Source: Prosopocoilus inquinatus (taxonomy: Eukaryota > Arthropoda > Insecta > Coleoptera > Lucanidae). Taken from it: a stretch of 64,000 bases of DNA. The position numbers were made by a program, and so were the translations under genes. Positions within the stretch are counted from its first letter, which is position 1. Every line of letters begins with the position of its first letter. The notes under the pieces were generated by a model, which was not told the origin of the DNA, did not search any database, and was given only the letters and a program-made list of their open reading frames with translations. The stretch lies in contig JAYKNF010000029.1 in NCBI GenBank assembly GCA_036172665.1, forward strand, positions 1-64,000, read 5' to 3'. Shown here in pieces: positions 1-64,000 of the stretch.

Positions 1-148
1 ACAACACGCATTAGCGTTGTTCCTGTGATGTTTCTAATCGATCCTTACTCATCTATCATGTTATTTGACGTTTGGATGAACTCCAGTAACCCTGACGTGA
101 TATACGAAGTTCTCGGACGCAGCAGAACCTGGAAATAGTTTTAAACGA

Positions 149-170
149 AACAACACGCATTAGCGTTGTT
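149..170. other. Imperfect dyad in the monomer (example copy)
   Basis: Arms AACAAC (149-154) and GTTGTT (165-170) are perfect reverse complements. Inside them, GC (157-158) and GC (163-164) can pair around a four-base ATTA loop, leaving a two-base AC bulge on the left side. The element recurs in nearly every monomer. The common alternative with T instead of C at 158 leaves the outer six-base arms intact. The hairpin is visible in sequence; whether it forms or binds a protein is unknown. Confidence 0.7.
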
Positions 171-299
171 CCTGTGATGTATCTAATCGATCCTTACTCA
201 TCTATCATGTTATTTGGCGTTTCGATGGACTCCAGTAGCTCTGATGTGAGATACGACGTTTTCTGAGGCAGCAGAAGCTGGAAATAGTTTTAAACGAAA
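151..299 (+). repeat. Example 149-bp satellite monomer (C subtype)
   Basis: A complete unit in the phase that starts at CAACACGCA. Landmarks in order are: a dyad around the phase start (149-170), an ATCGAT hexamer near 187-192, the stretch ending in ATGTTATTTG, the variable toggle GTTTCGATGG or GTTTGGATGG, the shared word CTCCAGTA followed by the main subtype-diagnostic bases, a CAGCAGAAGCTGG segment, and a TTTAAA hexamer near the end. Across the window the first half is conserved and most diagnostic variation lies in the second half. Confidence 0.95.
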
Positions 300-1400
300 C
301 AACACGCATTAGCGTTGTTCCTGTGATGTATCTAATCGATCCTTACTCATCTATCATGTTATTTGACGTTTCGATGGACTCCAGTAACTCTAATGTGAGA
401 AACGAAATTTTCGGACGCAGCAGAAGCTGGAAATAGTTTTAAACGAAACAACACGCATTAGCGTTGTTCCTGTGATATATCTAATCGATCCTTACTTATC
501 TATCATGTTATTTGACATTTGGATGGACTCCAGTAACCCTGACGTGAGATACGAAGTTCTCGGACGCAGCAGAACCTGAAAATAGTTTTAAACGAAACAA
601 CACGCACTAGCGTTGTTCCTGTGATGTATCTAATCGATCCTTACTCATCTATCATGTTATTTGGCGTTTCGATGGACTCCAGTAACTTAGATGTGAGATA
701 CGATGTTCTCGGACGCAGCTGAAGCTAGAAATAGTTTTAAACGAAACAACACGCATTAGCGTTGTTCCTGCGTAGTATCTAATCGATCCTTACTTATCTA
801 TCATGTTATTTGACATTTCGATGGACTCCAGTAGCTCTGATGTGATATACGACGTTTTCGGACGCAGCAGCAGCTGGAAATAGTTTTAAACGAAACAACA
901 CATATTAGCGTTGTTCCTGTGATGTATCTAATCGATCCTTACTCATCTATCATGTTATTTGACGTTTGGACGGACTCCAGTAACCCTGATGTGATATACA
1001 AAGTTATCGGACGCAGCAGAAGCTGGAAATAGTTTTGAACGAAACAACACGTATTAGCGTTGTTCCTGTGCTGTATCTAATCGATCCATACTTATCTATC
1101 ATGTTATTTGACGTTACGATGGACTCCAGTAACTCTGATGTGAGATACGACGTTTTCGGACGCAGCAGAAGCTGGAAATAGTTTTAAACGAAACAACACG
1201 TATTAGCGTTGTTCCTGTGATGTATCTAATCGATCCTTACTCATCTCTCATGTTATTTGACGTTTGGATGGACTCCAGTAACTCTGATGAGAGACACAAA
1301 GATTTCGGACGGAGCAGAAGCTGGAAATAGTTTTGAACGAAACAACACGTATTAGCGTTGTTCCTGTGATGTATCTAATCGATTCTTACTCATCTATCAT

Positions 1401-1410
1401 GTTATTGACG
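1401..1410 (+). repeat. 148-bp monomer: one T deleted
   Basis: The usual GTTATTTGACG reads GTTATTGACG here. The second L copy has the full form near 6020, so the deletion is private to copy 1. Confidence 0.85.
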
Positions 1411-4400
1411 TTTGGATGAACTCCAGTAACTCTGATGAGAGGCACAAAGATTTCGGACGCAGCAGAAGCTGGAAATAGTTTTAAACGAAACAACACGTAT
1501 TAGCGTTTTTCCTGTGCTGTATCTAGTCGATCCTTACTCATATATCATGCTACTTGGCGTTTCGATGGACTCCAGTAGCTCTGATGTGAGATACGACGTT
1601 TTCGGACGCAGCAGAAGCTGGAAATAGTTTTAAACGAAACAACACGCATTAGCGTTGTTCCTGTGATGAATCTAATCGATCCTTACTCATCTATCATGTT
1701 ATTTGGCGTTTCGATGGACTCCAGTAACTTTGATGTGAGATACGAAGTTCTCAGACGCAGCTGAAACTGGAAATAGTTTTAAATGAAACAACACGTATTA
1801 GCGTTGTTCCTGTGATGTATCTAATCGATCCTTACTCATCTATCATGCTATTTGGCGTTTCGATGGACTCCAGTAGCTCTGATGTGAGATACGACGTTTT
1901 CTGAGGCAGCAGAAGCTGGAAATAGTTTTAAAAGAAACAACACGCATTAGCGTTGTTCCTGTGATGTATCTAATCGATCCTTACTCATCTATCATGTTAT
2001 TTGACGTTTCGATGGACTCCAGTAACCCTGACGTGAGATACGAAGTTCTCGGACGCAGCAGAACCTGGAAATAGTTTTAAACGAAACAACACCCATTAGC
2101 GTTGTTCCTGTGATGTATCTAATCGATCCTTACTCATCTATCATGTTATTTGGCGTTTCGATGGACTCCAGTAACTTTGATGTGAGATACGAAGTTCTCG
2201 GACGCAGCTGAAGCTGGAAATAGTTTTAAATGAAACAACACGTATTAGCGTTGTTCCTGTGATGTATCTAATCGATCCTTACTTATCTATCATGTTATTT
2301 GACGTTTGGATGGGCTCCAGTAACCCTGACGTGAGATACGAAGTTCTCGGACGCAGCAGAAGCTGGAAATAGTTTTAAACGAAACAACACGCATTAGCGT
2401 TGTTCCTGTGATGTATCTAATCGATCCTTACTTATCTATCATGTTATTTGACGTTTGGATGGACTCCAGTAACCCTGACTTGAGATACGAAGTTCTCGGA
2501 CGCAGCAGAAGCTGGAAATAGTTTTAAACGAAACAACACGTATTAGCGTTGTTCCTGTGATGTATCTAATCGATCCTTACTCATCTATCATGTTATTTGA
2601 CGTTTGGATGGACTTCAGTAACTTTGATGTGAGATACAAAGTTTTTGGACGCAGCAGAAGCTGGAAATAGTTTTGAACGAAACAACACGTATTAGCGTTG
2701 TTCCTGTGATGTATCTAATCGATCCTTACTCATCTATCATGTTATTTGGCGTTTCGATGGACTCCAGTAACTTTGATGTGAGATACGAAGTTCTCGGACG
2801 CAGCTGAAGCTAGAAATAGTTTCAAACGAAACAACACGCATTAGCGTTGTTACTGTGATGTATCTAATCGATCCTTATTTATCTATCATGTTATTTGACG
2901 TTTGGATGGACTCCAGTAAGTCTGATGTGAGATACAAAATTTTTGGACGCAGCAGGAGCTGGAAATAGTTTTAAACGAAACAACACGTATTAGCGTTGTT
3001 CCTGTGCTGTATCTAATCGATCCTTACTCATCTATCATGATATTTGACGTTTCGATGGACTCCAGTAACTCTAATGTGAGATACGAAATTTTCGGACGCA
3101 GCAGAAGCTGGAAATAGTTTTAAACGAAACAACACGCATTAGCGTTGTTCCTGTGATGTATCTAATCGATCCTTACACATCTATCATGTTATTTGACGTT
3201 TGGATGGACTCCAGTAACTTTGATGTGAAATACGAAGTTCTCGGACGCAGCTGAAGCTGGAAATAGTTTTAAATGAAACAACACGTATTAGCGTTGTTCC
3301 TGTGATGTATCTAAACGATCCTTACTTATCTAACATGTTATTTGACGTTTGGATGGACTCCAGTAACGCTGACGTGAGATACGAAGTTCTCGGACGCAGC
3401 AGAAGCTGGAAATAGTTTTAAACGAAACAACACGCATTAGCGTTGTTCCTGTGATGTATCTAATCGATCCTTACTTATCTATCATGTTATTTGACGTTTG
3501 GGTGGACTCCAGTAACCCTGACGTGAGATACGAAGTTCTCGGACGCAGCAGAAGCTGGAAATAGTTTTAAACGAAACAACACGTATTAGCGTTGTTCCTG
3601 TGATGTATCTAATCGATCCTTACTCATCTATCATGATATTTGACGTTTGGATGGACTCCAGTAACTCTGATGTGAGATACAAAGTCTTTGGACGCAGCAG
3701 AAGCTGGAAATAGTTTTGAACGAAACAACACGTATTAGCGTTGTTCCTGTGACGTATCTAATCGATCCTTACTCATCTATCATGTTATTTGACGTTTGGA
3801 TGGACTCCAGTAACTTTGATGTGAGATACGAAGTTCTCGGACGCAGCTGAAGCTGGAAATAGTTTTAAATGAAACAACACGGATTAGCGTCGTTCCTGTG
3901 ATGTATCTAAACGATCCTTACTTATCTAACATGTTATTTGACGTTTGGATGGACTCCAGTAAGTCTGATGTGAGATACAAAGTTTTTGGACGCAGCAGAA
4001 GCTGGAAATAGTTTTGAACGAAACAACACGTATTAGCGTTGTTCCTGTGACGTATCTAATCGATCCTTACTTAGCTACTATGTTATTTGACGTTTCGATG
4101 GACTCCAGTAACTCTAATGTGAGATACGAAATTTTCGGACGCAGCAGAAGCTGGAAATAGTTTTAAACGAAACAACACGCATTAGCGTTGTTCCTGTGAT
4201 GTATCTAATCGATCCTTACTCATCTATCATGTTATTTGGCGTTTCGATGGACTCCAGTAACTTTGATGTGAGATACGAAGTTCTCGGACGCAGCTGAAGC
4301 TGGAAATAGTTTTAAATGAAACAACACGGATTAGCGTCGTTCCTGTGATGTATCTAAACGATCCTTACTTATCTAACATGTTATTTGACGTTTGGATGGA

Positions 4401-4618
4401 CTCCAGTAAGTCTGATGTGAGATACAAAGTTTTTGGACGCAGCAGGAGCTGGAAATAGTTTTAAACGAAACAACACGTATTAGCGTTGTTCCTGTGCGGT
4501 ATCTAATCGATCCTTACACATATATCATGTTATTTGGCGTTTCGATGGACTCCAGTAGCTCTGATGTGAGATACGACGTTTTCGGACGCAGCAGAAGCTG
4601 GAAATAGTTTTAAACGAA

Positions 4619-6437
4619 ACAACACGCATTAGCGTTGTTCCTGTGATGTTTCTAATCGATCCTTACTCATCTATCATGTTATTTGACGTTTGGATGAACT
4701 CCAGTAACCCTGACGTGAGATACGAAGTTCTCGGACGCAGCAGAACCTGGAAATAGTTTTAAACGAAACAACACGCATTAGCGTTGTTCCTGTGATGTAT
4801 CTAATCGATCCTTACTCATCTATCATGTTATTTGGCGTTTCGATGGACTCCAGTAGCTCTGATGTGAGATACGACGTTTTCTGAGGCAGCAGAAGCTGGA
4901 AATAGTTTTAAACGAAACAACACGCATTAGCGTTGTTCCTGTGATGTATCTAATCGATCCTTACTCATCTATCATGTTATTTGACGTTTCGATGGACTCC
5001 AGTAACTCTAATGTGAGAAACGAAATTTTCGGACGCAGCAGAAGCTGGAAATAGTTTTAAACGAAACAACACGCATTAGCGTTGTTCCTGTGACATATCT
5101 AATCGATCCTTACTTATCTATCATGTTATTTGACATTTGGATGGACTCCAGTAACCCTGACGTGAGATACGAAGTTCTCGGACGCAGCAGAACCTGGAAA
5201 TAGTTTTAAACGAAACAACACGCACTAGCGTTGTTCCTGTGATGTATCTAATCGATCCTTACTCATCTATCATGTTATTTGGCGTTTCGATGGACTCCAG
5301 TAACTTAGATGTGAGATACGATGTTCTCGGACGCAGCTGAAGCTAGAAATAGTTTTAAACGAAACAACACGCATTAGCGTTGTTCCTGCGTAGTATCTAA
5401 TCGATCCTTACTTATCTATCATGTTATTTGACATTTCGATGGACTCCAGTAGCTCTGATGTGATATACGACGTTTTCGGACGCAGCAGCAGCTGGAAATA
5501 GTTTTAAACGAAACAACACATATTAGCGTTGTTCCTGTGATGTATCTAATCGATCCTTACTCATCTATCATGTTATTTGACGTTTGGACGGACTCCAGTA
5601 ACCCTGATGTGATATACAAAGTTATCGGACGCAGCAGAAGCTGGAAATAGTTTTGAACGAAACAACACGTATTAGCGTTGTTCCTGTGCTGTATCTAATC
5701 GATCCATACTTATCTATCATGTTATTTGACGTTACGATGGACTCCAGTAACTCTGATGTGAGATACGACGTTTTCGGACGCAGCAGAAGCTGGAAATAGT
5801 TTTAAACGAAACAACACGTATTAGCGTTATTCCTGTGATGTATCTAATCGATCCTTACTCATCTATCATGTTATTTGACGTTTGGATGGACTCCAGTAAC
5901 TCTGATGAGAGACACAAAGATTTCGGACGCAGCAGAAGCTGGAAATAGTTTTGAACGAAACAACACGTATTAGCGTTGTTCCTGTGATGTATCTAATCGA
6001 TCCTTACTCATCTATCATGTTATTTGACGTTTGGATGAACTCCAGTAACTCTGATGAGAGGCACAAAGATTTCGGACGCAGCAGAAGCTGGAAATAGTTT
6101 TAAACGAAACAACACGTATTAGCGTTTTTCCTGTGCTGTATCTAGTCGATCCTTACTCATATATCATGCTACTTGGCGTTTCGATGGACTCCAGTAGCTC
6201 TGATGTGAGATACTACGTTTTCGGACGCAGCAGAAGCTGGAAATAGTTTTAAACGAAACAACACGCATTAGCGTTGTTCCTGTGATGTATCTAATCGATC
6301 CTTACTCATCTATCATGTTATTTGGCGTTTCGATGGACTCCAGTAACTTTGATGTGAGATACGAAGTTCTCAGACGCAGCTGAAGCTGGAAATAGTTTTA
6401 AATGAAACAACACGTATTAGCGTTGTTCCTGTGATGT
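4619..6437 (+). repeat. L block, copy 2 (partial, about 12 monomers)
   Basis: This follows L copy 1 monomer by monomer, including the TGTTTCT, TGCGTAGTATC and G-type monomers. Only scattered single-base differences are visible, such as GACATATC here versus GATATATC at about 488. Near 6438 it leaves the L order: copy 1 continues with a C-type monomer, whereas here a D-type monomer follows. Confidence 0.85.
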
Positions 6438-7969
6438 ATCTAATCGATCCTTACTCATCTATCATGTTATTTAACGTTTCGATGGACTCCAGTAACTCTA
6501 ATGTGAGATACGAAATTTTCGGACGCAGCAGAAGCTGGGAATAGTTTTAAACGAAACAACACGCATTAGCGTTGTTCCTGTGATGTATCTAATCGATCCT
6601 TACTTATCTATCATGTTATTTGACCTTTGGATGGACTCCAGTAACCCTGACGTGAGATACGAAGTTCTCGGACGCAGCAGAATCTGGAAATAGTTTTAAA
6701 CGAAACATCACGTATTAGCGTTGTTCCTGTTATGTATCTAATCGATCCTTACTCATCTATCATGTTATTTGAAGTTTGGATGGACTCCAGTAACTCTGAT
6801 GTGAGATACAAAGTTTTTGGACGCAGCAGAACCTGGAAATAGTTTTAAACGAAACAACACGCATTAGCGTTGTTCCTGTGATGTATCTAATCGATCCTTA
6901 CTCATCTATCATGTTATTTGGCGTTTCGATGGACTCCAGTAGCTCTGATGTGAGATACGACGTTTTCTGAGGCAGCAGAAGCTGGAAATAGTTTTAAACG
7001 AAACAACACGCATTAGCGTTGTTCCTGTGATGTATCTAATCGATCCTTACTCATCTATCATGTTATTTGGCGTTTCGATGGACTCCAGTAACTTTGATGT
7101 GAGATACGAAGTTCTCGGACGCAGCTGAAGCTAGAAATAGTTTTAAACGAAACAACACGCATTAGCGTTGTTACTGTGATGTATCTAATCGATCCTTACT
7201 CATCTATCATGTTATTTGACGTTTGGATGGACTCCAGTAACTCTGATGTGAGATACAAAGTTTTTGGACGCAGCAGAAGCTGGAAATAGTTTTGAACGAA
7301 ACAACACGTATTAGCGTTGTTCCTGTGATGTATCTAATCGATCCTTACTCATCTATCATGTTATTTGGCGTTTCGATGGACTCCAGTAACTTTGATGTGA
7401 GATACGAAGTTCTCGGACGCAGCTGAAGCTAGAAATAGTTTTAAACGAAACAACACGCATTAGCGTTGTTACTGTGATGTATCTAGTCGATCCTTACTCA
7501 TCTATCATGTTATTTGACGTTTGGATGGACTCCAGTAACTCTGATGTGAGATACAAAGTTTTTGGACGCAGCAGAAGCTGGAAATAGTTTTGAACGAAAC
7601 AACACGTATTAGCGTTGTTCCTGTGATGTATCTAAACGATCCTTACTTAGCTACTATGTTATTTGACGTTTGGATGGACTCCAGTAACTCTAATGTGAGA
7701 TACGAAATTTTCGGACGCAGCAGAAGCTGGAAATAGTTTTAAACGAAACAACACGCATTAGCATTTTTCCTGTGATGTATCTAATCGATCCTTACTCATC
7801 TATCATGTTATTTGGTGTTTCGATGGACTCCAGTAACCCTGACGTGAGATACGAAATTCTCGGACGCAGCAGAAGCTGGAAATAGTTTTAAACGAAACAA
7901 CACGTATTAGCGTTGTTCCTGTTATGTATCTAATCGATCCTTACTCATCTATCATGTTATTTGACGTTT
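6438..7969 (+). repeat. Mixed monomers between the L block and the 16-mer HOR
   Basis: About ten monomers with no long HOR period of their own. A D-A-B run begins it. At about 7040-7620 an E-B pair occurs twice in a row (298-bp period); both B members carry TTACTGTG in place of TTCCTGTG. The single-copy character suggests a transition zone. Boundaries are approximate. Confidence 0.65.
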
Positions 7970-10353
7970 CGATGGACTCCAGTAACTCTAATGTGAGATA
8001 CGAAATTTTCGGACGCAGCAGAAGCTGGAAATAGTTTTAAACGAAACAACACGCATTAGCGTTGTTCCTGTGATGTATCTAATCGATCCTTACTTATCTA
8101 TCATGTTATTTGACGTTTGGATGGACTCCAGTAACCCTGACGTGAGATACGAAATTCTCGGACGCAGCAGAAGCTGGAAATAGTTTTAAACGAAACAACA
8201 CGTATTAGCGTTGTTCCTGTTATGTATCTAATCGATCCTTACTCATCTATCATGTTATTTGACGTTTGGATGGACTCCAGTAACTCTGATGTGAGATACA
8301 AAGTTTTTGGACGCAGCAGAACCTGGAAATAATTTTAAACGAAACAACACGCATTAGCGTTGTTCCTGTGATGTATCTAATGGATCCTTACTCATCTATC
8401 ATGTTATTTGACGTTTGGATGGACTCCAGTAACTCTGATGAGAGACACAAAGATTTCGGACGCAGCAGAAGCTGGAAATAGTTTTGAACGAAACAACACG
8501 TATTAGCGTTGTTCCTGTGATGTATCTAATCGATCCTTACTCATCTATCATGTTATTTGACGTTTCGATGGACTCCAGTAACTCTAACGTGAGATACGAA
8601 ATTTTCGGACGCAGCAGAAGCTGGGAATAGTTTTAAACGAAACAACACGCATTAGCGTTGTTCCTGTGATGTATCTAATCGATCCTTACTTATCTATCAT
8701 GTTATTTCACGTTTGGATGGACTCCAGTAACCCTGACGTGAGATACGAAGTTCTCGGACGCAGCAGAAGCTGGAAATAGTTTTAAACGAAACAACACGTA
8801 TTAGCGTTGTTCCTGTTATGTATCTAATCGATCCTTACTCATCTATCATGTTATTTGACGTTTGGATGGACTCCAGTAACTCTGATGTGAGATACAAAGT
8901 TTTTGGACGCAGCAGAACCTGGAAATAGTTTTAAACCAAACAACACGCATTAGCGTTGTTCCTGTGTTGTATCTAATCGATCCTTACTCATCTATCATGT
9001 TATTTGGCGTTTCGATGGACTCCAGTAGCTCTGATGTGAGATACGACGTTTTCTGAGGCAGCAGAAGCTGGAAATAGTTTTAAACGAAACAACACGCATT
9101 AGCGTTGTTCCTGTGATGTATCTAATCGATCCTTACTCATCTGTCATGTTATTTGACGTTTCGATGGACTCCAGTAACTCTAATGTGAGAAACGAAATTT
9201 TCGGAAGCAGCAGAAGCTGGAAATAGTTTTAAACGAAACAACACGCATTAGCGTTGTTCCTGTGATGTATCTAACCGATCCTTACTTATCTATCATGTTA
9301 TTTGACGTTTGGATGGACTCCAGTAACCCTGACGTGAGATACGAAGTTCTGGGACGCAGCAGAACCTGGAAATAGTTTTAAACGAAACAGCGCGCATTAG
9401 CGTTGTTCCTGTGATGTATCTAATCGATCCTTACTCATCTATCATGTTATTTGGCGTTTCGATGGACTCCAGTAACTTAGATGTGAGATACGAAGTTCTC
9501 GGACGCAGCTGAAGCTAGAAATAGTTTTAAACGAGACAACACGCATTAGCGTTGTTCCTGTGATGTATCTAATCGATACTTACTCATCTATCATGTTATT
9601 TGACGTTTCGATGGACTCCAGTAACTCTAATGTGAGAAACGAAATTTTCGGACGCAGCAGAAGCTGGAAATAGTTTTAAACGAAACAACACGCATTAGCG
9701 TTGTTCCTGTGATGTATCTAATCGATCCTTACTCATCTAGCATGTTATTTGACGTTTGGATGGACTCCAGTAACTCTGATGTGAGATACAAAGTTTTTGG
9801 ACGCAGCAGAAGCTGGAAATAATTTTGAACGAAACAACACCTATTAGCGTTGTTCCTGTGATGTATCTAATCGATCCTTACTCATCTATCATGTTATTTG
9901 ACGTTTCGATGGACTCCAGTAACTCTAATGTGAGATACGAAATTTTCGGACGCAGCAGAAGCTGGAAATAGTTTTAAACGAAACAACACGCATTAGCGTT
10001 GTTCCTGTGATGTATCTAATCGATCCTTACTTATCTATCATGTTATTTGGCGTTTCGATGGACTCCAGTAAATCTGACGTGAGATACTAAGATCTCGGAC
10101 GCAGCAGAAGCTGGAAATAGTTTTAAACGAAACAACACGTATTAGCGTTGTTCCTGTGATGTATCTAATCGATCCTTACTCATCTATCATGTTATTTGAC
10201 GTTTCGATGGACTCCAGTAACTCTGATGTGAGATACAAAGTTTTTGGACGCAGCAGAAGCTTTAAATAGTTTTGAACGAAACAACACGTATTAGCGTTGT
10301 TCCTGTGATATATCTAATCGATCCTTACTCATCTATCATGTTATTTGACGTTT
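7970..10353 (+). repeat. 16-monomer HOR (2384 bp), copy 1
   Basis: Two independent marker pairs give the period. GTTATTTCAC occurs at 8701 and 11084, and the variant with CCTATTAGC occurs at 9840 and 12223. Both spacings are 2383 bp, which is 16 x 149 minus the one-base deletion near 10690. A monomer with GAAGCTTTAAATAG (about 10256) also marks this unit. Start and end are approximate because the unit is circularly permutable. Confidence 0.85.
8378..8390 (+). other. Monomer with GGATCC replacing the usual ATCGAT site
   Basis: The normal CTAATCGATCC reads CTAATGGATCC here, removing the conserved ATCGAT and creating a GGATCC hexamer. I noticed this substitution only here. Other monomers lose ATCGAT through different changes, such as CTAAACGATC, CTAATAGATC and CTAACCGATC. 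Confidence 0.75.
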
Positions 10354-12365
10354 CGATGAACTCCAGTAACTCTAATGTGAGATACGAAATTTTCGGACGC
10401 AGCAGAAGCTGGAAATAGTTTTAAACGAAACAACACGCATTAGCGTTGTTCCTGTGATGTATCTAATCGATCCTTACTTATCTATCATGTTATTTGACGT
10501 TTGGATGGACTCCAGTAACCCTGACGTGAGATACGAAATTCTCGGACGCAGCAGAAGCTGGAAATAGTTTTAAACGAAACAACACGTATTAGCGTTGTTC
10601 CTGTTATGTATCTAATCGATCCTTACTCATCTATCATGTTATTTGACGTTTGGATGGACTCCAGTAACTCTGATGTGAGATACAAAGTTTTGGACGCAGC
10701 AGAACCTGGAAATAATTTTAAACGAAACAACACGCATTAGCGTTGTTCCTGTGATGTATCTAATCGATCCTTACTCATCTATCATGTTATTTGACTTTTG
10801 GATGGACTCCAGTAACTCTGATGAGAGACACAAAGATTTCGGACGCAGCAGAAGCTGGAAATAGTTTTGAACGAAACAACACGTATTAGCGTTGTTCCTG
10901 TGATGTATCTAATCGATCCTTACTCATCTATCATGTTATTTGACGTTTCGATGGACTCCAGTAACTCTAATGTGAGATACGAAATTTTCGGACGCAGCAG
11001 AAACTGGGAATAGTTTTAAACGAAACAACACGCATTAGCGTTGTTCCTGTGATGTATCTAATCGATCCTTACTTATCTATCATGTTATTTCACGTTTGGA
11101 TGGACTCCAGTAACCCTGACGTGAGATACGAAGTTCTCGGACGCAGCAGAAGCTGGAAATAGTTTTAAACGAAACAACACGTATTAGCGTTGTTCCTGTT
11201 ATGTATCTAATCGATCCTTACTCATCTATCATGTTATTTGACGTTTGGATGGACTCCAGTAACTCTGATGTGAGATACAAAGTTTTTGGACGCAGCAGAA
11301 CCTGGAAATAGTTTTAAACGAAACAACACGCATTAGCGTTGTTCCTGTGATGTATCTAATCGATCCTTACTCATCTATCATGTTATTTGGCGTTTCGATG
11401 GACTCCAGTAGCTCTGATGTGAGATACGACGTTTTCTGAGGCAGCAGAAGCTGGAAATAGTTTTAAACGAAACAACACGCATTAGCGTTGTTCCTGTGAT
11501 GTATCTAATCGATCCTTACTCATCTATCATGTTATTTGACGTTTCGATGGACTCCAGTAACTCTAATGTGAGAAACGAAATTTTCGGAAGCAGCAGAAGC
11601 TGGAAATAGTTTTAAACGAAACAACACGCATTAGCGTTGTTCCTGTGATGTATCTAATCGATCCTTACTTATCTATCATGTTATTTGACGTTTGGATGAA
11701 CTCCAGTAACCCTGACGAGAGATACGAAGTTCTGGGACGCAGCAGAACCTGGAAATAGTTTTAAACGAAACAACGCGCATTAGCGTTGTTCCTGTGATGT
11801 ATCTAATCGATCCTTACTCATCTATCATGTTATTTGGCGTTTCGATGGACTCCAGTAACTTAGATGTGAGATACGAAGTTCTCGGACGCAGCTGAAGCTA
11901 GAAATAGTTTTAAACGAAACAACACGCATTAGCATTGTTCCTGTGATGTATCTAATCGATACTTACTCATCTATCATGTTATTTGACGTTTCGATGGACT
12001 CCAGTAACTCTAATGTGAGAAACGAAATTTTCGGACGCAGCAGAAGCTGGAAATAGTTTTAAACGAAACAACACGCATTATCGTTGTTCCTGTGATGTAT
12101 CTAATCGATCCTTACTCATCTAGCATGTTATTTGACGTTTGGATGGACTCCAGTAACTCTGATGTGAGATACAAAGTTTTTGGACGCAGCAGAAGCTGGA
12201 AATAATTTTGAACGAAACAACACCTATTAGCGTTGTTCCTGTGATGTATCTAATCGATCCTTACTCATCTATCATGTTATTTGACGTTTCGATGGACTCC
12301 AGTAACTCTAATGTGAGATACGAAATTTTCGGACGCAGCAGAAGCTGGAAATAGTTTTAAACGAA
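10354..12365 (+). repeat. 16-monomer HOR, copy 2 (partial)
   Basis: Colinear with copy 1 at a shift of 2384 bp, becoming 2383 after a one-base loss near 10690. It contains the GTTATTTCAC, CTGGGACGCAG and CCTATTAGC marker monomers in the same order. It breaks off after the CCTATTAGC monomer, where copy 1 has an AGTAAATCTGACG monomer and this copy passes into different sequence near 12366. Confidence 0.82.
10681..10700 (+). repeat. 148-bp monomer: T-run shortened
   Basis: AAAGTTTTGGACG stands where most B monomers read AAAGTTTTTGGACG. This single-base loss explains why adjacent 16-mer copies are 2383 rather than 2384 bp apart. Confidence 0.8.
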
Positions 12366-15340
12366 ACAACACATATTAGCGTTGTTCCTGTGATGTATCT
12401 AATCGATCCTTACTCATCTATCATGTTATTTGACGTTTGGATGTACTCCAGTAACCCTGACGTGAAATACGAAGTTCTCGGACGCAGCAGAACCTGGAAA
12501 TAGTTTTAAACGAAACAACACGCATTAGCGTTGTTCCTGTGATGTATCTAATCGATCCTTACTCATCTATCATGTTATTTGACGTTTGGATGGACTCCAG
12601 TAACCCTGACGTGAGATACGAAGTTCTCGGACGCAGCAGAAGCTGGAAATAGTTTTAAACGAAACAACACGCATTAGCGTTGTTCCTGTGATGTATCTAA
12701 TCGATCCTTACTTATCTATCATGTTATTTGGCGTTTCGATGGACTCCAGTAGCTCTGATGTGAGATACGACGTTTTTTGAGGCAGCAGAAGCTGGAAATA
12801 GTTTTAAACGAAACAACACGCATTAGCGTTGTTCCTGTGATGTATCTAATCGATCCTTACTCATCTATCATGTTATTTGGCGTTTCGATGGACTCCAGTA
12901 GCTCTGATGTGAGATACGACGTTTTCGGACGCAGCAGAAGCTGGAAATAGTTTTAAACGAAACAACACGTATCAGCGTTGTTCCTGTGATGTATCTAATC
13001 GATCCTTACTCATCTATCATGTTATTTGACGTTTCGATAGACTCCAGTAACTCTAATGTGAGATACGAAATTTTCGGACGCAGCAGAAGCTGGAAATAGT
13101 TTTAAACGAAACAACACGCATTAGCGTTGTTCCTGTGATGTATCTAATCGATCCTTACTTATCTATCATGTTATTTGACGTTTGGATGGACTCCAGTAAC
13201 CCTGACGTGAGATACGAAGTTCTCGGACGCAGCAGAAGCTGGAAATAGTTTTAAACGAAACAACACGTATTAGCGTTGTTCCTGTGATGTATCTAATCGA
13301 TCCTTACTCATCTATCATGTTATTTGACGTTTGGATGGACTCCAGTAACTCTGATGTGAGATACAAAGTTTTTGGACGCAGCAGAAGCTGGAAATAGTTT
13401 TGAACGAAACAACACGTATTAGCGTTGTTCCTGTGATGTATCTAATCGATCCTTACTCATCTATCATGTTATTTGGCGTTTCGATGGACTCCAGTAACTT
13501 TGATGTGAGATACGAAGTTCTCGGACGCAGCTGAAGCTAGAAATAGTTTTAAACGAAACAACACGCATTAGCGTTGTTACTGTGATGTATCTAATCGATC
13601 CTTACTTATCTATCATGTTATTTGACGTTTGGATGGACTCCAGTAAGTCTGATGTGAGATACAAAGTTTTTGGACGCAGCAGGAGCTGGAAATAGTTTTA
13701 AACGAAACAACACGTATTAGCGTTGTTCCTGTGCTGTATCTAATCGATCCTTACTCATATATCATGTTATTTGGCGTTTCGATGGACTCCAGTAGCTTTG
13801 ATGTGAGATACGACGTTTTCGGACGCAGCAGAAGCTGGAAATAGTTTTAAACGAAACAACACGTATCAGCGTTGTTCCTGTGATGTATCTAATCGATCCT
13901 TACTCATCTATCATGTTATTTGACGTTTGGATGGACTCCAGTAACTCTGATGTGAGATACAAAGTTTTTGGACGCAGCAGAAGCTGGAAATAGTTTTGAA
14001 CGAAACAACACGTATTAGCGTTGTTCCTGTGATGTATCTAATCGATCCTTACTTAGCTACTATGTTATTTGACGTTTGGATGGACTCCAGTAACTCTAAT
14101 GTGAGATACGAAATTTTCGGACGCAGCAGAAGCTGGAAATAGTTTTAAACGAAACAACACGCATTAGCGTTGTTCCTGAGATGTATCTAATCGATCCTTA
14201 CTTATCTGTCATGTTATTTGACGTTTGGATGGACTCCAGTAACCCTGACGTGAGATACAAAGTTCTCGGACGCAGCAGAAGCTGGAAATAGTTTTAAACG
14301 AAACAACACGTATTAGCGTTGTTCCTGTGATGTATCTAATCGATCCTTACTCATCTATCATGTTATTTGACGTTTGGATGGACTCCAGTAACTCTGATGT
14401 GAGATACAAAGTTTTTGGACGCAGCAGAAGCTGGAAATAGTTTTGAACGAAAGAACACGAATTAGCGTTGTTCCTGTGATGTATCTAATCGATCCTTACT
14501 CATCTATCATGTTATTTGGCGTTTCGATGGACTCCAGTAACTTTGATGTGAGATACGAAGTTCTCGGACGCAGCTGAAGCTGGAAATAGTTTTAAACGAA
14601 ACAACACGCATTAGCGTTGTTCCTGTGATGTATCTAATCGATCCTTACTTATCTATCATGTTATTTGGCGTTTCGATGGACTCCAGTAGCTCTGATATGA
14701 GATACGACGTTTTCGGACGCAGCAGAAGCTGGAAATAGTTTGAAACGAAACAACACGTATTAGCGTTGTTCGTATGATGTATCTAATCGATCCTTACTCA
14801 TCTATCATGTTATTTGACGTTTGGATGGACTCCAGTAACTCTGATGAGAGACACAAAGATTTCGGACGCAGCAGAAGCTGGAAATAGTTTTAAACGAAAC
14901 AACACGCATTAGCGTTGTTCCTGTGATGTATCTAATCGATCCTTACTTATCTATCATGTTATTTGACGTTTGGATGGACTCCAGTAAACCTGACGTGAGA
15001 TACGAAGTTCTCGGACGCAGCAGAAGCTGGAAATAGTTTTAAACGAAACAACATGTATTGGCGTTGTTCCTGTGATGTATCTAATCGATCCTTACTCATC
15101 TATCATGTTATTTGACGTTTGGATGGACTCCAGTAACTCTGATGTGACATACAAAGTTTTTGGACGCAGCAGAAGCTGGAAATAGTTTTGAACGAAACAA
15201 CACGTATTAGCGTTGTTCCTGTGATGTATCTAATCGATCCTTACTTAGCTACTATGTTATTTGATGTTTGGATGGACTCCAGTAACACTAATGTGAGATA
15301 CGAAATTTTCGGACGCAGCAGAAGCTGGAAATAGTTTCAA
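12366..15340 (+). repeat. About 20-monomer block splitting the 16-mer HOR
   Basis: The block separates the second and third 16-mer copies. At 12.8-13.7 kb it carries the order C-D-A-B-E-F and then C again, with the TATCAGCGTTG variant at both ends, 894 bp apart. From about 13.4 to 14.3 kb it is colinear with 22.3-23.2 kb at a shift of 8940 bp (60 x 149): TATCAGCG at 13861 and 22801, and CCTGAGATG at about 14175 and 23115. It is therefore the visible relative of the second part of the 46-mer HOR. Confidence 0.8.
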
Positions 15341-17430
15341 ACGAAACAACACGCATTAGCGTTGTTCCTGTGATGTATCTAATCGATCCTTACTTATCTA
15401 TCATGTTATTTGACGTTTGGATGGACTCCAGTAACCCTGACGTGAGATACGAAGTTCTGGGACGCAGCAGAACCTGGAAATAGTTTTAAGCGAAACAACG
15501 CGCATTAGCGTTGTTCCTGTGATGTATCTAATCGATCCTTACTCATCTATCATGTCATTTGACGTTTCGATGGACTCCAGTAACTTAGATGTGAGATACG
15601 AAGTTCTCGGACGCAGCTGAAGCTAGAAATAGTTTTAAACGAAACAACACGCATTAGCGTTGTTCCTGTGATGTATCTAATCGATACTTACTCATCTATC
15701 ATGTTATTTGACGTTTCGATGGACTCCAGTAACTCTAATGTGAGAAACGAAATTTTCGGACGCAGCAGAAGCTGGAAATAGTTTTAAACGAAACAACACG
15801 CATTAGCGTTGTACCTGTGATGTATCTAATCGATCCTTACTCATCTAGCATGTTATTTGACGTTTGGATGGACTCCAGTAACTCTGATGTGAGATACAAA
15901 GTTTTTGGACGCAGCAGAAGCTGGAAATAATTTTGAACGAAACAACACCTATTAGCGTTGTTCCTGTGATGTATCTAATCGATCCTTACTCATCTATCAT
16001 GTTATTTGACGTTTCGATGGACTCCAGTAACTCTAATGTGAGATACGAAATTTTCGGACGCAGCAGAAGCTGGAAATAGTTTTAAACGAAACAACACGCA
16101 TTAGCGTTGTTCCTGTGATGTATCTAATCGATCCTTACTTATCTATCATGTTATTTGGCGTTTCGATGGACTCCAGTATCCCTGACGTGAGATACTAAGT
16201 TCTCGGACGCAGCAGAAGCTGGAAATAGTTTTAAACGAAACAACACGTATTAGCGTTGTTCCTGTGATGTATCTAATCGATCCTTACTCATCTATCATGT
16301 TATTTGACGTTTCGATGGACTCCAGTAACTCTGATGTGAGATACAAAGTTTTTGGACGCAGCAGAAGCTTTAAATAGTTTTGAACGAAACAACACGTATT
16401 AGCGTTGTTCCTGTGATGTATCTAATCGATCCTTACTCATCTATCATGTTATTTGACGTTTCGATGGACTCCAGTAACTCTAATGTGAGATACGAAATTT
16501 TCGGACGCAGCAGAAGCTGGAAATAGTTTTAAACGAAACAACACGCATTAGCGTTGTTCCTGTGATGTATCTAATCGATCCTTACTTATCTATCATGTTA
16601 TTTGACGTTTGGATGGACTCCAGTAACCCTGACGTGAGATACGAAATTCTCGGACGCAGCAGAAGCTGGAAATAGTTTTAAACGAAACAACACGTATTAG
16701 CGTTGTTCCTGTTATGTATCTAATCGATCCTTACTCATCTATCATGTTATTTGACGTTTGGATGGACTCCAGTAACTCTGATGTGAGATACAAAGTTTTT
16801 GGACGCAGCAGAACCTGGAAATAATTTTAAACGAAACAACACGCATTAGCGTTGTTCCTGTGATGTATCTAATCGATCCTTACTCATCTATCATGTTATT
16901 TGACTTTTGGATGGACTCCAGTAACTCTGATGAGAGACACAAAGATATCGGACGCAGCAGAAGCTGGAAATAGTTTTGAACGAAACAACACGTATTAGCG
17001 TTGTTCCTGTGATGTATCTAATCGATCCTTACTCATCTATCATGTTATTTGACGTTTCGATGGACTCCAGTAACTCTAATGTGAGATACGAAATTTTCGG
17101 ACGCAGCAGAAACTGGGAATAGTTTTAAACGAAACAACACGCATTAGCGTTGTTCCTGTGATGTATCTAATCGATCCTTACTTATCTATCATGTTATTTC
17201 ACGTTTGGATGGACTCCAGTAACCCTGACGTGAGATACGAAGTTCTCGGACGCAGCAGAAGCTGGAAATAGTTTTAAACGAAACAACACGTATTAGCGTT
17301 GTTCCTGTTATGTATCTAATCGATCCTTACTCATCTATCATGTTATTTGACGTTTGGATGGACTCCAGTAACTCTGATGTGAGATACAAAGTTTTTGGAC
17401 GCAGCAGAACCTGGAAATAGTTTTAAACGA
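15341..17430 (+). repeat. 16-monomer HOR, displaced partial copy 3
   Basis: Colinear with about 9240-11310. GTTATTTCAC at 17193 lies 6109 bp (41 x 149) from its match at 11084, and the GAAGCTTTAAATAG variant recurs near 16367. The single-base loss seen near 10690 is absent at the equivalent place, so this copy kept the full-length monomer. Confidence 0.8.
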
Positions 17431-19524
17431 AAAAACACGCATTAGCGTTGTTCCTGTGATGTATCTAATCGATCCTTACTCATCTATCATGTTATTTGGC
17501 GTTTCGATGGACTCCAGTAACTTAGATGTGAGATACGAAGTTCTCGGACGCAGCTGAAGCTAGAAATAGTTTTAAACGAAACAACACGCATTAGCGTTGT
17601 TCCTGTGATGTATCTAATCGATACTTACTCATCTATCATGTTATTTGACGTTTCGATGGACTCCAGTAACTCTAATGTGAGAAACGAAATTTTCGGACGC
17701 AGCAGAAGCTGGAAATAGTTTTAAACGAAACAACACGCATTATCGTTGTTCCTGTGATGTATCTAATCGATCCTTACTCATCTAGCATGTTATTTGACGT
17801 TTGGATGGACTCCAGTAACTCTGATTTGAGATACAAAGTTTTTGGACGCAGCAGAAGCTGGAAATAATTTTGAACGAAACAACACCTATTAGCGTTGTTC
17901 CTGTGATGTATCTAATCGATCCTTACTCATCTATCATGTTATTTGACGTTTCGATGGACTCCAGTAACTCTAATGTGAGATACGAAGTTCTCGGACGCAG
18001 CTGAAGCTGGAAATAGTTTTAAACGAAACAACACGCATTAGCGTTGTTCCTGTGATGTATCTAATCGATCCTTACTTATCTATCATGTTATTTGACGTTT
18101 GGATGTACTCCAGTAACCCTGACGTGAAATACGAAGTTCTCGGACGCAGCAGAACCTGGAAATAGTTTTAAACGAAACAACACGCATTAGCGTTGTTCCT
18201 GTGATGTATCTAATCGATCCTTACTCATCTATCATGTTATTTGACGTTTGGATGGACTCCAGTAACCCTGACGTGAGATACGAAGTTCTCGGACGCAGCA
18301 GAAGCTGGAAATAGTTTTAAACGAAACAACACGCATTAGCGTTGTTCCTGTGATGTATCTAATCGATCCTTACTTATCTATCATGTTATTTGGCGTTTCG
18401 ATGGACTCCAGTAGCTCTGATGTGAGATACGACGTTTTTTGAGGCAGCAGAAGCTGGAAATAGTTTTAAACGAAACAACACGCATTAGCGTTGTTCCTGT
18501 GATGTATCTAATCGATCCTTACTCATCTATCATGTTATTTGGCGTTTCGATGGACTCCAGTAGCTCTGATGTGAGATACGACGTTTTCGGACGCAGCAGA
18601 AGCTGGAAATAGTTTTAAACGAAACAACACGTATTAGCGTTGTTCCTGTTATGTATCTAATCGATCCTTACTCATCTATCATGTTATTTGACGTTTGGAT
18701 GGACTCCAGTAACTCTGATGTGAGATACAAAGTTTTTGGACGCAGCAGAACCTGGAAATAGTTTTAAACGAAACAACACGCATTAGCGTTGTTCCTGTGA
18801 TGTATCTAATCGATCCTTACTCATCTATCATGTTATTTGACGTTTGGATGGACTCCAGTAACTCTGATGTGAGATACAAAGTTTTTGGACGCAGCAGAAC
18901 CTGGAAATAGTTTTAAACGAAAAAACACGCATTAGCGTTGTTCCTGTGATGTATCTAATCGATCCTTACTCATCTATCATGTTATTTGGCGTTTCGATGG
19001 ACTCCAGTAGCTCTGATGTGAGATACGACGTTTTCTGAGGCAGCAGAAGCTGGAAATAGTTTTAAACGAAACAACACGCATTAGCGTTGTTCCTGTGATG
19101 TATCTAATAGATCCTTACTCATCTATCATGTTATTTGACGTTTCGATGGACTCCAGTAACTCTAATGTGAGAAACGAAATTTTCGGAAGCAGCAGAAGCT
19201 GGAAATAATTTTAAACGAAACAACACGCATTAGCGTTGTTCCTGTGATGTATCTAATCGATCCTTACTTATCTATCATGTTATTTGACGTTTGGATGAAC
19301 TCCAGTAACCCTGACGTGAGATACGAAGTTCTGGGACGCAGCAGAACCTGGAAATAGTTTTAAACGAAACAACGCGCATTAGCGTTGTTCCTGTGATGTA
19401 TCTAATCGATCCTTACTCATCTATCATGTTATTTGGCGTTTCGATGGACTCCAGTAACTTAGATGTGAGATACGAAGTTCTCGGACGCAGCTGAAGCTAG
19501 AAATAGTTTTAAACGAAACAACAC
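17431..19524 (+). repeat. 13-monomer derivative HOR (1937 bp)
   Basis: CCTATTAGC occurs at 15948, 17885 and 19822, and CGTTTTTTGA at 18433 and 20370; each step is 1937 bp, or 13 x 149. The content is a subset of the 16-mer monomers plus the new C variant with CGTTTTTTGAGG. At the left edge, GAAAAAACACGC runs straight into an E-type monomer, whereas the same word near 18918 is followed by C, D and A monomers first. About three monomers are therefore missing at 17.43 kb. Confidence 0.8.
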
Positions 19525-20908
19525 GCATTAGCGTTGTTCCTGTGATGTATCTAATCGATACTTACTCATCTATCATGTTATTTGACGTTTCGATGGACTC
19601 CAGTAACTCAAATGTGAGAAACGAAATTTTCGGACGCAGCAGAAGCTGGAAATAGTTTTAAACGAAACAACACGCATTATCGTTGTTCCTGTGATGTATC
19701 TAATCGATCCTTACTCATCTAGCATGTTATTTGACGTTTGGATGGACTCCAGTAACTCTGATTTGAGATACAAAGTTTTTGGACGCAGCAGAAGCTGGAA
19801 ATAATTTTGAACGAAACAACACCTATTAGCGTTGTTCCTGTGATGTATCTAATCGATCCTTACTCATCTATCATGTTATTTGACGTTTCGATGGACTCCA
19901 GTAACTCTAATGTGAGATACGAAGTTCTCGGACGCAGCTGAAGCTGGAAATAGTTTTAAACGAAACAACACGCATTAGCGTTGTTCCTGTGATGTATCTA
20001 ATCGATCCTTACTTATCTATCATGTTATTTGACGTTTGGATGTACTCCAGTAACCCTGACGTGAAATACGAAGTTCTCGGACGCAGCAGAACCTGGAAAT
20101 AGTTTTAAACGAAACAACACGCATTAGCGTTGTTCCTGTGATGTATCTAATCGATCCTTACTCATCTATCATGTTATTTGACGTTTGGATGGACTCCAGT
20201 AACCCTGACGTGAGATACGAAGTTCTCGGACGCAGCAGAAGCTGGAAATAGTTTTAAACGAAACAACACGCATTAGCGTTGTTCCTGTGATGTATCTAAT
20301 CGATCCTTACTTATCTATCATGTTATTTGGCGTTTCGATGGACTCCAGTAGCTCTGATGTGAGATACGACGTTTTTTGAGGCAGCAGAAGCTGGAAATAG
20401 TTTTAAACGAAACAACACGCATTAGCGTTGTTCCTGTGATGTATCTAATCGATCCTTACTAATCTATCATGTTATTTGGCGTTTCGATGGACTCCAGTAG
20501 CTCTGATGTGAGATACGACGTTTTCGGACGCAGCAGAAGCTGGAAATAGTTTTAAACGAAACAACACGTATTAGCGTTGTTCCTGTTATGTATCTAATCG
20601 ATCCTTACTCATCTATCATGTTATTTGACGTTTGGATGGACTCCAGTAACTCTGATGTGAGATACAAAGTTTTTGGACGCAGCAGAACCTGGAAATAGTT
20701 TTAAACGAAACAACACGCATTAGCGTTGTTCCTGTGATGTATCTAATCGATCCTTACTCATCTATCATGTTATTTGGCGTTTCGATGGACTCCAGTAGCT
20801 CTGATGTGAGATACGACGTTTTCTGAGGCAGCAGAAGCTGGAAATAGTTTTAAACGAAACAACACGCATTAGCGTTGTTCCTGTGATGTATCTAATAGAT
20901 CCTTACTC

Positions 20909-20931
20909 ATCTATCATGTTATTTGACGTTT
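20909..20931 (+). repeat. Hybrid monomer junction in the 13-mer to 11-mer change
   Basis: A monomer with the CTAATAGATCC head of a D type continues with the GGATGAACTCC tail of the neighbouring A type. In the 13-mer these belong to two adjacent monomers near 19.1 and 19.25 kb. The exchange point lies in the identical stretch 20909-20931. Together with loss of one B monomer it turns the 13-mer into the 11-mer, and every later HOR copy that includes this part inherits it. Confidence 0.82.
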
Positions 20932-23744
20932 GGATGAACTCCAGTAACCCTGACGTGAGATACGAAGTTCTGGGACGCAGCAGAACCTGGAAATAGTTTT
21001 AAACGAAACAACGCGCATTAGCGTTGTTCCTGTGATGTATCTAATCGATCCTTACTCATCTATCATGTTATTTGGCGTTTCGATGGACTCCAGTAACTTA
21101 GATGTGAGATACGAAGTTCTCGGACGCAGCTGAAGCTAGAAATAGTTTTAAACGAAACAACACGCATTAGCGTTGTTCCTGTGATGTATCTAATCGATAC
21201 TTACTCATCTATCATGTTATTTGACGTTTCGATGGACTCCAGTAACTCTAATGTGAGAAACGAAATTTTCGGACGCAGCAGAAGCTGGAAATAGTTTTAA
21301 ACGAAACAACACGCATTATCGTTGTTCCTGTGATGTATCTAATCGATCCTTACTCATCTAGCATGTTATTTGACGTTTGGATGGACTCCAGTAACTCTGA
21401 TTTGAGATACAAAGTTTTTGGACGCAGCAGAAGCTGGAAATAATTTTGAACGAAACAACACCTATTAGCGTTGTTCCTGTGATGTATCTAATCGATCCTT
21501 ACTCATCTATCATGTTATTTGACGTTTCGATGGACTCCAGTAACTCTAATGTGAGATACGAAGTTCTCGGACGCAGCTGAAGCTGGAAATAGTTTTAAAC
21601 GAAACAACACGCATTAGCGTTGTTCCTGTGATGTATCTAATCGATCCTTACTTATCTATCATGTTATTTGACGTTTGGATGTACTCCAGTAACCCTGACG
21701 TGAAATACGAAGTTCTCGGACGCAGCAGAACCTGGAAATAGTTTTAAACGAAACAACACGCATTAGCGTTGTTCCTGTGATGTATCTAATCGATCCTTAC
21801 TCATCTATCATGTTATTTGACGTTTGGATGGACTCCAGTAACCCTGACGTGAGATACGAAGTTCTCGGACGCAGCAGAAGCTGGAAATAGTTTTAAACGA
21901 AACAACACGCATTAGCGTTGTTCCTGTGATGTATCTAATCGATCCTTACTTATCTATCATGTTATTTGGCGTTTCGATGGACTCCAGTAGCTCTGATGTG
22001 AGATACGACGTTTTTTGAGGCAGCAGAAACTGGAAATAGTTTTAAACGAAACAACACGCATTAGCGTTATTCCTGTGATGTATCTAATCGATCCTTACTC
22101 ATCTATCATGTTATTTGGCGTTTCGATGGACTCCAGTAGCTCTGATGTGAGATACGACGTTTTCGGACGCAGCAGAAGCTGGAAATAGTTTTAAACGAAA
22201 CAACACGTATCAGCGTTGTTCCTGTGATGTATCTAATCGATCCTTACTCATCTATCATGTTATTTGACGTTTGGATGGACTCCAGTAACTCTGATGTGAG
22301 ATACAAAGTTTTTGGACGCAGCAGAAGCTGGAAATAGTTTTGAACGAAACAACACGTATTAGCGTTGTTCCTGTGATGTATCTAATCGATCCTTACTGAT
22401 CTATCATGTTATTTGGCGTTTCGATGGACTCCAGTAACTTTGATGTGAGATACGAAGTTCTCGGACGCAGCTGAAGCTAGAAATAGTTTTAAACGAAACA
22501 ACACGCATTAGGGTTGTTACTGTGATGTATCTAATCGATCCTTACTTATCTATCATGTTATTTGACGTTTGGATGGACTCCAGTAAGTCTGATGTGAGAT
22601 ACAAAGTTTTTGGACGCAGCAGGAGCTGGAAATAGTTTTAAACGAAACAACACGTATTAGCGTTGTTCCTGTGCTGTATCTAATCGATCCTTACTCATAT
22701 ATCATGTTATTTGGCGTTTCGATGGACTCCAGTAGCTTTGATGTGAGATACGACGTTTTCGGACGCAGCAGAAGCTGGAAATAGTTTTAAACGAAACAAC
22801 ACGTATCAGCGTTGTTCCTGTGATGTATCTAATCGATCCTTACTCATCTATCATGTTATTTGACGTTTGGATGGACTCCAGTAACTCTGATGTGAGATAC
22901 AAAGTTTTTGAACGCAGCAGAAGCTGGAAATAGTTTTGAACGAAACAACACGTATTAGCGTTGTTCCTGTGATGTATCTAATAGATCCTTACTTAGCTAC
23001 TATGTTATTTGAAGTTTGGATGGACTCCAGTAACTCTAATGTGAGATACGAAATTTTCGGACGCAGCAGAAGCTGGAAATAGTTTTAAACGAAACAACAC
23101 GCATTAGCGTTGTTCCTGAGATGTATCTAATCGATCCTTACTTATCTGTCATGTTATTTGACGTTTAGATGGACTCCAGTAACCCTGACGTGAGATACAA
23201 AGTTCTCGGACGCAGCAGAAGCTGGAAATAGTTTTAAACGAAACAACACGCATTAGCATTGTTCCTGTGATGTATCTAATCGATCCTTACTTATCTATCA
23301 TGTTATTTGACGTTTGGATGGACTCCAGTAACCCTGACGTGAGATACGAAGTTCTCGGGCGCAGCAGAAGCTGGAAATAGTTTTAAACGAAACAACACGT
23401 ATTAGCGTTGTTCCTGTGATGTATCTAATCGATCCTTACTCATCTATCATGTTATTTGACGTTTGGATGGACTCCAGTAACTCTGATGTGAGATACAAAG
23501 TTTTTGGACGCAGCAGAAGCTGGAAATAGTTTTGAACGAAAGAACACGAATTAGCGTTGTTCCTGTGATGTATCTAATCGATCCTTACTCATCTATCATG
23601 TTATTTGGCGTTTCGATGGACTCCAGTAACTTTGATGTGAGATACGAAGTTCTCGGACGCAGCTGAAGCTGGAAATAGTTTTAAACGAAACAACACGCAT
23701 TAGCGTTGTTCCTGTGATGTATCTAATCGATCCTTACTTATCTA

Positions 23745-23768
23745 TCATGTTATTTGGGGTTCGATGGA
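23745..23768 (+). repeat. 148-bp monomer with GGGGTTCGATGG
   Basis: The usual TTGGCGTTTCGATGG reads TTGGGGTTCGATGG, with one base lost. The same form occurs near 30607, 45951 and 57125, marking HOR copies 1, 2, 5 and 6. It is absent from copies 3 and 4 because their deletions removed it. Confidence 0.88.
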
Positions 23769-24060
23769 CTCCAGTAACTTAGATGTGAGATACGAAGTTC
23801 TCGGACGCAGCTGAAGCTAGAAATAGTTTTAAACGAAACAACACGCATTAGCGTTGTTCCTGTGATGTATCTAATCGATCCTTACTCATCTATCATGTTA
23901 TTTGACGTTTCGATGGACTCCAGTAACTCTAATGTGAGAAACGAAATTTTCGGACGCAGCAGAAGCTGGAAATAGTTTTAAACGAAACAACACGCATTAG
24001 CGTTGTTCCTGTGATGTATCTAATCGATCCTTACTCATCTATCATATTATTTGGCGTTTC

Positions 24061-24110
24061 GATGGAATCCAGTAACTCTGATGTGAGATAAAAAGTTTTT
24101 TACGCAGCAG
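24061..24110 (+). repeat. 148-bp marker monomer: GATGGAATCC and AAAAAGTTTTTTACG
   Basis: It carries three linked oddities: GATGGAATCC for GATGGACTCC, GATAAAAAG for GATACAAAG, and a T-run that replaces the GG of TTTGGACG with loss of one base. The same combination recurs at 30913, 39405, 46257 and 57431 (GATGGAATCC starts). It is the best single tag for the 46-mer and shows that these copies descend from one ancestor. Confidence 0.9.
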
Positions 24111-24414
24111 AAGCTGGAAATAGTTTTGAATGAAACAACACGTATTAGCGTTGTTCCTGTGATGTATCTAATCGATCCTTACTCATCTATCATGTTATTT
24201 GGCGTTTTGATGGACTCCAGTAACTTTGATGTGAGATACGAAGTTCTCGGACGCAGCTGAAGCTAGAAATAGTTTTAAACGAAACAACACGCATTAGCGT
24301 TGTTACTGTGATGTATCTAATCGATCCTTACTTATCTATCATGTTATTTGACGTTTGGATGGACTCCAGTTAGTCTGATGTGAGATACAATGTTTTTGGA
24401 CGCAGCAGGAGCTG

Positions 24415-25308
24415 GAAATAGTTTTAAACGAAACAACACGTATTAGCGTTGTTCCTGTGCTGTATCTAATCGATCCTTACTCATATATCATGTTATTTGG
24501 CGTTTCGATGGACTCCAGTAGCTCTGATGTGAGATACGACGTTTTCGGACGCAGCAGAAGCTGGAAATAGTTTTTAACGAAACAACACGTATTAGCGTTG
24601 TTCCTGTGCTGTATCTAATCGATCCTTACTCATCTATCATGTTATTTGACGTTTCGATGGACTCCAGTAACTCTAATGTGAGATACGAAATTTTCGGACG
24701 TAGCAGAAGCTGGAAATAGTTTTAAACGAAACAACACGCATTAGCGTTGTTCCTGTGATGTATCTAATCGATCCTTACTTATCTATCATGTTATTTGACG
24801 TTTGGATGGACTCCAGTAACCCTGACGTGATATACGAAGTTCTCGGACGCAGCAGAAGCTGGAAATAATTTTAAACGAAACAACACGTATTAGCGTTGTT
24901 CCTGTGATGTATCTAATCGATCCTTACTCATCTATCATGTTATTTGACGTTTGGATGGACTCCAGTAACTCTGATGTGAGATACAAAGTTTTTGGACGCA
25001 GCAGAAGCTGGAAATAGTTTTGAACGAAACAACACGTATTAGCGTTGTTCCTGTGATGTATCTAATCGATACTTACTCATCTATCATGTTATTTGGCGTT
25101 TCGATGGACTCCAGTAACTTTGATGTGAGATACGAAGTTCTCGGACGCAGCTGAAGCTGGAAATAGTTTTAAATGAAACAACACGTATTAGCGTTGTTCC
25201 TGTGATGTATCTAAACGATCCTTACTTATCTAACATGTTATTTGACGTTTGGATGGACTCCAGTAAGTCTGATGTGAGATACAAAGTTTTTGGACGCAGC
25301 AGGAGCTG
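24415..25308 (+). repeat. C-D-A-B-E-F hexamer inside the 46-mer HOR
   Basis: Six successive monomers have the types C, D, A, B, E and F (894 bp), followed by another C. The same order occurs at 12.8-13.7 kb outside the HOR with different private variants: here the D monomer has GGACGTAGCAG, there it has TATCAGCG. A shared order with independent variants suggests an older hexameric HOR. Boundaries are set to monomer phase and are approximate. Confidence 0.7.
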
Positions 25309-26376
25309 GAAATAGTTTTGAACGAAACAACACGTATTAGCGTTGTTCCTGTGATGTATCTAATCGATCCTTACTCATCTATCATGTTATTTGGCGTTTC
25401 GATGGACTCCAGTAGCTCTGATGTGAGATACGACGTTTTCGGACGCAGCAGAAGCTGGAAATAGTTTTAAACGAAACAACACGTGTTAGCGTTGTTCCTG
25501 TGATGTATCTAATCGATCCTTACTCATCTATCATGTTATTTGACGTTTGGATGGACTCCAGTAACCCTGACGTGAGATACGAAGTTCTCGGACGCAGCAG
25601 AAGCTGGAAATAGTTTTAAACGAAACAACACGTATTAGCGTTGTTCCTGTGATGTATCTAATCGATCCTTACTCATCTATGATGTTATTTGACGTTTAGA
25701 TGGACTCCAGTAACTCTGATGTGAGATACGAAATTTTCGGACGCAGCAGAAGCTGGAAATACTTTTGAACGAAACAACACGTATTAGCGTCGTTACTGTG
25801 ATGTATCTAATCGATCCTTACATATCTATCATGTTATTTGACGTTTGGATGGACTCCAGTAACTCTGATGTGAGATACAAAGTTTTTGGACGCAGCAGAA
25901 GCTGGAAATAGTTTTGAACGAAACAACACGTATTAGCGTTGTTACTGTGATGTATCTAATCGATCCTTACTTATCTATCATGTTATTTGACGTTTGGATG
26001 GACTCCAGTAAGTCTGATGTGAGATACAAAGTTTTTGGACGCAGCAGGAGCTGGAAATAGTTTTAAACGAAACAACACGTATTAGCGTTGTTCCTGTGAT
26101 GTATCTAATCGATCCTGACTCATCTATCAAGTTATTTGACGTTTGGATGGACTCCAGTAACTCTGATGTGAGATACAAAGTTTTTGGACGCAGCAGAAGC
26201 TGGAAATAGTTTTGAACGAAACAACACGTATTAGCGTTGTTCCTGTGATGTATCTAATCGATCCTTACTCATCTATCATGTTATTTGACGTTTGGATGGA
26301 CTCCAGTAACTCTGATGTGAGATACAAAGTTTTTGGACGCAGCAGAAGCTGGAAATAGTTTTGAACGAAACAACAC

Positions 26377-29300
26377 GCATTAGCGTTGTTCCTGTGATGT
26401 ATCTAATCGATACTTACTCATCTATCATGTTATTTGACGTTTCGATGGACTCCAGTAACTCTAATGTGAGAAACGAAATTTTCGGACGCAGCAGAAGCTG
26501 GAAATAGTTTTAAACGAAACAACACGCATTATCGTTGTTCCTGTGATGTATCTAATCGATCCTTACTCATCTAGCATGTTATTTGACGTTTGGATGGACT
26601 CCAGTAACTCTGATTTGAGATACAAAGTTTTTGGACGCAGCAGAAGCTGGAAATAATTTTGAACGAAACAACACCTATTAGCGTTGTTCCTGTGATGTAT
26701 CTAATCGATCCTTACTCATCTATCATGTTATTTGACGTTTCGATGGACTCCAGTAACTCTAATGTGAGATACGAAGTTCTCGGACGCAGCTGAAGCTGGA
26801 AATAGTTTTAAACGAAACAACACGCATTAGCGTTGTTCCTGTGATGTATCTAATCGATCCTTACTTATCTATCATGTTATTTGACGTTTGGATGTACTCC
26901 AGTAACCCTGACGTGAAATACGAAGTTCTCGGACGCAGCAGAACCTGGAAATAGTTTTAAACGAAACAACACGCATTAGCGTTGTTCCTGTGATGTATCT
27001 AATCGATCCTTACTCATCTATCATGTTATTTGACGTTTGGATGGACTCCAGTAACCCTGACGTGAGATACGAAGTTCTCGGACGCAGCAGAAGCTGGAAA
27101 TAGTTTTAAACGAAACAACACGCATTAGCGTTGTTCCTGTGATGTATCTAATCGATCCTTACTTATCTATCATGTTATTTGGCGTTTCGATGGACTCCAG
27201 TAGCTCTGATGTGAGATACGACGTTTTTTGAGGCAGCAGAAGCTGGAAATAGTTTTAAACGAAACAACACGCATTAGCGTTGTTCCTGTGATGTATCTAA
27301 TCGATCCTTACTAATCTATCATGTTATTTGGCGTTTCGATGGACTCCAGTAGCTCTGATGTGAGATACGACGTTTTCGGACGCAGCAGAAGCTGGAAATA
27401 GTTTTAAACGAAACAACACGTATTAGCGTTGTTCCTGTTATGTATCTAATCGATCCTTACTCATCTATCATGTTATTTGACGTTTGGATGGACTCCAGTA
27501 ACTCTGATGTGAGATACAAAGTTTTTGGACGCAGCAGAACCTGGAAATAGTTTTAAACGAAACAACACGCATTAGCGTTGTTCCTGTGATGTATCTAATC
27601 GATCCTTACTCATCTATCATGTTATTTGGCGTTTCGATGGACTCCAGTAGCTCTGATGTGAGATACGACGTTTTCTGAGGCAGCAGAAGCTGGAAATAGT
27701 TTTAAACGAAACAACACGCATTAGCGTTGTTCCTGTGATGTATCTAATAGATCCTTACTCATCTATCATGTTATTTGACGTTTGGATGAACTCCAGTAAC
27801 CCTGACGTGAGATACGAAGTTCTGGGACGCAGCAGAACCTGGAAATAGTTTTAAACGAAACAACGCGCATTAGCGTTGTTCCTGTGATGTATCTAATCGA
27901 TCCTTACTCATCTATCATGTTATTTGGCGTTTCGATGGACTCCAGTAACTTAGATGTGAGATACGAAGTTCTCGGACGCAGCTGAAGCTAGAAATAGTTT
28001 TAAACGAAACAACACGCATTAGCGTTGTTCCTGTGATGTATCTAATCGATACTTACTCATCTATCATGTTATTTGACGTTTCGATGGACTCCAGTAACTC
28101 TAATGTGAGAAACGAAATTTTCGGACGCAGCAGAAGCTGGAAATAGTTTTAAACGAAACAACACGCATTATCGTTGTTCCTGTGATGTATCTAATCGATC
28201 CTTACTCATCTAGCATGTTATTTGACGTTTGGATGGACTCCAGTAACTCTGATTTGAGATACAAAGTTTTTGGACGCAGCAGAAGCTGGAAATAATTTTG
28301 AACGAAACAACACCTATTAGCGTTGTTCCTGTGATGTATCTAATCGATCCTTACTCATCTATCATGTTATTTGACGTTTCGATGGACTCCAGTAACTCTA
28401 ATGTGAGATACGAAGTTCTCGGACGCAGCTGAAGCTGGAAATAGTTTTAAACGAAACAACACGCATTAGCGTTGTTCCTGTGATGTATCTAATCGATCCT
28501 TACTTATCTATCATGTTATTTGACGTTTGGATGTACTCCAGTAACCCTGACGTGAAATACGAAGTTCTCGGACGCAGCAGAACCTGGAAATAGTTTTAAA
28601 CGAAACAACACGCATTAGCGTTGTTCCTGTGATGTATCTAATCGATCCTTACTCATCTATCATGTTATTTGACGTTTGGATGGACTCCAGTAACCCTGAC
28701 GTGAGATACGAAGTTCTCGGACGCAGCAGAAGCTGGAAATAGTTTTAAACGAAACAACACGCATTAGCGTTGTTCCTGTGATGTATCTAATCGATCCTTA
28801 CTTATCTATCATGTTATTTGGCGTTTCGATGGACTCCAGTAGCTCTGATGTGAGATACGACGTTTTTTGAGGCAGCAGAAGCTGGAAATAGTTTTAAACG
28901 AAACAACACGCATTAGCGTTATTCCTGTGATGTATCTAATCGATCCTTACTCATCTATCATGTTATTTGGCGTTTCGATGGACTCCAGTAGCTCTGATGT
29001 GAGATACGACGTTTTCGGACGCAGCAGAAGCTGGAAATAGTTTTAAACGAAACAACACGTATCAGCGTTGTTCCTGTGATGTATCTAATCGATCCTTACT
29101 CATCTATCATGTTATTTGACGTTTGGATGGACTCCAGTAACTCTGATGTGAGATACAAAGTTTTTGGACGCAGCAGAAGCTGGAAATAGTTTTGAACGAA
29201 ACAACACGTATTAGCGTTGTTCCTGTGATGTATCTAATCGATCCTTACTGATCTATCATGTTATTTGGCGTTTCGATGGACTCCAGTAACTTTGATGTGA

Positions 29301-32300
29301 GATACGAAGTTCTCGGACGCAGCTGAAGCTAGAAATAGTTTTAAACGAAACAACACGCATTAGGGTTGTTACTGTGATGTATCTAATCGATCCTTACTTA
29401 TCTATCATGTTATTTGACGTTTGGATGGACTCCAGTAAGTCTGATGTGAGATACAAAGTTTTTGGACGCAGCAGGAGCTGGAAATAGTTTTAAACGAAAC
29501 AACACGTATTAGCGTTGTTCCTGTGCTGTATCTAATCGATCCTTACTCATATATCATGTTATTTGGCGTTTCGATGGACTCCAGTAGCTTTGATGTGAGA
29601 TACGACGTTTTCGGACGCAGCAGAAGCTGGAAATAGTTTTAAACGAAACAACACGTATCAGCGTTGTTCCTGTGATGTATCTAATCGATCCTTACTCATC
29701 TATCATGTTATTTGACGTTTGGATGGACTCCAGTAACTCTGATGTGAGATACAAAGTTTTTGGACGCAGCAGAAGCTGGAAATAGTTTTGAACGAAACAA
29801 CACGTATTAGCGTTGTTCCTGTGATGTATCTAATAGATCCTTACTTAGCTACTATGTTATTTGAAGTTTGGATGGACTCCAGTAACTCTAATGTGAGATA
29901 CGAAATTTTCGGACGCAGCAGAAGCTGGAAATAGTTTTAAACGAAACAACACGCATTAGCGTTGTTCCTGAGATGTATCTAATCGATCCTTACTTATCTG
30001 TCATGTTATTTGACGTTTAGATGGACTCCAGTAACCCTGACGTGAGATACAAAGTTCTCGGACGCAGCAGAAGCTGGAAATAGTTTTAAACGAAACAACA
30101 CGCATTAGCATTGTTCCTGTGATGTATCTAATCGATCCTTACTTATCTATCATGTTATTTGACGTTTGGATGGACTCCAGTAACCCTGACGTGAGATACG
30201 AAGTTCTCGGGCGCAGCAGAAGCTGGAAATAGTTTTAAACGAAACAACACGTATTAGCGTTGTTCCTGTGATGTATCTAATCGATCCTTACTCATCTATC
30301 ATGTTATTTGACGTTTGGATGGACTCCAGTAACTCTGATGTGAGATACAAAGTTTTTGGACGCAGCAGAAGCTGGAAATAGTTTTGAACGAAAGAACACG
30401 AATTAGCGTTGTTCCTGTGATGTATCTAATCGATCCTTACTCATCTATCATGTTATTTGGCGTTTCGATGGACTCCAGTAACTTTGATGTGAGATACGAA
30501 GTTCTCGGACGCAGCTGAAGCTGGAAATAGTTTTAAACGAAACAACACGCATTAGCGTTGTTCCTGTGATGTATCTAATCGATCCTTACTTATCTATCAT
30601 GTTATTTGGGGTTCGATGGACTCCAGTAACTTAGATGTGAGATACGAAGTTCTCGGACGCAGCTGAAGCTAGAAATAGTTTTAAACGAAACAACACGCAT
30701 TAGCGTTGTTCCTGTGATGTATCTAATCGATCCTTACTCATCTATCATGTTATTTGACGTTTCGATGGACTCCAGTAACTCTAATGTGAGAAACGAAATT
30801 TTCGGACGCAGCAGAAGCTGGAAATAGTTTTAAACGAAACAACACGCATTAGCGTTGTTCCTGTGATGTATCTAATCGATCCTTACTCATCTATCATATT
30901 ATTTGGCGTTTCGATGGAATCCAGTAACTCTGATGTGAGATAAAAAGTTTTTTACGCAGCAGAAGCTGGAAATAGTTTTGAATGAAACAACACGTATTAG
31001 CGTTGTTCCTGTGATGTATCTAATCGATCCTTACTCATCTATCATGTTATTTGGCGTTTTGATGGACTCCAGTAACTTTGATGTGAGATACGAAGTTCTC
31101 GGACGCAGCTGAAGCTAGAAATAGTTTTAAACGAAACAACACGCATTAGCGTTGTTACTGTGATGTATCTAATCGATCCTTACTTATCTATCATGTTATT
31201 TGACGTTTGGATGGACTCCAGTTAGTCTGATGTGAGATACAATGTTTTTGGACGCAGCAGGAGCTGGAAATAGTTTTAAACGAAACAACACGTATTAGCG
31301 TTGTTCCTGTGCTGTATCTAATCGATCCTTACTCATATATCATGTTATTTGGCGTTTCGATGGACTCCAGTAGCTCTGATGTGAGATACGACGTTTTCGG
31401 ACGCAGCAGAAGCTGGAAATAGTTTTTAACGAAACAACACGTATTAGCGTTGTTCCTGTGCTGTATCTAATCGATCCTTACTCATCTATCATGTTATTTG
31501 ACGTTTCGATGGACTCCAGTAACTCTAATGTGAGATACGAAATTTTCGGACGTAGCAGAAGCTGGAAATAGTTTTAAACGAAACAACACGCATTAGCGTT
31601 GTTCCTGTGATGTATCTAATCGATCCTTACTTATCTATCATGTTATTTGACGTTTGGATGGACTCCAGTAACCCTGACGTGATATACGAAGTTCTCGGAC
31701 GCAGCAGAAGCTGGAAATAATTTTAAACGAAACAACACGTATTAGCGTTGTTCCTGTGATGTATCTAATCGATCCTTACTCATCTATCATGTTATTTGAC
31801 GTTTGGATGGACTCCAGTAACTCTGATGTGAGATACAAAGTTTTTGGACGCAGCAGAAGCTGGAAATAGTTTTGAACGAAACAACACGTATTAGCGTTGT
31901 TCCTGTGATGTATCTAATCGATACTTACTCATCTATCATGTTATTTGGCGTTTCGATGGACTCCAGTAACTTTGATGTGAGATACGAAGTTCTCGGACGC
32001 AGCTGAAGCTGGAAATAGTTTTAAATGAAACAACACGTATTAGCGTTGTTCCTGTGATGTATCTAAACGATCCTTACTTATCTAACATGTTATTTGACGT
32101 TTGGATGGACTCCAGTAAGTCTGATGTGAGATACAAAGTTTTTGGACGCAGCAGGAGCTGGAAATAGTTTTGAACGAAACAACACGTATTAGCGTTGTTC
32201 CTGTGATGTATCTAATCGATCCTTACTCATCTATCATGTTATTTGGCGTTTCGATGGACTCCAGTAGCTCTGATGTGAGATACGACGTTTTCGGACGCAG

Positions 32301-33228
32301 CAGAAGCTGGAAATAGTTTTAAACGAAACAACACGTGTTAGCGTTGTTCCTGTGATGTATCTAATCGATCCTTACTCATCTATCATGTTATTTGACGTTT
32401 GGATGGACTCCAGTAACCCTGACGTGAGATACGAAGTTCTCGGACGCAGCAGAAGCTGGAAATAGTTTTAAACGAAACAACACGTATTAGCGTTGTTCCT
32501 GTGATGTATCTAATCGATCCTTACTCATCTATGATGTTATTTGACGTTTAGATGGACTCCAGTAACTCTGATGTGAGATACGAAATTTTCGGACGCAGCA
32601 GAAGCTGGAAATACTTTTGAACGAAACAACACGTATTAGCGTCGTTACTGTGATGTATCTAATCGATCCTTACATATCTATCATGTTATTTGACGTTTGG
32701 ATGGACTCCAGTAACTCTGATGTGAGATACAAAGTTTTTGGACGCAGCAGAAGCTGGAAATAGTTTTGAACGAAACAACACGTATTAGCGTTGTTACTGT
32801 GATGTATCTAATCGATCCTTACTTATCTATCATGTTATTTGACGTTTGGATGGACTCCAGTAAGTCTGATGTGAGATACAAAGTTTTTGGACGCAGCAGG
32901 AGCTGGAAATAGTTTTAAACGAAACAACACGTATTAGCGTTGTTCCTGTGATGTATCTAATCGATCCTGACTCATCTATCAAGTTATTTGACGTTTGGAT
33001 GGACTCCAGTAACTCTGATGTGAGATACAAAGTTTTTGGACGCAGCAGAAGCTGGAAATAGTTTTGAACGAAACAACACGTATTAGCGTTGTTCCTGTGA
33101 TGTATCTAATCGATCCTTACTCATCTATCATGTTATTTGACGTTTGGATGGACTCCAGTAACTCTGATGTGAGATACAAAGTTTTTGGACGCAGCAGAAG
33201 CTGGAAATAGTTTTGAACGAAACAACAC
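26377..33228 (+). repeat. 46-monomer HOR, copy 2 (full length)
   Basis: Every marker of copy 1 recurs at +6852 bp: the two CGTTTTTTGA monomers (27222 and 28861), the GGGGTTCG monomer near 30607, GATGGAATCC at 30913 and the CCTGACTCATC monomer near 32966. Only isolated differences were seen, for example TTTTTGGACGC here against TTTTTGAACGC near 22907 in copy 1. Confidence 0.92.
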
Positions 33229-36200
33229 GCATTAGCGTTGTTCCTGTGATGTATCTAATCGATACTTACTCATCTATCATGTTATTTGACGTTTCGATGG
33301 ACTCCAGTAACTCTAATGTGAGAAACGAAATTTTCGGACGCAGCAGAAGCTGGAAATAGTTTTAAACGAAACAACACGCATTATCGTTGTTCCTGTGATG
33401 TATCTAATCGATCCTTACTCATCTAGCATGTTATTTGACGTTTGGATGGACTCCAGTAACTCTGATTTGAGATACAAAGTTTTTGGACGCAGCAGAAGCT
33501 GGAAATAATTTTGAACGAAACAACACCTATTAGCGTTGTTCCTGTGATGTATCTAATCGATCCTTACTCATCTATCATGTTATTTGACGTTTCGATGGAC
33601 TCCAGTAACTCTAATGTGAGATACGAAGTTCTCGGACGCAGCTGAAGCTGGAAATAGTTTTAAACGAAACAACACGCATTAGCGTTGTTCCTGTGATGTA
33701 TCTAATCGATCCTTACTTATCTATCATGTTATTTGACGTTTGGATGTACTCCAGTAACCCTGACGTGAAATACGAAGTTCTCGGACGCAGCAGAACCTGG
33801 AAATAGTTTTAAACGAAACAACACGCATTAGCGTTGTTCCTGTGATGTATCTAATCGATCCTTACTCATCTATCATGTTATTTGACGTTTGGATGGACTC
33901 CAGTAACCCTGACGTGAGATACGAAGTTCTCGGACGCAGCAGAAGCTGGAAATAGTTTTAAACGAAACAACACGCATTAGCGTTGTTCCTGTGATGTATC
34001 TAATCGATCCTTACTTATCTATCATGTTATTTGGCGTTTCGATGGACTCCAGTAGCTCTGATGTGAGATACGACGTTTTTTGAGGCAGCAGAAGCTGGAA
34101 ATAGTTTTAAACGAAACAACACGCATTAGCGTTGTTCCTGTGATGTATCTAATCGATCCTTACTAATCTATCATGTTATTTGGCGTTTCGATGGACTCCA
34201 GTAGCTCTGATGTGAGATACGACGTTTTCGGACGCAGCAGAAGCTGGAAATAGTTTTAAACGAAACAACACGTATTAGCGTTGTTCCTGTTATGTATCTA
34301 ATCGATCCTTACTCATCTATCATGTTATTTGACGTTTGGATGGACTCCAGTAACTCTGATGTGAGATACAAAGTTTTTGGACGCAGCAGAACCTGGAAAT
34401 AGTTTTAAACGAAACAACACGCATTAGCGTTGTTCCTGTGATGTATCTAATCGATCCTTACTCATCTATCATGTTATTTGGCGTTTCGATGGACTCCAGT
34501 AGCTCTGATGTGAGATACGACGTTTTCTGAGGCAGCAGAAGCTGGAAATAGTTTTAAACGAAACAACACGCATTAGCGTTGTTCCTGTGATGTATCTAAT
34601 AGATCCTTACTCATCTATCATGTTATTTGACGTTTGGATGAACTCCAGTAACCCTGACGTGAGATACGAAGTTCTGGGACGCAGCAGAACCTGGAAATAG
34701 TTTTAAACGAAACAACGCGCATTAGCGTTGTTCCTGTGATGTATCTAATCGATCCTTACTCATCTATCATGTTATTTGGCGTTTCGATGGACTCCAGTAA
34801 CTTAGATGTGAGATACGAAGTTCTCGGACGCAGCTGAAGCTAGAAATAGTTTTAAACGAAACAACACGCATTAGCGTTGTTCCTGTGATGTATCTAATCG
34901 ATACTTACTCATCTATCATGTTATTTGACGTTTCGATGGACTCCAGTAACTCTAATGTGAGAAACGAAATTTTCGGACGCAGCAGAAGCTGGAAATAGTT
35001 TTAAACGAAACAACACGCATTATCGTTGTTCCTGTGATGTATCTAATCGATCCTTACTCATCTAGCATGTTATTTGACGTTTGGATGGACTCCAGTAACT
35101 CTGATTTGAGATACAAAGTTTTTGGACGCAGCAGAAGCTGGAAATAATTTTGAACGAAACAACACCTATTAGCGTTGTTCCTGTGATGTATCTAATCGAT
35201 CCTTACTCATCTATCATGTTATTTGACGTTTCGATGGACTCCAGTAACTCTAATGTGAGATACGAAGTTCTCGGACGCAGCTGAAGCTGGAAATAGTTTT
35301 AAACGAAACAACACGCATTAGCGTTGTTCCTGTGATGTATCTAATCGATCCTTACTTATCTATCATGTTATTTGACGTTTGGATGTACTCCAGTAACCCT
35401 GACGTGAAATACGAAGTTCTCGGACGCAGCAGAACCTGGAAATAGTTTTAAACGAAACAACACGCATTAGCGTTGTTCCTGTGATGTATCTAATCGATCC
35501 TTACTCATCTATCATGTTATTTGACGTTTGGATGGACTCCAGTAACCCTGACGTGATATACGAAGTTCTCGGACGCAGCAGAAGCTGGAAATAATTTTAA
35601 ACGAAACAACACGTATTAGCGTTGTTCCTGTGATGTATCTAATCGATCCTTACTCATCTATCATGTTATTTGACGTTTGGATGGACTCCAGTAACTCTGA
35701 TGTGAGATACAAAGTTTTTGGACGCAGCAGAAGCTGGAAATAGTTTTGAACGAAACAACACGTATTAGCGTTGTTCCTGTGATGTATCTAATCGATACTT
35801 ACTCATCTATCATGTTATTTGGCGTTTCGATGGACTCCAGTAACTTTGATGTGAGATACGAAGTTCTCGGACGCAGCTGAAGCTGGAAATAGTTTTAAAT
35901 GAAACAACACGTATTAGCGTTGTTCCTGTGATGTATCTAAACGATCCTTACTTATCTAACATGTTATTTGACGTTTGGATGGACTCCAGTAAGTCTGATG
36001 TGAGATACAAAGTTTTTGGACGCAGCAGGAGCTGGAAATAGTTTTGAACGAAACAACACGTATTAGCGTTGTTCCTGTGATGTATCTAATCGATCCTTAC
36101 TCATCTATCATGTTATTTGGCGTTTCGATGGACTCCAGTAGCTCTGATGTGAGATACGACGTTTTCGGACGCAGCAGAAGCTGGAAATAGTTTTAAACGA

Positions 36201-37102
36201 AACAACACGTGTTAGCGTTGTTCCTGTGATGTATCTAATCGATCCTTACTCATCTATCATGTTATTTGACGTTTGGATGGACTCCAGTAACCCTGACGTG
36301 AGATACGAAGTTCTCGGACGCAGCAGAAGCTGGAAATAGTTTTAAACGAAACAACACGTATTAGCGTTGTTCCTGTGATGTATCTAATCGATCCTTACTC
36401 ATCTATGATGTTATTTGACGTTTAGATGGACTCCAGTAACTCTGATGTGAGATACGAAATTTTCGGACGCAGCAGAAGCTGGAAATACTTTTGAACGAAA
36501 CAACACGTATTAGCGTCGTTACTGTGATGTATCTAATCGATCCTTACATATCTATCATGTTATTTGACGTTTGGATGGACTCCAGTAACTCTGATGTGAG
36601 ATACAAAGTTTTTGGACGCAGCAGAAGCTGGAAATAGTTTTGAACGAAACAACACGTATTAGCGTTGTTACTGTGATGTATCTAATCGATCCTTACTTAT
36701 CTATCATGTTATTTGACGTTTGGATGGACTCCAGTAAGTCTGATGTGAGATACAAAGTTTTTGGACGCAGCAGGAGCTGGAAATAGTTTTAAACGAAACA
36801 ACACGTATTAGCGTTGTTCCTGTGATGTATCTAATCGATCCTGACTCATCTATCAAGTTATTTGACGTTTGGATGGACTCCAGTAACTCTGATGTGAGAT
36901 ACAAAGTTTTTGGACGCAGCAGAAGCTGGAAATAGTTTTGAACGAAACAACACGTATTAGCGTTGTTCCTGTGATGTATCTAATCGATCCTTACTCATCT
37001 ATCATGTTATTTGACGTTTGGATGGACTCCAGTAACTCTGATGTGAGATACAAAGTTTTTGGACGCAGCAGAAGCTGGAAATAGTTTTGAACGAAACAAC
37101 AC
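33229..37102 (+). repeat. 46-monomer HOR, copy 3, reduced to 26 monomers
   Basis: The copy is 3874 bp, exactly 26 x 149. It has the first CGTTTTTTGA monomer (34074) but lacks the second, along with the GGGGTTCG and GATGGAATCC monomers. The loss of both 148-bp monomers explains why its length is an exact multiple. The start and end are indistinguishable from the full copies, so an internal block of 20 monomers was lost. Confidence 0.9.
35507..35556 (+). repeat. Junction of the 20-monomer deletion
   Basis: The monomer has TTACTCATC at its front, as in the A monomer near 28.65 kb, and CGTGATATACG at its back, as in the A monomer near 31.68 kb. The crossover lies in the roughly 50 bp identical between the two parents. 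The join is in register, as expected of unequal homologous exchange between two A monomers. Confidence 0.85.
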
Positions 37103-40100
37103 GCATTAGCGTTGTTCCTGTGATGTATCTAATCGATACTTACTCATCTATCATGTTATTTGACGTTTCGATGGACTCCAGTAACTCTAATGTGAGAAAC
37201 GAAATTTTCGGACGCAGCAGAAGCTGGAAATAGTTTTAAACGAAACAACACGCATTATCGTTGTTCCTGTGATGTATCTAATCGATCCTTACTCATCTAG
37301 CATGTTATTTGACGTTTGGATGGACTCCAGTAACTCTGATTTGAGATACAAAGTTTTTGGACGCAGCAGAAGCTGGAAATAATTTTGAACGAAACAACAC
37401 CTATTAGCGTTGTTCCTGTGATGTATCTAATCGATCCTTACTCATCTATCATGTTATTTGACGTTTCGATGGACTCCAGTAACTCTAATGTGAGATACGA
37501 AGTTCTCGGACGCAGCTGAAGCTGGAAATAGTTTTAAACGAAACAACACGCATTAGCGTTGTTCCTGTGATGTATCTAATCGATCCTTACTTATCTATCA
37601 TGTTATTTGACGTTTGGATGTACTCCAGTAACCCTGACGTGAAATACGAAGTTCTCGGACGCAGCAGAACCTGGAAATAGTTTTAAACGAAACAACACGC
37701 ATTAGCGTTGTTCCTGTGATGTATCTAATCGATCCTTACTCATCTATCATGTTATTTGACGTTTGGATGGACTCCAGTAACCCTGACGTGAGATACGAAG
37801 TTCTCGGACGCAGCAGAAGCTGGAAATAGTTTTAAACGAAACAACACGCATTAGCGTTGTTCCTGTGATGTATCTAATCGATCCTTACTTATCTATCATG
37901 TTATTTGGCGTTTCGATGGACTCCAGTAGCTCTGATGTGAGATACGACGTTTTTTGAGGCAGCAGAAGCTGGAAATAGTTTTAAACGAAACAACACGCAT
38001 TAGCGTTGTTCCTGTGATGTATCTAATCGATCCTTACTAATCTATCATGTTATTTGGCGTTTCGATGGACTCCAGTAGCTCTGATGTGAGATACGACGTT
38101 TTCGGACGCAGCAGAAGCTGGAAATAGTTTTAAACGAAACAACACGTATTAGCGTTGTTCCTGTTATGTATCTAATCGATCCTTACTCATCTATCATGTT
38201 ATTTGACGTTTGGATGGACTCCAGTAACTCTGATGTGAGATACAAAGTTTTTGGACGCAGCAGAACCTGGAAATAGTTTTAAACGAAACAACACGCATTA
38301 GCGTTGTTCCTGTGATGTATCTAATCGATCCTTACTCATCTATCATGTTATTTGGCGTTTCGATGGACTCCAGTAGCTCTGATGTGAGATACGACGTTTT
38401 CTGAGGCAGCAGAAGCTGGAAATAGTTTTAAACGAAACAACACGCATTAGCGTTGTTCCTGTGATGTATCTAATAGATCCTTACTCATCTATCATGTTAT
38501 TTGACGTTTGGATGAACTCCAGTAACCCTGACGTGAGATACGAAGTTCTGGGACGCAGCAGAACCTGGAAATAGTTTTAAACGAAACAACGCGCATTAGC
38601 GTTGTTCCTGTGATGTATCTAATCGATCCTTACTCATCTATCATGTTATTTGGCGTTTCGATGGACTCCAGTAACTTAGATGTGAGATACGAAGTTCTCG
38701 GACGCAGCTGAAGCTAGAAATAGTTTTAAACGAAACAACACGCATTAGCGTTGTTCCTGTGATGTATCTAATCGATACTTACTCATCTATCATGTTATTT
38801 GACGTTTCGATGGACTCCAGTAACTCTAATGTGAGAAACGAAATTTTCGGACGCAGCAGAAGCTGGAAATAGTTTTAAACGAAACAACACGCATTATCGT
38901 TGTTCCTGTGATGTATCTAATCGATCCTTACTCATCTAGCATGTTATTTGACGTTTGGATGGACTCCAGTAACTCTGATTTGAGATACAAAGTTTTTGGA
39001 CGCAGCAGAAGCTGGAAATAATTTTGAACGAAACAACACCTATTAGCGTTGTTCCTGTGATGTATCTAATCGATCCTTACTCATCTATCATGTTATTTGA
39101 CGTTTCGATGGACTCCAGTAACTCTAATGTGAGATACGAAGTTCTCGGACGCAGCTGAAGCTGGAAATAGTTTTAAACGAAACAACACGCATTAGCGTTG
39201 TTCCTGTGATGTATCTAATCGATCCTTACTCATCTATCATGTTATTTGACGTTTCGATGGACTCCAGTAACTCTAATGTGAGAAACGAAATTTTCGGACG
39301 CAGCAGAAGCTGGAAATAGTTTTAAACGAAACAACACGCATTAGCGTTGTTCCTGTGATGTATCTAATCGATCCTTACTCATCTATCATATTATTTGGCG
39401 TTTCGATGGAATCCAGTAACTCTGATGTGAGATAAAAAGTTTTTTACGCAGCAGAAGCTGGAAATAGTTTTGAATGAAACAACACGTATTAGCGTTGTTC
39501 CTGTGATGTATCTAATCGATCCTTACTCATCTATCATGTTATTTGGCGTTTTGATGGACTCCAGTAACTTTGATGTGAGATACGAAGTTCTCGGACGCAG
39601 CTGAAGCTAGAAATAGTTTTAAACGAAACAACACGCATTAGCGTTGTTACTGTGATGTATCTAATCGATCCTTACTTATCTATCATGTTATTTGACGTTT
39701 GGATGGACTCCAGTTAGTCTGATGTGAGATACAATGTTTTTGGACGCAGCAGGAGCTGGAAATAGTTTTAAACGAAACAACACGTATTAGCGTTGTTCCT
39801 GTGCTGTATCTAATCGATCCTTACTCATATATCATGTTATTTGGCGTTTCGATGGACTCCAGTAGCTCTGATGTGAGATACGACGTTTTCGGACGCAGCA
39901 GAAGCTGGAAATAGTTTTTAACGAAACAACACGTATTAGCGTTGTTCCTGTGCTGTATCTAATCGATCCTTACTCATCTATCATGTTATTTGACGTTTCG
40001 ATGGACTCCAGTAACTCTAATGTGAGATACGAAATTTTCGGACGTAGCAGAAGCTGGAAATAGTTTTAAACGAAACAACACGCATTAGCGTTGTTCCTGT

Positions 40101-41720
40101 GATGTATCTAATCGATCCTTACTTATCTATCATGTTATTTGACGTTTGGATGGACTCCAGTAACCCTGACGTGATATACGAAGTTCTCGGACGCAGCAGA
40201 AGCTGGAAATAATTTTAAACGAAACAACACGTATTAGCGTTGTTCCTGTGATGTATCTAATCGATCCTTACTCATCTATCATGTTATTTGACGTTTGGAT
40301 GGACTCCAGTAACTCTGATGTGAGATACAAAGTTTTTGGACGCAGCAGAAGCTGGAAATAGTTTTGAACGAAACAACACGTATTAGCGTTGTTCCTGTGA
40401 TGTATCTAATCGATACTTACTCATCTATCATGTTATTTGGCGTTTCGATGGACTCCAGTAACTTTGATGTGAGATACGAAGTTCTCGGACGCAGCTGAAG
40501 CTGGAAATAGTTTTAAATGAAACAACACGTATTAGCGTTGTTCCTGTGATGTATCTAAACGATCCTTACTTATCTAACATGTTATTTGACGTTTGGATGG
40601 ACTCCAGTAAGTCTGATGTGAGATACAAAGTTTTTGGACGCAGCAGGAGCTGGAAATAGTTTTGAACGAAACAACACGTATTAGCGTTGTTCCTGTGATG
40701 TATCTAATCGATCCTTACTCATCTATCATGTTATTTGGCGTTTCGATGGACTCCAGTAGCTCTGATGTGAGATACGACGTTTTCGGACGCAGCAGAAGCT
40801 GGAAATAGTTTTAAACGAAACAACACGTGTTAGCGTTGTTCCTGTGATGTATCTAATCGATCCTTACTCATCTATCATGTTATTTGACGTTTGGATGGAC
40901 TCCAGTAACCCTGACGTGAGATACGAAGTTCTCGGACGCAGCAGAAGCTGGAAATAGTTTTAAACGAAACAACACGTATTAGCGTTGTTCCTGTGATGTA
41001 TCTAATCGATCCTTACTCATCTATGATGTTATTTGACGTTTAGATGGACTCCAGTAACTCTGATGTGAGATACGAAATTTTCGGACGCAGCAGAAGCTGG
41101 AAATACTTTTGAACGAAACAACACGTATTAGCGTCGTTACTGTGATGTATCTAATCGATCCTTACATATCTATCATGTTATTTGACGTTTGGATGGACTC
41201 CAGTAACTCTGATGTGAGATACAAAGTTTTTGGACGCAGCAGAAGCTGGAAATAGTTTTGAACGAAACAACACGTATTAGCGTTGTTACTGTGATGTATC
41301 TAATCGATCCTTACTTATCTATCATGTTATTTGACGTTTGGATGGACTCCAGTAAGTCTGATGTGAGATACAAAGTTTTTGGACGCAGCAGGAGCTGGAA
41401 ATAGTTTTAAACGAAACAACACGTATTAGCGTTGTTCCTGTGATGTATCTAATCGATCCTGACTCATCTATCAAGTTATTTGACGTTTGGATGGACTCCA
41501 GTAACTCTGATGTGAGATACAAAGTTTTTGGACGCAGCAGAAGCTGGAAATAGTTTTGAACGAAACAACACGTATTAGCGTTGTTCCTGTGATGTATCTA
41601 ATCGATCCTTACTCATCTATCATGTTATTTGACGTTTGGATGGACTCCAGTAACTCTGATGTGAGATACAAAGTTTTTGGACGCAGCAGAAGCTGGAAAT
41701 AGTTTTGAACGAAACAACAC
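37103..41720 (+). repeat. 46-monomer HOR, copy 4, reduced to 31 monomers
   Basis: The copy is 4618 bp (31 x 149 minus 1). It retains GATGGAATCC at 39405 (one missing base) but lacks the second CGTTTTTTGA and the GGGGTTCG monomer. Fifteen monomers are missing internally. It is the same length as the L block, but that is coincidence: the monomer content differs. Confidence 0.9.
39164..39230 (+). repeat. Junction of the 15-monomer deletion
   Basis: Upstream matches the CAGCTGAAGCTGG monomer near 28.43 kb. Downstream matches the D monomer with GAGAAACG near 30.7-30.8 kb. The diagnostic bases place the crossover between 39164 and 39230, again in register. Confidence 0.83.
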
Positions 41721-44700
41721 GCATTAGCGTTGTTCCTGTGATGTATCTAATCGATACTTACTCATCTATCATGTTATTTGACGTTTCGATGGACTCCAGT
41801 AACTCTAATGTGAGAAACGAAATTTTCGGACGCAGCAGAAGCTGGAAATAGTTTTAAACGAAACAACACGCATTATCGTTGTTCCTGTGATGTATCTAAT
41901 CGATCCTTACTCATCTAGCATGTTATTTGACGTTTGGATGGACTCCAGTAACTCTGATTTGAGATACAAAGTTTTTGGACGCAGCAGAAGCTGGAAATAA
42001 TTTTGAACGAAACAACACCTATTAGCGTTGTTCCTGTGATGTATCTAATCGATCCTTACTCATCTATCATGTTATTTGACGTTTCGATGGACTCCAGTAA
42101 CTCTAATGTGAGATACGAAGTTCTCGGACGCAGCTGAAGCTGGAAATAGTTTTAAACGAAACAACACGCATTAGCGTTGTTCCTGTGATGTATCTAATCG
42201 ATCCTTACTTATCTATCATGTTATTTGACGTTTGGATGTACTCCAGTAACCCTGACGTGAAATACGAAGTTCTCGGACGCAGCAGAACCTGGAAATAGTT
42301 TTAAACGAAACAACACGCATTAGCGTTGTTCCTGTGATGTATCTAATCGATCCTTACTCATCTATCATGTTATTTGACGTTTGGATGGACTCCAGTAACC
42401 CTGACGTGAGATACGAAGTTCTCGGACGCAGCAGAAGCTGGAAATAGTTTTAAACGAAACAACACGCATTAGCGTTGTTCCTGTGATGTATCTAATCGAT
42501 CCTTACTTATCTATCATGTTATTTGGCGTTTCGATGGACTCCAGTAGCTCTGATGTGAGATACGACGTTTTTTGAGGCAGCAGAAGCTGGAAATAGTTTT
42601 AAACGAAACAACACGCATTAGCGTTGTTCCTGTGATGTATCTAATCGATCCTTACTAATCTATCATGTTATTTGGCGTTTCGATGGACTCCAGTAGCTCT
42701 GATGTGAGATACGACGTTTTCGGACGCAGCAGAAGCTGGAAATAGTTTTAAACGAAACAACACGTATTAGCGTTGTTCCTGTTATGTATCTAATCGATCC
42801 TTACTCATCTATCATGTTATTTGACGTTTGGATGGACTCCAGTAACTCTGATGTGAGATACAAAGTTTTTGGACGCAGCAGAACCTGGAAATAGTTTTAA
42901 ACGAAACAACACGCATTAGCGTTGTTCCTGTGATGTATCTAATCGATCCTTACTCATCTATCATGTTATTTGGCGTTTCGATGGACTCCAGTAGCTCTGA
43001 TGTGAGATACGACGTTTTCTGAGGCAGCAGAAGCTGGAAATAGTTTTAAACGAAACAACACGCATTAGCGTTGTTCCTGTGATGTATCTAATAGATCCTT
43101 ACTCATCTATCATGTTATTTGACGTTTGGATGAACTCCAGTAACCCTGACGTGAGATACGAAGTTCTGGGACGCAGCAGAACCTGGAAATAGTTTTAAAC
43201 GAAACAACGCGCATTAGCGTTGTTCCTGTGATGTATCTAATCGATCCTTACTCATCTATCATGTTATTTGGCGTTTCGATGGACTCCAGTAACTTAGATG
43301 TGAGATACGAAGTTCTCGGACGCAGCTGAAGCTAGAAATAGTTTTAAACGAAACAACACGCATTAGCGTTGTTCCTGTGATGTATCTAATCGATACTTAC
43401 TCATCTATCATGTTATTTGACGTTTCGATGGACTCCAGTAACTCTAATGTGAGAAACGAAATTTTCGGACGCAGCAGAAGCTGGAAATAGTTTTAAACGA
43501 AACAACACGCATTATCGTTGTTCCTGTGATGTATCTAATCGATCCTTACTCATCTAGCATGTTATTTGACGTTTGGATGGACTCCAGTAACTCTGATTTG
43601 AGATACAAAGTTTTTGGACGCAGCAGAAGCTGGAAATAATTTTGAACGAAACAACACCTATTAGCGTTGTTCCTGTGATGTATCTAATCGATCCTTACTC
43701 ATCTATCATGTTATTTGACGTTTCGATGGACTCCAGTAACTCTAATGTGAGATACGAAGTTCTCGGACGCAGCTGAAGCTGGAAATAGTTTTAAACGAAA
43801 CAACACGCATTAGCGTTGTTCCTGTGATGTATCTAATCGATCCTTACTTATCTATCATGTTATTTGACGTTTGGATGTACTCCAGTAACCCTGACGTGAA
43901 ATACGAAGTTCTCGGACGCAGCAGAACCTGGAAATAGTTTTAAACGAAACAACACGCATTAGCGTTGTTCCTGTGATGTATCTAATCGATCCTTACTCAT
44001 CTATCATGTTATTTGACGTTTGGATGGACTCCAGTAACCCTGACGTGAGATACGAAGTTCTCGGACGCAGCAGAAGCTGGAAATAGTTTTAAACGAAACA
44101 ACACGCATTAGCGTTGTTCCTGTGATGTATCTAATCGATCCTTACTTATCTATCATGTTATTTGGCGTTTCGATGGACTCCAGTAGCTCTGATGTGAGAT
44201 ACGACGTTTTTTGAGGCAGCAGAAGCTGGAAATAGTTTTAAACGAAACAACACGCATTAGCGTTATTCCTGTGATGTATCTAATCGATCCTTACTCATCT
44301 ATCATGTTATTTGGCGTTTCGATGGACTCCAGTAGCTCTGATGTGAGATACGACGTTTTCGGACGCAGCAGAAGCTGGAAATAGTTTTAAACGAAACAAC
44401 ACGTATCAGCGTTGTTCCTGTGATGTATCTAATCGATCCTTACTCATCTATCATGTTATTTGACGTTTGGATGGACTCCAGTAACTCTGATGTGAGATAC
44501 AAAGTTTTTGGACGCAGCAGAAGCTGGAAATAGTTTTGAACGAAACAACACGTATTAGCGTTGTTCCTGTGATGTATCTAATCGATCCTTACTGATCTAT
44601 CATGTTATTTGGCGTTTCGATGGACTCCAGTAACTTTGATGTGAGATACGAAGTTCTCGGACGCAGCTGAAGCTAGAAATAGTTTTAAACGAAACAACAC

Positions 44701-47700
44701 GCATTAGGGTTGTTACTGTGATGTATCTAATCGATCCTTACTTATCTATCATGTTATTTGACGTTTGGATGGACTCCAGTAAGTCTGATGTGAGATACAA
44801 AGTTTTTGGACGCAGCAGGAGCTGGAAATAGTTTTAAACGAAACAACACGTATTAGCGTTGTTCCTGTGCTGTATCTAATCGATCCTTACTCATATATCA
44901 TGTTATTTGGCGTTTCGATGGACTCCAGTAGCTTTGATGTGAGATACGACGTTTTCGGACGCAGCAGAAGCTGGAAATAGTTTTAAACGAAACAACACGT
45001 ATCAGCGTTGTTCCTGTGATGTATCTAATCGATCCTTACTCATCTATCATGTTATTTGACGTTTGGATGGACTCCAGTAACTCTGATGTGAGATACAAAG
45101 TTTTTGGACGCAGCAGAAGCTGGAAATAGTTTTGAACGAAACAACACGTATTAGCGTTGTTCCTGTGATGTATCTAATAGATCCTTACTTAGCTACTATG
45201 TTATTTGAAGTTTGGATGGACTCCAGTAACTCTAATGTGAGATACGAAATTTTCGGACGCAGCAGAAGCTGGAAATAGTTTTAAACGAAACAACACGCAT
45301 TAGCGTTGTTCCTGAGATGTATCTAATCGATCCTTACTTATCTGTCATGTTATTTGACGTTTAGATGGACTCCAGTAACCCTGACGTGAGATACAAAGTT
45401 CTCGGACGCAGCAGAAGCTGGAAATAGTTTTAAACGAAACAACACGCATTAGCATTGTTCCTGTGATGTATCTAATCGATCCTTACTTATCTATCATGTT
45501 ATTTGACGTTTGGATGGACTCCAGTAACCCTGACGTGAGATACGAAGTTCTCGGGCGCAGCAGAAGCTGGAAATAGTTTTAAACGAAACAACACGTATTA
45601 GCGTTGTTCCTGTGATGTATCTAATCGATCCTTACTCATCTATCATGTTATTTGACGTTTGGATGGACTCCAGTAACTCTGATGTGAGATACAAAGTTTT
45701 TGGACGCAGCAGAAGCTGGAAATAGTTTTGAACGAAAGAACACGAATTAGCGTTGTTCCTGTGATGTATCTAATCGATCCTTACTCATCTATCATGTTAT
45801 TTGGCGTTTCGATGGACTCCAGTAACTTTGATGTGAGATACGAAGTTCTCGGACGCAGCTGAAGCTGGAAATAGTTTTAAACGAAACAACACGCATTAGC
45901 GTTGTTCCTGTGATGTATCTAATCGATCCTTACTTATCTATCATGTTATTTGGGGTTCGATGGACTCCAGTAACTTAGATGTGAGATACGAAGTTCTCGG
46001 ACGCAGCTGAAGCTAGAAATAGTTTTAAACGAAACAACACGCATTAGCGTTGTTCCTGTGATGTATCTAATCGATCCTTACTCATCTATCATGTTATTTG
46101 ACGTTTCGATGGACTCCAGTAACTCTAATGTGAGAAACGAAATTTTCGGACGCAGCAGAAGCTGGAAATAGTTTTAAACGAAACAACACGCATTAGCGTT
46201 GTTCCTGTGATGTATCTAATCGATCCTTACTCATCTATCATATTATTTGGCGTTTCGATGGAATCCAGTAACTCTGATGTGAGATAAAAAGTTTTTTACG
46301 CAGCAGAAGCTGGAAATAGTTTTGAATGAAACAACACGTATTAGCGTTGTTCCTGTGATGTATCTAATCGATCCTTACTCATCTATCATGTTATTTGGCG
46401 TTTTGATGGACTCCAGTAACTTTGATGTGAGATACGAAGTTCTCGGACGCAGCTGAAGCTAGAAATAGTTTTAAACGAAACAACACGCATTAGCGTTGTT
46501 ACTGTGATGTATCTAATCGATCCTTACTTATCTATCATGTTATTTGACGTTTGGATGGACTCCAGTTAGTCTGATGTGAGATACAATGTTTTTGGACGCA
46601 GCAGGAGCTGGAAATAGTTTTAAACGAAACAACACGTATTAGCGTTGTTCCTGTGCTGTATCTAATCGATCCTTACTCATATATCATGTTATTTGGCGTT
46701 TCGATGGACTCCAGTAGCTCTGATGTGAGATACGACGTTTTCGGACGCAGCAGAAGCTGGAAATAGTTTTTAACGAAACAACACGTATTAGCGTTGTTCC
46801 TGTGCTGTATCTAATCGATCCTTACTCATCTATCATGTTATTTGACGTTTCGATGGACTCCAGTAACTCTAATGTGAGATACGAAATTTTCGGACGTAGC
46901 AGAAGCTGGAAATAGTTTTAAACGAAACAACACGCATTAGCGTTGTTCCTGTGATGTATCTAATCGATCCTTACTTATCTATCATGTTATTTGACGTTTG
47001 GATGGACTCCAGTAACCCTGACGTGATATACGAAGTTCTCGGACGCAGCAGAAGCTGGAAATAATTTTAAACGAAACAACACGTATTAGCGTTGTTCCTG
47101 TGATGTATCTAATCGATCCTTACTCATCTATCATGTTATTTGACGTTTGGATGGACTCCAGTAACTCTGATGTGAGATACAAAGTTTTTGGACGCAGCAG
47201 AAGCTGGAAATAGTTTTGAACGAAACAACACGTATTAGCGTTGTTCCTGTGATGTATCTAATCGATACTTACTCATCTATCATGTTATTTGGCGTTTCGA
47301 TGGACTCCAGTAACTTTGATGTGAGATACGAAGTTCTCGGACGCAGCTGAAGCTGGAAATAGTTTTAAATGAAACAACACGTATTAGCGTTGTTCCTGTG
47401 ATGTATCTAAACGATCCTTACTTATCTAACATGTTATTTGACGTTTGGATGGACTCCAGTAAGTCTGATGTGAGATACAAAGTTTTTGGACGCAGCAGGA
47501 GCTGGAAATAGTTTTGAACGAAACAACACGTATTAGCGTTGTTCCTGTGATGTATCTAATCGATCCTTACTCATCTATCATGTTATTTGGCGTTTCGATG
47601 GACTCCAGTAGCTCTGATGTGAGATACGACGTTTTCGGACGCAGCAGAAGCTGGAAATAGTTTTAAACGAAACAACACGTGTTAGCGTTGTTCCTGTGAT

Positions 47701-48572
47701 GTATCTAATCGATCCTTACTCATCTATCATGTTATTTGACGTTTGGATGGACTCCAGTAACCCTGACGTGAGATACGAAGTTCTCGGACGCAGCAGAAGC
47801 TGGAAATAGTTTTAAACGAAACAACACGTATTAGCGTTGTTCCTGTGATGTATCTAATCGATCCTTACTCATCTATGATGTTATTTGACGTTTAGATGGA
47901 CTCCAGTAACTCTGATGTGAGATACGAAATTTTCGGACGCAGCAGAAGCTGGAAATAGTTTTGAACGAAACAACACGTATTAGCGTTGTTACTGTGATGT
48001 ATCTAATCGATCCTTACATATCTATCATGTTATTTGACGTTTGGATGGACTCCAGTAACTCTGATGTGAGATACAAAGTTTTTGGACGCAGCAGAAGCTG
48101 GAAATAGTTTTGAACGAAACAACACGTATTAGCGTTGTTACTGTGATGTATCTAATCGATCCTTACTTATCTATCATGTTATTTGACGTTTGGATGGACT
48201 CCAGTAAGTCTGATGTGAGATACAAAGTTTTTGGACGCAGCAGGAGCTGGAAATAGTTTTAAACGAAACAACACGTATTAGCGTTGTTCCTGTGATGTAT
48301 CTAATCGATCCTGACTCATCTATCAAGTTATTTGACGTTTGGATGGACTCCAGTAACTCTGATGTGAGATACAAAGTTTTTGGACGCAGCAGAAGCTGGA
48401 AATAGTTTTGAACGAAACAACACGTATTAGCGTTGTTCCTGTGATGTATCTAATCGATCCTTACTCATCTATCATGTTATTTGACGTTTGGATGGACTCC
48501 AGTAACTCTGATGTGAGATACAAAGTTTTTGGACGCAGCAGAAGCTGGAAATAGTTTTGAACGAAACAACAC
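41721..48572 (+). repeat. 46-monomer HOR, copy 5 (full length)
   Basis: Markers recur in the copy 1 positions: CGTTTTTTGA at 42566 and 44205, the GGGGTTCG monomer at 45951 and GATGGAATCC at 46257. At about 47948 and 47977 it has the common bases AAATAGTTTTG and GCGTTGTTACT, where copies 1-4 have AAATACTTTTG and GCGTCGTTACT. At 48573 a new type of monomer follows, so regular tandem repetition ends here. Confidence 0.92.
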
Positions 48573-49013
48573 GTATTAGCGTTGTTCCTGTGATGTATCT
48601 AATCGATCCTTACTTAGCTACTATGTTATTTGACGTTTGGATGGACTCCAGTAACTCTAATGTGAGATACGAAATTTTCGGACGCAGCAGAAGCTGGAAA
48701 TAGTTTTAAACGAAACAACACGCATTAGCGTTGTTCCTGTAATGTATCTAATCGATCCTTACTCATCTATCATGATATTTGACGTTTGGATGGACTCCAG
48801 TAACTCTGATGTGAGATACAAAGTCTTTGGACGCAGCAGAAGCTGGAAATAGTTTTGAACGAAACAACACGTATTAGCGTTGTTCCTGTGATGTATCTAA
48901 TCGATCCTTACTCATCTATCATGTTATTTGACGTTTGGATGGACTCCAGTAACTCTGATGTGAGATACAATGTTTTTGGACGCAGCAGGAGCTGGAAATA
49001 GTTTGAAACGAAA
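46630..49013 (+). repeat. 16-monomer tandem duplication, left copy (2384 bp)
   Basis: The last part of HOR copy 5 plus three foreign monomers (about 48.57-49.0 kb, including one with TTAGCTACTATG) form a unit repeated once. The CCTGACTCATC monomer tag recurs exactly 2384 bp later, as does ACGTATTTTCG (49018 and 51402). It has the same length as the older 16-mer at 8-12 kb but different content. Confidence 0.85.
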
Positions 49014-51397
49014 CAACACGTATTTTCGTTCTTCCTGTGCTGTATCTAATCGATCCTTACTCATATATCATGTTATTTGGCGTTTCGATGGACTCCAGTA
49101 GCTCTGATGTGAGATACGACGTTTTCGGACGCAGCAGAAGCTGGAAATAGTTTTTAACGAAACAACACGTATTAGCGTTGTTCCTGTGCTGTATCTAATC
49201 GATCCTTACTCATCTATCATGTTATTTGACGTTTCGATGGACTCCAGTAACTCTAATGTGAGATACGAAATTTTCGGACGTAGCAGAAGCTGGAAATAGT
49301 TTTAAACGAAACAACACGCATTAGCGTTGTTCCTGTGATGTATCTAATCGATCCTTACTTATCTATCATGTTATTTGACGTTTGGATGGACTCCAGTAAC
49401 CCTGACGTGATATACGAAGTTCTCGGACGCAGCAGAAGCTGGAAATAATTTTAAACGAAACAACACGTATTAGCGTTGTTCCTGTGATGTATCTAATCGA
49501 TCCTTACTCATCTATCATGTTATTTGACGTTTGGATGGACTCCAGTAACTCTGATGTGAGATACAAAGTTTTTGGACGCAGCAGAAGCTGGAAATAGTTT
49601 TGAACGAAACAACACGTATTAGCGTTGTTCCTGTGATGTATCTAATCGATACTTACTCATCTATCATGTTATTTGGCGTTTCGATGGACTCCAGTAACTT
49701 TGATGTGAGATACGAAGTTCTCGGACGCAGCTGAAGCTGGAAATAGTTTTAAATGAAACAACACGTATTAGCGTTGTTCCTGTGATGTATCTAAACGATC
49801 CTTACTTATCTAACATGTTATTTGACGTTTGGATGGACTCCAGTAAGTCTGATGTGAGATACAAAGTTTTTGGACGCAGCAGGAGCTGGAAATAGTTTTG
49901 AACGAAACAACACGTATTAGCGTTGTTCCTGTGATGTATCTAATCGATCCTTACTCATCTATCATGTTATTTGGCGTTTCGATGGACTCCAGTAGCTCTG
50001 ATGTGAGATACGACGTTTTCGGACGCAGCAGAAGCTGGAAATAGTTTTAAACGAAACAACACGTGTTAGCGTTGTTCCTGTGATGTATCTAATCGATCCT
50101 TACTCATCTATCATGTTATTTGACGTTTGGATGGACTCCAGTAACCCTGACGTGAGATACGAAGTTCTCGGACGCAGCAGAAGCTGGAAATAGTTTTAAA
50201 CGAAACAACACGTATTAGCGTTGTTCCTGTGATGTATCTAATCGATCCTTACTCATCTATGATGTTATTTGACGTTTAGATGGACTCCAGTAACTCTGAT
50301 GTGAGATACGAAATTTTCGGACGCAGCAGAAGCTGGAAATAGTTTTGAACGAAACAACACGTATTAGCGTTGTTACTGTGATGTATCTAATCGATCCTTA
50401 CATATCTATCATGTTATTTGACGTTTGGATGGACTCCAGTAACTCTGATGTGAGATACAAAGTTTTTGGACGCAGCAGAAGCTGGAAATAGTTTTGAACG
50501 AAACAACACGTATTAGCGTTGTTACTGTGATGTATCTAATCGATCCTTACTTATCTATCATGTTATTTGACGTTTGGATGGACTCCAGTAAGTCTGATGT
50601 GAGATACAAAGTTTTTGGACGCAGCAGGAGCTGGAAATAGTTTTAAACGAAACAACACGTATTAGCGTTGTTCCTGTGATGTATCTAATCGATCCTGACT
50701 CATCTATCAAGTTATTTGACGTTTGGATGGACTCCAGTAACTCTGATGTGAGATACAAAGTTTTTGGACGCAGCAGAAGCTGGAAATAGTTTTGAACGAA
50801 ACAACACGTATTAGCGTTGTTCCTGTGATGTATCTAATCGATCCTTACTCATCTATCATGTTATTTGACGTTTGGATGGACTCCAGTAACTCTGATGTGA
50901 GATACAAAGTTTTTGGACGCAGCAGAAGCTGGAAATAGTTTTGAACGAAACAACACGTATTAGCGTTGTTCCTGTGATGTATCTAATCGATCCTTACTTA
51001 GCTACTATGTTATTTGACGTTTGGATGGACTCCAGTAACTCTAATGTGAGATACGAAATTTTCGGACGCAGCAGAAGCTGGAAATAGTTTTAAACGAAAC
51101 AACACGCATTAGCGTTGTTCCTGTAATGTATCTAATCGATCCTTACTCATCTATCATGATATTTGACGTTTGGATGGACTCCAGTAACTCTGATGTGAGA
51201 TACAAAGTCTTTGGACGCAGCAGAAGCTGGAAATAGTTTTGAACGAAACAACACGTATTAGCGTTGTTCCTGTGATGTATCTAATCGATCCTTACTCATC
51301 TATCATGTTATTTGACGTTTGGATGGACTCCAGTAACTCTGATGTGAGATACAATGTTTTTGGACGCAGCAGGAGCTGGAAATAGTTTGAAACGAAA
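49014..51397 (+). repeat. 16-monomer tandem duplication, right copy
   Basis: Colinear with 46630-49013. It begins with a monomer carrying TATTTTCGTTCTTCC, and the same form begins the next sequence at 51402. It repeats the copy-5 state at the AAATAGTTTTG and GCGTTGTTACT sites, confirming that it was made from copy 5 rather than copies 1-4. Confidence 0.85.
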
Positions 51398-53372
51398 CAA
51401 CACGTATTTTCGTTCTTCCTGTGCTGTATCTAATCGATCCTTACTCATATATCATGTTATTTGGCGTTTCGATGGACTCCAGTAGCTCTGATGTGAGATA
51501 CGACGTTTTCGGACGCAGCAGAAGCTGGAAATAGTTTTAAACGAAACAACACGTATTAGCGTTGTTTCTGTGATGTATCTAATCGATCCTTACTCATCTA
51601 TCATGTTATTTGACGTTTCGATGGACTCCAGTAACTCTAATGTGAGATACGAAATTTTCGGACGCAGCAGAAGCTGGAAATAGTTTTAAACGAAACAACA
51701 CGCATTAGCGTTGTTCCTGTGATGTATCTAATCGATCCTTACTTATCTATCATGTTATTTGACGTTTGGATGGACTCCAGTAACCCTGACGTGAGATACG
51801 AAGTTCTCGGACGCAGCAGAAGCTGGAAATAGTTTTAAACGAAACAACACGTATTAGCGTTGTTCCTGTGATGTATCTAATCGATCCTTACTCATGTATC
51901 ATGTTATTTGGCGTTTCGATGAACTCCAGTAACTTTGATGTGAGATACGAAGTTCTCGGACGCAGCTGAAGCTAGAAATAGTTTCAAACGAAACAACACG
52001 CATTAGCGTTGTTACTGTGATGTATCTAATCGATCCTTATTTATCTATCATGTTATTTGACGTTTGGATGGACTCCAGTAAGTCTGATGTGAGATACAAA
52101 GTTTTTGGACGCAGCAGGAGCTGGAAATAGTTTTAAACGAAACAACACGTATTAGCGTTGTTCCTGTGCTGTATCTAAATCTATCCTTACTCATCTATCA
52201 TGTTATTTGACGTTTCGATGGACTCCAGTAACTCTAATGTGAGATACGAAATTTTCGGACGCAGCAGAAGCTGGAAATAGTTTTAAACGAAACAACACGC
52301 ATTAGCGTTGTTCCTGTGATGTATCTAATCGATCCTTACTTATCTATCATGTTATTTGACGTTTGGATGGGCTCCAGTAACCCTGACGTGAGATACGAAG
52401 TTCTCGGACGCAGCAGAAGCTGGAAATAGTTTTAAACGAAACAACACGCATTAGCGTTGTTCCTGTGATGTATCTAATCGATCCTTACTTATCTATCATG
52501 TTATTTGACGTTTGGATGGACTCCAGTAACCCTGACGTGAGATACGAAGTTCTCGGACGCAGCAGAAGCTGGAAATAGTTTTAAACGAAACAACACGTAT
52601 TAGCGTTGTTCCTGTGATGTATCTAATCGATCCTTACTCATCTATCATGTTATTTGACGTTTGGATGGACTTCAGTAACTCTGATGTGAGATACAAAGTT
52701 TTTGGACGCAGCAGAAGCTGGAAATAGTTTTGAACGAAACAACACGTATTAGCGTTGTTCCTGTGATGTATCTAATCGATCCTTACTCATCTATCATGTT
52801 ATTTGGCGTTTCGATGGACTCCAGTAACTTTGATGTGAGATACGAAGTTCTCGGACGCAGCTGAAGCTAGAAATAGTTTCAAACGAAACAACACGCATTA
52901 GCGTTGTTACTGTGATGTATCTAATCGATCCTTATTTATCTATCATGTTATTTGACGTTTGGATGGACTCCAGTAAGTCTGATGTGAGATACAAAGTTTT
53001 TGGACGCAGCAGGAGCTGGAAATAGTTTTAAACGAAACAACACGTATTAGCGTTGTTCCTGTGCTGTATCTAATCGATCCTTACTCATCTATCATGTTAC
53101 TTGACGTTTCGATGGACTCCAGTAACTCTAATGTGAGATAAGAAATTTTCGGACGCAGCAGAAGCTGGAAATAGTTTTAAACGAAACAACACGCATTAGC
53201 GTTGTTCCTGTGATGTATCTAATCGATCCTTACTCATCTATCATGTTATTTGACGTTTGGATGGACTCCAGTAACTTTGATGTGAAATACGAAGTTCTCG
53301 GACGCAGCTGAAGCTGGAAATAGTTTTAAATGAAACAACACGTATTAGCGTTGTTCCTGTGATGTATCTAAA
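51398..53372 (+). repeat. L-like insert between HOR copies
   Basis: From about 52.2 kb this is colinear with about 2.2-3.3 kb at a constant shift of 50057 bp: TGGGCTCCAG at 2311 and 52368, and TGATGTGAAA at 3221 and 53278. An E-F stretch with GTTTCAAACG occurs twice inside it, near 51.98 and 52.87 kb, six monomers apart. The left part is not colinear with the L block. Confidence 0.8.
52171..52190 (+). repeat. 150-bp monomer: one-base insertion
   Basis: CTAAATCTATCC replaces CTAATCGATCC, adding one base and destroying the ATCGAT hexamer. It is the only insertion-bearing monomer I found; all other length variants are deletions. Confidence 0.8.
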
Positions 53373-56300
53373 CGATCCTTACTTATCTATCATGTTATTT
53401 GACGTTTGGATGTACTCCAGTAACCCTGACGTGAAATACGAAGTTCTCGGACGCAGCAGAACCTGGAAATAGTTTTAAACGAAACAACACGCATTAGCGT
53501 TGTTCCTGTGATGTATCTAATCGATCCTTACTCATCTATCATGTTATTTGACGTTTGGATGGACTCCAGTAACCCTGACGTGAGATACGAAGTTCTCGGA
53601 CGCAGCAGAAGCTGGAAATAGTTTTAAACGAAACAACACGCATTAGCGTTGTTCCTGTGATGTATCTAATCGATCCTTACTTATCTATCATGTTATTTGG
53701 CGTTTCGATGGACTCCAGTAGCTCTGATGTGAGATACGACGTTTTTTGAGGCAGCAGAAGCTGGAAATAGTTTTAAACGAAACAACACGCATTAGCGTTG
53801 TTCCTGTGATGTATCTACTCGATCCTTACTAATCTATCATGTTATTTGGCGTTTCGATGGACTCCAGTAGCTCTGATGTGAGATACGACGTTTTCGGACG
53901 CAGCAGAAGCTGGAAATAGTTTTAAACGAAACAACACGTATTAGCGTTGTTCCTGTTATGTATCTAATCGATCCTTACTCATCTATCATGTTATTTGACG
54001 TTTGGATGGACTCCAGTAACTCTGATGTGAGATACAAAGTTTTTGGACGCAGCAGAACCTGGAAATAGTTTTAAACGAAACAACACGCATTAGCGTTGTT
54101 CCTGTGATGTATCTAATCGATCCTTACTCATCTATCATGTTATTTGGCGTTTCGATGGACTCCAGTAGCTCTGATGTGAGATACGACGTTTTCTGAGGCA
54201 GCAGAAGCTGGAAATAGTTTTAAACGAAACAACACGCATTAGCGTTGTTCCTGTGATGTATCTAATAGATCCTTACTCATCTATCATGTTATTTGACGTT
54301 TGGATGAACTCCAGTAACCCTGACGTGAGATACGAAGTTCTGGGACGCAGCAGAACCTGGAAATAGTTTTAAACGAAACAACGCGCATTAGCGTTGTTCC
54401 TGTGATGTATCTAATCGATCCTTACTCATCTATCATGTTATTTGGCGTTTCGATGGACTCCAGTAACTTAGATGTGAGATACGAAGTTCTCGGACGCAGC
54501 TGAAGCTAGAAATAGTTTTAAACGAAACAACACGCATTAGCGTTGTTCCTGTGATGTATCTAATCGATACTTACTCATCTATCATGTTATTTGACGTTTC
54601 GATGGACTCCAGTAACTCTAATGTGAGAAACGAAATTTTCGGACGCAGCAGAAGCTGGAAATAGTTTTAAACGAAACAACACGCATTATCGTTGTTCCTG
54701 TGATGTATCTAATCGATCCTTACTCATCTAGCATGTTATTTGACGTTTGGATGGACTCCAGTAACTCTGATTTGAGATACAAAGTTTTTGGACGCAGCAG
54801 AAGCTGGAAATAATTTTGAACGAAACAACACCTATTAGCGTTGTTCCTGTGATGTATCTAATCGATCCTTACTCATCTATCATGTTATTTGACGTTTCGA
54901 TGGACTCCAGTAACTCTAATGTGAGATACGAAGTTCTCGGACGCAGCTGAAGCTGGAAATAGTTTTAAACGAAACAACACGCATTAGCGTTGTTCCTGTG
55001 ATGTATCTAATCGATCCTTACTTATCTATCATGTTATTTGACGTTTGGATGTACTCCAGTAACCCTGACGTGAAATACGAAGTTCTCGGACGCAGCAGAA
55101 CCTGGAAATAGTTTTAAACGAAACAACACGCATTAGCGTTGTTCCTGTGATGTATCTAATCGATCCTTACTCATCTATCATGTTATTTGACGTTTGGATG
55201 GACTCCAGTAACCCTGACGTGAGATACGAAGTTCTCGGACGCAGCAGAAGCTGGAAATAGTTTTAAACGAAACAACACGCATTAGCGTTGTTCCTGTGAT
55301 GTATCTAATCGATCCTTACTTATCTATCATGTTATTTGGCGTTTCGATGGACTCCAGTAGCTCTGATGTGAGATACGACGTTTTTTGAGGCAGCAGAAGC
55401 TGGAAATAGTTTTAAACGAAACAACACGCATTAGCGTTATTCCTGTGATGTATCTAATCGATCCTTACTCATCTATCATGTTATTTGGCGTTTCGATGGA
55501 CTCCAGTAGCTCTGATGTGAGATACGACGTTTTCGGACGCAGCAGAAGCTGGAAATAGTTTTAAACGAAACAACACGTATCAGCGTTGTTCCTGTGATGT
55601 ATCTAATCGATCCTTACTCATCTATCATGTTATTTGACGTTTGGATGGACTCCAGTAACTCTGATGTGAGATACAAAGTTTTTGGACGCAGCAGAAGCTG
55701 GAAATAGTTTTGAACGAAACAACACGTATTAGCGTTGTTCCTGTGATGTATCTAATCGATCCTTACTCATCTATCATGTTATTTGGCGTTTCGATGGACT
55801 CCAGTAACTTTGATGTGAGATACGAAGTTCTCGGACGCAGCTGAAGCTAGAAATAGTTTTAAACGAAACAACACGCATTAGGGTTGTTACTGTGATGTAT
55901 CTAATCGATCCTTACTTATCTATCATGTTATTTGACGTTTGGATGGACTCCAGTAAGTCTGATGTGAGATACAAAGTTTTTGGACGCAGCAGGAGCTGGA
56001 AATAGTTTTAAACGAAACAACACGTATTAGCGTTGTTCCTGTGCTGTATCTAATCGATCCTTACTCATATATCATGTTATTTGGCGTTTCGATGGACTCC
56101 AGTAGCTTTGATGTGAGATACGACGTTTTCGGACGCAGCAGAAGCTGGAAATAGTTTTAAACGAAACAACACGTATCAGCGTTGTTCCTGTGATGTATCT
56201 AATCGATCCTTACTCATCTATCATGTTATTTGACGTTTGGATGGACTCCAGTAACTCTGATGTGAGATACAAAGTTTTTGGACGCAGCAGAAGCTGGAAA

Positions 56301-59185
56301 TAGTTTTGAACGAAACAACACGTATTAGCGTTGTTCCTGTGATGTATCTAATAGATCCTTACTTAGCTACTATGTTATTTGAAGTTTGGATGGACTCCAG
56401 TAACTCTAATGTGAGATACGAAATTTTCGGACGCAGCAGAAGCTGGAAATAGTTTTAAACGAAACAACACGCATTAGCGTTGTTCCTGAGATGTATCTAA
56501 TCGATCCTTACTTATCTGTCATGTTATTTGACGTTTAGATGGACTCCAGTAACCCTGACGTGAGATACAAAGTTCTCGGACGCAGCAGAAGCTGGAAATA
56601 GTTTTAAACGAAACAACACGCATTAGCATTGTTCCTGTGATGTATCTAATCGATCCTTACTTATCTATCATGTTATTTGACGTTTGGATGGACTCCAGTA
56701 ACCCTGACGTGAGATACGAAGTTCTCGGGCGCAGCAGAAGCTGGAAATAGTTTTAAACGAAACAACACGTATTAGCGTTGTTCCTGTGATGTATCTAATC
56801 GATCCTTACTCATCTATCATGTTATTTGACGTTTGGATGGACTCCAGTAACTCTGATGTGAGATACAAAGTTTTTGGACGCAGCAGAAGCTGGAAATAGT
56901 TTTGAACGAAAGAACACGAATTAGCGTTGTTCCTGTGATGTATCTAATCGATCCTTACTCATCTATCATGTTATTTGGCGTTTCGATGGACTCCAGTAAC
57001 TTTGATGTGAGATACGAAGTTCTCGGACGCAGCTGAAGCTGGAAATAGTTTTAAACGAAACAACACGCATTAGCGTTGTTCCTGTGATGTATCTAATCGA
57101 TCCTTACTTATCTATCATGTTATTTGGGGTTCGATGGACTCCAGTAACTTAGATGTGAGATACGAAGTTCTCGGACGCAGCTGAAGCTAGAAATAGTTTT
57201 AAACGAAACAACACGCATTAGCGTTGTTCCTGTGATGTATCTAATCGATCCTTACTCATCTATCATGTTATTTGACGTTTCGATGGACTCCAGTAACTCT
57301 AATGTGAGAAACGAAATTTTCGGACGCAGCAGAAGCTGGAAATAGTTTTAAACGAAACAACACGCATTAGCGTTGTTCCTGTGATGTATCTAATCGATCC
57401 TTACTCATCTATCATATTATTTGGCGTTTCGATGGAATCCAGTAACTCTGATGTGAGATAAAAAGTTTTTTACGCAGCAGAAGCTGGAAATAGTTTTGAA
57501 TGAAACAACACGTATTAGCGTTGTTCCTGTGATGTATCTAATCGATCCTTACTCATCTATCATGTTATTTGGCGTTTTGATGGACTCCAGTAACTTTGAT
57601 GTGAGATACGAAGTTCTCGGACGCAGCTGAAGCTAGAAATAGTTTTAAACGAAACAACACGCATTAGCGTTGTTACTGTGATGTATCTAATCGATCCTTA
57701 CTTATCTATCATGTTATTTGACGTTTGGATGGACTCCAGTTAGTCTGATGTGAGATACAATGTTTTTGGACGCAGCAGGAGCTGGAAATAGTTTTAAACG
57801 AAACAACACGTATTAGCGTTGTTCCTGTGCTGTATCTAATCGATCCTTACTCATATATCATGTTATTTGGCGTTTCGATGGACTCCAGTAGCTCTGATGT
57901 GAGATACGACGTTTTCGGACGCAGCAGAAGCTGGAAATAGTTTTTAACGAAACAACACGTATTAGCGTTGTTCCTGTGCTGTATCTAATCGATCCTTACT
58001 CATCTATCATGTTATTTGACGTTTCGATGGACTCCAGTAACTCTAATGTGAGATACGAAATTTTCGGACGTAGCAGAAGCTGGAAATAGTTTTAAACGAA
58101 ACAACACGCATTAGCGTTGTTCCTGTGATGTATCTAATCGATCCTTACTTATCTATCATGTTATTTGACGTTTGGATGGACTCCAGTAACCCTGACGTGA
58201 TATACGAAGTTCTCGGACGCAGCAGAAGCTGGAAATAATTTTAAACGAAACAACACGTATTAGCGTTGTTCCTGTGATGTATCTAATCGATCCTTACTCA
58301 TCTATCATGTTATTTGACGTTTGGATGGACTCCAGTAACTCTGATGTGAGATACAAAGTTTTTGGACGCAGCAGAAGCTGGAAATAGTTTTGAACGAAAC
58401 AACACGTATTAGCGTTGTTCCTGTGATGTATCTAATCGATACTTACTCATCTATCATGTTATTTGGCGTTTCGATGGACTCCAGTAACTTTGATGTGAGA
58501 TACGAAGTTCTCGGACGCAGCTGAAGCTGGAAATAGTTTTAAATGAAACAACACGTATTAGCGTTGTTCCTGTGATGTATCTAAACGATCCTTACTTATC
58601 TAACATGTTATTTGACGTTTGGATGGACTCCAGTAAGTCTGATGTGAGATACAAAGTTTTTGGACGCAGCAGGAGCTGGAAATAGTTTTGAACGAAACAA
58701 CACGTATTAGCGTTGTTCCTGTGATGTATCTAATCGATCCTTACTCATCTATCATGTTATTTGGCGTTTCGATGGACTCCAGTAGCTCTGATGTGAGATA
58801 CGACGTTTTCGGACGCAGCAGAAGCTGGAAATAGTTTTAAACGAAACAACACGTGTTAGCGTTGTTCCTGTGATGTATCTAATCGATCCTTACTCATCTA
58901 TCATGTTATTTGACGTTTGGATGGACTCCAGTAACCCTGACGTGAGATACGAAGTTCTCGGACGCAGCAGAAGCTGGAAATAGTTTTAAACGAAACAACA
59001 CGTATTAGCGTTGTTCCTGTGATGTATCTAATCGATCCTTACTCATCTATGATGTTATTTGACGTTTAGATGGGCTCCAGTAACTCTGATGTGAGATACG
59101 AAATTTTCGGACGCAGCAGAAGCTGGAAATAGTTTTGAACGAAACAACACGTATTAGCGTTGTTACTGTGATGTATCTAATCGAT
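53373..59185 (+). repeat. 46-monomer HOR, copy 6, truncated at both ends (about 39 monomers)
   Basis: Colinear with copy 1 at a constant shift of 33370 bp: CGTTTTTTGA at 53740 and 55379, GATGGAATCC at 57431. The entry point lies between 53373 and 53389, where CTAAACGATCC of an L-like monomer passes into the GGATGTACTCC monomer of the HOR. The exit is near 59185, before the CCTGACTCATC monomer. It lacks some changes shared by copies 1, 2 and 5, such as TTACTGATC (here TTACTCATC near 55766), which suggests it split off earlier. Confidence 0.87.
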
Positions 59186-60032
59186 CCTTACTCATCTATC
59201 ATGTTATTTGACGTTTGGATGGACTCCAGTAACTCTGATGTGAGATGTCTTTGGACGCAGCAGAAGCTGGAAATAGTTTTAAACGAAACAACACGCATTG
59301 GCGTTGTTCCTGTGATGTATCTAATCGATCCTTACTCATCTATCATGTTATTTGACGTTTCGATGGACTCCAGTAACTCTAATGTGAGATACGAAATTTT
59401 CGGACGCAGCAGAAGCTGGAAATAGTTTTAAACGAAACAACACGCATTAGCGTTGTTCCTGTGATGTATCTAATCGATCCTTACTCATCTATCATGTTAT
59501 TTGGCGTTTGCATGGACTCCAGTAACCCTGACGTGAGATACGAAGTTCTCGGATGCAGCAGAAGCTGGAAATAGTTTTAAACGAAACAACACGCATTAGC
59601 GTTGTTCCTGTGATGTATCTAATCGATCCTTACTCATCTATCATGTTATTTGGCGTTTCGATGGACTCCAGTAACTTTGATGTGAGATACGAAGTTCTCG
59701 GACGCAGCTGAAGCTGGAAATAGTTTTAAATGAAACAACACGTATTAGCGTCGTTCCTGTGATGTATCTAAGCGATCCTTACTTATCTAACATGTTATTT
59801 GACGTTTGGATGGACTCCAGTAAGTCTGATGTGAGATACAAAGTTTTTGGACGCAGCAGGAGCTGGAAATAGTTTTAAACGAAACAACACGTATTAGCGT
59901 TGTTCCTGTGCTGTATCTAATCGATCCTTACACATATATCATGTTATTTGGCGTTTCGATGGACTCCAGTAGCTCTGATGTGAGATACGACGTTTTCGGA
60001 CGCAGCAGAAGCTGGAAATAGTTTTAAACGAA
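59186..60032 (+). repeat. L-type monomers following HOR copy 6
   Basis: About six monomers. The last three resemble 4.16-4.62 kb: both have an AGCGTCGTTCC monomer followed by one with CTTACACATAT, 55414 bp apart. That is the same shift as for the sequence that follows, so colinearity with the L block begins before 60033. Confidence 0.75.
59240..59258 (+). repeat. 144-bp monomer: five-base deletion
   Basis: GTGAGATGTCTTTGG stands where relatives read GTGAGATACAAAGTCTTTGG (for example near 62665). This is the largest indel within a monomer in the window. It shifts the local reading frame and creates a chance 96-codon open frame. Confidence 0.85.
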
Positions 60033-62154
60033 ACAACACGCATTAGCGTTGTTCCTGTGATGTTTCTAATCGATCCTTACTCATCTATCATGTTATTTGA
60101 CGTTTGGATGAACTCCAGTAACCCTGACGTGAGATACGAAGTTCTCGGACGCAGCAGAACCTGGAAATAGTTTTAAACGAAAAAACACGCATTAGCGTTG
60201 TTCCTGTGATGTATCTAATCGATCCTTACTCATCTATCATGTTATTTGGCGTTTCGATGGACTCCAGTAGCTCTGATGTGAGATACGACGTTTTCTGAGG
60301 CAGCAGAAGCTGGAAATAGTTTTAAACGAAACAACACGCATTAGCGTTGTTCCTGTGATGTATCTAATCGATCCTTACTCATCTATCATGTTATTTGACG
60401 TTTCGATGGACTCCAGTAACTCTAATGTGAGAAACGAAATTTTCGGACGCAGCAGAAGCTGGAAATAGTTTTAAACGAAACAACACGCATTAGCGTTGTT
60501 CCTGTGATATATCTAATCGATCCTTACTTATCTATCATGTTATTTGACATTTGGATGGACTCCAGTAACCCTGACGTGAGATACGAAGTTCTCGGACGCA
60601 GCAGAACCTGGAAATAGTTTTAAACGAAACAACACGCACTAGCGTTGTTCCTGTGATGTATCTAATCGATCCTTACTTATCTATCATGTTATTTGACATT
60701 TGGATGGACTCCAGTAACTTAGATGTGAGATACGATTTTCTCGGACGCAGCTGAAGCTAGAAATAGTTTTAAACGAAACAACACGCATTAGCGATGTTCC
60801 TGCGTAGTATCTAATCGATCCTTACTTATCTATCATGTTATTTGACATTTCGATGGACTCCAGTAGCTCTGATGTGATATACGACGTTTTCGGACGCAGC
60901 AGCAGCTGGAAATAGTTTTAAACGAAACAACACATATTAGCGTTGTTCCTGTGATGTATCTAATCGATCCTTACTCATCTATCATGTTATTTGACGTTTG
61001 GACGGACTCCAGTAACCCTGATGTGATATACAAAGTTATCGGACGCAGCAGAAGCTGGAAATAGTTTTGAACGAAACAACACGTATTAGCGTTGTTCCTG
61101 TGCTGTATCTAATCGATCCATACTTATCTATCATGTTATTTGACGTTACGATGGACTCCAGTAACTCTGATGTGAGATACGACGTTTTCGGACGCAGCAG
61201 AAGCTGGAAATAGTTTTAAACGAAACAACACGTATTAGCGTTGTTCCTGTGATGTATCTAATCGATCCTTACTCATCTATCATGTTATTTGACGTTTGGA
61301 TGGACTCCAGTAACTCTGATGAGAGACACAAAGATTTCGGACGCAGCAGAAGCTGGAAATAGTTTTGAACGAAACAACACGTATTAGCGTTGTTCCTGTG
61401 ATGTATCTAATCGATCCTTACTCATCTATCATGTTATTTGACGTTTGGATGAACTCCAGTAACTCTGATGAGAGGCACAAAGATTTCGGACGCAGCAGAA
61501 GCTGGAAATAGTTTTAAACGAAACAACACGTATTAGCGTTTTTCCTGTGCTGTATCTAGTCGATCCCTACTCATATATCATGCTACTTGGCGTTTCGATG
61601 GACTCCAGTACCTCTGATGTGAGATACGACGTTTTCGGACGCAGCAGAAGCTGGAAATAGTTTTAAATGAAACAACACGTATTAGCGTTGTTCCTGTGAT
61701 GTATCTAATCGATCCTTACTCATCTATCATGTTATTTGGCGTTTCGATGGACTCCAGTAGCTCTGATGTGAGATACGACGTTTTCTGAGGCAGCAGAAGC
61801 TGGAAATAGTTTTAAAAGAAACAACACGCATTAGCGTTGTTCCTGTGATGTATCTAATCGATCCTTACTCATCTATCATGTTATTTGACGTTTCGATGGA
61901 CTCCAGTAACCCTGACGTGAGATACGAAGTTCTAGGACGCAGCAGAACCTGGAAATAGTTTTAAACGAAACAACACCCATTAGCGTTGTTCCTGTGATGT
62001 ATCTAATCGATCCTTACTCATCTATCATGTTATTTGGCGTTTCGATGGACTCCAGTAACTTTGATGTGAGATACGAAGTTCTCGGACGCAGCTGAAGCTG
62101 GAAATAGTTTTAAATGAAACAACACGTATTAGCGTTGTTCCTGTGATGTATCTA
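60033..62154 (+). repeat. L block, copy 3 (partial)
   Basis: The L landmarks reappear in order: TGTTTCT, TGCGTAGTATC, the two G-type monomers, TAAAAGAAAC near 61814 and ACCCATTAGC at 61975. The last two belong only to copy 1, so this segment pairs with copy 1. Relative to copy 1, one E-type monomer is missing near 61.66 kb, changing the shift from 60032 to 59884. Colinearity ends near 62154. Confidence 0.88.
60670..60712 (+). repeat. Conversion-like patch in an L monomer
   Basis: This monomer has the diagnostic tail of its L counterparts (AACTTAGATGTG), but its middle reads TTACTTATC and TTGACATTTGG like the monomer just upstream, instead of TTACTCATC and TTGGCGTTTCG as at about 640-675 and 5260-5290. 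Four linked differences change together while the flanks and monomer count stay unchanged. Confidence 0.72.
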
Positions 62155-64000
62155 AACGATCCCTACTTATCTAACATGTTATTTGACGTTTGGATGGACT
62201 CCAGTAACCCTGACGTGAGATACGAAGTTCTCGGACGCAGCAGAAGCTGGAAATAGTTTTAAACGAAACAACACGTATTAGCGTTGTTCCTGTGATGTAT
62301 CTAATCGATCCTTACTCATCTATCATGTTATTTGACGTTTGGATGGACTCCAGTAACTCTGATGTGAGATACAGTCTTTGGACGCAGCAGAAGCTGGAAA
62401 TAGTTTTGAACGAAACAACACGTATTAGCGTTGTTCCTGTGATGTATCTAATCGATCCTTACTTAGCTACTATGTTATTTGACGTTTCGATGGACTCCAG
62501 TAACTCTAATGTGAGATACGAAATTTTCGGACGCAGCAGAAGCTGGAAATAGTTTTAAACGAAACAACACGCATTAGCGTTGTTCCTGTGATGTATCTAA
62601 CCGATCCTTACTCATCTATCATGTTATTTGACGTTTGGATGGACTCCAGTAACTCTGATGTGAGATACAAAGTCTTTGGACGCAGCAGAAGCTGGAAATA
62701 GTTTTGAACGAAACAACACGTATTAGCGTTGTTCCTGTGATGTATCTAATCGATCCTTACTCATCTATCATGTTATTTGACGTTTGGATGGACTCCAGTA
62801 ACCCTGACGTGAGATACGAAGTTCGCGGACGCAGCAGAAGCTGGAAATAGTATTAAACGAAACAACACGCATTAGCGTTGTTCCTGTGATGTATCTAATC
62901 GATCCTTACTCATCTATCATGTTATTTGACGTTTGGATGGACTCCAGTAACTCTGATGTGAGATACAAAGTCTTTGGACGCAGCAGAAGCTGGAAATAGT
63001 TTTGAACGAAACAACACGTATTAGCGTTGTTCCTGTGCTGTATCTAATCGATCCTTACTCATATATCATGTTATTTGGCGTTTCGATGGACTCCAGTAGC
63101 TCTGATGTGAGATACGACGTTTTCGGACGCAGCAGAAGCTGGAAATAGTTTTAAACGAAACAACACGTATTAGCGTTGTTCCTGTGATGTATCTAATCGA
63201 TCCTTACTCATCTATCATGTTATTTGACGTTTCGATGGACTCCAGTAACTCTAATGTGAGATACGAAATTTTCGGACGCAGCAGAAGCTGGAAATAGTTT
63301 TAAACGAAACAACACGCATTAGCGTTGTTCCTGTGATGTATCTAATCGATCCTTACTTATCTATCATGTTATTTGACGTTTGGATGGACTCCAGTAACCC
63401 TGACGTGAGATACGAAGTTCTCGGACGCAGCAGAAGCTGGAAATAGTTTTAAACGAAACAACACGTATTAGCGTTGTTCCTGTGATGTATCTAATCGATC
63501 CTTACTCATCTATCATGTTATTTGACGTTTGGATGGACTCCAGTAACTCTGATGTGAGATACAAAGTTTTTGGACGCAGCAGAAGCTGGAAATAGTTTTG
63601 AACGAAACAACACGTATTAGCGTTGTTCCTGTGATGTATCTAATCGATCCTTACTTAGCTACTATGTTATTTGACGTTTCGATGGACTCCAGTAACTCTA
63701 ATGTGAGATACGAAATTTTCGGACGCAGCAGAAGCTGGAAATAGTTTTAAACGAAACAACACGCATTAGCGTTGTTCCTGTGATGTATCTAATCGATCCT
63801 TACTCACCTATCATGTTATTTGGCGTTTGGATGGACTCCAGTAACCCTGACGTGAGATACGAAGTTCTCGGAGGCAGCAGAAGCTGGAAATAGTTTTAAA
63901 CGAAACAACACGTATTAGCGTTGTTCCTGTGATGTATCTAATCGATCCTTACTCATCTATCATGTTATTTGGCGTTTCGATGGACTCCAGTATCTCTGAT
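62155..64000 (+). repeat. Right-edge mixed monomers
   Basis: About twelve monomers with no HOR period visible in the window. The first resembles the CTAAACGATC monomer at 3311. A C-D-A-B run occurs at about 63.0-63.6 kb, followed by D and A. Some monomers carry private changes (GTTCGCGGACG near 62822, GGAGGCAGCAG near 63870). The array continues past the window end. Confidence 0.75.
62364..62382 (+). repeat. 147-bp monomer: two-base deletion
   Basis: GAGATACAGTCTTTGG replaces GAGATACAAAGTCTTTGG. Like the five-base deletion near 59245, it lies just before the GTCTTTGG variant and creates a chance 86-codon open frame. Confidence 0.83.

What the first reader, a model, noticed from the sequence alone, without database searches (positions are those of the whole stretch)
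1..64000. Unassigned 149-bp satellite with several HOR generations in one window
The entire window is one satellite family, yet it holds at least five distinct HOR periods (6, 13, 16, 31 and 46 monomers), including a unit of 6852 bp. A 46-monomer HOR is long compared with well-known examples such as human alpha satellite units, commonly reported up to a few tens of monomers. I do not recognise the family, so it may be undescribed; absence from databases is not something I can show.
Basis: partly seen in the sequence, partly recalled or inferred. Interest (0 to 1): 0.75.

Follow-up and report, generated by a model that had tools for sequence, protein, structure and literature searches.

The report
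Stag beetle centromere-like satellite DNA array
The window is a piece of the main repetitive DNA of a stag beetle genome, a 149-letter unit copied hundreds of thousands of times, and it keeps a readable record of how such arrays grow and shrink by copying and deleting blocks of whole units.

Summary
The window is one head-to-tail array of 430 monomers, 415 of them exactly 149 bp. Units of 46 (6852 bp), 31, 16 and 13 monomers are real; a 6-mer is not found.

The generations need re-reading. A young 46-mer has in-register deletion forms (26, 31) and a 16-monomer edge duplication; copies are 99.8-100% identical. An older 31-mer (98.8-99.5%) flanks it. Three diagnostic junction monomers are zero-mismatch hybrids of the expected parents, which indicates homologous exchange between misaligned monomers.

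The 650-Mb genome is a stag beetle's (Lucaninae by COX1). A 33-base piece hits 473,708 times, about 71 Mb or 11%. In point samples it fills one internal interval on each of two chromosomes, with a shared consensus but largely chromosome-restricted variants. A second copy of the segment about 270 kb away has fewer units.

This is probably an undescribed (peri)centromeric satellite that behaves like primate alpha satellite: a new member of a known kind. Its unit length is no record; 52- to 84-mers are published.

The parts
1..64000 (+). Single head-to-tail array of a 149-bp satellite, 430 monomers (the last partial); it is bases 1-64000 of the 367,202-bp contig C29
1..6406 (+). Older 31-mer HOR ('V'): one full unit 1-4618 and part of the next, 4619-6406; 99.45% over 11 monomers, 98.75% over 14
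7897..12365 (+). Older 16-mer, about 1.9 units, 99.1% identical, content different from the later 16-monomer block
17432..20709 (+). 13-mer, about 1.7 units, 99.7%; U1-U11 of the young unit is an 11-monomer form of it
19518..26369 (+). Young HOR unit U, copy c1 (46 monomers)
26370..33221 (+). U copy c2 (46 monomers, 6852 bp)
33222..37095 (+). U copy c3, 26-mer: U1-U15 joined to U36-U46 (20 monomers fewer); junction monomer 35457-35605 is a U16/U36 hybrid
37096..41713 (+). U copy c4, 31-mer: U1-U14 joined to U30-U46 (15 monomers fewer); the junction falls in a stretch where the exchanged monomers are identical (within 39033-39330)
41714..48565 (+). U copy c5 (46 monomers)
46778..51545 (+). Edge duplication: a 16-monomer block (U35-U46 plus 4 flank monomers) twice in tandem; junction monomer 49013-49161 is a flank/U34 hybrid
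50950..53334 (+). 16-monomer flank F16, partly of 31-mer-type monomers; 16 of 16 monomers identical to F16 of the second segment of C29
53335..59143 (+). U copy c7 (U4-U42, 39 monomers); its first monomer 53335-53483 is a hybrid of old-31-mer V23 and U4
59586..62118 (+). Return of the older 31-mer HOR to the right of the young block, 99.0-99.2% to the left copy

Best explanation
The window is part of the main, probably pericentromeric or centromeric, satellite of a stag beetle (Lucanidae: Lucaninae). The array evolves by repeated in-register homologous exchange between misaligned monomers (unequal sister-chromatid exchange or break-induced replication), which duplicates or removes blocks of one to several tens of whole monomers. 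Successive exchanges produced a 31-mer HOR, then, inside it, a 46-mer HOR with 26- and 31-monomer deletion forms and a 16-monomer edge duplication; point mutation is slow by comparison. Exchange is mostly within a chromosome, so the two chromosomes sampled keep largely separate pools of monomer variants around one shared consensus. Shown here: the block map, the hybrid junctions, the flanking older layer, the genome share, one internal interval on each of two chromosomes, and largely separate variant pools. Inferred: the exchange pathway, the order of events, and centromere or heterochromatin function.
For: Monomer register is kept (415 of 430 exactly 149 bp). The four U-array junctions examined (U16|U36, U14/15|U29/30, F4|U34, V23|U4) are explained with 0 mismatches. 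For the three with a diagnostic hybrid monomer, 0 of 165 other distinct monomers fit the same parents, and random triples fit in 18 of 20,000. U copies differ by 0-8 bases per overlap; c2, c3 and c4 differ by 0-1, c1 and c5 from c2 by 3 and 2, c7 from c2 by 6 (small numbers, no test made). The older 31-mer lies on both sides. A second segment on the same contig (C29:270000-319999) has 91% of its length in blocks of at least 10 monomers shared with C29:1-84000. It holds U46, U46, F16, U4-46, F16 where the window has 46, 46, 26, 31, 46, a 16-monomer edge duplication, F16 and 39. Satellite share: 473,708 hits of a 33-mer with <=2 mismatches, 0 for the reversed control. C1: satellite in 5 of 20 point samples, all at 24.2-28 Mb; C2: 3 of 20, all at 43-47 Mb. 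Variants: 0% of window monomers have exact twins in the two C1 samples and the C22 sample, 6-11% in four C2 samples, while 11 sample consensuses differ by 1-2 of 149.
Against: No reads, CENP-A ChIP or FISH, so centromere function is not shown. C29 is an unplaced contig: its first 3040 bp equal the reverse complement of the start of C18 at 100%, and the near-identical second segment could be an allele misjoined into one contig. Only 2 of at least 10 contigs longer than 4 Mb were sampled for block position; the points were set more densely near known hits, and a 1.4-kb patch of the satellite lies outside the main interval at C1:22.11 Mb. Variant pools are not fully separate: C1 and C2 samples share 0-6% exact twins, and the C1 samples are small (19 and 46 monomers). 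Linkage among variable sites inside monomers falls only weakly with distance (r = -0.19; 54 of 5000 permutations as low), so short-tract conversion is neither shown nor excluded. Monomer 397 carries a 5-bp deletion right after c7 and may mark a non-homologous event.
Confidence: 0.8

Rival explanations
1. Part of the HOR map is an assembly artefact: collapsed or duplicated graph paths, or two haplotypes joined in contig C29, mimic recent block duplications.
For: C29 is unplaced, begins inside satellite, and overlaps C18 by 3040 bp at 100%; a near-identical segment lies about 270 kb further on.
Against: Several different junctions with their own hybrid monomers; U copies carry private differences; the V23|U4 hybrid and F16 recur identically in the second segment; duplicated blocks also occur in samples from C2, C22 and C96.
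Confidence: 0.15
2. Ordinary heterochromatic satellite with no centromere role; HORs are only a by-product of unequal exchange.
For: HORs need no selection; no CENP-B-box match in the consensus (best 3 mismatches of the 9 specified bases); a small patch lies outside the main block on C1.
Against: In 40 point samples on C1 and C2 it occurs only in one internal interval each; the first 10 kb of C3 and C5 carry telomere-like and other tandem repeats and none of this satellite.
Confidence: 0.25
3. Relative of the Trypanosoma brucei centromere repeat CIR147 (about 147-149 bp, 59-62% AT).
For: Similar unit length and AT content (PMC1868937, section 9); a shared 10-mer with a printed 50-bp CIR147 probe (shuffle frequency 0.0095); 11 of 15 with one TALE target (0.026).
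Against: The other printed TALE target fits no better than shuffles (9 of 15; 0.87); local alignment is not significant (0.15-0.19; 0.15); no sub-repeats in our monomer; the genome is a stag beetle's.
Confidence: 0.01

Closest known systems
Primate alpha satellite HOR arrays (171-bp monomer)
   Same: Tandem monomers of similar length; long near-identical HOR units with deletion variants; older layers at the edges; variant sets largely restricted to a chromosome
   Different: 149-bp monomer of another host; monomers within the unit are 93.2% identical; unit counts in the window are low; no centromere protein data
'Cascading' HORs (orangutan 58-mer, human 11-mer; PMC12428378, PMC12385485, abstracts)
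   Same: Monomer types recur inside the unit: the 46-mer here has 37 distinct monomers at exact identity and 35 types at <=1 difference
   Different: 5 contiguous units plus partial copies here against 67 copies in the orangutan array
HORs derived by repeated monomer deletion on human chromosome 5 (PMC11062924, passages)
   Same: New shorter units by loss of whole monomers, mixed with relic ancestral HORs
   Different: Those units have 4 and 6 monomers, from a 10-mer, and make up large arrays
Beetle satellites with HORs, such as Tribolium castaneum (recalled, not checked)
   Same: Major satellite of a beetle
   Different: Different sequence and unit length as recalled; no comparison run

Membership tests
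Satellite DNA with higher-order repeats | Multimonomer units repeat in tandem with much higher identity than monomers within the unit | tested here: met
   46-mer copies c1, c2, c4 and c5 are 99.93-100% identical over shared monomers; monomers within the unit 93.2%
Satellite DNA with higher-order repeats | Homogenised array of many unit copies | tested here: inconclusive
   5 contiguous U units plus partial copies here, 2 more units plus a partial one in C29:294908-317400; about 223 kb of C29 was not read
Regional centromere satellite | Megabase block at one internal place of a chromosome | tested here: met
   For C1 and C2 only: 5 of 20 and 3 of 20 point samples, neighbouring ones, besides a 1.4-kb patch at C1:22.11 Mb; other chromosomes not sampled
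Regional centromere satellite | Occupied by CENP-A nucleosomes | not testable with these tools
   No ChIP data
Primate alpha satellite | 171-bp monomer of the alphoid family in a primate | tested here: not met
   149 bp; beetle host; no alignment to alphoid sequence was run
CENP-B-bound satellite | NTTCGNNNNANNCGGGN box (motif recalled) | tested here: not met
   Best match in the consensus has 3 mismatches of 9 specified bases; single monomers were not scanned
Trypanosoma CIR147 | At least 90% identity to the repeat, 48/30-bp sub-repeats, trypanosome host | tested here: not met
   only printed fragments of CIR147 were compared

The most novel reading that the evidence does not exclude
A stag beetle has evolved, independently of primates, centromere arrays with the full alpha-satellite style: one consensus across chromosomes, largely chromosome-restricted variant pools, long cascading HOR units (46- and 59-mer) with deletion forms, and new layers born inside older ones. 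Near-identical paralogous segments with different unit counts would let the rate of block exchange be measured against point mutation.
Probability: 0.35. Interest if true: 0.55.

Novelty: new member of a known kind. Interest (0 to 1): 0.38.

Why it matters
Satellites that make up a tenth of a genome are seldom read at monomer level outside primates and a few plants (my own knowledge). Here two segments of one contig, 99.96% identical over their long shared blocks (22 differences in about 396 monomers), differ by whole-monomer blocks with mapped hybrid junctions. Steps of HOR birth and loss can therefore be read directly in a beetle and compared with primates, which bears on whether long HORs are a general product of unequal exchange or something special to alpha satellite.

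Tried and rejected
Trypanosome CIR147: suggested by unit length and AT content and tested with printed fragments. The match was not convincing, and the idea was dropped when COX1 named the host. Coral marker MA-TEL (149 bp, PMC12355185, passages): its sequence is in a supplement that could not be read; dropped for the same reason. A 6-mer HOR: not found. CENP-B box: none in the consensus. Internal sub-repeats of the monomer: none (score 13 against a shuffle mean of 14.1). CpG decay: at low-frequency sites C>T is 0.0119 at CpG and 0.0122 elsewhere, G>A 0.0111 and 0.0150; over all sites C>T is 0.0402 and 0.0503 but G>A 0.0469 and 0.0293; CpG o/e 1.33. So there is no consistent sign of CpG methylation mutation. 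Rfam on the window: 0 hits. ORFs >=150 aa: 0. Phage records with window 1-1000: none. Conserved 23- and 26-base patterns in prokaryote and viral contigs: none. Single 20-mer hits in two viral contigs and one bacterial contig: TRF finds no tandem repeat in L001 and L003, and none is seen in 301 bases of L002 around its hit; taken as chance. A first BLAST comparison of the two C29 segments printed no rows with its filters and was replaced by monomer painting. Whether other chromosomes carry the same blocks: not finished, the searches did not complete.

Papers, what was seen: abstract and outline of PMC12428378, PMC12385485, PMC11276891, PMC11034957, PMC3292466; passages of PMC12355185, PMC4053949, PMC11062924, PMC2820488, PMC12975129, PMC3447711, PMC4162612, PMC8443799, PMC8178753; passages and section 9 of PMC1868937.
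Full report
What is there. The 64 kb are one uninterrupted head-to-tail array (TRF period 149, 429.6 copies). Wrap-around alignment gives 430 monomers; 415 are exactly 149 bp, 11 are 148, one of 144 carries a 5-bp deletion, and the last is partial. Mean pairwise identity is 93.1% and 1067 pairs of the 429 full monomers are identical. There are no ORFs of 150 aa or more and no Rfam hits at gathering thresholds.

HOR map. Labelling monomers by sequence type and mapping them to the first 46-mer shows a young array at 19518-51545: units of 46, 46, 26, 31 and 46 monomers, then a 16-monomer edge duplication. The 26-mer is U1-15+U36-46 and the 31-mer is U1-14+U30-46, so both read as deletion forms of the 46-mer. 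The copies are 99.8-100% identical over shared monomers. A 39-monomer copy, c7 (U4-U42), follows at 53335-59143 behind a 16-monomer flank. An older 31-mer HOR lies to the left (1-6406) and returns to the right (59586-62118); shared blocks are 98.8-99.5% identical. Between the left 31-mer and the young array lie an old 16-mer, a 13-mer and a 16-monomer block repeated at lag 41, with 98.9-99.7% identity. Painting the window from itself takes 50 segments, against 310 and 314 for two shuffled monomer orders.

Mechanism. The junctions examined are in register. Monomer 238 is U16 on the left and U36 on the right, with the switch at bp 50-100; monomer 329 is flank F4 and then U34; monomer 358 is old-31-mer V23 and then U4, with the switch at bp 38-55. 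Each fits with 0 mismatches, no other distinct monomer of 165 fits the same parents, and random triples fit in 18 of 20,000. The fourth junction (262/263) lies where the exchanged monomers are identical. This is what homologous exchange between misaligned monomers leaves. Copies c2, c3 and c4 in the middle differ by 0-1 bases, c1 and c5 differ from c2 by 3 and 2, and c7 by 6, which suggests that the youngest copies lie inside; the numbers are small. Whether the exchange was crossover or break-induced replication cannot be told from sequence; PMC11034957 (abstract) reports RAD52- and PIF1-dependent change of human arrays.

A before-and-after pair. The same contig holds a second segment (C29:270000-319999), of which 91% lies in blocks of at least 10 monomers shared with C29:1-84000. 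It has two U units (294908-308611), F16, U4-46 and F16 again, that is, a 59-monomer period; F16 and the V23|U4 hybrid are identical to the window's. Painted from this segment, the window shows 22 base differences over the ten blocks of 3 monomers or more within monomers 0-398 (about 396 monomers; some parts of the source are used more than once), while the rest of the window is painted only at 98.6-99.8%. Whole-monomer blocks differ: three more U units, the edge duplication and one monomer near monomer 26 in the window, and about 22 monomers plus 1 monomer extra in the other segment. Both U units of the second segment carry the c5-type variants at U42 and U43. Caveat: the two segments may be alleles misjoined in one unplaced contig. 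A third, partial U block lies at C29:64001-84000.

Genome and host. The genome search was answered from then on, with interruptions. The assembly has 649.6 Mb in 173 contigs; the window is the start of C29 (367,202 bp). A 33-base piece of the monomer with up to 2 mismatches hits 272,282 + 201,426 times, and 0 times when reversed; at 149 bp each that is about 70.6 Mb, 10.9% of the genome. Point samples of 400 bp, set more densely near known hits, meet the satellite only at 24.2-28 Mb of C1 (5 of 20; C1 is 75.7 Mb) and 43-47 Mb of C2 (3 of 20; C2 is 72.4 Mb). Longer samples add satellite at C1:23.56 and 23.80 Mb, a 1.4-kb patch at C1:22.11 Mb, and full coverage at four places of C2 from 43.99 to 46.80 Mb. 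Strand switches inside both blocks. An 18S rRNA gene lies about 5 kb from the satellite at C1:23.56 Mb (L013). C3 and C5 begin with CCCAA (TTGGG) telomere-like repeats. A COX1 copy on C6, read with the invertebrate mitochondrial code, is 98% identical over 97% to a UniRef cluster named Lucaninae; the next four named by a stag beetle genus, 94-95%, are Ceruchus, Sinodendron, Aegus and Nigidius (120 of 7998 scored candidates listed). The species may be Prosopocoilus inquinatus, whose assembly I recall at about 649.7 Mb with N50 59.5 Mb; that is recall only (one search confirms only the taxonomy).

Largely chromosome-restricted variants. Consensuses of 11 samples differ from the window's by 1-2 of 149, yet window monomers have exact twins in 0% (C1, C22), 6-11% (C2), 13-22% (C96, C18) and 21-62% (later C29) of cases; C1 and C2 samples share 0-6% among themselves. 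The 1-1000 block matches only C2, C18, C29 and C96 among the 57 listed matches (40 of 3342 candidates scored). The U unit scores above 95% only in C29 (5 of 6905 candidates scored). C29 is therefore probably an unplaced piece of the C2 array or its allele (inference).

Known or new. HORs are widespread (76 of 171 species with Sanger data; PMC4053949, passages). Units longer than 46 are published: 52-mer in human (PMC12385485), 58- and 84-mer (PMC12428378) and 59-mer (PMC11276891) in orangutan, all from abstracts. Deletion-derived HORs intermixed with relic ones are described for human chromosome 5 (PMC11062924, passages). The closest behaviour is thus alpha satellite. The sequence family was not found by seven paper searches aimed at it, none of which named the host, so 'undescribed' is likely but not shown.

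Noticed in passing
window 1-3040 and C18:1-3040 (L022): The start of C18 (1.47 Mb) equals the reverse complement of the window's first 3040 bases at 100%; the contigs overlap end to end, so the window's left edge is an assembly break.
   Followed up: partly
L024 1-1196, L025 42-996 (starts of C3 and C5): Telomere-like (TTGGG)n at contig starts, followed by 32-, 12- and 33-bp tandem repeats in the same order at both; no exact (TTAGG)6 in the genome.
   Followed up: partly
L013 1-1694 (C1:23.558 Mb): 18S rRNA gene and further tandem repeats about 5 kb from satellite on C1.
   Followed up: no
L072 (C6:31.28 Mb) and further COX1 matches: 42 matches to the COX1 family in nuclear contigs; the locus of the best one has three long frames (ND2-, COX1- and COX2-like by my reading) open under the mitochondrial code.
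   Followed up: partly
L021 (C22:150000-159999): Satellite with nearly the same consensus but no exact monomer twins in the window or the C2 samples, and its own 24-, 33- and 41-monomer lags.
   Followed up: partly
window 59144-59287 (monomer 397): The only monomer with a 5-bp deletion lies exactly at the right end of copy c7; it may mark a different kind of break.
   Followed up: no
window consensus positions 9, 50, 68, 74, 106, 112, 114, 143: A few sites carry common alternative bases, with strong linkage between some pairs (89/108, 91/96, 92/124) and all four combinations at 94 of 153 pairs.
   Followed up: partly
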